Assembly: GCA_905221615.1 (NCBI GenBank)
Contig: CAJNDT010003813.1
Location: 131,501-195,500 of the forward strand
Direction: 5' to 3'
Length of the DNA stretch: 64,000 bases
Origin: Symbiodinium sp. CCMP2592
Lineage: Eukaryota > Sar > Dinophyceae > Suessiales > Symbiodiniaceae
The notes under the pieces are model-generated. The model searched no databases. It was given only the letters and a program-made list of their open reading frames with translations, and had not been told where the DNA came from. Below, piece by piece: positions 1 through 64,000 of the stretch. The position numbers and the translations under genes are program-made. Every line of letters begins with the position of its first letter. Position 1 is the first letter of the stretch.

Positions 1-1690
1 AGGCTGCACCAGCATGCTGAGGCCCAGCAACACCGCGAGCGCCTTCCAAGCACAGCATCTGTTAGTGTAGGCTTGGCTTCTCAACTCGGGCAATCTTCGA
101 TTCTGCCAAGCAGCTGACAGGGCAGCACTCCTGGAAAGCACTAGGGGCTCTTCCTGGACTGCACCGAAGAGGTTCCGGTCAACCCGAGGCCGAAGGCTCT
201 TCAGGACCTCCTCTCTCGGCAAGTGTCCTGGCTGCAACCTGCACTGCCGCGGGTGTCTACCCATGAAGAGTGACAGCACTATTCATGCCGGTTACATCTG
301 CCCACATCATGCCACGGCACCAGGCAACGCTCCAGGAATAGGATACCAAGCCCAGTGCCACCTGATACGACATGCTTCAGAAAGCTCTGCACACCGTGCC
401 TGGGCGAAAGCAGACCCGAATCTGCACGCTTTTGGGTTCTGACACCATGGAAGTGTCTTGTTGGTGCACCGTGCTGTCTGTGCTCCACCGCGTGTTGGTG
501 AGGGATGAGGCGCTACCGGGGCACCATCGGCGGAAGGCACCATCTTCGGGTGCCGGAGGCCATCGCCGTCCTGTCAAGCGCTTCAGGGAAGGTGGCTGCT
601 AGCTGCTAGCTTTGCGAAGACTCGGGAAGTCGTCCTGTGGACATGCCGCAAGCAGATGCATTAGACCCTCAAGGCTTGTGTTTCAGGGCCTGAACATCGC
701 CGACCCGGACACCCTGCAACTTTCAGCTCCCCGCGCGAACCTCGCGAGCTGCGAAGCGTTTCTCTGAAGCAACTTCCTTTTGATCCGAAAGGGAAGGAGA
801 AGGAGCAGCTCCATCTCGGGCATCTTGCTCGCTCAGGAAAAGAGCCAAAGCTCCAAGACTTCTTTTCCCCTAGGCGGTCAAGATCTGTTCCACATCGCCG
901 GGGGGATAAAGCATGCTCTACGCACAGCTCGCGCTGAAGCTTGCGGAAGCAGCCGACCTGACCTTGACCCTTAGGCCCTTGCAGCTGCTAGTAGAATTGG
1001 ACGCAGAGGATGTGGCCGACCGTTTGTTCTCTGTCACAACGGCTGGTGGCTACCCATAGTTACTTCAACATTTCAGACTTCACGGTAACGACTCTCTCGA
1101 CAAGCGCATTCGTTGCTTCTAAACACACCCTCGAAGTGCGCATCTGGGACCGTTTTCGAATTAGACCTCGACAACTGTTGCAGACCGTTTCGGATTTGTA
1201 ATCACTTTTCCACCTGTTTCAATGTACTTTCAATCTTCGAGTTCAATGCAAACATGTAATGAACGCCAAACAAGCACCATTCAAACCGATTCACCAAGTG
1301 TGATGGGATACATATACAGCTTCCTTACATCTGCATATTGCTTGGAGAGGCTATCTTCTGAGATTCAGACTTGCAGGACGCAAGATAGCCCTGTGACGCT
1401 CACAGGAGATGCCAAACGCCATGAACCCTAAAATGATATAGGTGCTTTGCGATGCTCGTGCATTCGTGGATGCCTCAGGCTCTAGAGATCACCCTACCAC
1501 AAGAAAAAAACTAGCAAAGTCAACTGATGTAATGGCGCCAACAGCTTAGCAGTCTCTGCTTGGGTCCTTTCAGTCGGAGCTAGGGAACTAAGACCATGAA
1601 GAGTGTCGGTCAACCAGACTGCGCAAAATCCAAAACCAACAGAATCCATGGTTCGAATGCCTTCGCTGCTTCTGCTCCCTGGTGCAAGTG
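1..1690. other. no gene recognised
   Basis: I see no convincing exon here on either strand. Short open stretches exist in all frames but have no family motif. The sequence resembles the 2-6 kb region in composition, and the minus strand could hold the 3' part of the protease gene or a neighbour. No repeat array is visible. Confidence 0.4.
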
Positions 1691-1694
1691 CGTC

Positions 1695-2780
1695 TTAGAT
1701 CCTAGACATCGACATCAGCTCAGGCCGTAGTAGCCTCGGCTGGTTTGGTGGATTTTTCCGGCAGCATGAGGGCTCAGTCGCAAAACGACACCACAGGAAT
1801 GGGAATGGCTGCTTTGAAGTGCCGAGCAGCGGCACCTTCACTGCCCCAGAAAGGGCCTCCCTGGAGCGCTCCGACTTCTTGAGGTGCAGGAACGCCAGAT
1901 AAAGAAGCGATGACATCGATGCCCAGAGAGCCAAGCAAGCCCAGAGAGGGACGGGGGCCAAGGGGGATTCTGCCGAGCGGAGCGAAACCGGTCTGGGCGA
2001 GACCGGCCTGTAAGGAAACATGGCGACCTCCTTCCGGTTGAAGCTATGCACCGCATAGACCTCAGCCGACTCAACGCCCGCTCGCGCAGCACTTAGTATC
2101 TCAGGAGCGAGAACCGGAGATGAGAGCCTAAACCTCCAGACACCACCAACCCTGATTCGAAGCTTATTGCTTCCCTCCCTCTCCGAGTAGGCCCTCTCCC
2201 TGCAGGTGTGCTTTCCTTTCAGGCCAGATTCGTTACGCAGAAAGGAATCTCCCAAGATCCAGATGCCCTGATTCGAAGCCGACAAGCCGGTCCTGCAGAA
2301 GTCCTGGCAAAGCCAAATGCAATTTCTGATAAACTCTCGCGGCTCGTTACGATTTTTACTAAAATCACCGCACTGAAAAAAACCTGGGCCGAGACTGAAT
2401 ACGATGGACGGCCGTCCTCACCATGGATTGTTGCCGCCTTCATGAACAACTCTGACATCTCCAGGCGGATGAGTTGCTCGTCGAAATAGATGCTCAGCGG
2501 TGTCGCCTTAGCTTCACTGCCAGTGGCTTCAGTGGGAGTAAGAGAAATTTGGTGTCTGACAGATCTTCGTTTCGGATGCAGATGCCGCTTGGCCCATGTC
2601 CCTGGCAAGCACGAGCAGCGATGTTGGATGGCCTGACTAGGACCAAGGAACCTCAGTCCTCCATGATGCCTGAAAAAGACAAGTTGCGGAGTTGGCCAGT
2701 GAGCAGGGGCAGAGGAGCTCAATCCCCGCATTCAAGAAGCACTCCTCCAACACGGCTGTCCCGAAGAGCCCCAGCGTCAC
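1695..2780 (-). CDS. aspartic protease (pepsin family A1), C-terminal exons
   Basis: The diagnostic stretch is G-I-W-I-L-G-D-S-F-L-R at about 2267-2237, the C-terminal signature of pepsin-family proteases (W-I-L-G-D-x-F-L-R). An acceptor CAG precedes it and a GTAACG donor follows. Upstream, at about 2509-2422, is a plausible exon reading TPLSIYFDEQLIRLEMSEL, in the place where A1 proteases have the strand after the second active site. Downstream, at about 2071-2010, VYAVHSFNRKEVAMF fits the family's terminal Y-x-V-F-D-x-x-x-x-x-V-G-F segment. A hydrophobic span (VPLWACLALWASMSSLLYLA) then suggests a C-terminal membrane anchor. The junction phases between these exons are not fully resolved. 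N-terminal exons of the same family lie at 62.5-61.1 kb on the same strand, so this is probably the distal part of one interrupted gene. A second paralogous gene, or a pseudogene, is the alternative. Confidence 0.65.
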
Positions 2781-2789
2781 TGTGACAAA

Positions 2790-3560
2790 CTCACCTCTCA
2801 GAACACACAGACAGAGATCAGGCGGGGTGTGTACTCAGGGAGCCACGAGCCTGCTGGGATCGAGATCAATGACGTGCCGGTATCTAGGCATGCCAGCACT
2901 GTTCGATCGAAGTTGCCCGCGGTGAGGACTTGCAAGACGTACAGGATCAAGAGGATGACAACTCAGCATCAGCATGCTTCTCAAGCAAGTCCTTACAACC
3001 GAAGTGATTCAGAGCATGACAACAGAAAAGCTATGTCAGCTCAGAATCAGAGATAGCTAAGGGCCCGCCTTAGCTGAAACCAGATAAGCTCATGCTGTGC
3101 GGAGAACATGCCTCCACATCTTCAATCCCAACCCCGACGTCCAACCCTCACATTGAGCGGCGAGGGTGTGCGTGGGTGCCGTTTTGGCAAAGACTCGGTT
3201 CATCACAAATGGTTGAATAAATGATGGTATAAGCTCGCACCCATCATTGTGTTTTGCTCACATGCGTGCGGACTCACGGAGTCACAAGGATAAATCTTGC
3301 ATGATACCAGTTTGTATCACTGCAGTATCACGGTCTACATGATCTGATCCGAGGCCCACCTGCGCCCGACCAGCCAAGGTGCGCCAGGCAATACCGTTGT
3401 CCCAAAGACCGGAGGCTGTACAAGCCTGCAGCGATACACCAAAGGGGCACAGGGCTCGTTCGCAGAAGTATTTCAACGTGCTTGCACTGATGGCGCAGGT
3501 CATCTGCGTTGTTGCGATGATGATCATACTCCAACGTGTGTTGCCGCTCTCGTCCTGGCT
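2790..3560. other. no gene recognised
   Basis: Probably intronic if the protease gene spans the window. I see no motif, array or structured RNA here. Confidence 0.35.
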
Positions 3561-3566
3561 CTTGTC

Positions 3567-3905
3567 CTTCACGACGACTACGACCAGGTGCCTACGACCA
3601 CGACGACTACGACTACGATGAGGACGACGACTGCGACGACAACTGCTACGAGTAGTACGAGGACGACAACAACCACCATTACCACCACTGCTACCACTAC
3701 TGCTACTGCCACTGCCACTACCACTACCACTGCCACGACCACTGCGACTGCCACTGACACTGCCACTACTGCTGCTGCTACTGCCACTGCCACTGCCACT
3801 GCGACTGCTGCTGCTACTGCCACTGCCACTGCCACTGCGACTCGACTGCTACTGAGACTGCCACTGCGACTGCGGCTGCTGCTGCTGCTACTGCTACTGC
3901 TATGA
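3567..3905. repeat. degenerate ACN trinucleotide / CACTGC hexanucleotide repeat
   Basis: About 340 bp of trinucleotide-periodic sequence. It begins with CGACTACGA-type units and grades into CACTGC and GACTGCTGC units. The long Thr/Ala-rich and Val/Ala-rich open frames through it on both strands are a by-product of the repeat. Confidence 0.9.
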
Positions 3906-6120
3906 CGACCACCTACTTCTGCAGAAATTACTACTCACTTGTGGCCCAGCAGCAACAAAGCAGCACGATCAGGTGTAGCAGCGTGAGCAACAAGTAGGAG
4001 AGGCGTAACTTCCATAGATGTGGCGCTGTTGCCTGCCACTGGGCTGAGCAAGCGACAAGCTACTCTACTTTGAATCCCTCCGGGCGCCCCGGAACCCCCG
4101 CTTCAGAAGTGGCAAAGGATCTCTGGTCTTGGGAAAGCATGGTAACCATTGCTGCTTCCTTTGCCAGAAGCTGGTTGGAACCCGACAGCCCCGACAAGTA
4201 GCCGAGCCAACTCCGCTCCACACATCGCTCAGCATCGCAACAACCACGCGGAAGGGACATTTCCCACGAAGGAAAACATCCCCTGGACGCGTGCCGGAGA
4301 TAAAGAGAGCAAATCCGAGCGTGGGCTCGCGAGATCAGGGAGACGGAGCTTCTGCCGGCACAATAGGTGTGCTGGAGGCTAGTCCACACGTTAACCGCAT
4401 ATCCAATTTGGGAATGCATTGTGACCTTCAGCAGCTGAAACACATATCGCCACCGGCGATACACATGCTCACAGGCAAGTGCATTTTTTCCCAGACATCT
4501 CCGGTTGTCTTTGGTGATGGTCTGCCAAGCAAATTATGTCGTCCAGCTACACATTTCCTAACGGCAACATGTACTGCACTCACCCACTTGCCATGCTTTG
4601 AGTGGTGTTGGTGTTGTGCCAGGGTTTAGTCGGCCGGCATCGGCACTGACGCCTCCTGGGACACAACTGTCTTGCGATGTATCTGCGATGTGGGAATGTG
4701 CATTGGCCTTGATTCTGCTACAAGCAGGTATTGCCAAATGTGTTGGCTGCACTCTGTTTTTTCTATGATTTCGGGCGTCAGATTGGCTTGGACACTGGAG
4801 CCACACACAATTCACAGATGAACCACGTCATCCAAAGCAACATACAAATGGTCAGCGAATCACGCAGAGATCACAGAAGCACAGCAGACAAATCACGGAT
4901 GTATTTCTTCCCAAGAGGCTTAGGGAGATACCGGACATGGCAATCTCAAGAGAGACTTGTGTGTCCTGTCGCAATTCAGTTTCCTGCGCTTTTTGAAGTA
5001 TACACTCTCTGAAACCTTCCCATCCACAGTGCACAGGCAGAGCTGGTATTTTCAGCCAAAAATTATAAAACAACAAAACAAAAGGCATCCGCATGCAGAC
5101 CGCTCTTGTACCAGGACAGATCGCTGGTGGAAATCCAACAGCGCTTCGATCCTGAAAAATCTCTGTACGCACACTACTGACCACAAAACCCCTCGAAAAA
5201 CTCAGCTCCTCTGTTTTCAGAAAGCAGCGAAGTACAAGCTTGTGCTTATCTGCACAACAATGTGTTTTGATATATCTCTTTCTGACATATTTTACTGAAT
5301 AAACTACTTAACACTTAGATGAACCCGAAAAATATTGGGTTTCGGAATAGCTTACCACAAATTGCAAAAAAAACTCAGGTGTCCAGCTGCACGCGGAGCT
5401 ACACCCAGAGGCCCGAGGCATCCGGGACCCAGAGGTTTGAAGCCTCCATGCTGGCAGCCGTGTATGCTTGCAACTCGCGTGGGGGGGTTCATTGGCTGCC
5501 TGGCGCGTTTTGTGTTTTGTGTTCCTCTCCCCCCACCCACGCACCACCCCACCCCAGGCCTCCCTCCAGGCATACAGGCTTGACGCTGCAAAGCCCTGGC
5601 CGTAGGCACATGTTTCTGAAAGCATATCATTGCTTGAAATTTGCTCGATATACCAAAGCGAGATGCGGTTGCCTGCCTGCAAGTACATGTTAAAATCTTT
5701 CTCCATCACATCTAGTGTGGATCCCGTCGAGAAATGAACCTGTATGTGGCGATAAACATCTACAGTATATATGCATATATCTGTCTTTCGTTGTGTATTT
5801 TGCACGAAATTCAGAAAATACATAAACAGAACACATAGGTTTCAATTAATGGAATCCATTCATTGCCATACTGGCAAACAAGATGCTCGAGCAGCAGGAC
5901 AACCCCAGCCGGGGAAGCGCTGCGCCCACTTTGGTGGGCTTAGCAAGCCACCGCGCTCTGCGCACCACATCCATGCGTCACACTTCACTTACTGCCCTAT
6001 GATGTGGGTTACACAGCATCATGCCGTCGGCGCACTTTTCAACCCTAGCGGTTCACAGTTTTCCTCATCACAGATTTGGTCGACACAGACGTTTACCTAC
6101 GTGGGGAAGCACTTTAGTTA
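3906..6120. other. no gene recognised
   Basis: No coding family, satellite or RNA gene is recognisable. There are A/T-rich patches around 5.0-5.35 kb and 5.75-5.85 kb and a C-rich patch near 5.52-5.58 kb. This looks like intron or intergenic filler left of the LINE. Confidence 0.35.
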
Positions 6121-6442
6121 GCCATGGCAGCGGCGCCCTCGCCCGAGCACGCCATGGAAGCTGCGCCGCCCGAGGGCGAAACTCCTCCGGGAGGCATAGC
6201 GCTGACACGGCCGACCACGATCTGCGGACCATGGTCCCATGCTCCTGACCCTTGGCAACAGAAGAGGCGTGGAGGCCTAGACCCAGTGCATTCCATTGAA
6301 CCTCCAAACCGACGTGCCCTACACTGCTTCTCCTGCAATAACCCTAGCTCCTTTGTATACTCTAAATTACCCACACTTGCGTTGAGAGGCCCTCTAGACG
6401 AACTACCCCGACGACGACCACTTACCTTACACCAACGTATTA

Positions 6443-6463
6443 TATCAGGCGACGCGCCTGATA
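6443..6463. repeat. perfect hairpin in a repeated block of the LINE 5' region
   Basis: TATCAGGCG and CGCCTGATA form a 9-bp perfect stem around ACG. A closely related phrase around it occurs twice (GACGACGACCACTTAC at about 6410 and 6474), so the hairpin sits between two direct repeats. It could be a structural part of the LINE 5' end or a separate short repeat. Confidence 0.6.
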
Positions 6464-7554
6464 AACCTTTTAGACGACGACCACTTACGCTACAACACAC
6501 CAAGGTATGCCCCGAGGTGTTTCACACTTGCTTTTTGCAGCCCTACCTTAGGACACTGTGAGGCCACCAAGGCAGTGAGAGCAGTGACGGTGGCTACCGA
6601 CGTTTCACCCTCAGGTTCACCTCTACACCTTTTCCAGAGTGCACGCCTCCTGCTGTTGGGCTTTTGAGTTTCTTAATGCACAGGAAACCTTTGCACTCGG
6701 GTCTCCCCCAAATTCACTCCGAGACCGCAGCCCCGCTCGGCACCCAGCGAGTGACTTGTTCAGTTTTTACTAGTGGCTCAAATAAACTCTCCCACGCCCT
6801 TAACGGAAACATGCACGCATCTCCCGGTAACTAAGCCCAAGCCGCATAGCAAGCTGTGGCGAAACTCCTTGTATTTGCCCACCGGAATGACGGTCTTTAG
6901 ATATCAGTTTTATGGTTGGGTTCTTTGCGGCTCCATGCCACCCGTCGAGAGGAATGCTTCGAAATAGACACGGCGCGGTCCATTTGCAAACCATTATATG
7001 GGAGCGGTGGCCTCCACGATAGGCGAGCCGGGAAGCTGCTGGCCTCTTTTGGAACTGTACAGAAGCAACTCCCGGCCAGCTGCCCGAATGGCACACTCAC
7101 GTTATGCATCCAATTCTAAGAAGACCGGGAGTAACGTAACTCCCGCCTTGGCGGAGACAGAGACAGGTAGCCACTTACGTTATCTACGCTTACGTTGTCA
7201 ACCAGGGGCTGCCCCAGCGACAGCATCCAGAGCAAACGGCTACCAACACCGCGGAGCTCACGGGGCAACGCTTAGAGGCCAGCGCTCGCAAGAAGCGCAA
7301 CCTCGGCGATATGATCTCTGGCAAGCGCGTTGGCGCGCTAATCGCCAGGATTATAGACAGTGGAAATCCCATCAAAAGGACGTTGCCCTGAAGGTGCACG
7401 GCAACACAAGTCCGCCCCCGACCTACCTGAAGCCAACCAGTCAACAGAGACTCCAAAGACGCTTCAACTCGGCCCAAGCCCTTTCAACAACAGCTGTTAT
7501 CAGTCAAATTCGATCTTCGGCGTCCAACCTATCTCTACTCCCACCTGGGGACCC

Positions 7555-8340
7555 GACTTAACATTAGCACCTGGAACCTTGAAGGCCTAAAGGAAGTCGC
7601 CCAATATGATATGATACTCCGACGAAGATACAAGAAAGCAAACCTCTCTTCTTTGCGCACAAGAAACCAAGTCAAACTCCTGTCATCCTTTTCCGGAAAA
7701 ACGTTGGGAGATCTTATATACTTTCAGGTACGCCGAAAGGACACCCACCATGGTGTTGTCTTCTTGTTTCTCCTTTGTTACGGTCCCATGTTCGGGATTT
7801 CAAACCGCATTCTTCGCGAATATGTCTTACCTGAAACACTCTTCCTCACCCTATCGCTATTGTTAACATCCACGCTCCAAGTACGGTCGACATCCCTGAG
7901 GCTGATCGCACCCGAAAGTCCCAGTTCTGGGAGGAGTTGGAAGATCTGCTGCTTAACCATCCCACTTGATCGTAATGGGCGGCGGTAGTGCCCGACTTGA
8001 ACCTAATATCGACCCCACCAATATTCATGTAGGACCACCTGTCGTAGGTAGACGGCAGACCATTCCCGAGGTCGAACGGGACTTAAAAGCTCTCATTGAG
8101 CTCTTTGAATACCTATTATATCATTCCCCTTTTGAAACAAGGAAAGCACGTACGATATACAATGATTCCCAATATTCTCTGTCTCTTCTCCTTGGCTCTT
8201 CCATTCCCACCACACATCATCAACTGGTATTTCTGGCCCAACAGTATTTTACGGTTCTACGTTGCTGTTATAAAGTTCGGATTCTCAAAGTACCCTCCCA
8301 TGAGGCCATACCGGGACAATGAGCTTGCAGATACCATCGC
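7555..8340 (+). pseudogene. LINE endonuclease domain (degenerate)
   Basis: After an open stretch ending in the 7.5 kb region, the phrase L-N-I-S-T-W-N-L-E-G-L starts the domain, as in APE-type LINE endonucleases (S-x-W-N-V-x-G). A shifted frame gives N-I-H-A-P-S-T-V-D (about 7860-7890), matching the usual N-I-Y-A-P. Near 7966-8040 comes D-P-T-N-I-H-V-G-P-P-V-V-G-R-R-Q, which follows the G-D-F-N-A motif in this type. Several frameshifts and stops make it non-functional. Confidence 0.7.
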
Positions 8341-8559
8341 TAAACGGGGAGTTACATCCTTCGGCTCCTTGGGTCGTTTCTTCTTCCCTGGTTCCGCCTC
8401 TCTTCGACCCCCACATGTTGGCTTCGACCAACAAACCTGGACATCTTTATGACTGTCTCACAAGATGATCACTTTTCACTTTCCAAAACAAAGGTAAACA
8501 CTCCACTGACACCCACCCTACCTCTGGCAGCCAATAAGCCGTGGATTACTCCCCCATAC

Positions 8560-9574
8560 CCTACACCTCATTCATGTTTTTCAAAAGAACTCCTTCTCAG
8601 ATACTGACGCTCTTAAAGCTTCACGAAACGCCATTAAAAATCAGCGAGGCGCGACAAAAAACTCCATTGCACAAAACCTCCAACATGACTTCCGTGATTG
8701 TGCCGTACAACAGTGGTCTCACAGGGCGTCAGATCCGGTCGGAATTCCGCCCAAAGGCAGCTGGAGCTATAACCTCCACAACAGGCTTGTCTCATCTTCT
8801 CAACGAGCCTCCACATTTGCAGACTACCTCCCCAAGAAGATATGGCACTCAGAAGTGGATCCCATACTTAAGCTATGTCTACTGTCGCACTATAGCCAAT
8901 GTTACGAAAAGGCGCAAGTCCCCCCCTCCTTCCTGGTTTTTGTTTCTGAGGTTGTCATGATCATTAAGAATATCCAAACAAACTCACGCTTCTTTTCCAA
9001 TTGTCGGCCTATCTCGCTTACCTTATTTCCTACCCGATCTTTGCTTCGATGTTGCAGCAGAAACCAGAACGCTCTTTGGACCCTAGAATAAGAGACTGAC
9101 ATTTCGGTTTGAGAAAAACCGCTCGACCACTCAACCAACACATGTTATCCGTCGCCTCTTTGAAGTCTTCGCACGCCAAAATTATCCTTTCCCTTGCATT
9201 GTTTATAGACTGGAGTCTTGACTCCGTACCTTCAGAGCCATAGAAGCCGCCATTGAATCTATGGGCGTCCCCCCCACCAGACAAGCTGTTATGGCACTCT
9301 ATGCACACACCACCTTTCCAGTGAAAGATTCCTCGCAAAAACCTACATTTCGCCTTTTCTCATCATATATATTCGGCTTCGTTCTGACCCACCTCTTTTA
9401 TGACGTCGAAGTCGACTACCAGACAAACTTCGGACAAATCTCCGGGGGTATTTCATGTCTCCCCCGTATGGGACCTAAAATATAGTATGCCAACGACACA
9501 GTACTCCTCTCGTGTTCAGCGGAGCAGCTAACTGACCCTCAATGAAATAAATGTGAACACGAACGCTTACACTC
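8560..9574 (+). pseudogene. LINE reverse transcriptase domain (degenerate)
   Basis: Recognisable blocks in shifting frames are N-C-R-P-I-S-L (about 9000), R-R-L-F-E-V-F (about 9150), the thumb-side phrase A-V-M-A-L-Y-A-H-T-T-F (about 9285) and Y-A-N-D-T-V-L-L-S (about 9487). The last is the catalytic Y-A-D-D box with the first Asp changed to Asn. K-C-E-H-E-R-L-H-S follows and then the frame ends at the junction with the giant element. The changed active site and frameshifts show that it is dead. Confidence 0.85.
9568..9574 (+). repeat. target-site duplication, left copy (TACACTC)
   Basis: TACACTC lies exactly where the LINE reading frame breaks (codons for L-H-S). The same 7 bp recur at 57159-57165, where the frame resumes as H-S-S-Q-R. 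The duplication could be one base longer with a mismatch. Confidence 0.75.
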
Positions 9575-9637
9575 AATATGCTCGTTTGTAGGGTTGGATC
9601 CGCGGGGGCTGGATCAGTGGGCTTGGCAAAAACCAAA
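9575..9637 (+). repeat. left terminal inverted repeat
   Basis: From 9581 it reads CTCGTTT, two variable bases, AGGGTTGGATCC, two variable bases, GGGGGCTGGATCAG, one variable base, GGG, and then less regularly AAAACCAA near 9630. The reverse complement of 57150-57091 has the same blocks in the same order and spacing. Six bases lie between the target duplication and the aligned repeat. Confidence 0.8.
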
Positions 9638-9799
9638 GTTATCAAAATCAGAAGTCAACCTGAACAAAGACTTATTGGATACGTTACGACACGGTAGGTT
9701 TGTCCAGAATTAATGTAACTGGAGATTTGCAGACACTGAAAATTGTTGAGAAAACCATGAAAAAATGTAGTATTATTTCTGTCCAAGCCGGTGTGTGAA

Positions 9800-10130
9800 C
9801 AGAGCAACCGGAAGCTGTGCCATTCCAGTGACTCCTTGCACCGACATTGGCACGTCGGGCAAGGTCACACTAGATGGCTGGCCTTTGTGTCCCCAAGCAA
9901 GGAAACTTGATGGCTCTTCGGGTGAGAGCCCGGCAACACCAACAGGTTTTCGCAAGGCTGAGGACGTCTGTGCAAGAGCCGGCAGAAGCTGCAAAGGTGT
10001 GACTCCCAAATTGTCAACAAGAAATTGTTCCTCAAGTGTGTTCACTTGTGCCATGCCACTGACCCCTTGCACCGACATGGGCACATCGGGCAAGGTCACA
10101 GTGGATGGCATCTATTGTTTCCTCACACTG
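9800..10130. repeat. two copies of the dispersed TLPD-GMAQ repeat
   Basis: Two blocks (about 9825-9890 and 10048-10112) share TGCCATKCCA ... GGGCAAGGTCACA ... GATGG. Read on the minus strand they encode V-T-L-P-D-V-P-M-S-V-Q-G-V-x-G-M-A-Q twice in one frame. The same phrase recurs inside the 1,578-residue gene and near 28.4, 47.7 and 50.0 kb. The rest of 9.64-10.58 kb shows no gene. Confidence 0.75.
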
Positions 10131-10587
10131 CTCAGAACAACCTGTCAACTTAAACAGGTTGCTGCAAGGTTGAGGAAATCTTGAGTCAGCATGGCATTGC
10201 TTGGCAAGGTTGACGATTCGAATTGAGGAAATCTTGAGGAATCCTCCTCAAGTGGGGCAAAGAAGGCAAGAACGACGTCCAAGGCCCTGATTTGCCGGCG
10301 CATACTCATTCACTGAAAGAGCCATATCAATTCTGTTCCTCCAAGTGTGTTCACTGAGACAGCCACATCGACATAAGGCTGCAAGCAAATCAGACTTGTG
10401 TCTCAATTGTTATGCAACCTTCTCATCAGTCATCGCACTGTTTTACCTGTGTTGCTGCATGGCCTGCTGTTGCTGTTGTGTCACAGCATTCACACCCCAA
10501 AAACCAGTCACAGCAGATTGGCTTGAATAATAAAAAGCATGCAGCTCAGTAAGCTATGAAACGTATTTTGGCTGACGAAGCGGATCG

Positions 10588-11945
10588 TCACAATAGATTC
10601 CGGACAATCTGCGCAACTGCTTCCCCGAACATCGAAGTGTATTCCCCACTAGCCTGTACATCTGCTGGCACACCGGTGAAACGGCCGTCTTCGCCTCGGT
10701 TTACCAGACCAATGAAAGCATTATGATCTGGTTTGGGCCTGGCCAGGTTCTCAAAATGAAACCCAGGCAAATGCCACAGTTGCAAGGGCTTCACTGACTT
10801 TCCGTTAAAGGCACCCATGTAGGTGCAAGTCTTTTCGAAGCCACAAAAGGATAGAACTGTTTTGACACACTCGAGGTGCGGCATACAGGAGCTGAGGGGC
10901 TGTTCCACCACAGGGCAGCACTCACATGCCCATCCCAGGAAAATCCCAAGTGAGCAAACAAGGGCCTGACAATTTCCCTGCAATACAAAGTCCCGCTCAG
11001 TCCATGCGCCTTCCCAGCCGTTGCTTTCAGCACGTTGGGAACGAAATGAGCACATAATGACAAAAGAAGAGCACGGAGTGCCCCACCAATGCAAAGCCTT
11101 CTTCTCACACGCTGTGGCTGCATCCAGAAACAAACGCAACCCTTTCGCTAGCAACATGTTGTGTTCGTCATTGTAGAGTATGTCAAAGCTGCACCCACGG
11201 AGACCGGATTCGATCAATTTCTTCGAAAGTTTGGCGCTCCCTGCATAGTATTCAATGTATTGCAGCAACCCCGCACATTGATGGGGTCCCACATCGATTG
11301 AAGCTGCTTCAATCTTGGCTCTGTTGTCATAGCTACGGCTAATGATGCACATCAGCTGACACTCGATGGTTCGGTTCTTCAATGCGGGATAAGCCAATCC
11401 AATCAGCCCATGCCATTTCATGGCCACTCTGCCCACATTGAAGTCCTGGTCGTAGCGCAAGAAATTTTGCACCAAAATCCTTGCAACCATGAGCCTGTGA
11501 CACCAAGGCTCTGTGGACCTGGCCAGCAAGATCAATTGAGGATGATGATAAGTTTATGTAGTATTACATTAATTAATGAAAAATTCAAATTATAACAAAA
11601 TCTGTGACCCATAACACTTTGAACAGACTCCGGCCTTGGGGAGAAAGACAAGGAAGCAAACGGAAGGAAATGCGAACATTGCAATCGCGATGTTTGCTCG
11701 AAGACGTCCTCTACCCAAGTGTCAAACCGATCATCAATTTCATCAGTTCCTGTAACTGTATCGGTAAAATTCAAGGCAGGAAGAGTACACGGGCGCTCCA
11801 CTGATCTACCTCCCAACTCAAATGACTCTGCAGCATTCTTTTTCCTTTTGCATTTCTTGCGTGCTGGCTTCACAGGCCCAGCACTACCACTGAAGACCAG
11901 CGATGATCCCAGCACATGCTGGCACGGCCACTGGAAATTGGACAT
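10588..11945 (-). CDS. C5-methyltransferase-like protein, 413 residues, two exons
   Basis: The model is exon 1 at 11945-11635, a GC-AG intron at 11634-11519, and exon 2 at 11518-10588 (TGA). The reading frame is continuous and gives 413 residues from MSNFQWPC. Exon 2 carries I-E-Y-Y-A-G-S-A-K-L (residues about 192-201), which looks like an AdoMet-binding motif I (D/E-x-F-x-G-x-G). C-S-F-D-I-L-Y-N follows, then W-W-G-T-P-C-S-S-F-V (about 248-257) in the place of the catalytic P-C loop, and E-Q-P-L-S-S. I recall this arrangement as a high-copy dinoflagellate family of unproven activity. Classical C5-MTases have P-C-Q, and here it is P-C-S-S, so RNA or DNA methylation is only possible, not shown. 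The N-terminal 100 residues are basic and low in complexity. It is the last gene before the left inverted repeat, co-oriented with the others. Confidence 0.75.
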
Positions 11946-11949
11946 GTTG

Positions 11950-12485
11950 GTGATTCACTGACATCAATACATTGATTTGTTGTCCCACATAACTTTAAAC
12001 CATACCTCTGGTCCAACTTGAGCAACAAATGGATTCAATGCTTGCCTGGCATATCAAGCACATTCCACAAACTAACAGGACACAATGTCAGGAAGGCTTG
12101 TTTTTGCTGATCGCTTTCTCCCCGAGCAATCTGCAGCATAACTATGGTGAGACTTCATGATTCATGTCATGTCATCTTCAATTGCACACTTCAGGCATTC
12201 AGCAACTGTAATTGCAACGTAACTGTAAAGACTCAATCACAGAATGAACAGCAACTGCGCACAAGCTGAAGCCAAAATTGTGAATCGAACATGTTGCCGC
12301 TATGACAGCAGGAGCAGATTCACACACATTGGACTCGGCTGGATGAACTCACTCCCTGTGACTTCTTGAATCGACCGAAGACTTGAAGCTAAGAACACGA
12401 TACTTGCATACATGACATTGACAGAAATCTGCAACCTGCTGACATGTTTTCCCCTGTGATGTGTTTATCACCAAAAAAAACTGAA
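11950..12485. other. spacer between two element genes
   Basis: About 540 bp between the start of the methyltransferase-like gene and the stop of the 1,578-residue gene. I see no coding sequence, only a TCATGATTCATGTCATGTCATC stretch of overlapping short repeats near 12.15 kb and an A-run at 12472. It presumably holds the 3' end of one transcript and the 5' region of the next. Confidence 0.5.
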
Positions 12486-12489
12486 GAGG

Positions 12490-15400
12490 CTACTTGGCAT
12501 ACTTTGTGGGCGGAGGCATTGCGTCGATAATCGGGGCAAGGCGTTCCAGGACAGCCTCAGGGATAGTGCCAGGCTGACAATGAGGCGGCAGTTGCCTTTC
12601 AGGTTTGGCCTTCTCCCACTCTGTCCACGCCCAGCGATGCACTTGAGCCAGTGCTTGCTTCCAGTCTGATCTGTCGTTAGCAAAGCTTTTGCTGCAAGAC
12701 TTTTTCCCCTCACTTGACACATACTGTTTTGTCATGATCTCGGCTTTGAAGCGATGATCGTTGAAGCTGAGACGCAACTTGAAGTCTTCGGGTGGATCCA
12801 ACTCCGACAGGAAGTCGGGAGTGTTATTCAAGTGTGGACCATGCTCGCGCGGAGCACGTTGCGATGCCTGGCCACGATGTGCAGCATCATCAAGGACCTG
12901 CTCAGGGGCTGATCCGCTCGAGGACGAGGCCTGTGCCATTCCACTGTCCCTTGGCCCGGATATTGGATCCGGCAAGGTCCCATTGGATGGCTGTGCTTGC
13001 ACTTTTGTTTCCTCGTGTGCGACCCCGGCACCACCAAGCACAGAGTGTGGACGGGAAGCATCGACACAGGGCTCCTCCGCCGGGGGGGCGGGCTCTCCTT
13101 CACCAGTGTGTGGACTGGGAGGATGGGCGCAAGGCTCCGGTGAGGGGGCGGGCTCTCTTGGACTGGGAGCATGGACACAAGGCTCTGCCGGCAATGAATC
13201 AGGAGTTGTTCGATCGTCCATGACATTCATGTCCAACAGCTGGCTTTCCAACTCCTCTTTGAGTTCAGAGATATCTGGATCTTCTTCCACTGCTGGTCCG
13301 GGCATTTGTTCGAGCACCTGCTCCTTGCGTTTTCGTGACGCTGCTTGCCTGCGAGCCAGCCCTTGCAAGCCCAAAGCTGTGCCTCTTCCAAACCCATTGC
13401 CTTTTCCACGGCCTTTGCCTTTTCCTTTGCCCTTGCCTTTGCATTTTGCTTTGGCACACGGTTTTGACTTTGCTTTGGCTTTTGCCACAGCTCTCCTCGC
13501 TCTTTTGGCCTGCAATCGAATCACAATTGAGTCACAATTGAGTCACATTTGAATCACAACAATTGAGTCTAAGCCTAGCTCAGAAACTCACTGGAAGGTC
13601 TTGCCAGGGTGCCTTTTGTTCTGCAACCTTCTCATCCCACATGTTTTGCCAACGTTGTTGCTCGGCCTGCTGTTCCTGTCGCATCAGGGCTTTCTCCAAG
13701 TCCTGGAAATCCTGTTTATCTGAGGGCTCCATGTTGTCCAACAATGCTGATAGAAAACCATCAGGCATATCTGCATCAGGAGCCTTCTGAGTGTCTGACT
13801 CTGCAGCTTCACGGCAAGCTTCTGCAAACTCTTCTCCGAAACACTCCTGACACTGTTTCAACAACTCCTTCTTGGAATTCTTGTGGGGTTGTGTCACATT
13901 CAAGTAGTCCGCCATCAATGTCAACTCCGCAAAGGTCCTTTTGTGCCCGGAGCGCAAAGTGTTTTGCACAAGTGGTTCCCAACCACACGTGGCTTTGAAA
14001 TAGAGTCCTGCCTGTGTTGACAATTTCGGAGTGGCTTCACATGCTTCCCATTCCTCAGGGTTGTGAAGGAACTGCCATGAGCAACCGGCCTCCACTTGCA
14101 ACTGCCAGCCCGAGCACCTGCCGCCCTCATGAACTTCGGACAACCGCCATGCCAACACTGCCCATTTGAAGGATCCCAGAACAATGTAGGTCTCTTCCAC
14201 ATTGCGCAAAGTAATGATTTGCCCAAACTGGGCAAACACAGCCCACAAGCCGTCCTCAGGAACATGTTGTTCTTAGAACAGAGCTATTCAATCACAGACC
14301 GCTACTTTGCTGATTCACCCCAGGCCTTCAATTTCACGTTCTGCGTGCTCAAGTTGTTCTGCGAATAGTAGCGCAGGAAGGACCATGATGCTGCAGAAAC
14401 AATCAATTGTTGTTCAGAAATGGTGTCCCACGTTTTGGTTGCTAGGACTTTCGACATTTCCTTGGGGAGCTTGTGATGTGCGGCAACAAATTCTGGATTG
14501 GCTCTGAAATCATCCTTGGCCTTGTGCCAGTACCTCAGGAACTTCTCTCTGCTCAACTTGGCAGGGTGAGCCATGCCCCGACACTCCAATATGTCGGAGT
14601 TGGTCAGCAGCTGCTGGATACATGTCCCCGTGAGTTTTTGGTGTGCTTTCGGACCTGTGGCTGTTCGTAAGAGTTGGTGACAATCCTCGACGATCTTGCT
14701 GTCCGGAAATGTGGCTGTGAGAAAGCGCAACAAATCTAGTCCTGCTTGGTAATTCAAACGCCAGCCAACTGACTGAAACTGAAGGGCAGTGTAGCGCATG
14801 CAAGGATCAAAAGTCAACCTGAGATCTGCACTCAGCATGCGAGCCTTAGGCGCGCCACTGCATTCCAGGCTTTGCAAGCAAAGCCAATCTGTCTTCATCA
14901 GTTTCATGGCATTGATGGCATGGGGAGAAGGACCACTCAGCACTTGGGTGTAACACTCCGGAGGGGAGCCATACTTGGAAAATGTTGCACACCGATTCGC
15001 CAGCATCTCCAAGCCATAATCCATGACTTTCGTTATGAATGTTTCAGACTCCTGGACCCAAAACAGCAAATCATCCCAAGTCTCTTCGGAAACCATGATT
15101 GCCGCAATTCCTCTCAAACTCCAGTGCTGGTTCCAGCTAGTGCTCATGACCTGTGTCTCGGTCAAAGCGTCCTCGACAGTTTTGATCTCGTGGAGTTGTG
15201 CACTGTAGTAGTCCCAGCAAGGCTCCTGCAGCCGTGCAATAATGTGTGCGTTCTCCCAAGTCACCCATGAATGGCCCAGATAGGCCAGTTTCAGTCCTTT
15301 AGCTTCTTTGAAACACAATTGAGGTTGGTTGATGTCATCCGGACCTTGCTCGGAACGAAGGTACCACTCCAAAACCATTCGGGAGGCCGTAAACTCGGAC

Positions 15401-17625
15401 AGATTTTCCGCAGCAGCCTCATTCCACGAAAACCACCGAGACGGTTTCGTGCATCCCCCCTTGACTTTCCAGGATCTCATTTTTTCCGGAAGCGCGGTCC
15501 AGACATCGTGGTCTGAGGCTCCCCTCATATTAAACTCGAAAGCAATGCGAGTCTTGTACTTGTCGAAGATTTCGCTTTCCTGGCTGAGGTACAAGTAGAA
15601 TTGTATTGGTTAAACAAATACTGACTATATTATTATATGAATTGTACAATATTGAGAATTGGAAAAGCCTGGCCTCGTTGTTGGACTGCAGAAAACTTTC
15701 GAGTGCGTCCTGTTTCTCTGCAAAGAAGCCGCCAGAGCCGAAGGGCTTGTAGTTCAGGGTCCACATGAACGTCGTTAGGAGGACATTTTTGTGGAGTTGT
15801 CCTCTGAGCGGCCCCTTGATATCCCTATGCAGGCGATGGATTTTGTCGTAACTGTAATGTACGAGCAAGTTCTGGTCCAAGGAAAATGCGTTGGCGGCAC
15901 ACCCGATGCTGCCTTGATCCATCAATATGTGCAACATCGGAATCATGTCTGCAGACTGTGCGTCAAAACTCATACTGTGCACTGTGGCTGGATCCTCTGT
16001 ACGGATGACTTCCCATTCTGCACCACGAAAAGTTGCTTGGTCTCCCGGGTTCAATGGGGCCAACATGGACAGCAGCTGAGAGTCCGGCTGGAAATCGGTT
16101 ATTTGCAACCCGGCGATTTTGAAGCACTGACTGCTGACAGCCTGGAAAAACTTCAGGGTCGAAAGTCTCTCAATTTCTCGACGTGCCGCCAAACGTTCGA
16201 CTTCCGGCATAAGGTCATATTGTCCCGGGCGAAGGATTTTGGCCGAGTTCACAAATTGAGCAGTGGCATGGGCAAAACAATTGGCAGAACTGTTGTAAAA
16301 AAGACTCACAAGCCAATCTTTCGTGCTGTGGTGGGAAGAATCAGTGACCATGGTCAGCTTCCGAACATTGAGAAATGACAAGGAGCTTTCTTGCTTGTAC
16401 AAGCTCAGCATCTTCCGCTGCCACAGAGAAACAGAGCCAGGCCTGACACCGCCATCTCTGTCCGTCTCTCTGATCTCAGCCAACTTCATCATCGAGACCT
16501 TTGTGTTGCGTGCTTGTTCAATGAAGTCCCAAATCCGGTGAACGGACATTTTCCGGCGAGGGTCTTCTCCATCATCAGCAGACCTGCGAGCAATGCAACT
16601 GCAACTTCATAACTTAACTCACTTGACAAATTGATTTCAAATGAAATGATGCCCCCGGACTCCTGAATGCAGAAATCAACCTTACCCAACAGCCAACCTC
16701 CTTCCTCGCCCTGACAGTCGTCGTGAAGGAACTGCTCTCTCCAACGCTTGGTTTGCCTCTACATGCTCCAAAATGCTGTGGGCCATAGCTCCATGCAAAA
16801 TCTGGAAGACAGTGGCTCGCAATTGTTGCAGAGCAGCCAAGCTATGGTTTTTCCAGGGTGACATGTTTCTGGATCGACGGACCTTCGCAGCATTGAGGAC
16901 AAAAGCGAGCACATCCAAAAACAGAAGTTCTCCCTGCCAAGGGCCTGACAGTACAGCTTCTGAGTACATGTTGCCCCAAACCTTTCTCCAAGACTCCAGA
17001 ACTGAAGCATGTAGTGAGGAAAGAAAGTCTTGCACTCCCAAGACCATTCCATTGGGCTGCAACATGAGGACATGGTTCCCAGCAGTGCCATGCACATCGA
17101 TGCTCAAGCCATGCTGTCCAGCCGCGTATGCCTGGGTTGTAGCCTCTGCTGAGATTTTCCGGAACATATCCCAGAGGTAGGTCGACTTGGCTGCAGTTTG
17201 GCTTTTGTCCAGTAGCTTTGCAAAGAACATCATCAGCAGCATGGTACTGGCACAATTGCAATTCAACATACTTGTCCTGAACCAGGGCCACTTTTGCCAA
17301 GTATTTGAGTATGTGTGTGCATACATGTACTGTCAAGGATTTCATAATTTAAGGTTCGTGGCCTGAGGTTCATTGAACGATAATGCAAATCTTTCTCTGT
17401 CAGGATATCCTCGGACAAGCAAAGGTCTTTCAGTGTTTTGGCATGTTTCGTCAGAGCGTTTTGCTCGCCATTCTCCATAAGCTTGTCCATGACATATTGC
17501 AGATCCCAGTACAGCTGGGAATCATCAGGATTGCGATATGCCACCGGGCCAAAAGCCACAGCAAGACCTTCCATGACCAAAGAGTCTGCATTTGCGGGCA
17601 CATGCTGGAAACATGGCTCAGCCAT
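12490..17625 (-). CDS. 1,578-residue protein, six exons, transposase candidate
   Basis: I joined six exons: 17625-17331, 17247-16686, 16583-15669, 15583-14319, 14271-13592 and 13509-12490 (TAG). Their lengths sum to 4,737 nt with every junction in frame. Intron starts include GT and GC (15668). The first intron is flanked by a CAGTAC direct repeat that makes its exact ends ambiguous. The start is the ATG giving MAEPCFQHVP. The central part (residues about 500-590) has L-M-D-Q-G-S-I-G, then H-Y-S-Y-D-K-I-H-R-L-H-R-D-I-K, then N-Y-K-P-F-G-S-G-G-F-F-A-E-K-Q. This is followed by P-S-R-W-F-S-W-N-E and, much later, D-S-K-I-V-E-D-C-H-Q. I recall this order of motifs in a very abundant, uncharacterised dinoflagellate family. 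Spaced acidic residues would suit an RNase-H-fold transposase, but that is inference. The last exon begins with a Lys-rich tract (probable nuclear signal), followed by a Pro/Glu-rich linker holding one T-L-P-D repeat. Confidence 0.8.
13510..13591 (-). other. 82-bp GT-AG intron built of CAATTGTGA repeats
   Basis: The donor GTGAGT follows codon CCA and the acceptor TTGCAG precedes GCC, both in phase 0. The interior repeats GACTCAATTGTGA-like units three to four times. It is the clearest example of CAATTG-rich intron sequence in this element and is identical in the second copy (32732-32813). Confidence 0.85.
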
Positions 17626-17639
17626 GGTCACATATTATG

Positions 17640-18120
17640 TGTACTGTAACTTTGCGATTTGAAATGTCAAAGTCCTATTGCACAAATGTTGAGCCATGTA
17701 ATTTTACAGTTCACACATTGCCTTAACGTGGGGGGAAATGTCCCTCTTATTATTTAGGTGGAACATCCCAGGCGAAATTGAAGCTACAGAAACATGACAA
17801 AATGTCTGCACCGAACAGAGAACAACCACATGAGAACTTGTGAAGCTATTGGCCATGAGTGCAATTGCAATTTTTTTCGCCCTTGTTCCGCGAACCCCTC
17901 ACGGACTTGAAGACAGCCTTGTGTCGGAACTGAAATGAGCCGCAATCGGCAATGCAGCATCCAGTAATCGTCATCAGTGCAACAGCCATTGGCGTGCTTT
18001 GGGCTCCCTGTGAAAATTGTATTTAGGATTGAATTGGTTGTCACTTTAATGTGCCATCCATACCCATGCAAGACAATGAAATGCTGTGCAACTGCTGAAT
18101 TGATCTACTGAGTTACTGCC
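17640..18120. other. spacer between RING gene and 1,578-residue gene
   Basis: No supported exon. A short minus-strand open frame at 17784-18071 (MHGYGWHIKVTT...) has no recognisable feature. The region should contain the RING gene's 3' end and the promoter of the next gene. Confidence 0.4.
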
Positions 18121-18122
18121 AC

Positions 18123-21049
18123 TCAAGCAAAAATTGTATTGGGTTCAGTGTTCTCCAGGATCTCGAAGCCATGGTCGGCCTCCTGACCATTGCGATTTCC
18201 CTCATCCACGTCCATCGGCTCCGGAATCGAGCAACGTAGTGGGCAACGACTTCCCGGTCTGGTGTTTGTCGATTCCGCCCAGCGCAGGATGCAGTCTTCG
18301 TGAAACCAATGCCCGCAGTGGAGCCGGAGCAAGACTTGTTCCCCCTCATCCATGGTGTCCTGGCAACCAAAACAAATTGTCAAATGAGGACATCACAACA
18401 CTCACAAGGTCTACACTGGAGATGGAGCTGAAGCAAGCAACACTCGTGGGATCCATTCCGTCCTGGCAAATGAGACATATGGGAAGCTCAATGGCCTCTG
18501 ACTCTGCTTGGATCTCTTGCTGGTCCTGCTGAACTGTTCCAGCTGCAAGGGTGGCTGGGGGTCCGGCTGCTGCATCGGGAGCGGGTGGATGCTCGCGGGG
18601 TGTTGCTGCCACAACTGGTTCAACCACAGCATGCTCCAATGTCTCGGGCTCAATTGTGGGAGGGTTGGCTGGAGGCACAACATGATCAGGGGATGCGGGG
18701 GGCATCGCTGGCATTGCTTTGCTCAAAGTATGCATAGCCTTGGGAGCCACAGCAGGGGATGTGCTTGTTGATGGTTCTGCCGAAGGCATTGTTGGCATTG
18801 CTGCATGGCCGGCCTGCTTGGGCGGAGGGGGCACCCGGGGTGCTGCAGGGGCTGCGGGCTGAGGTGGCCCAGACGTTGCTCGCACAGGTGGGACCCGGAT
18901 CGGGGCAGGTGTGACAGCCTTGGCATGTGCCGGCAGAGGCGCCTTTGCCGGTGCAGGTGGTGGGCTTGCAGTTGCACTTACTGCCACAGGTGCTGGGCGG
19001 GCACGTGCTGGCGGCATTGTTGCTTTCGCCCCTGCCTGCAAAATCATGCCAACGTCACCTGAGGTTGGAGCTTTCGCAAAACAGATGCTGACAGGCTTCA
19101 TGAATGAGTCCTGCCAGCCCAGAGGGCGAGCAATCTCCTCTATTGCAGCGTCTGTCAAATTCAGGGGCAGCTTCGAGGCCAACTGTTCCATGAACTGTGG
19201 TTCGCACCGTCGGACACGATTGAATGCCGTTTGGAACCGCATGTGCAAGTCTTCGTAGGATATCACACCTGCACAGCCAAAGATGAAGTCTCAATTGAAT
19301 GTTCTTATGAATAATAAAGCTGAAAAAACCGACCAGACGAACAACCCGTAATGGCATGATCATTCACTGACCCAAAATGACATTTCCTCTATAGTGTCCT
19401 GGCAATAACATCTGACAAGTCACGGAGATAAGAGAGCCGGCTACTTGGCCTGAGCCTCGTCAGCATCCACAGAAGTACCAAGAGTCCCCTTTGGCTCAAT
19501 TGACTGAGGTACCCAGCCTCAGCGTTCATAGCATCTTCTCATCATGTTAGACAAATTGTCAAATGCACAAACAAAAACAAGTGACACAAATGAGAATTCC
19601 TGTCCCGCCTCCAGCTCACCGTACAATTTCTCCAAGCTGGCCACAAGCCTTGTCCTTGGAAGACCTTTCAATACTGTTGTGCTCCCTGTGATTGTGGCAT
19701 CCTCCCCCTTGTTGTAAACATAGCCGACTGTGGGTGGTGGGAGGGGCTGCACAGGATGAGCAGGAACTGTCACAGGGCCCTGAGGCACTTCATTTCCCGA
19801 GCCCGATGCTGATGGAACTTCCGGAACCACCTGCTGATGTTGTGCTGTGGCCCTGTCGGATTCCTCCTCCTCTTCCTGTTCCGAATCGTCATCCACCTCA
19901 TTCACCTGGGGGGGGGAGAATCCTGGCATCATATTCATCTGGGCATTCATCATCGGATTGCCCTGCATCGCAGCAGCCGGGTTTGCCGAACCGTGCATGG
20001 GCATCGACATATTATTCTGCATGCCAGTGCATGGGTGCATCATGGGCATGTTCATACCCGGGTTCATGCCCATCAATGTGCCGGGGTTCATGGTCATGTA
20101 AGGATGAGCTGGAAACATCATTGGGGGCATGGTCGGCTGCATCTGGCCTGTCATGACCATGTGCTGTCCATTGCCATTCCTGGAATCCGCAAGACGGGCC
20201 CGCTTGTGGCGTCGGGGAATAAGCCCTGCCATGGCTTCTGCAACTACAGGCAATTGGTGTTCCTGTAGCAATGGTACTTCAAACCGAACCCTTGAGCAAT
20301 TCAGGCAAACACAATTGACAATTCAAAGTTGAAGCAACACTGCAGGACATACAGCTGACTACAGTACAGAAAGCTCCGAAAAGCACAGAGCTTCTTATTT
20401 GTTGCAGCCATTCCGAGCCGTGTTGGTCCACACAGTATTAGCAGAAACAAGCGAGCTAGTAAACATTGTCCTTGTACCACTGCCGAATCTCACTTTTGGT
20501 TTTGCCCGACCCTTTCTGGCCCGGGTGTGAACATTGCGAAATTGAATTTGACTGAAAGCAGTCAGCCAAGAGAGTCCTCACTTGTTGCCATGTTGACCGT
20601 GAATCGGAAATGTCAATCTCCAAGTCACAGAGCACCTGCAGATCCTCCAGCACGTAGTGACCTCAGTGGGGCAGCAACACTTTATTATGGTTATGTGTTA
20701 TGATTTAACAAACAACACAGCGGTTTTGTTCAAAGGACAAACACATCAGGATGATTGCTCTGAAGGCACTGACACAATGCCACCTCAATTGAAATGAATC
20801 AGCTGTCAGAAGTGTATCATCATCGTCAGAATTGTTTGCTGGCACATCATGGGGTGACGGAGCTATGAGAGCCGCCAACATGGTCTTGGCTTTGAAGACA
20901 AGCAATCGATGAGACCAGGCCAATGGCAGGTCACACTGCAACAAATGTAACAAGCAATCACTGACTTGGTTTCCTTCCACCTCCGGCCAAGTAGGCGGTA
21001 GAGCCTGCACTGCTTCCAAAGCCCATTGCTGTTCTTCAGCCAAAGTCAT
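18123..21049 (-). CDS. RING-H2 protein with Met-rich and Ala/Pro-rich linkers, about 698 residues
   Basis: The exons are 21049-20776, 20661-20582, 20262-19620, 19268-18406 and 18359-18123 (TGA). Their introns are GT-AG and the frame holds across all junctions. The first junction (T|GTGTCAG) is the least certain because a second in-frame donor lies nearby. The C-terminal RING is split by the 46-bp last intron: C-L-I-C-Q-D-G lies before it, and L-H-C-G-H-W-F-H-E-D-C plus C-P-L-R-C after it, giving a C3H2C3 set. Such domains normally recruit E2 ubiquitin-conjugating enzymes. Upstream are a Met/Pro/Asn-rich stretch (MQPTMPPMMFPAHPYM...), a Glu/Asp run, and a long Ala/Pro-rich linker. A folded block of about 70 residues (YEDLHMRFQTAFNRVRRCE...) follows the third intron. 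Nothing similar is known to me from classical DNA transposons. Confidence 0.75.
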
Positions 21050-21338
21050 GTTTCTGCCTTGAGCCAAGATATGCACAAATCATGGAGGACATCACATGGC
21101 CTGACCTCGCTGACAGTGGTGGCAAAGCAATTGAACAAGTAACATCCCAAAGAACCGCACTGGAATTTTGACATGAATGTCACAATCGTGCTTGCCCCTA
21201 TGCAAAAAAAGCCAACATAATCTATACACATGGCAAAGGAAGAAGCTGTTATTGAGCACGGTGCTGCTGCAATTCTGCAATACAGCACAAGTAGTGAATT
21301 CAACTTGCTTGATCCTTTATACAGTTGTTCAAAATTTG

Positions 21339-22166
21339 TCACTTGTGCTTGTCATTCCTTTGGCTCTTCCTCTTTTTGGACTCGTTGTTCTTATGTTTCA
21401 GAAGCTGCAACTTGAATTTAGTGTGCACACCATCGCCACTGGCCATTGGCAACTGAGATTCAGACCGGGTTGGACTCAGAGCCAAATCCCCTGAAGAGCT
21501 CGAGGCAGCTGCTGCTGCTGTTGCTGCTGGAAGAACCAAGTCCGGAGCATCAGAAGCGATCACATTCGGATTCGGCAAGAGCAAAGCTGCATTGGAATCT
21601 GAAGGCAATGGAGGCAATGGAATCTCTGAACTCAATTGCATTGACTGCACAGCACCTGCCATTTTTGCGTCCACTGACTCCTCTCCTTGAAGACTTGTGT
21701 AACTGGCACCCTCCGCGTTCAGGTTGGCCTCCGGGTTCGGGTTGACCTCACCCGGGTTGGCCTCTGCCGTGGAGTCAACCAGCGCAGACGGGTAGGACTC
21801 ATTCCAATCATGCCAGCCGCCTTTCCACTTCCACCAGGAGTCTTTTGGATTATCCCAGGAGTTTGCCTCCCAGGAGTCGCAAGGATATGTCATCTTCTGG
21901 TGTTTGCTCTTTTGCTGAATCGGACGGTCGTTGTCTTCTTCCATGTCCACTGGAGTGTCCTGACTTGACTGGATGGCAACTCCTTCTGTTTGATCGTAGT
22001 TCTGCCAGCCACGACCTGCCCAATCCGTAGTCTCATGTGGTGTGGGGTCTTCGCTGCTTTGGCTTGGGGCTTCCCAAGTCCGCTTGTTGCGTGCACCCGA
22101 CTCAGCCTCATGCCAGACCTGTGCTCCAGGCGGAAGCTTGACCCATCCATTGACATGAACCCACAT
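21339..22166 (-). CDS. Trp-rich low-complexity protein, 275 residues
   Basis: A single open frame from the ATG at 22166 (MWVHVNGWVKLPPGAQVW) to TGA at 21339. It has a Trp/Lys/Asp-rich segment (W-W-K-W-K-G-G-W-H-D-W), an Asn/Pro/Glu segment, an Ala/Ser run and a very basic tail (K-K-R-K-S-Q-R-N-D-K-H-K) likely to act as a nuclear or nucleic-acid-binding signal. An upstream exon could add residues, since the frame stays open to 22274. It is conserved between the two haplotypes apart from one Asn/Asp change. I do not recognise the family. Confidence 0.55.
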   Translation of the reverse strand: MWVHVNGWVKLPPGAQVWHEAESGARNKRTWEAPSQSSEDPTPHETTDWAGRGWQNYDQTEGVAIQSSQDTPVDMEEDNDRPIQQKSKHQKMTYPCDSWEANSWDNPKDSWWKWKGGWHDWNESYPSALVDSTAEANPGEVNPNPEANLNAEGASYTSLQGEESVDAKMAGAVQSMQLSSEIPLPPLPSDSNAALLLPNPNVIASDAPDLVLPAATAAAAASSSSGDLALSPTRSESQLPMASGDGVHTKFKLQLLKHKNNESKKRKSQRNDKHK

Positions 22167-22424
22167 GTTTGATGTCCAGGATGGCAAAAGGAAATATGAG
22201 CTACACAGCCACCACAATGTTGACCTGGTCTTGTTCGACAATTGAGAACATGAAATGTTAGACAGCCAGCACAATGTTCATGCAATTCACAGAGTTGAGC
22301 CAAAATGTTCGGGCAATGCAAACAATTGTCCTGCTCACACAACACAGCAACCAATATGGACTTTGTTTGAAAAAGGGAAATTGCCATTTTCATGACTGTG
22401 CCCATGCAAAGAAATTAAGACTCA

Positions 22425-23640
22425 CCCATGCAACCAATGCATTTCAACACAGACATTCTTGCATTGTGGGCCAATTTGGAGACATTCGAAATGCAAGCTT
22501 CCATGCAAAGATTTCGCTCCCCATGCAAAAACTCTTCTTCCAATGCATTTTCCCACAGACATTCTTGCATTACCGGCGAATTTTGAAACATCCCAAATGG
22601 TAGCTTCCATGCAAAGATTTAGTCCCACCCATGCAACCAATGCATTTCAACACAGACATTCTTGCATTGTGGGCCAATTTGGAGACATTCGAAATGCAAG
22701 CTTCCATGCAAAGATTTCGCTCCACCCATGCAAAAACTCTTGTTCCAATGCATTTTCCCACAGACATTCTTGCATTACAGGCGAATTTTGAAACATCCCA
22801 AATGGTAGCTTCCATGCAAAGATTCCGCTCCACCCATGCAAAAACTTTTGTTCCAATGCATTTTCCCACAGACATTCTTGCATTACCGGCGAATTTTGAA
22901 ACATCCCAAATGGCAGCTTCCATGCAAAGATTTAGTCCCACCCATGCAACCAATGCATTTCAACACAGACATTCTTGCATTGTGGGCCAATTTGGAGACA
23001 TTCGAAATGCAAGCTTCCATGCAAAGATTTCGCTCCACCCATGCAAAAACTCTTGTTCCAATGCATTTTCCCACAGACATTCTTGCATTACCGGCGAATT
23101 TTGAAACATCCCAAATGGTAGCTTCCATGCAAAGATTTAGTCCCACCCATGCAACCAATGCATTTTAACACAGACATTCTTGCATTGTGGGCCAATTTGG
23201 AGACATTCGAAATGCAAGCTTCCATGCAAAGATTTTGCTCCACCCATGCAAAAACTCTTGTTCCAATGCATTTTCCCACAGACATTCTTGCATTACCGGC
23301 GAATTTTGAAACATCCCAAATGGTAGCTTCCATGCAAAGATTTAGTCCCACCCATGCAACCAATGCATTTTAACACAGACATTCTTGCATTGTGGGCCAA
23401 TTTGGAGACATTCGAAATGCAAGCTTCCATGCAAAGATTTCGCTCCACCCATGCAAAAACTCTTGTTCCAATGCATTTTCCCACAGACATTCTTGCATTA
23501 CAGGCGAATTTTGAAACATCCCAAATGCATGCTTCCATGCAAAGATTCCGCTCCACCCATGCAAAAACTTTTGTTCCAATGCATTTTCCCACAGACATTC
23601 TTGCATTACCGGCGAATTTTGAGACATCCCAAATGCAAGG
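22425..23640. repeat. higher-order satellite array, 205-bp dimers of about 102-bp monomers
   Basis: Two related monomers alternate. One has GGCCAATTTGGAGACATTCG, the other GGCGAATTTTGAAACATCCC. Both share CACAGACATTCTTGCATT and CTTCCATGCAAAGATT. About twelve monomers are present, and some A-type monomers occur twice in a row (about 22730-22930). The 205-bp period is not a multiple of three, so long open frames through it shift between repeats and are unlikely to be a normal coding sequence. The other haplotype has the same total length but a different monomer order. Confidence 0.9.
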
Positions 23641-23816
23641 AATTGTGGATACATTTCAAGCCACCATGCATTTGAAACAGTGAACTCTTGTTTCTGCTCA
23701 ATCTTCCACTTGAGAGCAAATGCAAGGCAAATGCAGTTGTCATCAAAGAGAACCTGTGAAAAGCCCCAGCTCTTCTCTGTCCAGATGCACATCAATGAAC
23801 GTTCTCTTCAGATACT

Positions 23817-23858
23817 CGCGCGCGAATGCGCGCGGGCGCGCGCGCACATGCGCGCATG
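23817..23858. repeat. alternating purine-pyrimidine CG tract
   Basis: About 42 bp of almost uninterrupted CGCGCG/CACATGCGCGCATG. It stands out from the A/T-leaning surroundings and is identical in the second copy. Such tracts can adopt the Z form and can also stall polymerases. Confidence 0.8.
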
Positions 23859-23965
23859 AGTAGATTGAAAGTGCAACAGCAATTGTGTTCCAAATTGACA
23901 ATTCTCAGCTTGTTCATCAGTGAAATACAGTCTAAAACTGTTCCCTTAACAGGTTTCTATACATT

Positions 23966-24115
23966 TTTGATGAACTTTTGATGAACTTTTGATGAACTTT
24001 TGAGAACTTTTTGAGAACTTTTGATATTTTCGACGGTTTGATGACATTTTGATGACATTTTGATGAACTTTTGATGAACTTTTGAGAACTTTTGATGACT
24101 TTTTGATATTTTCGA
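23966..24115. repeat. GATGAACTTTT minisatellite
   Basis: About 11-bp units (TGATGAACTTT, with GAGAACTTT and GATGACATTT variants) repeat a dozen times. The second haplotype has one more unit. On the minus strand it reads as a Lys/Ser-rich frame, which I treat as incidental. Confidence 0.85.
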
Positions 24116-24119
24116 GGTT

Positions 24120-24780
24120 GACAGAAATGTAGTTTTTGCTATTTTGGAAGGTGACAGAAATGTAATTCCAATGCTTGCAGCTTCTGGCTCCGGTTTCCAT
24201 TGGTAGCTTCGGGTTTGCCTGCCTGCCACAGGACGTGCATTGATTGTATTGGTGATGGCTATATACAAAGTCGATGCATTCAGGGGTGGCTTGACTCAAA
24301 TGTTTCTAGGGGTTTGTATTGGTAGCGGAGCTTTGGTCTTTTTTTAGAGGATACCTTCCTCCCTTGCTACACAATTTCGTGTACTTCTGGACCAAACTGT
24401 TTGGAGAGAATGATTACGTTTGCATTCAGAAGTGGCTTGACTCAGGTGTTTCTAGGGGTTTGTATTGGTAGCGGAGCTTTGGTCTTGCATGCAAATTGGT
24501 ATCGGAGCCATTGGTAGCTGAGCTTTCATGCAAAGAAGCTGACTGCAAAATGCATTGGTTTCAGAATTGAAACCAGAATTGAAGCAGAACACGTGCTTTT
24601 AAGAGTGTTTGGCAATCTGCCAGTCCTTCTGGAATGATGCAAATGCATGTCTGCCGACAACGATGTGCACATTTGAGACAGGTTCAGCGAGAATGTAAAT
24701 GCATTGAACACTTCCTCGAAATGCATTTCTGGCGGGCCGATGTTGCATTGAAATCAAATTGGTGCACACTTCTTCTGAAC
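24120..24780. other. spacer with two copies of a 60-bp direct repeat
   Basis: A phrase containing GTGGCTTGACTCA and TTTCTAGGGGTTTGT, followed by GGTAGCGGAGCTTTGGTCTT, occurs at about 24282-24342 and 24425-24485. Haplotype 2 carries an extra 20 bp (a GTTTTTTTC-type tract) at about 43447. No gene is supported. Confidence 0.6.
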
Positions 24781-24784
24781 TACA

Positions 24785-25395
24785 AATGTATTGCAAGCAA
24801 ACCGAAATGACAGATGAAATGCATTCTGTTGTGCTGGAACTGTTGTCAAACTGCACTTCGAGATGCTGTCTGGCACATGTTGAATGCATCTGCATCTGCA
24901 TTCTGTGAGCTGGAAATGCATTTGAAATGAAAGTTTGGACGTCCGTTTTGGATCCGAAATGCATTGCAAGCAAACCGAAATGACAGACGAAATGCATCCA
25001 GCTGTGCTGGAACTGTTGTCAAATGCACTTTGAGATGCTGTCTGGCACATGTTGAATGCATCCAGCATCTGCATTCTGTGAGCTGGAAATGCATTTGAAA
25101 TGAAAGTTTGGACGTCCGTTTTGGATCCGAAATGCATTGCAAGCAAACCGAAATGACAGACGAAATGCATCCAGCTGTGCTGGAACTGTTGTCAAAATGC
25201 ACTTTGAGATGCTGTCTGGCACATGTTGAATGCATCCAGCATCTGCATTCTGTGAGCTGGAAATGCATTTGAAATGAAAGTTTGGACGTCCGTTTTGGAT
25301 CCGAAATGCATTGCAAGCAAACCGAAATGACAGACGAAATGCATCCAGTTGTGCTGGAACTGTTGTCAAAATGCACTTTGACATCCTGTCTTGCA
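24785..25395 (-). repeat. 174-bp tandem repeat with a possible Cys-rich reading frame
   Basis: Four monomers (the last partial) share GCAAGCAAACCGAAATGACA, GTTTGGACGTCCGTTTTGGA and AACTGTTGTCAAA. The later periods are 174 bp, so the frame is kept from repeat to repeat (58 codons). On the minus strand this gives a recurrent Cys-containing peptide (CISSVISVCLQCISDPKRTS). In this copy a one-base deletion near 25022 breaks the frame; in the other copy the frame runs open for 294 codons. Coding is possible but unproven. Confidence 0.75.
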
Positions 25396-25717
25396 GGTGT
25401 TGAATACATCAAATATTGGTTGGAATTATGACAAATGTATTTGGTCACAGCCGAGACCACCATCACAACTCCTTCATCCACTTGTCAGTTGTAATTCAGA
25501 ACGAGACAAGGATAGGACTGAGACTCTTTCTCCGAACACAGTCATCATGGAACCACATGACTGTGCAATGCAACACCACGTCTGCTGCTTTCTTCAACTT
25601 GTCTGCAAGGTGGAACATGACAGTGAAGCTCACATGCAACTCTCAATGGGCATCTGCACAATTGTTTTGGTCACGAATCAGGCAGCTGGCTGAATTGATC
25701 GAATTACAAATTGAGAA

Positions 25718-26040
25718 TCATTGCTGTGCAAGCATTGCCAATATTGCAGCATGGAGGACAAGCCCCATCAGCTGCGAGGCGGAAGGATTGAGTTTCATGA
25801 GCGCTTTGAAGTTGTAGACCTTATCCTCCCAGTCTTGTTTTCTTTCTCCAAGCATTGGGCGTGGAACCAGGCAGCTCATCAAGTCAAAACCGACACAGCC
25901 ATAAAGTGGAGCCGAGTCATCGATCAATCGCTTGTTCATCCGCCAAAGTTTGGCCAGTCGGCGTTCCTGGGCAGCTGCCTCATCGCCCATGTTGCAGCTC
26001 GACTTGCTACAAAGAGTGCTCCTCCTCTTGAACCAAAACA
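25718..26040 (-). CDS. small protein or 3' exon, 90-107 residues
   Basis: The open stretch ends at TGA (25718). It may start at the ATG at 25990 (MGDEAAAQERRLAKLWRMNK, 90 residues) or be a 3' exon, because an acceptor CTGCAG sits just upstream at 26041 and the frame is open from there (FWFKRRSTLCSKSSC). It is mixed basic and hydrophobic, with a helical C-terminus (L-M-G-L-V-L-H-A-A-I-L-A-M-L). It is unchanged between haplotypes. I do not recognise the family. Confidence 0.5.
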
Positions 26041-26437
26041 CTGCAGGAACATTGTGATATTGCGAGTGATGACATTGACATGAAGCACACCGATGACAAA
26101 AACATCAAACAGAACAAGCCAGCATCCACTGAAAATCATGTTTGGAATTGTCACAACATGCTGTACATTCAATCTGTTTTGCTGGGGGCCGGCCCACTGA
26201 CGATTTGCATCATCTCCTTAGTACAAGTGCGGGCGCATTTAGGAAAAGAACACACACACACACACACCCAGCTCCACAATGCAAATCTGTGTGCAGGGCT
26301 TGTCTGTCTATCACACAAAGCTCTGGATAACAGGGATTTACAAATCACAAGCACTGGCAAAGATGTGAAGCCTTGCAACACAAAGAGATGTTTTGCCAGC
26401 AATGCCACAAGATGCCAGCAGAATCAGTGAAACGGAA

Positions 26438-26713
26438 TCAATCCTCATCACCTTCTCCATTTAATTCACCACGTTGTTGGGAATCAGCTGTGGACCTCCG
26501 TCTGACGTCGTCAAGGGTGGTACGCCTTATATCCGTCTCGTTGTACCAATCCACTATGCACAGTGTGCAATAATGGACTTGGTGTCCCCATTTTGTTCTC
26601 ATGCAAGGTTGATCGTGCATCTCACAATTGAACAAACAGCTTCCTCCACAATCGCGATGACCACCGGGAGACAAAGAAGCTCCTGCTCGGTGTGGACAAA
26701 ATCGGTTCCCCAT
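26438..26713 (-). CDS. small Cys/His-rich protein, 91 residues
   Basis: ATG at 26713, TGA at 26438. Cysteines and histidines are spaced as in a zinc-binding module: F-C-P-H-R, D-C-G-G-S-C-L-F-N-C-E-M-H, then C-x12-H-x2-Y-C-T-L-C. The tail is charged (R-R-T-T-L-D-D-V-R-R-R). The frame is open upstream of the ATG (LAAAGSAIA), so it may be a 3' exon. It is one of three Cys-rich small proteins in the element. I cannot name the family. Confidence 0.5.
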   Translation of the reverse strand: MGNRFCPHRAGASLSPGGHRDCGGSCLFNCEMHDQPCMRTKWGHQVHYCTLCIVDWYNETDIRRTTLDDVRRRSTADSQQRGELNGEGDED

Positions 26714-26719
26714 TGCAAT

Positions 26720-27025
26720 GGCCGAACCAGCAGCAGCAAGTAGCCCTATTGAAAAGAAGCTTCACTGACTCACTTGACAAATAGTAATGCTGCGAATGAA
26801 TCAGCACAGACCGACAGGTGACAGTGTCCTATTTAACATTCTGAGAGCACTCAACTGGTCTCCGATCAAGCATGGCACATCTTCCTGAAGAATTGTACAC
26901 ATCACAGACTTTTTGACAAACACGCACACACTCTCTCTGGAACTGTTCTACTGGTCTGGTCCACACTGCGAAAGCAAGTGACTGAAAAGAAACATTGAAG
27001 TGTTTTGGAAACCTCTGCAAGGTCC
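26720..27025. other. no gene recognised
   Basis: About 300 bp without a supported exon. It contains a few CAATTG-free A/C-rich stretches and would hold the promoter of the Cys/His-rich gene and the 3' end of its neighbour. Confidence 0.35.
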
Positions 27026-27029
27026 AAGT

Positions 27030-27341
27030 TCATTCACTCAGATGAACATCAGATTGAACTTCATCTCGTTGAGATGCTGTGTCACAGCTGACAATTGCTT
27101 CCAATTGTGTGAAACGATTCCGTAAGGAAATAATGGCTTCATCAGTGCTTGTGATGAACTCACTCAGCAATCGCCAAAATTGTGGGTTGTTGCCAAATTC
27201 AACAAAGCCCGGGCTATTCGATGACACAGCTGATGACTCAGACGCAGGAGATTCTGTCGCCACCTCAGCCAAGACCCGCAGAAGAGCGTCGGCACGCTCT
27301 GCTCTCCTCTCCAGAACCCTCTCCACTGAATGTTGCGACAT
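27030..27341 (-). CDS. small acidic helical protein, 103 residues
   Basis: From the ATG at 27341 (MSQHSVERVLERRAERADAL) to the stop at 27030. It begins with an Arg/Glu-rich amphipathic helix, has a Ser-rich middle, and ends with a second helix (F-I-T-S-T-D-E-A-I-I-S-L-R-N-R) of coiled-coil type. The frame is open upstream to 27464. Haplotype 2 differs by one Phe/Val change. I do not recognise the family. Confidence 0.5.
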   Translation of the reverse strand: MSQHSVERVLERRAERADALLRVLAEVATESPASESSAVSSNSPGFVEFGNNPQFWRLLSEFITSTDEAIISLRNRFTQLEAIVSCDTASQRDEVQSDVHLSE

Positions 27342-27469
27342 GCTGTGCTCACTAAATAGGACTGGCAATACGCTTGAAGCCACAAACCTGCAGAATGGTT
27401 CAATTCCACTCACATACCAAAGCATTACCGGTAGGTCAAGAAATTTGAACAGGAGACTATACACTGCAT

Positions 27470-27880
27470 TATTTATTGGGACACAATGAATACCAATAAG
27501 CCAGACTTAATAATCATGCAGAACGGCCTCCCAAACTAACCCAAGGGCCGCCACGGTGTGGGTTTCCACACTCATTGTGGAAGCACTGCCAGCAAGCACA
27601 TTAGCTCATTGTCCTGCTCAGGTTGCACCCCCAACCTGTTGGCCACAGCAGTGCTGTGCTTATTAGCACAGGCCCTGGGTGCCCCACACCCGGCCAGCGG
27701 TGTGATAGGGTGACTGGAGCGGGTGGTCACCCCTCTTGGTAGGGCCAGACTTCTGCTGCCGAGCTGCACGACTATTAACTCGAACACATCTGCAGACATG
27801 CACAATTTGCCGAACTACACTGTTCTGCCAATTCTGTTTTGCACACACAGACATTCATAAGTGGCAGTGAAACCTTGTCA
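27470..27880. other. no gene recognised
   Basis: Spacer between two small genes. It carries a dyad-rich stretch near 27530-27720 (CCACGGTGTGGG, GTGGTCACCC), and I support no exon in it. Confidence 0.35.
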
Positions 27881-27882
27881 AT

Positions 27883-28290
27883 CTAAGGATTACTACGAAC
27901 AATTCTCACAACATGACCTGTGGCATAGCTTGTCACCGGAAAGTAGTATGGCAGATGAATCTCACATTGTACAAGATGGAATGTGTCCGGCTTCAGCCAC
28001 CTGTGGTGAATAGTACAGAGCTCTGTTGCAATCTTGTACTTGACTCGGTCGATCAAGTCAGTACTCGAAACCACCAAGTGACTCGAATATCCTTGGAAAT
28101 TGTTCACCCAATCAGGATCCATAACAATATCCCCCCGAAAGTTTTGTGCGGCAAAGGTCAGACCCGCTTCTGCAGCCTTTCGCTTTCGCTGTTTCAACAT
28201 GGCTTCAGTCATGTCATGTGATACTTCGAAAACTATTGTGAAACTGCATTCTGAGCCTGACAGCTCCCAAGACAATTTGCCAACATTCAT
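27883..28290 (-). CDS. unknown protein, 135 residues
   Basis: Complete open frame from the ATG at 28290 (MNVGKLSWELSGSECSFTIV) to the stop at 27883. The composition is that of a folded globular protein: alternating strands, a basic helix (M-L-K-Q-R-K-R-K-A-A-E-A) and a C-terminal aromatic/His segment (W-L-K-P-D-T-F-H-L-V-Q-C-E-I-H-L-P-Y-Y). In the other haplotype it starts M-H-V-G and has Gly to Val and Cys to Trp changes, all missense with no frameshift. This suggests constraint on the frame. Confidence 0.6.
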   Translation of the reverse strand: MNVGKLSWELSGSECSFTIVFEVSHDMTEAMLKQRKRKAAEAGLTFAAQNFRGDIVMDPDWVNNFQGYSSHLVVSSTDLIDRVKYKIATELCTIHHRWLKPDTFHLVQCEIHLPYYFPVTSYATGHVVRIVRSNP

Positions 28291-28410
28291 CCGGGTTTGA
28301 CAGTCTGAACTAGGCTTGGCTGCTTAGGACACGGCGAAGAAGAGCTTCTGGGTGTCCAGGTCGGAAGAAGCCTGCAGGACAATTGCACTCATTACCTTGA
28401 AGTAGAGCTG

Positions 28411-28500
28411 TGCCATTCCAGATGATGCTCTTTGCACTGACACTGTTTAGTCAGGCAAAGTCCCACTGGATGACTGCCCATACTGTTTCCTCTTGTGATG
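28411..28500. repeat. dispersed TLPD-GMAQ repeat, diverged copy
   Basis: It has TGCCATTCCA, a diverged middle, GGCAAAGTCCCACTGGATGA and a TGTTTCCTCTTG tail. On the minus strand it reads S-S-S-G-T-L-P-D, an in-frame stop, then S-V-Q-R-A-S-S-G-M-A-Q. Confidence 0.7.
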
Positions 28501-28564
28501 CTCTGATGGTTTTTGGAGCAATCTCAACAGCACCATCAGATTCTCTAGAGGAACTGACAACATG

Positions 28565-28730
28565 TGAAACAAACCCAGACAGAGGTCCACACCGCCAATC
28601 GTGCAGGACTTGAATAGACTTAGACAGCAGATCAAATGCAATATATGAATCAAACACAACAGTTGTGAGTTCTGGGCCCCGGCCAAGTGCTCTTCTCAAG
28701 CTGGTTCGCCTCAGACCACAGCAGGAGCTA
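28565..28730 (-). CDS. possible exon, about 50 residues
   Basis: The frame L-R-R-A-L-G-R-G-P-E-L-T-T-V-V-F-D-S-Y-I-A-F-D-L-L has protein-like composition, ends before a TLPD repeat, and is open in both haplotypes. I cannot fix its boundaries or partner exons. Confidence 0.3.
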
Positions 28731-28864
28731 AATGTTGCTGAAGTGTTTCCACAATTGGGGAGTGTAACACAATTGAGTCAAGTCTTCTCAGCCAAGGCCA
28801 AGCAAAAACTGGGGGACTTCATTTCCAGACTTGTCAGTCCCAGTCAGTGAAAATCAATTGTCGT

Positions 28865-29899
28865 TCAATTGTCATTGTTCACTTGCAGTCGTCTGGCTTC
28901 TTCCCGCCAGAGCCGCCATCCATCATCTAAATCTGTCTCATCCACACTGTCACCATCTGTGTCAGGCTCTTCCTCCGGACGATGTGCACGTAGCTCTCTC
29001 TCAGCCGCACTGTCAGGATCTGATGCAGGCTCTTCCTGCGGTTCATCTGGAGGAAAAACCCGCCGACCGCGCGTGCCAGGAATGTGCAGAATCTGATGGG
29101 TCGGGCGGGTCAGGGAAAAGTGCTCGTTCCGATGGAAATAGCTGCGACGACTTGCGTGGATGATATATGAAGCAAACTCTACCCCGTACTCTTGTGCTTC
29201 GTCCCACATGTTGCTCTGGAGCACAACCCAGCTGTCGGCTCTTTCCAGCCCGCGAACATAATCGATATTCCTCTGAGAGTGAACGAATGTCCTGAGGCAG
29301 TGCCGCATCCACCTCCTGACCAGCTCCGGGTGATTCATGACCCAGCATCTGCGAGCACGACGGCACGTTGTCCGAAAATTGCAAAGGCAGTCCACAGTGA
29401 GCAACTCGTGAGTCACATGAAGCCAATAGTAACCATCTTGCAAATTCACTAGATGGTGTACCGACATTGCACCCTCTTGTTTGTTCATATCGTCATGGCG
29501 GTCAAGGCGGTTGATTCGCCCTCGCACTGGTTGCCACGGATACTCGTGCCTCCAAAGAGGACGATTGACATCATAATGCAAAACATGATCGATCAATATG
29601 GGGCGTTCCTGTGGCAAAATTGGCGGATTGTTTGTCCTGAGTCGTCTCATGCGCTCCTCCTCCCAGCCGGACAAAACGTAACCATTGAGATTCGTCCTGT
29701 AAAAATGCCTGTTTCTTCTGTTCACTTGCAGTCTCTCCGGCGTGGCGGATCGGTTGGACTCGGACCACGGGGGGAGTGGGCTTCGAGGGCTGCTGGATCT
29801 GCTCCTGGAAAAGCGACGCCAATTGAAATTATCATAATTAAACGGCGGCGGCAACGGCGGCTGCAAGGGCGAATTGCTCCGGCTACGCCCCCTTTGCAT
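28865..29899 (-). CDS. RS-rich protein with conserved His/Trp/Arg core, 344 residues
   Basis: Intact single-exon frame from the ATG at 29899 (MQRGRSRSNSPLQPPLPPPF) to the stop at 28865. The N-terminus is rich in Arg-Ser and Pro (R-F-S-R-S-R-S-S-S-P-R-S-P). The middle (residues about 60-260) is a folded-looking region rich in His, Trp, Arg and Asn, with C-L-C-N-F-R-T-T-C-R-R-A-R-R-C-W and Y-F-H-R-N-E-H-F. The C-terminus is acidic (E-E-E-P-D-T-D). Between haplotypes about ten residues change with no frame break, the pattern of a maintained gene. An RNA-binding or splicing-like role is suggested only by the RS composition. Confidence 0.65.
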   Translation of the reverse strand: MQRGRSRSNSPLQPPLPPPFNYDNFNWRRFSRSRSSSPRSPLPPWSESNRSATPERLQVNRRNRHFYRTNLNGYVLSGWEEERMRRLRTNNPPILPQERPILIDHVLHYDVNRPLWRHEYPWQPVRGRINRLDRHDDMNKQEGAMSVHHLVNLQDGYYWLHVTHELLTVDCLCNFRTTCRRARRCWVMNHPELVRRWMRHCLRTFVHSQRNIDYVRGLERADSWVVLQSNMWDEAQEYGVEFASYIIHASRRSYFHRNEHFSLTRPTHQILHIPGTRGRRVFPPDEPQEEPASDPDSAAERELRAHRPEEEPDTDGDSVDETDLDDGWRLWREEARRLQVNNDN

Positions 29900-29954
29900 G
29901 ATTCTGCTGTTTCCTTGAAACTGTCCAGCCCATTGTCACTGGAGCTATCCGCTG

Positions 29955-29973
29955 ACTCAATCAACGATTGAGT
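29955..29973. repeat. perfect hairpin upstream of the RS-rich gene
   Basis: ACTCAATC and GATTGAGT form an 8-bp stem around AAC, 55 bp upstream of the ATG at 29899 on the minus strand. It is identical in the other copy (49202-49220). It could be an operator-like dyad or a transcript hairpin. Confidence 0.55.
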
Positions 29974-30219
29974 TGCTACTGTTCAAGATCCTTCATTGCT
30001 CCAGATGTAGAACCGTCCAGTTCTCAGCGCTTCACAATTGATCTGAGACACGACAATTGTGACACAATTCATGGACATGCAATTCATTTCCACAAGCATC
30101 ACTGGACAAAGGACAATTTCGGCAATAGCTCAGGTTTCCCCACAGCTTTTTCCCCCAATCGAAACTTGCTGGAATCTTCTGGAACCTGCAATTGCAGCTA
30201 GTGATCTGCAAATGGCAGA

Positions 30220-30319
30220 NNNNNNNNNNNNNNNNNNNNNNNNNNNNNNNNNNNNNNNNNNNNNNNNNNNNNNNNNNNNNNNNNNNNNNNNNNNNNNNNN
30301 NNNNNNNNNNNNNNNNNNN
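30220..30319. other. assembly gap of exactly 100 N
   Basis: One hundred Ns, the customary placeholder for a gap of unknown size. The left flank equals 49465 and leftward; the right flank equals 11098 and rightward. Confidence 0.98.
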
Positions 30320-31167
30320 CTTCTTCTCACACGCTGTGGCTGCATCCAGAAACAAACGCAACCCTTTCGCTAGCAACATGTTGTGTTCGTCATTGTAGAG
30401 TATGTCAAAGCTGCACCCACGGAGACCGGATTCGATCAATTTCTTCGAAAGTTTGGCGCTCCCGGCATAGTATTCAATGTATTGCAGCAACCCCGCACAT
30501 TGATGGGGTCCCACATCGATTGAAGCTGCTTCAATCTTGGCTCTGTTGTCATAGCTACGGCTAATGATGCACATCAGCTGACACGCGATGGTTCGGTTCT
30601 TCAATGCGGGATAAGCCAATCCAATCAGCCCATGCCATTTCATGGCCACTCTGCCCACATTGAAGTCCTGGTCGTAGCGCAAGAAATTTTGCACCAAAAT
30701 CCTTGCAACCATTAGCCTGTGACACCAAGGCTCTGTGGACCTGGCCAGCAAGATCAATTGAGGATGATGATAAGTTTATGTAGTATTACATTAATTAATG
30801 AAAAATTCAAATTATAACAAAATCTGTGACCCATAACACTTTTAACAGACTCCGGCCTTGGGGAGAAAGACAAGGAAGCAAACGGAAGGAAATGCGAACA
30901 TTGCAATCGCGATGTTTGCTCGAAGACGTCCTCTACCCAGGTGTCAAACCGATCATCAATTTCATCAGTTCCTGTAACTGTATCGGTAAAATTCAAGGCA
31001 GGAAGAGTACACGGGCGCTCCACTGATCTACCTCCCAACTCAAATGACTCTGCAGCATTCTTTGTCCTTTTGCATTTCTTGCGTGCTGGCTTCACAGGCC
31101 CAGCACTACCACTGAAGACCAGCGATGATCCCAGCACATGCTGGCACGGCCACTGGAAATTGGACAT
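30320..31167 (-). CDS. C5-methyltransferase-like protein, second copy, cut by the gap
   Basis: Exon 1 is 31167-30857 and exon 2 starts at 30740 and runs into the N gap at 30320, so the P-C-S-S loop and the C-terminal half are missing. Relative to copy 1 there are Lys to Thr and Glu to Ala changes. It is truncated by assembly, not by mutation. Confidence 0.8.
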
Positions 31168-31711
31168 GTTGGTGATTCACTGACAGCAATACATTGATTT
31201 GTTGTCCCACATAACTTTAAACCATACCTCTGGTCCAACTTGAGCAACAAATGGATTCAATGCTTGCCTGGCATATCAAGCACATTCCACAAACTAACAG
31301 GACACCATGTCAGGAAGGCTTGTTTTTGCTGATCGCTTTCTCCCCGAGCAATCTGCAGCATAACTATGGTGAGACTTCATGATTCATGTCATGTCATCTT
31401 CAATTGCACACTTCAGGCATTCAGCAACTGTAATTGCAACGTAACTGTAAAGACTCAATCACAGAATGAACAGCAACTGCGCACAAGCTGAAGCCAAAAT
31501 TGTGAATCGAACATGTTGCCGCTATGACAGCAGGAGCAGATTCACACACATTGGACTCGGCTGGATGAACTCACTCCCTGTGACTTCTTGAATCGACCGA
31601 AGACTTGAAGCTAAGAACACGATACTTGCATACATGACATTGACAGAAATCTGCAACCTGCTGACATGTTTTCCCCTGTGATGTGTTTATCACCAAAAAA
31701 AACTGAAGAGG

Positions 31712-34700
31712 CTACTTGGCATACTTTGTGGGCGGAGGCATTGCGTCGATAATCGGGGCAAGGCGTTCCAGGACAGCCTCAGGGATAGTGCCAGGCTGAC
31801 AATGAGGCGGCAGTTGCCTTTCAGGTTTGGCCTTCTCCCACTCTGTCCACGCCCAGCGATGCACTTGAGCCAGTGCTTGCTTCCAGTCTGATCTGTCGTT
31901 AGCAAAGCTTTTGCTGCAAGACTTTTTCCCCTCACTTGACACATACTGTTTTGTCATGATCTCGGCTTTGAAGCGATGATCGTTGAAGCTGAGACGCAAC
32001 TTGAAGTCTTCGGGTGGATCCAACTCCGACAGGAAGTCGGGAGTGTTATTCAAGTGTGGACCATGCTCGCGCGGAGCACGTTGCGATGCCTGGCCACGAT
32101 GTGCAGCATCATCAAGGACCTGCTCAGGGGCTGATCCGCTCGAGGACGAGGCCTGTGCCATTCCACTGTCCCTTGGCCCGGATATTGGATCCGGCAAGGT
32201 CCCATTGGATGGCTGTGCTTGCACTTTTGTTTCCTCGTGTGCGACCCCGGCACCACCAAGCACAGAGTGTGGACGGGAAGCATCGACACAGGGCTCCTCC
32301 GCCGGGGGGGCGGGCTCTCCTTCACCAGTGTGTGGACTGGGAGGATGGGCGCAAGGCTCCGGTGAGGGGGCGGGCTCTCTTGGACTGGGAGCATGGACAC
32401 AAGGCTCTGCCGGCAATGAATCAGGAGTTGTTCGATCGTCCATGCCATTCATGTCCAACAGCTGGCTTTCCAACTCCTCTTTGAGTTCAGAGATATCTGG
32501 ATCTTCTTCCACTGCTGGTCCGGGCATTTGTTCGAGCACCTGCTCCTTGCGTTTTCGTGACGCTGCTTGCCTGCGAGCCAGCCCTTGCAAGCCCAAAGCT
32601 GTGCCTCTTCCAAACCCATTGCCTTTTCCACGGCCTTTGCCTTTTCCTTTGCCCTTGCCTTTGCATTTTGCTTTGGCACACGGTTTTGACTTTGCTTTGG
32701 CTTTTGCCACAGCTCTCCTCGCTCTTTTGGCCTGCAATCGAATCACAATTGAGTCACAATTGAGTCACATTTGAATCACAACAATTGAGTCTAAGCCTAG
32801 CTCAGAAACTCACTGGAAGGTCTTGCCAGGGTGCCTTTTGTTCTGCAACCTTCTCATCCCACATGTTTTGCCAACGTTGTTGCTCGGCCTGCTGTTCCTG
32901 TCGCATCAGGGCTTTCTCCAAGTCCTGGAAATCCTGTTTATCTGAGGGCTCCATGTTGTCCAACAATGCTGATAGAAAACCATCAGGCATATCTGCATCA
33001 GGAGCCTTCTGAGTGTCTGACTCTGCAGCTTCACGGCAAGCTTCTGCAAACTCTTCTCCGAAACACTCCTGACACTGTTTCAACAACTCCTTCTTGGAAT
33101 TCTTGTGGGGTTGTGTCACATTCAAGTAGTCCGCCATCAATGTCAACTCCGCAAAGGTCCTTTTGTGCCCGGAGCGCAAAGTGTTTTGCACAAGTGGTTC
33201 CCAACCACACGTGGCTTTGAAATAGAGTCCTGCCTGTGTTGACAATTTCGGAGTGGCTTCACATGCTTCCCATTCCTCAGGGTTGTGAAGGAACTGCCAT
33301 GAGCAACCGGCCTCCACTTGCAACTGCCAGCCCGAGCACCTGCCGCCCTCATGAACTTCGGACAACCGCCATGCCAACACTGCCCATTTGAAGGATCCCA
33401 GAACAATGTAGGTCTCTTCCACATTGCGCAAAGTAATGATTTGCCCAAACTGGGCAAACACAGCCCACAAGCCGTCCTCAGGAACATGTTGTTCTTAGAA
33501 CAGAGCTATTCAATCACAGACCGCTACTTTGCTGATTCACCCCAGGCCTTCAATTTCACGTTCTGCGTGCTCAAGTTGTTCTGCGAATAGTAGCGCAGGA
33601 AGGACCATGATGCTGCAGAAACAATCAATTGTTGTTCAGAAATGGTGTCCCACGTTTTGGTTGCTAGGACTTTCGACATTTCCTTGGGGAGCTTGTGATG
33701 TGCGGCAACAAATTCTGGATTGGCTCTGAAATCATCCTTGGCCTTGTGCCAGTACCTCAGGAACTTCTCTCTGCTCAACTTGGCAGGGTGAGCCATGCCC
33801 CGACACTCCAATATGTCGGAGTTGGTCAGCAGCTGCTGGATACATGTCCCCGTGAGTTTTTGGTGTGCTTTCGGACCTGTGGCTGTTCGTAAGAGTTGGT
33901 GACAATCCTCGACGATCTTGCTGTCCGGAAATGTGGCTGTGAGAAAGCGCAACAAATCTAGTCCTGCTTGGTAATTCAAACGCCAGCCAACTGACTGAAA
34001 CTGAAGGGCAGTGTAGCGCATGCAAGGATCAAAAGTCAACCTGAGATCTGCACTCAGCATGCGAGCCTTAGGCGCGCCACTGCATTCCAGGCTTTGCAAG
34101 CAAAGCCAATCTGTCTTCATCAGTTTCATGGCATTGATGGCATGGGGAGAAGGACCACTCAGCACTTGGGTGTAACACTCCGGAGGGGAGCCATACTTGG
34201 AAAATGTTGCACACCGATTCGCCAGCATCTCCAAGCCATAATCCATGACTTTCGTTATGAATGTTTCAGACTCCTGGACCCAAAACAGCAAATCATCCCA
34301 AGTCTCTTCGGAAACCATGATTGCCGCAATTCCTCTCAAACTCCAGTGCTGGTTCCAGCTAGTGCTCATGACCTGTGTCTCGGTCAAAGCGTCCTCGACA
34401 GTTTTGATCTCGTGGAGTTGTGCACTGTAGTAGTCCCAGCAAGGCTCCTGCAGCCGTGCAATAATGTGTGCGTTCTCCCAAGTCACCCATGAATGGCCCA
34501 GATAGGCCAGTTTCAGTCCTTTAGCTTCTTTGAAACACAATTGAGGTTGGTTGATGTCATCCGGACCTTGCTCGGAACGAAGGTACCACTCCAAAACCAT
34601 TCGGGAGGCCGTAAACTCGGACAGATTTTCCGCAGCAGCCTCATTCCACGAAAACCACCGAGACGGTTTCGTGCATCCCCCCTTGACTTTCCAGGATCTC

Positions 34701-36847
34701 ATTTTTTCCGGAAGCGCGGTCCAGACATCGTGGTCTGAGGCTCCCCTCATATTAAACTCGAAAGCAATGCGAGTCTTGTACTTGTCGAAGATTTCGCTTT
34801 CCTGGCTGAGGTACAAGTAGAATTGTATTGGTTAAACAAATACTGACTATATTATTATATGAATTGTACAATATTGAGAATTGGAAAAGCCTGGCCTCGT
34901 TGTTGGACTGCAGAAAACTTTCGAGTGCGTCCTGTTTCTCTGCAAAGAAGCCGCCAGAGCCGAAGGGCTTGTAGTTCAGGGTCCACATGAACGTCGTTAG
35001 GAGGACATTTTTGTGGAGTTGTCCTCTGAGCGGCCCCTTGATATCCCTATGCAGGCGATGGATTTTGTCGTAACTGTAATGTACGAGCAAGTTCTGGTCC
35101 AAGGAAAATGCGTTGGCGGCACACCCGATGCTGCCTTGATCCATCAATATGTGCAACATCGGAATCATGTCTGCAGACTGTGCGTCAAAACTCATACTGT
35201 GCACTGTGGCTGGATCCTCTGTACGGATGACTTCCCATTCTGCACCACGAAAAGTTGCTTGGTCTCCCGGGTTCAATGGGGCCAACATGGACAGCAGCTG
35301 AGAGTCCGGCTGGAAATCGGTTATTTGCAACCCGGCGATTTTGAAGCACTGACTGCTGACAGCCTGGAAAAACTTCAGGGTCGAAAGTCTCTCAATTTCT
35401 CGACGTGCCGCCAAACGTTCGACTTCCGGCATAAGGTCATATTGTCCCGGGCGAAGGATTTTGGCCGAGTTCACAAATTGAGCAGTGGCATGGGCAAAAC
35501 AATTGGCAGAACTGTTGTAAAAAAGACTCACAAGCCAATCTTTCGTGCTGTGGTGGGAAGAATCAGTGACCATGGTCAGCTTCCGAACATTGAGAAATGA
35601 CAAGGAGCTTTCTTGCTTGTACAAGCTCAGCATCTTCCGCTGCCACAGAGAAACAGAGCCAGGCCTGACACCGCCATCTCTGTCCGTCTCTCTGATCTCA
35701 GCCAACTTCATCATCGAGACCTTTGTGTTGCGTGCTTGTTCAATGAAGTCCCAAATCCGGTAAACGGACATTTTCCGGCGAGGGTCTTCTCCATCATCAG
35801 CAGACCTGCGAGCAATGCAACTGCAACTTCATAACTTAACTCACTTGACAAATTGATTTCAAATGAAATGATGCCCCCGGACTCCTGAATGCAGAAATCA
35901 ACCTTACCCAACAGCCAACCTCCTTCCTCGCCCTGACAGTCGTCGTGAAGGAACTGCTCTCTCCAACGCTTGGTTTGCCTCTACATGCTCCAAAATGCTG
36001 TGGGCCATAGCTCCATGCAAAATCTGGAAGACAGTGGCTCGCAATTGTTGCAGAGCAGCCAAGCTATGGTTTTTCCAGGGTGACATGTTTCTGGATCGAC
36101 GGACCTTCGCAGCATTGAGGACAAAAGCGAGCACATCCAAAAACAGAAGTTCTCCCTGCCAAGGGCCTGACAGTACAGCTTCTGAGTACATGTTGCCCCA
36201 AACCTTTCTCCAAGACTCCAGAACTGAAGCATGTAGTGAGGAAAGAAAGTCTTGCACTCCCAAGACCATTCCATTGGGCTGCAACATGAGGACATGGTTC
36301 CCAGCAGTGCCATGCACATCGATGCTCAAGCCATGCTGTCCAGCCGCGTATGCCTGGGTTGTAGCCTCTGCTGAGATTTTCCGGAACATATCCCAGAGGT
36401 AGGTCGACTTGGCTGCAGTTTGGCTTTTGTCCAGTAGCTTTGCAAAGAACATCATCAGCAGCATGGTACTGGCACAATTGCAATTCAACATACTTGTCCT
36501 GAACCAGGGCCACTTTTGCCAAGTATTTGAGTATGTGTGTGCATACATGTACTGTCAAGGATTTCATAATTTAAGGTTCGTGGCCTGAGGTTCATTGAAC
36601 GATAATGCAAATCTTTCTCTGTCAGGATATCCTCGGACAAGCAAAGGTCTTTCAGTGTTTTGGCATGTTTCGTCAGAGCGTTTTGCTCGCCATTCTCCAT
36701 AAGCTTGTCCATGACATATTGCAGATCCCAGTACAGCTGGGAATCATCAGGATTGCGATATGCCACCGGGCCAAAAGCCACAGCAAGACCTTCCATGACC
36801 AAAGAGTCTGCATTTGCGGGCACATGCTGGAAACATGGCTCAGCCAT
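31712..36847 (-). CDS. 1,578-residue transposase candidate, second copy
   Basis: Same six-exon structure as at 12490-17625, shifted by 19,222 bp, with all frames intact. The visible changes are Val to Gly (about 32442) and His to Tyr (about 35761, M-S-V-Y-R-I-W). No length difference in any intron was noticed. Confidence 0.8.
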
Positions 36848-37344
36848 GGTCACATATTATGTGTACTGTAACTTTGCGATTTGAAATGTCAAAGTTCTAT
36901 TGCACAAATGTTGAGCCATGTAATTTTACAGTTCACACATTGCCTTAACGTGGGGGGAAATGTCCCTCTTATTATTTAGGTGGAACATCCCAGGCGAAAT
37001 TGAAGCTACAGAAACATGACAAAATGTCTGCACCGAACAGAGAACAACCACATGAGAACTTGTGAAGCTATTGGCCATGAGTGCAATTGCAATTTTTTTC
37101 GCCCTTGTTCCGCGAACCCCTCACGGACTTGAAGACAGCCTTGTGTCGGAACTGAAATGAGCCGCAATCGGCAATGCAGCATCCAGTAATCGTCATCAGT
37201 GCAACAGCCATTGGCGTGCTTTGGGCTCCCTGTGAAAATTGTATTTAGGATTGAATTGGTTGTCACTTTAATGTGCCATCCATACCCATGCAAGACAATG
37301 AAATGCTGTGCAACTGCTGAATTGATCTACTGAGTTACTGCCAC

Positions 37345-40269
37345 TCAAGCAAAAATTGTATTGGGTTCAGTGTTCTCCAGGATCTCGAAGCCATGGTCGG
37401 CCTCCTGACCATTGCGATTTCCCTCATCCACGTCCATCGGCTCCGGAATCGAGCAACGTAGTGGGCAACGACTTCCCGGTCTGGTGTTTGTCGATTCCGC
37501 CCAGCGCAGGATGCAGTCTTCGTGAAACCAATGCCCGCAGTGGAGCCGGAGCAAGACTTGTTCCCCCTCATCCATGGTGTCCTGGCAACCAAAACAAATT
37601 GTCAAATGAGGACATCACAACACTCACAAGGTCTACACTGGAGATGGAGCTGAAGCAAGCAACACTCGTGGGATCCATTCCGTCCTGGCAAATGAGACAT
37701 ATGGGAAGCTCAATGGCCTCTGACTCTGCTTGGATCTCTTGCTGGTCCTGCTGAACTGTTCCAGCTGCAAGGGTGGCTGGGGGTCCGGCTGCTGCATCGG
37801 GAGCGGGTGGATGCTCGCGGGGTGTTGCTGCCACAACTGGTTCAACCACAGCATGCTCCAATGTCTCGGGCTCAATTGTGGGAGGGTTGGCTGGAGGCAC
37901 AACATGATCAGGGGATGCGGGGGGCATCGCTGGCATTGCTTTGCTCAAAGTATGCATAGCCTTGGGAGCCACAGCAGGGGATGTGCTTGTTGATGGTTCT
38001 GCCGAAGGCATTGTTGGCATTGCTGCATGGCCGGCCTGCTTGGGCGGAGGGGGCACCCGGGGTGCTGCAGGGGCTGCGGGCTGAGGTGGCCCAGACGTTG
38101 CTCGCACAGGTGGGACCCGGATCGGGGCAGGTGTGACAGCCTTGGCATGTGCCGGCAGAGGCGCCTTTGCCGGTGCAGGTGGTGGGCTTGCAGTTGCACT
38201 TACTGCCACAGGTGCTGGGCGGGCACGTGCTGGCGGCATTGTTGCTTTCGCCCCTGCCTGCAAAATCATGCCAACGTCACCTGAGGTTGGAGCTTTCGCA
38301 AAACAGATGCTGACAGGCTTCATGAATGAGTCCTGCCAGCCCAGAGGGCGAGCAATCTCCTCTATTGCAGCGTCTGTCAAATTCAGGGGCAGCTTCGAGG
38401 CCAACTGTTCCATGAACTGTGGTTCGCACCGTCGGACACGATTGAATGCCGTTTGGAACCGCATGTGCAAGTCTTCGTAGGATATCACACCTGCACAGCC
38501 AAAGATGAAGTCTCAATTGAATGTTCTTATGAATAATAAAGCTGAAAAAACCGACCAGACGAACAACCCGTAATGGCATGATCATTCACTGACCCAAAAT
38601 GACATTTCCTCTATAGTGTCCTGGCAATAACATCTGACAAGTCACGGAGATAAGAGAGCCGGCTACTTGGCCTGAGCCTCGTCAGCATCCACAGAAGTAC
38701 CAAGAGTCCCCTTTGGCTCAATTGACTGAGGTACCCAGCCTCAGCGTTCATAGCATCTTCTCATCATGTTAGACAAATTGTCAAATGCACAAACAAAAAC
38801 AAGTGACACAAATGGGAATTCCTGTCCCGCCTCCAGCTCACCGTACAATTTCTCCAAGCTGGCCACAAGCCTTGTCCTTGGAAGACCTTTCAATACTGTT
38901 GTGCTCCCTGTGATTGTGGCATCCTCCCCCTTGTTGTAAACATAGCCGACTGTGGGTGGTGGGAGGGGCTGCACAGGATGAGCAGGAACTGTCACAGGGC
39001 CCTGAGGCACTTCATTTCCCGAGCCCGATGCTGATGGAACTTCCGGAACCACCTGCTGATGTTGTGCTGTGGCCCTGTCGGATTCCTCCTCCTCTTCCTG
39101 TTCCGAATCGTCATCCACCTCATTCACCTGGGGGGGGGAGAATCCTGGCATCATATTCATCTGGGCATTCATCATCGGATTGCCCTGCATCGCAGCAGCC
39201 GGGTTTGCCGAACCGTGCATGGGCATCGACATTATTCTGCATGCCAGTGCATGGGTGCATCATGGGCATGTTCATACCCGGGTTCATGCCCATCAATGTG
39301 CCGGGGTTCATGGTCATGTAAGGATGAGCTGGAAACATCATTGGGGGCATGGTCGGCTGCATCTGGCCTGTCATGACCATGTGCTGTCCATTGCCATTCC
39401 TGGAATCCGCAAGACGGGCCCGCTTGTGGCGTCGGGGAATAAGCCCTGCCATGGCTTCTGCAACTACAGGCAATTGGTGTTCCTGTAGCAATGGTACTTC
39501 AAACCGAACCCTTGAGCAATTCAGGCAAACACAATTGACAATTCAAAGTTGAAGCAACACTGCAGGACATACAGCTGACTACAGTACAGAAAGCTCCGAA
39601 AAGCACAGAGCTTCTTATTTGTTGCAGCCATTCCGAGCCGTGTTGGTCCACACCGTATTAGCAGAAACAAGCGAGCTAGTAAACATTGTCCTTGTACCAC
39701 TGCCGAATCTCACTTTTGGTTTTGCCCGACCCTTTCTGGCCCGGGTGTGAACATTGCGAAATTGAATTTGACTGAAAGCAGTCAGCCAAGAGAGTCCTCA
39801 CTTGTTGCCATGTTGACCGTGAATCGGAAATGTCAATCTCCAAGTCACAGAGCACCTGCAGATCCTCCAGCACGTAGTGACCTCAGTGGGGCAGCAACAC
39901 TTTATTATGGTTATGTGTTATGATTTAACAAACAACACAGCGGTTTTGTTCAAAGGACAAACACATCAGGATGATTGCTCTGAAGGCACTGACACAATGC
40001 CACCTCAATTGAAATGAATCAGCTGTCAGAAGTGTATCATCATCGTCAGAATTGTTTGCTGGCACATCATGGGGTGACGGAGCTATGAGAGCCGCCAACA
40101 TGGTCTTGGCTTTGAAGACAAGCAATCGATGAGACCAGGCCAATGGCAGGTCACACTGCAACAAATGTAACAAGCAATCACTGACTTGGTTTCCTTCCAC
40201 CTCCGGCCAAGTAGGCGGTAGAGCCTGCACTGCTTCCAAAGCCCATTGCTGTTCTTCAGCCAAAGTCAT
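37345..40269 (-). CDS. RING-H2 protein, second copy, frameshifted
   Basis: Same exons as at 18123-21049. Two bases (AT) are missing at about 39230, within the Met-rich stretch, so the exon splits into two frames and the RING would not be translated from the upstream start. This is either a null allele or a sequencing error. The RING exon itself (37345-37581) is unchanged. Confidence 0.7.
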
Positions 40270-40558
40270 GTTTCTGCCTTGAGCCAAGATATGCACAAAT
40301 CATGGAGGACATCACATGGCCTGACCTCGCTGACAGTGGTGGCAAAGCAATTGAACAAGTAACATCCCAAAGAACCGCACTGGAATTTTGACATGAATGT
40401 CACAATCGTGCTTGCCCCTATGCAAAAAAAGCCAACATAATCTATACACATGGCAAAGGAAGAAGCTGTTATTGAGCACGGTGCTGCTGCAATTCTGCAA
40501 TACAGCACAAGTAGTGAATTCAACTTGCTTGATCCTTTATACAGTTGTTCAAAATTTG

Positions 40559-41386
40559 TCACTTGTGCTTGTCATTCCTTTGGCTCTTCCTCTTTTTGGA
40601 CTCGTTGTTCTTATGTTTCAGAAGCTGCAACTTGAATTTAGTGTGCACACCATCGCCACTGGCCATTGGCAACTGAGATTCAGACCGGGTTGGACTCAGA
40701 GCCAAATCCCCTGAAGAGCTCGAGGCAGCTGCTGCTGCTGTTGCTGCTGGAAGAACCAAGTCCGGAGCATCAGAAGCGATCACATTCGGATTCGGCAAGA
40801 GCAAAGCTGCATTGGAATCTGAAGGCAATGGAGGCAATGGAATCTCTGAACTCAATTGCATTGACTGCACAGCACCTGCCATTTTTGCGTCCACTGACTC
40901 CTCTCCTTGAAGACTTGTGTAACTGGCACCCTCCGCGTTCAGGTTGGCCTCCGGGTTCGGGTTGACCTCACCCGGGTTGGCCTCTGCCGTGGAGTCAACC
41001 AGCGCAGACGGGTAGGACTCATTCCAATCATGCCAGCCGCCTTTCCACTTCCACCAGGAGTCTTTTGGATTATCCCAGGAGTCTGCCTCCCAGGAGTCGC
41101 AAGGATATGTCATCTTCTGGTGTTTGCTCTTTTGCTGAATCGGACGGTCGTTGTCTTCTTCCATGTCCACTGGAGTGTCCTGACTTGACTGGATGGCAAC
41201 TCCTTCTGTTTGATCGTAGTTCTGCCAGCCACGACCTGCCCAATCCGTAGTCTCATGTGGTGTGGGGTCTTCGCTGCTTTGGCTTGGGGCTTCCCAAGTC
41301 CGCTTGTTGCGTGCACCCGACTCAGCCTCATGCCAGACCTGTGCTCCAGGCGGAAGCTTGACCCATCCATTGACATGAACCCACAT
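40559..41386 (-). CDS. Trp-rich protein, second copy
   Basis: 275-residue frame as at 21339-22166. It differs by one Asn to Asp change in E-A-D-S-W-D. Confidence 0.55.
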   Translation of the reverse strand: MWVHVNGWVKLPPGAQVWHEAESGARNKRTWEAPSQSSEDPTPHETTDWAGRGWQNYDQTEGVAIQSSQDTPVDMEEDNDRPIQQKSKHQKMTYPCDSWEADSWDNPKDSWWKWKGGWHDWNESYPSALVDSTAEANPGEVNPNPEANLNAEGASYTSLQGEESVDAKMAGAVQSMQLSSEIPLPPLPSDSNAALLLPNPNVIASDAPDLVLPAATAAAAASSSSGDLALSPTRSESQLPMASGDGVHTKFKLQLLKHKNNESKKRKSQRNDKHK

Positions 41387-41644
41387 GTTTGATGTCCAGG
41401 ATGGCAAAAGGAAATATGAGCTACACAGCCACCACAATGTTGACCTGGTCTTGTTCGACAATTGAGAACATGAAATGTTAGACAGCCAGCACAATGTTCA
41501 TGCAATTCACAGAGTTGAGCCAAAATGTTCGGGCAATGCAAACAATTGTCCTGCTCACACAACACAGCAACCAATATGGACTTTGTTTGAAAAAGGGAAA
41601 TTGCCATTTTCATGACTGTGCCCATGCAAAGAAATTAAGACTCA

Positions 41645-42861
41645 CCCATGCAACCAATGCATTTCAACACAGACATTCTTGCATTGTGGGCCAATTTGGA
41701 GACATTCGAAATGCAAGCTTCCATGCAAAGATTTTGCTCCACCCATGCAAAAACTCTTGTTCCAATGCATTTTCCCACAGACATTCTTGCATTACGGCGA
41801 ATTTTGAAACATCCCAAATGCAAGCTTCCATGCAAAGATTTAGTCCCACCCATGCAACCAATGCATTTCAACACAGACATTCTTGCATTGTGGGCCAATT
41901 TGGAGACATTCGAAATGCAAGCTTCCATGCAAAGATTTCGCTCCACCCATGCAAAAACTCTTGTTCCAATGCATTTTCCCACAGACATTCTTGCATTACA
42001 GGCGAATTTTGAAACATCCCAAATGGTAGCTTCCATGCAAAGATTCCGCTCCACCCATGCAAAAACTCTTGTTCCAATGCATTTTCCCACAGACATTCTT
42101 GCATTACCGGCGAATTTTGAAACATCCCAAATGGTAGCTTCCATGCAAAGATTTAGTCCCACCCATGCAACCAATGCATTTCAACACAGACATTCTTGCA
42201 TTGTGGGCCAATTTGGAGACATTCGAAATGCAAGCTTCCATGCAAAGATTTCGCTCCACCCATGCAAAAACTCTTGTTCCAATGCATTTTCCCACAGACA
42301 TTCTTGCATTACCGGCGAATTTTGAAACATCCCAAATGGTAGCTTCCATGCAAAGATTTAGTCCCACCCATGCAACCAATGCATTTTAACACAGACATTC
42401 TTGCATTGTGGGCCAATTTGGAGACATTCGAAATGCAAGCTTCCATGCAAAGATTTCGCTCCACCCATGCAAAAACTCTTGTTCCAATGCATTTTCCCAC
42501 AGACATTCTTGCATTACCGGCGAATTTTGAAACATCCCAAATGGTAGCTTCCATGCAAAGATTTAGTCCCACCCATGCAACCAATGCATTTTAACACAGA
42601 CATTCTTGCATTGTGGGCCAATTTGGAGACATTCGAAATGCAAGCTTCCATGCAAAGATTTCGCTCCACCCATGCAAAAACTCTTGTTCCAATGCATTTT
42701 CCCACAGACATTCTTGCATTACAGGCGAATTTTGAAACATCCCAAATGGTAGCTTCCATGCAAAGATTCCGCTCCACCCATGCAAAAACTTTTGTTCCAA
42801 TGCATTTTCCCACAGACATTCTTGCATTACCGGCGAATTTTGAGACATCCCAAATGCAAGG
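41645..42861. repeat. 205-bp higher-order satellite array, second copy
   Basis: The same monomer types as at 22425-23640 and almost the same total length, but in a different order. For example, a B monomer comes second here with GATTTTGCTCC, followed by a shortened TTACGGCG variant. Confidence 0.9.
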
Positions 42862-43036
42862 AATTGTGGATACATTTCAAGCCACCATGCATTTGAAACA
42901 GTGAACTCTTGTTTCTCTCAATCTTCCACTTGAGAGCAAATGCAAGGCAAATGCAGTTGTCATCAAAGAGAACCTGTGAAAAGCCCCAGCTCTTCTCTGT
43001 CCAGATGCACATCAATGAACGTTCTCTTCAGATACT

Positions 43037-43078
43037 CGCGCGCGAATGCGCGCGGGCGCGCGCGCACATGCGCGCATG
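43037..43078. repeat. alternating CG tract, second copy
   Basis: Identical to 23817-23858. Confidence 0.8.
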
Positions 43079-43185
43079 AGTAGATTGAAAGTGCAACAGC
43101 AATTGTGTTCCAAATTGACAATTCTCAGCTTGTTCATCAGTGAAATACAGTCTAAAACTGTTCCCTTAACAGGTTTCTATACATT

Positions 43186-43345
43186 TTTGATGAACTTTTG
43201 ATGAACTTTTGATGAACTTTTGATGAACTTTTGAGAACTTTTGAGAACTTTTGATATTTTCGACGGTTTGATGACATTTTGATGACATTTTGATGAACTT
43301 TTGATGAACTTTTGAGAACTTTTGATGACTTTTTGATATTTTCGA
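43186..43345. repeat. GATGAACTTTT minisatellite, second copy
   Basis: As at 23966-24115, with one extra GATGAACTTTT unit. Confidence 0.85.
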
Positions 43346-44036
43346 GGTTGACAGAAATGTAGTTTTTGTTATTTTGGAAGGTGACAGAAATGTAATTCCA
43401 ATGCTTGCAGCTTCTGGCTCCGGTTTCCATTGGTAGCTTCGGGTTTGGGTTTTTTTCAGAGTTTGCCTGCCTGCCACAGGACGTGCATTGATTGTATTGG
43501 TGATGGCTATATACAAAGTCGATGCATTCAGGGGTGGCTTGACTCAAATGTTTCTAGGGGTTTGTATTGGTAGCGGAGCTTTGGTCTTTTTTTCCAGAGG
43601 ATACCTTCCTCCCTTGCTACACAATTTCGTGTACTTCTGGACCAAACTGTTTGGAGAGAATGATTACGTTTGCATTCAGAAGTGGCTTGACTCAGGTGTT
43701 TCTAGGGGTTTGTGTTGGTAGCGGAGCTTTGGTCTTGCATGCAAATTGGTATCGGAGCCATTGGTAGCTGAGCTTTCATGCAAAGAAGCTGACTGCAAAA
43801 TGCATTGGTTTCAGAATTGAAACCAGAATTGAAGCAGAACACGTGCTTTTAAGAGTGTTTGGCAATCTGCCAGTCCTTCTGGAATGATGCAAATGCATGT
43901 CTGCCGACAACGATGTGCACATTTGAGACAGGTTCAGCGAGAATGTAAATGCATTGAACACTTCCTCGAAATGCATTTCTGGCGGGCCGATGTTGCATTG
44001 AAATCAAATTGGTGCACACTTCTTCTGAACTACAAA

Positions 44037-44647
44037 TGTATTGCAAGCAAACCGAAATGACAGATGAAATGCATTCTGTTGTGCTGGAACTGTTGTCAAA
44101 CTGCACTTCGAGATGCTGTCTGGCACATGTTGAATGCATCCTGCATCTGCATTCTGTGAGCTGGAAATGCATTTGAAATGAAAGTTTGGACGTCCGTTTT
44201 GGATCCGAAATGCATTGCAAGCAAACCGAAATGACAGACGAAATGCATCCAGCTGTGCTGGAACTGTTGTGAAAATGCACTTTGAGATGCTGTCTGGCAC
44301 ATGTTGAATGCATCCAGCATCTGCATTCTGTGAGCTGGAAATGCATTTGAAATGAAAGTTTGGACGTCCGTTTTGGATCCGAAATGCATTGCAAGCAAAC
44401 CGAAATGACAGACGAAATGCATCCAGCTGTGCTGGAACTGTTGTCAAAATGCACTTTGAGATGCTGTCTGGCACATGTTGAATGCATCCAGCATCTGCAT
44501 TCTGTGAGCTGGAAATGCATTTGAAATGAAAGTTTGGACGTCCGTTTTGGATCCGAAATGCATTGCAAGCAAACCGAAATGACAGACGAAATGCATCCAG
44601 TTGTGCTGGAACTGTTGTCAAAATGCACTTTGACATCCTGTCTTGCA
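44037..44647 (-). repeat. 174-bp repeat, second copy, frame open throughout
   Basis: Four monomers, as at 24785-25395. Here no single-base deletion occurs, so a minus-strand frame of 294 codons (43849-44733) crosses the whole array. It repeats the 58-residue Cys-containing peptide three times and continues into non-repeated sequence (ending F-Q-K-D-W-Q-I-A-K-H-S). Confidence 0.75.
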
Positions 44648-44969
44648 GGTGTTGAATACATCAAATATTGGTTGGAATTATGACAAATGTATTTGGTCAC
44701 AGCCGAGACCACCATCACAACTCCTTCATCCACTTGTCAGTTGTAATTCAGAACGAGACAAGGATAGGACTGAGACTCTTTCTCCGAACACAGTCATCAT
44801 GGAACCACATGACTGTGCAATGCAACACCACGTCTGCTGCTTTCTTCAACTTGTCTGCAAGGTGGAACATGACAGTGAAGCTCACATGCAACTCTCAATG
44901 GGCATCTGCACAATTGTTTTGGTCACGAATCAGGCAGCTGGCTGAATTGATCGAATTACAAATTGAGAA

Positions 44970-45292
44970 TCATTGCTGTGCAAGCATTGCCAATATTGCA
45001 GCATGGAGGACAAGCCCCATCAGCTGCGAGGCGGAAGGATTGAGTTTCATGAGCGCTTTGAAGTTGTAGACCTTATCCTCCCAGTCTTGTTTTCTTTCTC
45101 CAAGCATTGGGCGTGGAACCAGGCAGCTCATCAAGTCAAAACCGACACAGCCATAAAGTGGAGCCGAGTCATCGATCAATCGCTTGTTCATCCGCCAAAG
45201 TTTGGCCAGTCGGCGTTCCTGGGCAGCTGCCTCATCGCCCATGTTGCAGCTCGACTTGCTACAAAGAGTGCTCCTCCTCTTGAACCAAAACA
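44970..45292 (-). CDS. small protein or 3' exon, second copy
   Basis: Counterpart of 25718-26040, no change seen. Confidence 0.5.
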
Positions 45293-45688
45293 CTGCAGGA
45301 ACATTGTGATATTGCGAGTGATGACATTGACATGAAGCACACCGATGACAAAAACATCAAACAGAACAAGCCAGCATCCACTGAAAATCATGTTTGGAAT
45401 TGTCACAACATGCTGTACATTCAATCTGTTTTGCTGGGGGCCGGCCCACTGACGATTTGCATCATCTCCTTAGTACAAGTGCGGGCGCATTTAGGAAAAG
45501 ACACACACACACACACACCCAGCTCCACAATGCAAATCTGTGTGCAGGGCTTGTCTGTCTATCACACAAAGCTCTGGATAACAGGGATTTACAAATCACA
45601 AGCACTGGCAAAGATGTGAAGCCTTGCAACACAAAGAGATGTTTTGCCAGCAATGCCACAAGATGCCAGCAGAATCAGTGAAACGGAA

Positions 45689-45964
45689 TCAATCCTCATC
45701 ACCTTCTCCATTTAATTCACCACGTTGTTGGGAATCAGCTGTGGACCTCCGTCTGACGTCGTCAAGGGTGGTACGCCTTATATCCGTCTCGTTGTACCAA
45801 TCCACTATGCACAGTGTGCAATAATGGACTTGGTGTCCCCATTTTGTTCTCATGCAAGGTTGATCGTGCATCTCACAATTGAACAAACAGCTTCCTCCAC
45901 AATCGCGATGACCACCGGGAGACAAAGAAGCTCCTGCTCGGTGTGGACAAAATCGGTTCCCCAT
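45689..45964 (-). CDS. small Cys/His-rich protein, second copy
   Basis: Counterpart of 26438-26713, no residue change seen. Confidence 0.5.
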   Translation of the reverse strand: MGNRFCPHRAGASLSPGGHRDCGGSCLFNCEMHDQPCMRTKWGHQVHYCTLCIVDWYNETDIRRTTLDDVRRRSTADSQQRGELNGEGDED

Positions 45965-46276
45965 TGCAATGGCCGAACCAGCAGCAGCAAGTAGCCCTAT
46001 TGCAAAGAAGCTTCACTGACTCACTTGACAAATAGTAATGCTGCGAATCAGCACAGACCGACAGGTGACAGTGTCCTATTTAACATTCTGAGAGCACTCA
46101 ACTGGTCTCCGATCAAGCATGGCACATCTTCCTGAAGAATTGTACACATCACAGACTTTTTGACAAACACGCACACACTCTCTCTGGAACTGTTCTCCTG
46201 GTCTGGTCCACACTGCGAAAGCAAGTGACTGAAAAGAAACATTGAAGTGTTTTGGAAACCTCTGCAAGGTCCAAGT

Positions 46277-46588
46277 TCATTCACTCAGATGAACATCAGA
46301 TTGAACTTCATCTCGTTGAGATGCTGTGTCACAGCTGACAATTGCTTCCAATTGTGTGACACGATTCCGTAAGGAAATAATGGCTTCATCAGTGCTTGTG
46401 ATGAACTCACTCAGCAATCGCCAAAATTGTGGGTTGTTGCCAAATTCAACAAAGCCCGGGCTATTCGATGACACAGCTGATGACTCAGACGCAGGAGATT
46501 CTGTCGCCACCTCCGCCAAGACCCGCAGAAGAGCGTCGGCACGCTCTGCTCTCCTCTCCAGAACCCTCTCCACTGAATGTTGCGACAT
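46277..46588 (-). CDS. small acidic helical protein, second copy
   Basis: Counterpart of 27030-27341. One Phe to Val change (R-N-R-V-T-Q). Confidence 0.5.
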   Translation of the reverse strand: MSQHSVERVLERRAERADALLRVLAEVATESPASESSAVSSNSPGFVEFGNNPQFWRLLSEFITSTDEAIISLRNRVTQLEAIVSCDTASQRDEVQSDVHLSE

Positions 46589-47129
46589 GCTGTGCTCACT
46601 AAATAGGACTGGCAATACGCTTGAAGCCACAAACCTGCAGAATGGTTCAATTCCACTCACATACCAAAGCATTACCGGCAGGTCAAGAAATTTGAACAGG
46701 AGACTATACACTGCATTATTTATTGGGACACAATGAATACCAATAAGCCAGACTTAATAATCATGCAGAACGGCCTCCCAAACTAACCCAAGGGCCGCCA
46801 CGGTGTGGGTTCCCACACTCATTGTGGAAGCACTGCCAGCAAGCACATTAGCTCATTGTCCTGCTCAGGTTGCACCCCCAACCTGTTGGCCACAGCAGTG
46901 CTGTGCTTATTAGCACAGGCCCTGGGTGCCCCACACCCGGCCAGCGGTGTGAAAGGGTGACTGGAGCGGGTGGTCACCCCTCTTGGTAGGGCCAGACTTC
47001 TGCTGCCGAGCTGCACGACTATTAACTCGAACACATCTGCAGACATGCACAATTTGCCGAACTACACTGTTCTGCCAATTCTGTTTTGCACACACAGACA
47101 TTCATCAGTGGCAGTGAAACCTTGTCAAT

Positions 47130-47537
47130 CTAAGGATTACTACGAACAATTCTCACAACATGACCTGTGGCATAGCTTGTCACCGGAAAGTAGTATGGCA
47201 GATGAATCTCACATTGTACAAGATGGAATGTGTCCGGCTTCAGCCACCTGTGGTGAATAGTCCAGAGCTCTGTTGCAATCTTGTACTTGACTCGGTCGAT
47301 CAAGTCAGTACTCGAAACCACCAAGTGACTCGAATATCCTTGGAAATTGTTCACCCAATCAGGATCCATAACAATATCCACCCGAAAGTTTTGTGCGGCA
47401 AAGGTCAGACCCGCTTCTGCAGCCTTTCGCTTTCGCTGTTTCAACATGGCTTCAGTCATGTCATGTGATACTTCGAAAACTATTGTGAAACTGCATTCTG
47501 AGCCTGACAGCTCCCAAGACAATTTGCCAACATGCAT
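47130..47537 (-). CDS. unknown 135-residue protein, second copy
   Basis: Counterpart of 27883-28290, with three missense changes and an intact frame. Confidence 0.6.
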   Translation of the reverse strand: MHVGKLSWELSGSECSFTIVFEVSHDMTEAMLKQRKRKAAEAGLTFAAQNFRVDIVMDPDWVNNFQGYSSHLVVSSTDLIDRVKYKIATELWTIHHRWLKPDTFHLVQCEIHLPYYFPVTSYATGHVVRIVRSNP

Positions 47538-48111
47538 CCGGGTTTGACAGTCTGAACTAGGCTTGGCTGCTTAGGACACGGCGAAGAAGAGCTTCTGGGT
47601 GTCCAGGTCGGAAGAAGCCTGCAGGACAATTGCACTCATTACCTTGAAGGAGAGCTGTGCCATTCCAGATGATGCTCTTTGCACTGACACTGTTTAGTCA
47701 GGCAAAGTCCCACTGGATGACTGCCCATACTGTTTCCTCTTGTGATGCTCTGATGGTTTTTGGAGCAATCTCAACAGCACCATCAGATTCTCTAGAGGAA
47801 CTGACAACATGTGAAACAAACCCAGACAGAGGTCCACACCGCCAATCTTGCAGGACTTGAATAGACTTAGACAGCAGATCAAATGCAATATATGAATCAA
47901 ACACAACAGTTGTGAGTTCTGGGCCCCGGCCAAGTGCTCTTCTCAAGCTGGTTCGCCTCAGACCACAGCAGGAGCTAAATGTTGCTGAAGTGTTTCCACA
48001 ATTGGGGAGTGTAACACAATTGAGTCAAGTCTTCTCAGCCAAGGCCAAGCAAAAACTGGGGGACTTCATTTCCAGACTTGTCAGTCCCAGTCAGTGAAAC
48101 TCAATTGTCGT

Positions 48112-49146
48112 TCAATTGTCATTGTTCACTTGCAGTCGTCTGGCTTCTTCCCGCCAGAGCCGCCATCCATCATCTAAATCTGTCTCATCCACACTGTCAC
48201 GATCTGTGTCAGGCTCTTCCTCCGGACGATGTGCACGTAGCTCTCTCTCAGCCGCACTGTCAGGATCTGATGCAGGCTCTTCCCGCGGTTCATCTGGAGG
48301 AAAAACACGCCGACCGCGCGTGCCAGGAATGTGCAGAATCTGATGGGTCGGGCGGGTCAGGGAAAAGTGCTCGTTCCGATGGAAATAGCTGCGACGACTT
48401 GCATGGATGATATATGAACCAAACTGTACCCCGTACTCCTGTGCTTCGTCCCACAGGTTGCTCTGGAGCACAACCCAGCTGTCGGCTCTTTCCAGCCCGC
48501 GAACATAATCGATATTCCTCTGAGAGTGAACGAATGTCCTGAGGCAGTGCCGCATCCACCTCCTGACCAGCTCCGGGTGATTCATGACCCAGCATCTGCG
48601 AGCACGACGGCAAGTTGTCCGAAAATTGCAAAGGCAGTCCACAGTGAGCAACTCGTGAGTCACATGAAGCCAATAGTAACCATCTTGCAAATTCACTAGA
48701 TGGTGTACCGACATTGCACCCTCTTGTTTGTTCATATCGTCATGGCGGTCAAGGCGGTTGATTCGCCATCGCACTGGTTGCCACGGATACTCGTGCCTCC
48801 AAAGAGGACGATTGACATCATAATGCAAAACATGATCGATCAATATGGGGCGTTCCTGTGGCAAAATTGGCGGATTGTTTGCCCTGAGTCGTCTCATGCG
48901 CTCCTCCTCCCAGCCGGACAAAACGTAACCATTGAGATTCGTCCTGTAAAAATGCCTGTTTCTTCTGTTCACTTGCAGTCTCTCCGGCGTGTCGGATCGG
49001 TTGGACTCGGACCACGGGGGGAGTGGGCTTCGAGGGCTGCTGGATCTGCTCCTGGAAAAGCGACGCCAATTGAAATTATCATAATTAAACGGCGGCGGCA
49101 ACGGCGGCTGCAAGGGCGAATTGCTCCGGCTACGGCCCCTTTGCAT
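48112..49146 (-). CDS. RS-rich 344-residue protein, second copy
   Basis: Counterpart of 28865-29899, complete. It is noticeably more diverged than the neighbours (about ten residue changes), with no frame break. Confidence 0.65.
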   Translation of the reverse strand: MQRGRSRSNSPLQPPLPPPFNYDNFNWRRFSRSRSSSPRSPLPPWSESNRSDTPERLQVNRRNRHFYRTNLNGYVLSGWEEERMRRLRANNPPILPQERPILIDHVLHYDVNRPLWRHEYPWQPVRWRINRLDRHDDMNKQEGAMSVHHLVNLQDGYYWLHVTHELLTVDCLCNFRTTCRRARRCWVMNHPELVRRWMRHCLRTFVHSQRNIDYVRGLERADSWVVLQSNLWDEAQEYGVQFGSYIIHASRRSYFHRNEHFSLTRPTHQILHIPGTRGRRVFPPDEPREEPASDPDSAAERELRAHRPEEEPDTDRDSVDETDLDDGWRLWREEARRLQVNNDN

Positions 49147-49513
49147 GATTCTGCTGTTTCCTTGAAACTGTCCAGCCCATTGTCACTGGAGCTATCCGCT
49201 GACTCAATCAACGATTGAGTTGCTACTGTTCAAGATCCTTCCTTGCTCCAGATGTAGAACCGTCCAGTTCTCAGCGCTTCACAATTGATCTGAGACACGA
49301 CAATTGTGACACAATTCATGGACATGCAATTCATTTCCACAAGCATCACTGGACAAAGGACAATTTCGGCAATAGCTCAGGTTTCCCACAGCTTTTTCCC
49401 CCAATCGAAACTTGCTGGAATCTTCTGGAACCTGCAATTGCAGCTAGTGATCTGCAAATGGCAGAATAATTACTAATTCAAATTTGTCCTGTGCGAATCA
49501 CATCGGTGAAACA

Positions 49514-49750
49514 TCAGTGCTTGACCGGCAACTGGCTTTTGCAGGTTGCAGATTCCTCTGACACACTGCCTTTGGACTCCGCCAAAACCACATCATCACA
49601 TTTGCAGTCGTGCGAGATCATCTCCAAGCGCTTGTAGTCCCATGCCGGCAGGTAGCTTTCAAAGTGGAACAGCATGCAGCTGAGGCACCTTTTTTCGTCC
49701 ACATAGCACTGAAGGGATTCCACATAGCCCTCCTTCTTGGGATTCGACAT
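49514..49750 (-). CDS. small Cys-rich protein, 78 residues
   Basis: ATG at 49750 (MSNPKKEGYVESLQCYVDEK), stop at 49514. The cysteines are at C-Y-V-D-E-K-R-C-L-S-C and H-D-C-K-C-D-D, a possible zinc site. It lies just right of the contig-overlap end, so only contig B shows it. I do not recognise the family. Confidence 0.5.
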   Translation of the reverse strand: MSNPKKEGYVESLQCYVDEKRCLSCMLFHFESYLPAWDYKRLEMISHDCKCDDVVLAESKGSVSEESATCKSQLPVKH

Positions 49751-49959
49751 GATCGTCAATCAAAATTTCAAACCAAATTGATCTTGGGGGACAATGGCTG
49801 CAGCTGAAGCAAGACAATTCTAACAGCAGGCAAACCATTCCAAGACTGGATGTAAGAGGCTTTCACTGAAGACTGAGGCGGCTGCATGGTGATGGTTCTC
49901 TTTGTCGCAAACAACCTGACAGAATTGAAGAATTGTTCATTTCTTGGCTTGGCTTTCAA

Positions 49960-50090
49960 CCGCAACATGTGCCATGCCAGTTGCCCACTCATGCACTGAC
50001 ACAGATTTGTCAGGCAAAGTTTCACTGGATGACTTTGCTGTGCCCATGACACTGTTTCCTTTTGCACTCTGATGGTTCATAGAGTTGTAC
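49960..50090. repeat. dispersed TLPD-GMAQ repeat, diverged copy
   Basis: It has TGCCATGCCA, CACTCATGCACTGACACAGA, GGCAAAGTTTCACTGGATGA and the TGTTTCCTTTTG tail. On the minus strand it reads S-S-S-E-T-L-P-D-K-S-V-S-V-H-E-W-A-T-G-M-A-H. Confidence 0.7.
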
Positions 50091-50296
50091 AGCACCATCA
50101 GGTTTTTATAAGGAATCTGCAAGTCAAGCAAACTCTCAATTAATTGTGTACAACACTGTCACTTCATTGTGCACGAAACTGTCATCACAATAAATCAATT
50201 GTGTGTTTTGAGTCACAGAGGCAGAGGTAGGCGCATTGTCAGTGTCAGTGACCTAATTGGCAAAAGGACTCGACACCGATTCGAGGAGTCAGAGTT

Positions 50297-51322
50297 TCAG
50301 GCCGGATCGTGCTCGTCCTCGGATTCAGAGGACTGTTCCAACAGCATGTGTAAGTATTCGTTCTCTGAGTCTGATGTTTCGTCACACACTTCATGTCTGT
50401 ACATTGGCTCATCATCACTCATTGCATGGGCTTCGTCTTCGTCCTCATCCTCTATATCCTCATTTTCGGGAACTTTGTCTTCCTCTGGGTCTTCATCCTC
50501 TAGATCCTCATCTGCTTTACAATGATAAGGGTCCAGTGACTCCTCAGACTCTGACGACAGCATCAGAACCTCGTCCAACTTCAGAGCCATTGCTTCCAAT
50601 TCTGCCCGCATTTTTTTGTTTGGGCAAGAGTTCTCAGGGGTCCAATCCCGAAAAGTAAGGAGCTCCTCCACGTTTGAGAACGGTTGTGTGTAGCCAGTGG
50701 CTCTCGAAAGCATGAAAACAGAGGAAAACCACCCATGCAAGAATCCGATCATCGTCAAATCTTGTGAAACTGGTGGCTCGGCACATTGTAGAAGCCACTG
50801 GATCTTCCTGTAATGCTTCCTGCAGATCTGATCCGCCTCCTTCTGCAACTTCTTCGAGGCTATAAATTCCGGAGACCATACCCAAAGAAGCCCCTCAACC
50901 AGGTCTCCAAGTTTCTCTTCGCCCCAAGGATAGGCTCTGCGAAATCCAGGCAGAAGCAACTCCAACGCCATTGTGTATAACGCATTCCCAGGATCATGCG
51001 GTTGCCCATTGTAGTACAGGCAGCCTCCGTGAGATATGTGTTTTCGAAATTGTGATGGGTAGTCAGCCAAGCCCTGGAACACACTCCGAAACCTGCGCTG
51101 AAGTTGGCCTGAATCTGCTCTCAAAAGATCAATCATCTGGGCCACAAATATTGTTGCCGACCGCACTTCACGTGGATCCACATACAGGTTCTCCAGGACA
51201 TTGCTACAGTCACGGCAACAATTGAAGTAGTGCCGAATTGGCGTTTCAGCTGATTTCTGGTACCACTGGGATTTCCTCCAGTATGAATGAGGCAGGCAAC
51301 GCTTGCAAAAAGGACACTCCAT
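50297..51322 (-). CDS. zinc-binding protein with acidic tail, 341 residues
   Basis: Intact frame from the ATG at 51322 to the stop at 50297. The N-terminus has C-P-F-C-K-R-C, then S-Q-W-Y, then F-N-C-C-R-D-C, a compact Cys cluster typical of a treble-clef or ribbon-like zinc site. I recall a similar C-x2-C...W-x-x-x-Q-W...C-C-x2-C arrangement in anonymous dinoflagellate proteins. The middle (residues about 60-250) is helical and globular, with aromatic residues (G-L-L-W-V-W-S-P-E-F). The last 100 residues are strongly Asp/Glu-rich with Ser (S-S-E-S-E-D-E-H-D-P-A). Nucleic-acid binding is plausible for the N-terminus and histone or protein interaction for the tail. Neither is shown. Confidence 0.65.
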   Translation of the reverse strand: MECPFCKRCLPHSYWRKSQWYQKSAETPIRHYFNCCRDCSNVLENLYVDPREVRSATIFVAQMIDLLRADSGQLQRRFRSVFQGLADYPSQFRKHISHGGCLYYNGQPHDPGNALYTMALELLLPGFRRAYPWGEEKLGDLVEGLLWVWSPEFIASKKLQKEADQICRKHYRKIQWLLQCAEPPVSQDLTMIGFLHGWFSSVFMLSRATGYTQPFSNVEELLTFRDWTPENSCPNKKMRAELEAMALKLDEVLMLSSESEESLDPYHCKADEDLEDEDPEEDKVPENEDIEDEDEDEAHAMSDDEPMYRHEVCDETSDSENEYLHMLLEQSSESEDEHDPA

Positions 51323-51419
51323 CGCCACCAGGAAAAGTCACATGCGAAAAAATGCTATTTGCGTTTGGCCTCAGCAGCCACCTCTCAATTCTAAAATGCT
51401 GCAATTGTGACAATTGAGA

Positions 51420-52170
51420 CTCAATTGTGAAAGTGTTCATCCAGTAGCATGGGAATCCAAAGTGTAACTACTGTTCGGAGCAGTTCTGAACTTTGACACC
51501 AACAGCTGCAAAAACATGAATCTATGACCAGACGACTGACTAACACAACATTTTCATCGACAACTCACCAGTGAGATCGATGTCACTGCCTCCTGCAACT
51601 CGAGGAACTCCAGCACCTGAGCACATTGGAAGCTGTATGATATGATATTATATTATGTGTTTCTGTGTGTGTGTGTGTGCTTGGGTGATAGCATGAATTA
51701 ACTTCAAACTGACTGACACGGAATTGTCAGAGTCTGTGTGAGTCGAGGAGAATGAACCAATCAGAAGAGCTGGAATCAGCTGAGTAGATTCACTCAACCA
51801 AATCACCAGCTGAGTATGGTACTTAGTGTACGAGCACCAGAAAGTGCCATGGATGAAAGCTCAACATCTCATTGGAGCTTTCAGCTCAGTCAGCCGGGCA
51901 GTCAGCTCACTTCAAGTCGGGTCGAACAGTTCCAGTGGCGGCCGCTCTGTCGAAGCGGATGGCGGGTGTGGCTGGGACATTTCGTTTCCTGTAGCCAGCA
52001 CAAGCTCACTACTTCACCACATTTGAGTTTAAGGACTTGCACTGTCCCCGAACAAGGACAAGTTGCCCACACATTGTCTCAGCCAGCTCGTACTCTGTTG
52101 TCTCTCACCATGGCGCATCAGCATGTTCATCCTTGGCACTACAGATATTGATTGATTCATGTGAGTCTGA
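51420..52170. other. spacer with a GT microsatellite
   Basis: No exon is supported. A GT/TG run (about 51660-51680) and several TCAGCTGAGT-like repeats at 51770-51905 are visible. Plus-strand open frames here lack protein character. Confidence 0.4.
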
Positions 52171-52173
52171 GTC

Positions 52174-53563
52174 TTAAAGGGATGTAATGGTGCACAATGA
52201 ACCAATGAACAGTTCAAGCGGCATGAGCTTGACCTGGCGCTGCAATGGGAAATCGTGATGGGTGGCCATGTGGAAGAACTTGTCCTTGAGATCCTCAGGG
52301 ATATAGTAGTCCTCCAAGATCTCCAGCCTCAACTGTTTCATATAAACAATACAACACTGTAAACTGCATGCAAATCCCTGCCAGGCTGCATCACAGGGTC
52401 TCTGTCGATGGTAGGGGCTACTTCTTCATCGGGCTCCTCTTCTTCCTCCTCTTCCGACTCCTGGTCGATTTGCTCCTGCTCAGCCTTGTAGGGCTCCGAC
52501 TTCTCAGGAAGACTCGGATTCCACGCTGTGAGGTCCGCCAGCGCACCGGCAGGTGCCAGTGGAACACTGTGCTCAAGTGTTGACATGAATTGAAGTTCCA
52601 CAAGTTTTGGCTGCAGCCTCTCCCACACAGCATTCGCCAAACTCGACACCATGTTCTCAATTGAAGATCGAGCTGAACTGTTGCTCGGCAGTGCAGCACC
52701 ACCACCTAGGAATGTCTGAAAGCATTCCCCAACAGCCATCTCACATGCCGTCATCATCGGAAGTGTTGGGTTTGCTGGCGCCGGCGGAGGAAAGGCAGGT
52801 TGAACTGGATGTGTTGCTGCCAGACGTGCATCCCTTGGATGTAACGGACGAGACTTGGGCGGATCTTTCGGTTCCGGCACACCCTCTGGAGAATCAACCT
52901 CAACCACTAGCGGCTTTGGCGGCTTTGCAGCCGGCTTTTTCGGCTTTGCAGGCATGGCTTTTCGTAAGAGGTGCTGGCTTTGTTTTTGCCGTTGCCCCTA
53001 CTTCTGCTGATGCCAATTTTTTTGCTGGCGGTCTTGCTTTTGGTGGTGCTCCTGCTTTTGGTCCTGCCCCTGGCTTGTCTGTTGATGCTGTTGCGCTGGC
53101 TTTTGTTTTTTTTGCTGGTGATGCTTTTGGATCATTGGTCCACTCTGGAGCGGGCACTGGTGGCCTGGCAAAAGCCGGAGTAGCAGAACTGGAGGATGCA
53201 GGATCACCACCCCCTCTTGTGGCGTCATCGACATCTGTCTCCGGGATCTCAAGCGGAGCAGTTCGTGCTCTTTTGGCATCTGGCAGCACCTCAAATGCTT
53301 TGCATTGAAGACGACACACACACACACACTCAATTGAGGATGTCAATTGTGACTGAAATGTTATTATTTATTCTTGAAGCTGAAGCGAAAATGTAGTGTT
53401 GCTCCCAGCTGCTGCTGCTGCAGCAGTTCCTCTTGACTTCGTCTTCTGATTTCGCTTCTGAAGCTTCTGAAATGTCCTGGAAGGTAGGTCCACGGGATGT
53501 TCCTGCTTGTCCTTGACCATTCTTGTTTTCAAGTTCCTGAGTCAAAGTGGTACGTGTTGGCAC
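52174..53563 (-). CDS. Ala/Pro/Lys-rich protein with acidic segment, several exons (model incomplete)
   Basis: Pieces in order on the minus strand are: 53563-53420 (T-Q-E-L-E-N-K-N-G-Q-G-Q-A), 53300-52900 (KRARTAPLEIPETDVDDATR, then Ala/Pro/Lys-rich), 52955-52380 (MPAKPKKPAAKPPKP, then M-V-S-S-L-A-N-A-V-W-E-R-L-Q-P-K-L, ending in a Glu run) and 52327-52174 (L-R-L-E-I-L-E-D-Y-Y-I-P-E-D-L-K-D-K-F-F, stop TAA). The second and third pieces are in different frames, so a short intron, a frameshift or a separate start lies between them. The Lys/Ala repeats resemble histone-H1-like tails. No family is recognised. Confidence 0.45.
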
Positions 53564-53569
53564 TACAGG

Positions 53570-54325
53570 GCAGACTGCAAATCAAATCAATGCGGAATTC
53601 GAGTCCAGGCACATCTGAATGGAAGCCCAATCATTCTGATTTGCAAATTGGTCGGTCCATGTGGTCCAAGCATTTTGCAATGCTGCCCCCCATTCATGCG
53701 ACGACCAACCAATGGACGGCAGGAGATGCTTCTGCTTCCTGATGCACACTTTGGCAGAACCATGGATTGCATTTAAATATTTACATATTACAACCTCAAA
53801 ACAACATTCGAAAATCTGAAGCTGCTCAGCGACACGTCATGGCCATTGGCGAAGTCGATAATGTGCTGTTGATCGGCAGCGATGGCTCTGTAATCTTCCT
53901 TTCTGTGCTTCTGGACTAAAGTGTCCAACCATGCGACGCATTCGATGCCACAGACCTGCACTGACAGCTGATATACTTACAAAAACTAGACAATTGAGTG
54001 TCACCTGGACCAATGAGTCAGTTCAGCACAGCGACTTGGAAGAGAGCCATGACCAACGCAATCATGGCACACGTCCTGTGCCATCCCGCCGAACAGCAGA
54101 TCCTGACAATTGAAGGACCACATAGGAGGGTTATAATTATCCTAGTCCCTGAACCTAAAAAAAACCTCCAAGACCTTCAGCATTCAAAGACTCGAGAAGC
54201 CTGAGCAACTTGTCGGGAAAATTGAGGATGAAGTGGAGCGTCTTGAGCGCTGCGGGATGACTATACACCTCGGTCATTAGGGTGAATTCTTATTAAAATT
54301 AAAATTAATTATTATACAACTCGAT
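53570..54325 (-). other. unresolved exon-bearing region
   Basis: At 54283-54180 the minus strand reads T-E-V-Y-S-H-P-A-A-L-K-T-L-H-F-I-L-N-F-P-D-K, which looks like a real exon (helical, low-bias). A second possible piece is at 54110-54030. I cannot fix junctions or decide whether they belong to the gene on the left or the right. Confidence 0.35.
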
Positions 54326-54904
54326 TCATGAAGCAACACCTGTTCGACCAGGCACCTGTTCCATGATATGCTGGTATAGGCCACATTCTCTGCCAAACCT
54401 TCCTCCTTGGGCCTCCCTTGGCTTCCATCCATGACTGTCACTGTCACTGCCCTCAATTGTCAATTGAGTGAAACTGAAATGAATGAAAAATGTACAAATG
54501 TCATGAAGCTTCGACACGTGCATTTGCACCTGCAAGCGAACCTCCCATTTGTTAGAAAAGTTACTTTCCTTGTCCAACCTCTCCAACAAGTCTGCCATCT
54601 GAGGTGATGGACGATTTCCATGGGCGGCAACCCCATAACCAACGATCACCACTCTCTTCGGCCAAACGTAGGTTTTGCCGCCCACCAAAACTGACCTCGA
54701 AGTGTTGGAGCAGAAAGCAGCTGTCGAAGAGCTCGGGTTGTCAATAGAGCTCACATCGTCATCAGTAGCATCAATAGCCGGTTCGTGGTCTCCACCGTCC
54801 CCAATCGTCCGAGTCGTCTTCTTCTTTTCCTTTGCCCCGCCCCAAGTCACCGGAACTTTTCGTTGAGGCGTCTGCGGCTTTCTTGCTGCCGTAGTTCCCG
54901 ACAT
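54326..54904 (-). CDS. basic protein, 192 residues (166 if a 78-nt intron is spliced)
   Basis: ATG at 54904 (MSGTTAARKPQTPQRKVPVT), TGA at 54326. A Lys-rich N-terminus is followed by an Asp/Ser linker and a possible globular part (L-V-G-G-K-T-Y-V-W-P-K-R-V-V-I-V-G-Y-G). Within it a GTGCAAATG...CAATTGAG stretch of 78 nt (about 54455-54532) is in frame with no stop but has donor and acceptor dinucleotides and CAATTG repeats like neighbouring introns. It may be an optionally spliced intron. This is the first gene from the right end of the element. Confidence 0.5.
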   Translation of the reverse strand: MSGTTAARKPQTPQRKVPVTWGGAKEKKKTTRTIGDGGDHEPAIDATDDDVSSIDNPSSSTAAFCSNTSRSVLVGGKTYVWPKRVVIVGYGVAAHGNRPSPQMADLLERLDKESNFSNKWEVRLQVQMHVSKLHDICTFFIHFSFTQLTIEGSDSDSHGWKPREAQGGRFGRECGLYQHIMEQVPGRTGVAS

Positions 54905-55324
54905 CGAATTGGCTGTATGCTATCCCCAAGCTTTGATTGTGCCTCGAATGAACACGGAATTGTAATGATGAAAGTTTAAGCGCCAAAAAAAAGGGCTGCA
55001 TCAATCTTTGCCAAAGTGCTCTCTAACGTTCTTGTTACAGGCTGACAGAATCCAGGCTTCTGGTTTCTGGATGCCGTCTCTTCCCCGTTTGAAAGCTCTC
55101 CTCAAATGTTGTTGCATTGAAACAATGACATGTCAGGTAGCAAATTATTCTCAATTGGAAATTGTCTGAAATGTACTGCAGGTGTCACAAGATCAACAGC
55201 CTTTCTCGGGCAGAGCAAATAGAGCAAGTAGATTGCTTGCTGTGCTTTCCGGAGATCCTGGCCCTGCTCCTCGAGACACAATTCCTCAGGGAGATGCTGG
55301 AGGGCCACACTCGACATAGCACAA
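54905..55324. other. no gene recognised
   Basis: Probable 5' region of the first gene. An open minus-strand frame at 55317-55102 (MSSVALQHLPEELCLEEQGQ) reads like protein and could be a small exon. It starts just left of the 206-bp repeat. Confidence 0.35.
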
Positions 55325-55735
55325 CTTGAGCCAGAACTGCAGCATTAGGTTACAAGGGGCTCACAATCAATCACCAAGCAAGCTGACACACACACACACA
55401 CACACACTCACTGAGCCTTCCGCGCAAATATCACTCACATGCCTTCTGAAACGACTTCACCTGGCAAAATGCAAATTTCATGCCAGCCCTGCCCCCCCCC
55501 CGGCTCTGTCAAAACATGCCAGGCAGACCACTTGAGCCAGAACTGCAGCATTAGGTTACAAGGGGCTCACAATCAATCACCAAGCAAGCTGACACACACA
55601 CACACACACACACTCACTGAGCCTTCCGCGCAAATATCACTCACATGCCTTCTGAAACGACTTCACCTGGCAAAATGCAAATTTCATGCCAGCCCTGCCC
55701 CCCCCCCGGCTCTGTCAAAACATGCCAGGCAGACC
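55325..55735. repeat. tandem duplication, two 206-bp units
   Basis: Both units start CTTGAGCCAGAACTGCAGCA and include a CA microsatellite and a C-run (CCCTGCCCCCCCCCGG). They are nearly identical, so the duplication is recent or recently homogenised. Confidence 0.9.
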
Positions 55736-55736
55736 T

Positions 55737-56180
55737 TGCCATTGATGCTACCACAATAGTTATACTACCGCAAATCATGCTACCACAATTAGCGCTACCA
55801 CAATTGTTACTACCACAATTGACAAGTTGATGCTACCAGAACTGATGCTACCAGAATTGATGCCACTGCAAAATCGAATCAACCAAGCCAAGCAATGCCA
55901 TGCTGACTACCACAGTTGCTGCTACCAGAACTGATGGTATCAGAATTGATGCCACCGCAAAATCGAATCAGATGCCACCGCAACAATCGAAGCAATCAAG
56001 CCATGCAATGCCATGCTGACTACCACCATTGACATTGATTGATGCTACCAGAATTGATGCCACTGCAGCATCGAATCAACCAAGCCAAGCAATGCCATGC
56101 TGACTACCACAATTGATTGATGCTACCAGAATTGATGCCACTGCAGAATCGAATCAACCAAGCCAAGCAATGCCATGCCG
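55737..56180. repeat. interspersed GATGCTACCA(C/G)AATT units
   Basis: Short units CTACCACAATT and GATGCTACCAGAATTGATGC recur at irregular spacing. A 60-70 bp block with AATCGAATCAACCAAGCCAA and GCAATGCCATGCTGACTACC repeats four times. Confidence 0.85.
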
Positions 56181-56183
56181 ACA

Positions 56184-57090
56184 CAGTAACGGCCTCCCCA
56201 GCGTCTTTGCAAACACGAGTGTGCTCTGACAGTCATGCGGACTGGAGACTTCTTTAAATGCCACCCCCATTCGGCCAAGATGGGGTCACCCTGCTGAGTA
56301 TGCGCCGTCTTTGCCCTATGCGGAGCGCTGAAATCCGATTGCCTTGCATACCGGCCCGCAAGAGGACAGGTCATGCTCGTCATCGAGTGCACCGGAATCG
56401 CTGCGCAACGCGCCGGTTACTGAAGACCTGTCAATGAGGCACAGCATAAGATGCCATGCGGGGCCATGCCGGCAAGCAGCAGTGATCGAAGTTAATACTT
56501 CGACCGTGGTGTGGGTACGTGGCATAGTATTTATTAATAGTAGCGAGGCCTTCCCTGCAATCTGTGTGCATTTCACCCCGCGGCGGACACACCACCTGGC
56601 TGGACAGGCGAGCAGCACACAGAGTAAATCCCCAGCGCCCGGCCAGCGACGCTGTCCCGCACGGATCAAGGACCCATTGCTCACGTGGTCCGAGCCCGAC
56701 TGGAGCGGTCTCTAAGACCACTCTGAGCTTGGGCGTGCAGGATGGGTAGGGCGAGTCGAACCAAGCCAAGCAAGCCAAGCAAGCCAAGCAAGCCAACCAA
56801 GCAACCAAGCCAACCAAGCAGTGGCACGTGACAAAGGACCACGTTTCAGCTTCCAACACATCCGGCTTGGACAGAAGCGAACACCATCGCTCAATACATC
56901 CGGCTTGGACAAATGCAAAAATGTTTGGCAAAAAAGGGTTTCCTCACGCTGGCTTCCCAGTGTGCTTTAAAATGTTTTGGTCAACGGCCGTGCCCCCGGC
57001 ACTGAAATTCCTAATAAAATACATAAATAAGCTAATACTACAACAGCTTGAAACCTTAAATCGGTATATTGAACTGCACTATTGAGGAAA
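56184..57090. other. right subterminal region, no gene recognised
   Basis: It contains a CCAAG/CAAGC run at 56762-56822 and an A/T-rich tail near 56995-57065 (CCTAATAAAATACATAAATA). It is more G/C-rich at 56.2-56.75 kb than the rest of the element, which may mark a nested insertion. Confidence 0.45.
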
Positions 57091-57158
57091 TTGGTTTTGG
57101 CCTTCAAACCCCCCTGATCCAGCCCCCAAGGATCCAACCCTCAAAACGAGTGTGTGGA
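57091..57158 (-). repeat. right terminal inverted repeat
   Basis: Read on the minus strand from 57150: CTCGTTT, TG, AGGGTTGGATCC, TT, GGGGGCTGGATCAG, GGGG, and AAAACCAA near 57092. Five mismatches in the first 41 positions against the left end. Eight bases lie between it and the target duplication. Confidence 0.8.
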
Positions 57159-57165
57159 TACACTC
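57159..57165 (+). repeat. target-site duplication, right copy (TACACTC)
   Basis: Matches 9568-9574. The LINE frame resumes from here as H-S-S-Q-R-M-F-Y-T-L. Confidence 0.75.
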
Positions 57166-57999
57166 TTCCCAACGTATGTTTTACACCCTTCAACCAGTAT
57201 CCCCCTGCCAATGCCAATTCTGCGGAGGGGTTCACCCTCCACGCACTCCAGCCCCCCTCTCGGACGAATTGAAATACTTGGGAGTATATCTGGACCCTGC
57301 CAACAGTAACTGCGAAAACGCATCCTATAGAGTCTCCCGGGCTGGTTCCGCATCCAAGCTACAGAAACCGTTGTTTGCCCACTGCTGCCTCCCCCGATCA
57401 TGGACGCTCACCGTATATAGATCCATTGTCTTCTCCATTGTTACTTGCGCTATGGACAGCTTCCTTCTTACCTCTCCCCAAATGCACAAATGGGATTCAA
57501 TTCATTACAAACCGTTGCGTCGAATCTTAAAAACCAAGTCCTCCTTTTATCACCATGTTTTGGAACCCACCGAAACACAATGCTCCAATCAGTGCCTTGC
57601 CTCTCTTTCTTATCAAACCCGAATGGTTTTTATTCACAGCAGAGAATGCAGCTATTCGGCCATATTCATAGACACCCCGAATCCGTCGATAATAACTGTA
57701 CTATGAGCTCCCATGCTTACCGGCACATTAGGGCGCCCAATAGGCCCGGACGCCCCAAGGTTCACTGGGCAGAGTCCTGCATGACGCAGGCAGCGCAGCC
57801 TTTTGATCATACCCTTTCTGACCCGGCCCTACCCATGACCAAAGTACACATGCATTCCATGATTTTACCACTCAAATCACAACTGCGCATAGCTTTGCGG
57901 GGTATGGATGGACAACACAGCTTTCTTCCATAAAGTACATCCCAAATGCCAGGGCTACAAACCTCCAAGAGGCAAGGGATGTAATTTAATCCACCAGTA
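57166..57999 (+). pseudogene. LINE 3' portion (reverse transcriptase C-terminal region)
   Basis: It continues the LINE broken at 9574: C-Q-C-Q-F-C-G-G, L-S-D-E-L-K-Y-L-G-V-Y-L-D, A-S-Y-R-V-S-R-A-G-S-A-S-K-L, T-V-Y-R-S-I-V-F-S, then after a frameshift near 57640 G-R-P-K-V-H-W-A-E-S-C, and finally V-W-M-D-N-T-A-F-F-H-K-V-H-P in a third frame with TAA at 57997-57999. This is the connection and C-terminal region that follows the Y-A-D-D box in LINEs of this type. The degree of decay matches the left half. Confidence 0.85.
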
Positions 58000-58975
58000 A
58001 TTGAACTCGGATAGGTCGGTGCTGATGGGCTCATTTCAATGAGCCTTCCGCGTTCGTAAACTGGCATGCAAGTCACCACGTAGATGCGACGTCATTGGAC
58101 GCTCCAGGAGAACCCGGTCACCTCTTGCATGGGTTTTCAGCAGTGCATTCGTTTTCGCATTGTTAAAAGGTGTAATCGGAACGTATAACACCCAAGTGAA
58201 ATAGCGGCCAACATGCATCTGCACCCTCATGCTACATCGTACTGACAAACCTCGAAATTCAGGACCTATGATCCGAACCTTGGAAAAAACGTGATGGGTG
58301 GCATCCCCACATAATTTGTTCCCCAAAAACCAATCTTTTTACATGTTTTGACTAAGAACAATAGGTGGGTAGGTAGCATGCATCGTAGCGGGTTTCCAAC
58401 AAGAGATGATGGATGGCATACCGGTGCCCCAAGCCGTGGCAACAACCAACGGATGGACTAGGTCACAAGCATCAAAAAAGATGGCGGGTGGCAAACTCAA
58501 CATCCATCTGCAACCTTACAAAACATCTGGGTGGCCAACACTGTCAGCTCCAAAACAAATTCAAACGACTGAGTGCCAGCAAACATTCAATTATGTGTCG
58601 CAACGTAAAAATTTAAAAAGATATGATGGGTGGCACTGTTGAGTGACAGGTCCCAACCTGTGGCGCAAATGAATATGCGTAGACTCAGACCTGAAAGGGT
58701 TATGACGGCGCGGGGGCCTTTTAATATGGTGTACCTAAGAAATGCGTCTTTCCGGTGCTTATTCGAGCGAGTACGAACATTCCAAAAACCGGTGGCCTAA
58801 TTAATGCTTTTTCGGTTGGGGGAGCTTTTGTGGAGGTTGCTCCTGTCTGCTGGTGGTCAATCTGAAAGCACCCACCACCTAATTCCTCTGTCCAAACCCC
58901 AAAACCAAACCCTCTCCAATGCGAAACTATCCCTAAACCCAAAACCCCTTTAATCCTAAACCCTACTAAACTACT
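58000..58975. other. LINE 3' flank and unassigned sequence with short motifs
   Basis: A phrase GATGGGTGGCA or a close variant recurs at about 58290, 58408, 58483 and 58622. Near 58930-58970 stand CCCTAAACCC and CCTAAACCC, resembling the TTTAGGG telomere repeat. No gene is supported. Confidence 0.45.
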
Positions 58976-58976
58976 A

Positions 58977-59056
58977 CTGCGCTACTACTGTACCACTACT
59001 GTTCTTCTACTGTACTACTACTGTACTACTACTGCACTACTACTGCACTACTACTG

Positions 59057-59111
<55 letters not shown>

Positions 59112-59113
59112 GT
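58977..59113. repeat. CTACTACTG / CTA microsatellite
   Basis: Nine-base units CTACTACTG grade into a pure CTA run of about 20 triplets and back. Confidence 0.95.
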
Positions 59114-60820
59114 ACTACAACGCATACGGTCGTAACCTTGACACCAATCAAAAGCAGAGACTACGCCACCTCGTGCCAGCCGAACTTGCAAGATCATGGC
59201 GGCTTCTTCCGCAGTAAGATCTCTGAGACAACCAAGAAAGCATGTAGGGAGTTTTTACGGCATCTTTGGAGCTCCTGCCCAACCAAACAGCCATGGCTCC
59301 TCAAGAAAACTTTCATGACAGTAGCCGGTCTGGTATATTGAGCAGCCATGATACTACCTTCAACTTTCGAAGCTTTGCTGAAACAGACCTGCAAGTAGCT
59401 CCTTAGCCCAAGGCCAATGCTGAAACAGAGGGTGGTAGGTGCTAATGGCCGCATCCGCAGCGGATTGAAGAACACCAACCATCAGCGGCTGTGCTACTTT
59501 TGCTTTTCCGAAAGCCCTCAATACTTAGGGAAACTGAGGCCTTGGGGTGCTCTTTGGTGTCGTCGAGAGTGCTCTGCACTCTTGCTTGAGACGCCAGAAC
59601 TGAGGTTTCCAAGACTCGCCGTTCCGCCGTACGCACACCGGCCAAGGAAAGGGCATCTAAGCTGCGCCTTCTTTCTTGACCTATATTCTGGTGACATATA
59701 TCCTACATTGTCCTACATCTAGGGATGTTGACATAGGCAGTCTGGACCGTTACAGTACGCACATTCACAAAAAAACAAAAACAACAGCAGTTGTTAGCAG
59801 TCGCGAGCACGCGACTTCAAAGCCGGATAGAACGGAATTTTCACAGGCACACCACCCACAACTCACGCAAGTACTCACCGGTTTCAAGCACGGAAAACTT
59901 CGTGAACTGGACGGCGGATTAAAGGACGGGTATGGCAAGCTCATTGCACTAAACAAAGCCTTCCCCCCCTCTCCGAAAAGCCCTAAACCCGATAACCCTT
60001 AAACTTAACGTCCTAAACCCTAAATCCCAAAGCGTACCAGAACTGATTGAAGAACAAAAAACACAAAAACCCCACCACGTAGGATAGTTCCTTCATGCCA
60101 CGTACCCAAACCCTACTTACTCGCCTGTGCTTGAATCGGGGTTGCTGCCCGAATCGTGCTTGAAGGAACTCACAGTCTCCATACGGTCTAACAGAGAAAG
60201 AAAGACACTCTCCGGCATTGGCAACACCGGCCCAGGGTCGCGGCTAATGGAAAGAGACTGCAAGCGAAATCATGCGAATATGGAGAGGCTTGCGGTGTGC
60301 TCACAGAAGAACATGACATGCTTCTTCCCTGTTCGGACTTTAGCAAAACAGGCGCCGGCATACTCACACACGAGAGAAGGCGAGCAGCAACCTCAAATCG
60401 CCTCGACATGGAGAGGACTCGAAATCGTGCGACATTTGTGGAGACAATTTTCCGCGAAGGGTGGCACCTGCAGTAGTCCCAGCATCGGAGGGTCACTGTA
60501 GAGCTGTGCTCGAGGGTAGGTGCTCGAATGGGGCACCTCTCGTGCAAAGGCCCAAACCAAACTGGGTTCAGCGAGCCGCGGGCAAAGCAAAAGACACTGG
60601 AAACCGGTCATAAAGAAACAGTTTTCACCTGAGCAATAAAAGGCGAAAAGCTTCCATGAGCAACGTGATCACAAAAAACGAACGAATCTGAACGGGGCTT
60701 TGAACCACACACAAGAGCTGGAAGCAGAACCACCATTCCGACCTTCACGCGGGCTTTCAAGAGCCACCATCCTGCTTGGGGTCCCACTTCGCCTTGGACC
60801 CTGTGCGCAGGGCCACAACT
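59114..60820. other. no gene recognised; telomere-like scraps near 59.99 kb
   Basis: Probably intron if the host protease gene spans the window. CCCTAAACCC and CCTAAACCCTAAA occur at about 59983-60030. Open frames on either strand show no family motif. Confidence 0.4.
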
Positions 60821-61099
60821 CGAAACAGGTGCATCCAGTGTTGACGAAGCAGCTTGGTGTGCAAGAGTTCGACATGGCGGCGGCGCCTGAAAACGTTCAG
60901 AACGTTTGCACGCACCACCGAAGCTTTGTCGATGCCGGTGACTTGAAAGCCCCGAGCGAGTACCTTGGCAGGAAGGCATAGGCATGCGGCTTGGAATCCA
61001 GAACAGAGGATCTCATCGGGAGCACAGAATGCTGCTCCTCTTCTGTAGTGCTACGAGTACAGTGACACAAGAAATTTTGCAGTAACTATGCAACAAGTC

Positions 61100-62545
61100 A
61101 GGCGGTTCATGCTCGGAAGTGACTCGGAAGCCAGATGCCTCTTTACGGCCTTGCCATAAAGGACCCTGCACGGTGCCTCATCGTAGTCGCCCACTGTGAA
61201 CAGCGATTTCTGGTCACCTCCGCGCAGCGCAAACGCAAAGGCGAGGTCCGCGAAGCTCCTGTGACGTACTTGGCTCAGGTTTCCGGGCACAGTTTGGCAG
61301 GTTCGGACCTAGTTTTTCTCGGAATGATGCTACCGTTTGCCCAACACCCGTCTCGTTGAGGTTCCGCAGGAACGTGCGGTGCACATGCGACAGTCCGATG
61401 AAGGCCAGCCCGAGGACGCCATGGATTCTGTCAGGAATGTCTCGCGTCTCCATGCCGTAAATCACAGGCTGCTGGTCGATGCAGATCCTCTTTTGCACTT
61501 GAGCTTCTCGAGGTGCAAAAACACACAGACACGCGCAGAATGGCTGCGAGCATTGCAGCAGGTCCTCTGAGGCGCTGTTACAAGACAGACCCGATCGAGC
61601 CCATAGACACCACTCATAAAGCCGATGCCGTAGGTCATGTTCACGGGGTACTCCTCCGAACTCCACGTAACGGATTCGCCAGGGTCGTATACCCGGTCGG
61701 ACACCCAGAGGTCCGAGGAGCCTGACGTCTGCAATGCAGTCAGGATGTAGGGACAAGGCTTTTCTCCTGCCTGTGTCCAGGATGAGCTGCACCTCCTGGA
61801 CTCGGCACACTCACACTGATCTCAATCTTCTGGCTTCGACTTCGAAGTCCCCTCTGTCATCGACGTGCGTCCCAAAGCTACTGCGATACATGGTACTGAG
61901 ACCATCCTTTTTTGAGCACCTTCGCAGTCTGCGCACGTTCCCCCCGCAGTCTCAGCTCTCACACCCTCGTGTTCGCGCTTCAGAAGCATCTCCAGGATGG
62001 GCCGTGGTCTGCGAGTTTGATCCTCCTCCTCCTCCTCCTCCTCCTCCTCCTCCTCCTCCTCCTCCTCCTCCTCCTCCTCCTCCTCCTAGCTTTCTCCGAT
62101 GCATGACAATGTGGATCCGAAGCGATGATCCGGTTGGCCTATGGCGGTCGACACAGGTTGGCCCTCCACTTCAGCCCCTGCCGTCCGACGAAGTCTTACG
62201 AAGCTGTCCAGCCTGGACTGCATCGAGTCGTACTCGCGAACAGGATAGGTTTCATCATCTAGTCTTGAGCTTGCAAGCAACATGGGAACGCCGGCAACCG
62301 TGTGCATGCTAACCGAGTGCAGGAAGCATATCCGGTATGATCACCCTCTGCGAAACCGACTGGTCTTTCGAAAGCTGTTCCAGCAGAATCATCGCAGAGT
62401 GCACCTCGCACTCGGTGCAAGAGTGAGCTGCGAAACTTAGCTCTACTTGGCTTGACAGGGGAGCCCAGTGCGGCCCCTCCTTGGGCGGTTCACCAATCTG
62501 CACGGCGGCTGTGTAGTACAAGTTCCTCGGCAACGAGGATCAGCA
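61100..62545 (-). CDS. aspartic protease (pepsin family A1), N-terminal exons
   Basis: Exon pieces in order: about 62540-62480 (R-N-L-Y-Y-T-A-A-V-Q-I-G-E-P-P-K, the family's Y-Y-x-x-I-x-I-G-T-P-P-Q), 61795-61771, 61721-61582, 61489-about 61330, and about 61280-61150. Joining the second and third through a GC-AG intron gives E-V-Q-L-I-L-D-T-G-S-S-D-L-W-V, a perfect first active site split inside the Gly codon. The third continues to M-T-Y-G-I-G-F-M-S-G (flap) and G-L-D-R-V-C-L. A GT-AG intron in phase 0 follows, then D-Q-Q-P-V-I-Y-G and H-G-V-L-G-L-A-F (the F-D-G-I-L-G-L block). The last has F-A-F-A-L-R-G-G-D and V-G-D-Y-D-E-A. The first intron looks GA-AG. The second D-T/S-G was not found; a V-N-T-G-C-T at 60834-60845 is a weak candidate. 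The C-terminal exons are probably those at 2.5-1.7 kb. Confidence 0.75.
62022..62088. repeat. CCT microsatellite
   Basis: About 20 perfect CCT triplets within a protease intron. The Pro and Leu runs in open frames here come from the repeat. Confidence 0.95.
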
Positions 62546-62549
62546 ACAC

Positions 62550-63380
62550 CCTGGTGAATATTGAAGACACCAGAACCCTTCCAATAAACGACAAACGTGT
62601 CCCAGGGCGGAACAAGTGACTGTCTGTCTTTCAGCTCCTCTGATCGCAGACTGCTGGTTGCCAGTTGCTCCAGTGCAAGTAGCCGATTAGCATAGAAAGT
62701 GCTTGTCTGACTCCTGGCGGGGCAAACATCTCCAGAGTCTGGATGGCTGCAGCATTAAATGCACTGATCGAGCCATGTCTGCTCGACTCTCACTTCCGCT
62801 GGCTGGCCTTGTCTGCCAAGCCTGGTACACGGTGGAGTTGGCATCCGTCAGCGCCGTGGGCTGGAAGTCGTGCCTATTTCCGGATCATGAGTCTTTGATC
62901 GATTGAGTGAAGCTACGGCTTGCCAAACAGGTCATGCTATGGGCAGCTTATACCTGACACCATCTTGAACCAGCTTTGACCTAACGAAACACCTAAGACC
63001 ATGCAGCCCAGGCCTTTGCAACCACAGGACGTGCTCGGCCCCACATAAGGCCAGGAAATGCCACAAGGCAGCCCATGGCTTCATCCGCTACTAGTAAGAG
63101 CAGCTGGAGGCCTCGTTTGCGGCTTGCGCTGCGTTGCCACATGGGACTCTTGCTCATATTATCGCTGTGGAGTCTGCAGAGTCACTGGGCAGTCGCTCCA
63201 GTAGCTAGGGCCAGGGAGCCTCACTGTCGCTGCAATGCAACCGGCTGAACTGGGCACATGATCTCTCTATTCTATCTGAAGCCAGACGGCGCGAGCCTTA
63301 AAGACATCGCGATTAAGATACTCTCCATGGTGGTTATCACAGATCTTGAGGCACCTTTTCTCACAGCCCAAAAGCACACT
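62550..63380. other. no gene recognised
   Basis: It should contain the 5' exons of the protease gene (signal peptide, propeptide), but I could not identify them. Confidence 0.35.
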
Positions 63381-63559
63381 GCTGTCAGACTGGCAAGGAG
63401 TGACGGTGACAGGCACACTGAAGGCACACCCTGATTGTCCCCGGATTGCTTTGCAAGCGCAGGGTGAAAGCAGGGACACCGCCGCACTCGGAGATCTCGG
63501 AGGGAGGGCTTACAATTTCGCTGCGATGCTGAGTTCTGGAAAGTTTAGGCAGGGTGTTT

Positions 63560-63800
63560 CTGGGTGAAACGAGTGCCGCTCTAGGTTGGCAGCAGACCCC
63601 TCGGCTCTTGCAAGAACTTCCAGAGAGGCGGCTTCTCGATGTGGGGGTAAGCATTCCTGCGGCGCTGAAGGAGGAAGGAGAGGAGAGAAGAGGCGATGGT
63701 CTTGGGGCCGCGGGCGCCGCGGGCCTCTCGCCGATGGAAGGTAGCTTGTAGTGGCCAGGTCCCGGCTTCACCGTGGCCCTCTCGCCTGCCCGTCGGCTAC
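63560..63800 (-). CDS. possible exon with a SHIPPO-type PGPGxY repeat
   Basis: On the minus strand V-K-P-G-P-G-H-Y-K-L-P-S-I-G-E occurs at about 63773-63730, matching the P-G-P-G-x-Y motif of SHIPPO/STPGR repeats in ciliary microtubule proteins. An Ala/Pro/Ser-rich stretch follows. Only one repeat is seen and no splice partners are fixed. Confidence 0.35.
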
Positions 63801-64000
63801 TGGTAAAGCATGAAAGCCGGTCTAGCCGCTCAGCCGAGCCGAGCTTTAAGCTTCAGATCAACGCTCATGTCAATGTGGCGACAACCGCAAAGCAAGATCA
63901 CCAGATAGATCAAGCGTGGCAGACGAACCGCGCGCTGGCGAGAGCGGCTCGGTCTTGCCCTGCATGGTCCACCTGTCACAGTCCGGCAGCCGCACACTGC

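Follow-up and report, generated by a model that had tools for sequence, protein, structure and literature searches.

A giant element of about 28-29 kb interrupts a LINE in Symbiodinium sp. CCMP2592 and is very probably a recently mobile, autonomous class II transposon that moves by cut and paste with a transposase of hAT-like fold. It lies within the window, the whole stretch of 64,000 nucleotides that was analysed. The termini, target-site duplications and other copies, the uninterrupted paralogues of the LINE, and the conserved motifs, predicted fold and purifying selection of the transposase were observed directly. It is about as likely as not that the element stands for a new dinoflagellate superfamily of DDE transposons that are giant, carry several genes and contain introns. 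This superfamily would be structurally close to hAT, be active now or have been so until very recently, have relatives elsewhere among assemblies and sequence sets, carry ubiquitin-ligase-like and methyltransferase-like genes directed against host control, and have placed about a hundred insertions of some 28 kb each in a single genome.

The genomes of dinoflagellates are large and contain many repeats of unknown kind. With its clean ends, intact genes and near-identical copies, this family gives the group a defined mobile element, a cut-and-paste-type transposon several times the usual length that has kept its extra genes intact. It also widens the set of hAT-like enzymes and bears on how DDE transposases fix the length of the target duplication. 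Nothing recognisable as this element turned up in the open-access literature on giant transposons, transposons with 5-bp duplications, KDZ transposases or TIR elements of dinoflagellates.

Termini, target site and the interrupted LINE

As assembled, the transposon occupies 9573..57158 and reads 5'-TC...GA-3', and homology among the other copies begins at 9573 and stops at 57158-57160. An earlier note on this DNA placed the start at 9575. At all eight loci first fetched, the window included, the flanks end in TC, so these two bases are the element's own and the start moves to 9573. The left terminal inverted repeat (9573..9622, plus strand) is imperfect, matching the right repeat (57109..57158, minus strand) in register at 40 of the first 50 positions. 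A chance inverted repeat is ruled out: among 20,000 randomly drawn pairs of 50-mers from the left contig of the element, none matched at more than 25 of 50 positions. The inverted termini described earlier, 41 positions with five mismatches, are borne out as positions 9-49 of this alignment. Exact matches to the core of the repeat number 258 in the whole genome (control, 0).

The target-site duplication is TACAC, found at 9568..9572 and identically at 57159..57163 (both plus strand). It had been given as the 7-bp TACACTC, which counted in the TC of the element, a dinucleotide that happens to come next after the target in the LINE as well. A search for further copies, as the earlier note had proposed, found the same inverted termini in differing flanks, with an exact 5-bp duplication in 27 of the 31 pairs of ends that were read, or 26 of 30 when a shared site is counted once, as against 12 of 930 mismatched ends used as a control. 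The length is exactly 5 bp in every one of the 27. The four pairs without a duplication are those of C668, C2624, C202 and C825, the last with one mismatch. C1335 and C1599 have both flanks in common and represent one site; C5074 and C3560 have one flank in common. The family thus displays two marks of class II (TIR) elements: many dispersed copies that each end exactly in inverted termini, and a target-site duplication of fixed length.

The 5' part of the interrupted LINE, from its reverse-transcriptase region, lies at 8510..9572 and its 3' continuation at 57164..57706, both on the plus strand; the left limit of the former and the right limit of the latter are those of one open frame. When the element and one TACAC are removed, a single frame spans the junction, ...YANDTVLLSCSAEQLTDPQ*NKCEHERLH|SSQRMFYTLQPVSPCQCQFCGG...; the LINE is itself decayed, with several stops. 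Paralogous LINE copies are continuous through the insertion point. Six of 15 LINE matches stop at query position 307-310, about 40 bases short of the join. Of the six, C5309, C501 and C4981 resume at 316 and continue, and C4545, C132 and C5021 do not resume. The tests proposed with the original reading, a giant DNA transposon with inverted termini inserted in a LINE, support it.

Length, copies and probable recent spread

The length of about 28 kb first proposed for the element stands, whereas the accompanying span of 9575-57158, or 47.6 kb, is inflated by an overlap in the assembly. A sequence of about 19.1 kb appears twice, at 11098-30219 and at 30320-49465, flanking an assembly gap of 100 N (30220..30319); the two versions are 99.48% identical, with five single-base changes in the central part of the overlap. 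Outside the window, lengths of 28,865 and 28,551 bp are found for two copies free of gaps; these copies, C668 and C2624, were fetched whole and lack the 19.1-kb duplication. The N gap and this absence rule out a real 19-kb tandem duplication; 30320..49465 is a second assembly of 11098-30219, and the element is therefore about 28 kb long (9573..57158 comes to about 28.3 kb once the overlap is discounted). Shorter overlaps occur in C14 and C1, each at its own N gaps, and C3112 is missing a stretch at its own N gap. Two minisatellite arrays lie inside the element, one of 108/205-bp units (22402..23639) that is about 310 bases longer in C668, judging by the shift between its alignments, and one with a 174-bp unit (24784..25410).

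The overlap at the N gap is real and some contigs of the assembly are redundant, both of which would suit an assembly artefact, or a segmentally duplicated array of host genes that broke the LINE by chance. The two gap-free copies of about equal length elsewhere, the short target duplications and the differing flanks reduce the probability of such an origin almost to nothing.

End pairs span 4.5 to 83.7 kb, and besides the window five copies were fetched whole. C1209 is ruled out as a 4.5-kb deleted derivative, since it holds both ends and an N gap. The copies are near-identical and their genes intact. The family appears to have spread very recently, reaching about a hundred places in the genome.

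The transposase and its relation to hAT

No transposase had been found in the earlier note; a strong candidate with a predicted hAT-transposase-like fold is now present. The gene, a candidate mover of the element, lies on the minus strand. Exon G (16685..17272) has an uncertain start, with a frame at 17266-17634 upstream; it is without differences in the window and five other copies and runs in frame into exon F through a GTAAGG...CTCGCAG intron read from the sequence. Exon F (15681..16583) contains two Asp (codons 16340-16342 and 15917-15919, read by eye), D-x2-H and NYKPFGSGGF, and forms one fused frame with exon E in the relative P0022. Exon E (14305..15585) contains RWFSWN (Trp codon 15433-15435) and a catalytic-Glu candidate in DSKIVEDCHQ (codon 14686-14688), both again read by eye. 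Exon D (13583..14254) is assigned from the relatives P0006 and P0007, each of which has E and a match to D within a single protein (E 1e-10 and 5e-7 by BLASTP). A probable C-terminal exon C (12493..13509), Lys/Gly- and Pro-rich, has no stop or indel in the copies compared; its position and strand suggest that it is joined to D.

The five exons are free of stops and indels in the rows compared, the window against five other copies with some rows partial or absent owing to gaps. Exon E has no stop in 102 of 103 genomic copies scored. The coding sequence of the transposase is under purifying selection: against an older copy, dN/dS for exons F and E is 0.14-0.28, well below 1. These results all argue against a non-autonomous giant that is mobilised in trans by the enzyme of another locus and has its transposase-like gene as cargo or in decay, a reading that is very improbable.

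Two Asp and one Glu are conserved in the transposase family and are candidate catalytic residues. The structure nearest to the predicted fold is Hermes, with a helical insertion separating the second Asp from the Glu. In the model the two Asp are D68 and D209, and the candidate Glu, E614, sits in helix 611-624. RAG1 and HIV integrase score no better against the model than unrelated rows. A Pfam scan of 22 family members found no hAT family and no KDZ match, but six unrelated families in one member each (best E 0.0089); a PDB sequence search gave nothing useful, and single exons gave no more than sub-threshold matches in Pfam and NCBIfam. By sequence, the transposase matched no catalogued family and is unplaced.

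The protein encoded by exons G-F-E-D, and probably C, would be an enzyme of the DDE type, built on an RNase H-like core in which, as in hAT, a large helical insertion follows the second Asp and precedes the Glu. This enzyme would recognise and bind the imperfect repeats at the termini and excise the element at TC/GA, probably forming hairpins on the flanking ends by analogy with Hermes. The 3' ends would then be joined to AT-rich target DNA at points 5 bp from each other, and repair of this stagger would produce the 5-bp duplication.

Alternatively, the element may be a true hAT transposon, strongly diverged and overgrown and comparable to the hAT5 group with its 5-bp duplications, rather than a member of a separate superfamily, a possibility to be taken seriously if somewhat doubtful. 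Besides the fold and terminal inverted repeats, the element has in common with hAT elements (Hermes, hAT5) the D-x2-H and RW motifs, which have a role in hAT. On the other hand, none of the 22 family members has a Pfam-recognisable hAT transposase; Pfam contains hAT models, and hAT termini differ in appearance from TC...GA, both of which count against membership. hAT elements are a few kb long with one or few genes, whereas the present element has about 28 kb, several genes and introns. The usual hAT duplication is 8 bp, but duplications of 5-7 bp are given for the hAT5, hAT6 and hAT7 groups in PMC12730594, so that families with 5-bp duplications exist and the 5 bp seen here is the length of hAT5 rather than the usual one.

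Other mobile elements and the cargo genes

Transib and RAG termini are CAC...GTG, unlike the TC...GA of the element, and their fold score is far below that of Hermes. Polinton/Maverick elements and Polinton-like viruses resemble it in size class, inverted termini, many genes and protist hosts. The Polinton duplication is 6 bp rather than 5 bp. The likeness in size, gene number and termini would fit an integrated virus or Polinton-like virus, but when 24 distinct frames of the element were scanned singly, and unspliced, against Pfam, none reached the cut-off; thus no capsid, packaging ATPase, polymerase B or other viral gene was seen, although unspliced frames can hide domains. The duplication length and a comparison of the transposase model with viral structures, with no E below 0.18, also oppose a viral origin, which is very unlikely. 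Viral contigs searched with the exon F alignment, and with a methyltransferase-like exon from the cargo, matched patterns and confirmed no relative. Starship-type giants have a tyrosine recombinase gene at one end, and no Pfam match to such a recombinase occurs in the 24 unspliced frames. Among the structure matches listed there is no solved KDZ, Polinton or Starship recombinase, an absence that carries no weight.

KDZ elements (Kyakuja, Dileera and Zisupton) and TET-carrying fungal transposons likewise combine a DNA-modification gene with a DNA transposon. Their gene encodes a TET/JBP dioxygenase, as against a methyltransferase-like protein here, and PMC12730594 gives duplications of 8 bp for Zisupton and Dileera and 7 bp for Kyakuja, as against 5 bp. 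Similarly, dinoflagellate retrotransposons carry cytosine methyltransferases, as stated in PMC5890265, so a methyltransferase gene, here methyltransferase-like by motif, is common to both; those elements are retrotransposons, whereas this one is a TIR element with target-site duplications.

The dozen or more co-oriented genes of the earlier note do lie on one strand, the minus strand, but their number is not proven: three genes (transposase, RING and methyltransferase-like) have support beyond an open frame, and there are eight further frames. The methyltransferase-like gene (10591..11946) has two exons (10591 to about 11520 and about 11640-11946) and no differences in five other copies. It contains the motifs GTPCSSF and VEQP, by which it is a probable DNA-methyltransferase-like gene, with no match in Pfam, PDB or NCBIfam. 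The RING-H2 finger gene (18163..19266) also has two exons and matches Pfam zf-RING_2 with E 1.1e-10 (42.1 bits, cut-off 27.3) when its typed letters are joined by an approximate splice; this spliced fragment passed the cut-off that no single frame reached, and the longer exon alone had no Pfam match. In C14, 11 gap bases fall within the RING exon. Both genes may aid the element against host control. If they are anti-silencing tools, they would parallel the fungal TET-dioxygenase transposons described in PMC12730594.

Among the remaining frames, those at 27033, 28868, 50300 and 54329 have indels in some of the copies. Four minus-strand frames contain no stop substitution in the rows compared. 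Frame J (19522..20271) shows indels of 3 bases in C2624 and of 2 bases in the second assembly of the window, and frame L (21342..22274) has three gap bases in C3112. The frame at 28868..29899 (48112-49146 in the second assembly) has six gap bases in C3112 and one in C1. The fourth, at 50300..51328, is compared in the four rows that have it, with six gap bases in C2624, and encodes Cys pairs near its N-terminus.

Element termini and the interrupted LINE

The element's ends recur across the 1.098-Gb assembly (the window is 64 kb on contig C3813). In genome searches, its first 601 bases (from 9575) match every one of the 40 places scored from 404 candidates, 38 of them along the whole 601 bases and each listed at 100%, and the right 601 bases match at 40 of 40 (328 candidates, likewise listed at 100%). 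Left-end identity ceases at the terminus in all eight loci fetched, the window included, and all eight left flanks nevertheless end in TC. Both ends lie in correct orientation on 11 contigs (the window's included), spaced 23.7 to 83.7 kb, and 20 additional converging pairs, 4.5 to 43.9 kb apart, are seen among 100 places listed of the 258 matches to the core of the terminal inverted repeat (TIR).

The earlier note proposed a search for other copies with both termini, and it has borne fruit: of these 31 pairs, 27 carry a 5-bp target-site duplication, whereas left and right flanks that do not belong together agree in 12 comparisons out of 930. The flanking duplication that it read as TACACTC is present, with a length of 5 bp, TC being the element's own start (5'-TC...GA-3'). 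A+T makes up 87% of the bases in the 27 targets that are duplicated. The pairs on C1335 and C1599 are one site, leaving 26 of 30 distinct sites with a duplication. The four pairs without one are on C668, C2624, C202, and C825, where recombination between copies or misjoined contigs may be responsible. C668 and C2624 are the two gap-free full-length copies, and in lacking a duplication both differ from most other pairs.

That the element interrupts a LINE is upheld, as the decayed LINE reads in one frame through the junction minus the element and one TACAC. With the window's joined LINE flanks as the query for empty sites, 15 matches beyond the window's two halves are found on 12 contigs (64-75% identity), none of them broken at the join itself. 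Nine span the join (C714, C899, C613, C4918, C2902, C776, C4981, C501, and C5309), supplying the uninterrupted LINE that had been sought, in the form of paralogues rather than the same locus minus the element. In C714 and C899 the target TTACAT|TC is present once, without gaps. The other six stop at query position 307-310, ahead of the join; three of them have a spanning match beside them on their contig, whereas C4545, C132, and C5021 have none.

Length and copy number

A run of 100 N lies between two stretches, 11098-30219 and 30320-49465, that share 99.48% identity. Their 64 difference sites are sparse in the middle (repeat arrays excepted) and regularly spaced near contig ends, which fits an unmerged assembly overlap. 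Within 13224-22514 the two assemblies differ by just five single-base substitutions and a 2-base indel; near both contig ends (11242-12084 and 26752-30138 versus 30464-31306 and 46003-49385) a difference falls every ~100-160 bp, often an A/C or T/G change. This pattern looks like a consensus artefact of assembly. The length of about 28 kb first suggested holds, the window's element being ~28.3 kb by addition and the gap-free copies on C668 and C2624, collinear with the window, being 28,865 and 28,551 bp. C3112, C14, and C1 carry their own N gaps, with shorter overlaps there in C14 and C1.

The TIR core CTCGTTTNNAGGGTTGGATCC has 258 exact matches in the genome (reversed control, 0), implying ~130 copies or fragments if each element has two ends, and fewer after redundant contigs are discounted. 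The contig pairs C1335/C1599 and C5074/C3560 share element flanks, so redundancy exists between some short contigs and long ones. A search for exon E with the protein P0003 scored 103 of 695 candidates, the window entering twice owing to the assembly overlap; 102 of the 103 are stop-free.

Additional termini lie inside or adjoining an element on C1191 (851658), C365 (16870), C1034, and C1082, some in tandem, 4-11 kb apart; they may reflect insertions that are nested or composite, or else joins made in assembly. On C725 and C825 the termini diverge (TCAACACGCTCG..., TCAACACACTCG...) and the spans are 8.8 and 17.4 kb, which suggests subfamilies that are older or have diverged. C725 is flanked by an exact duplication, TCAAT.

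Affinities and proposed mechanism

The transposase sequence resembles nothing found in Pfam; by predicted structure, it is nearest to hAT. The 5-bp duplication length is like that of hAT5 and also of Transib, and the TC...GA termini are unlike those known of either family. The chances that the element is a superfamily of its own are about even.

The GGNTGGATC repeats occur twice in each end, suggesting that the transposase would bind them in both ends. By analogy with Hermes, and given the 5-bp duplication, the enzyme would then cut both strands, form hairpins, and join the ends in a staggered fashion.

In one study, the repeats most strongly enriched in 5-hydroxymethyluracil in Breviolum minutum are those labelled Maverick/Polinton (PMC11071213). 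Could some of these be elements of the same kind as the window's transposon?

Coding exons and cargo genes

Compared with five other copies, the window shows no more than one differing base in each of exons A, G, D, and E, and no more than five in exons C and F; for exon A, the window's second assembly (30320-49465) contains just part of the exon. A decayed copy on C160 is 92-95% identical in DNA, with one stop in exon E and frame shifts downstream. Against it, dN/dS is 0.14 for exon F and 0.28 for exon E, and a share of the nonsynonymous changes will postdate its decay. The transposase relative P0014, from Symbiodinium microadriaticum, is 82% identical over 25% of the query. Along with the assembly size and the intron style, this points to a symbiodiniacean dinoflagellate as the probable host.

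Among the copies compared, no substitution creates a stop in any of eight more same-strand frames; six of the eight have indels (in one or two rows each), and none matches a Pfam model at its cut-off. The 10591-11946 gene matches nothing in Pfam, PDB, or NCBIfam; from its motifs (YYAGSAKLS, GTPCSSF, VEQP), we take it to resemble a cytosine methyltransferase. Joining two exons makes a RING-H2 finger evident (zf-RING_2, E 1.1e-10). The intron of this gene (18375-18462) has near-repeats GGACGGAATGGATCC and GGACACCATGGATGAGG at its borders, and introner-like introns of dinoflagellates are likewise bordered by near-repeats.
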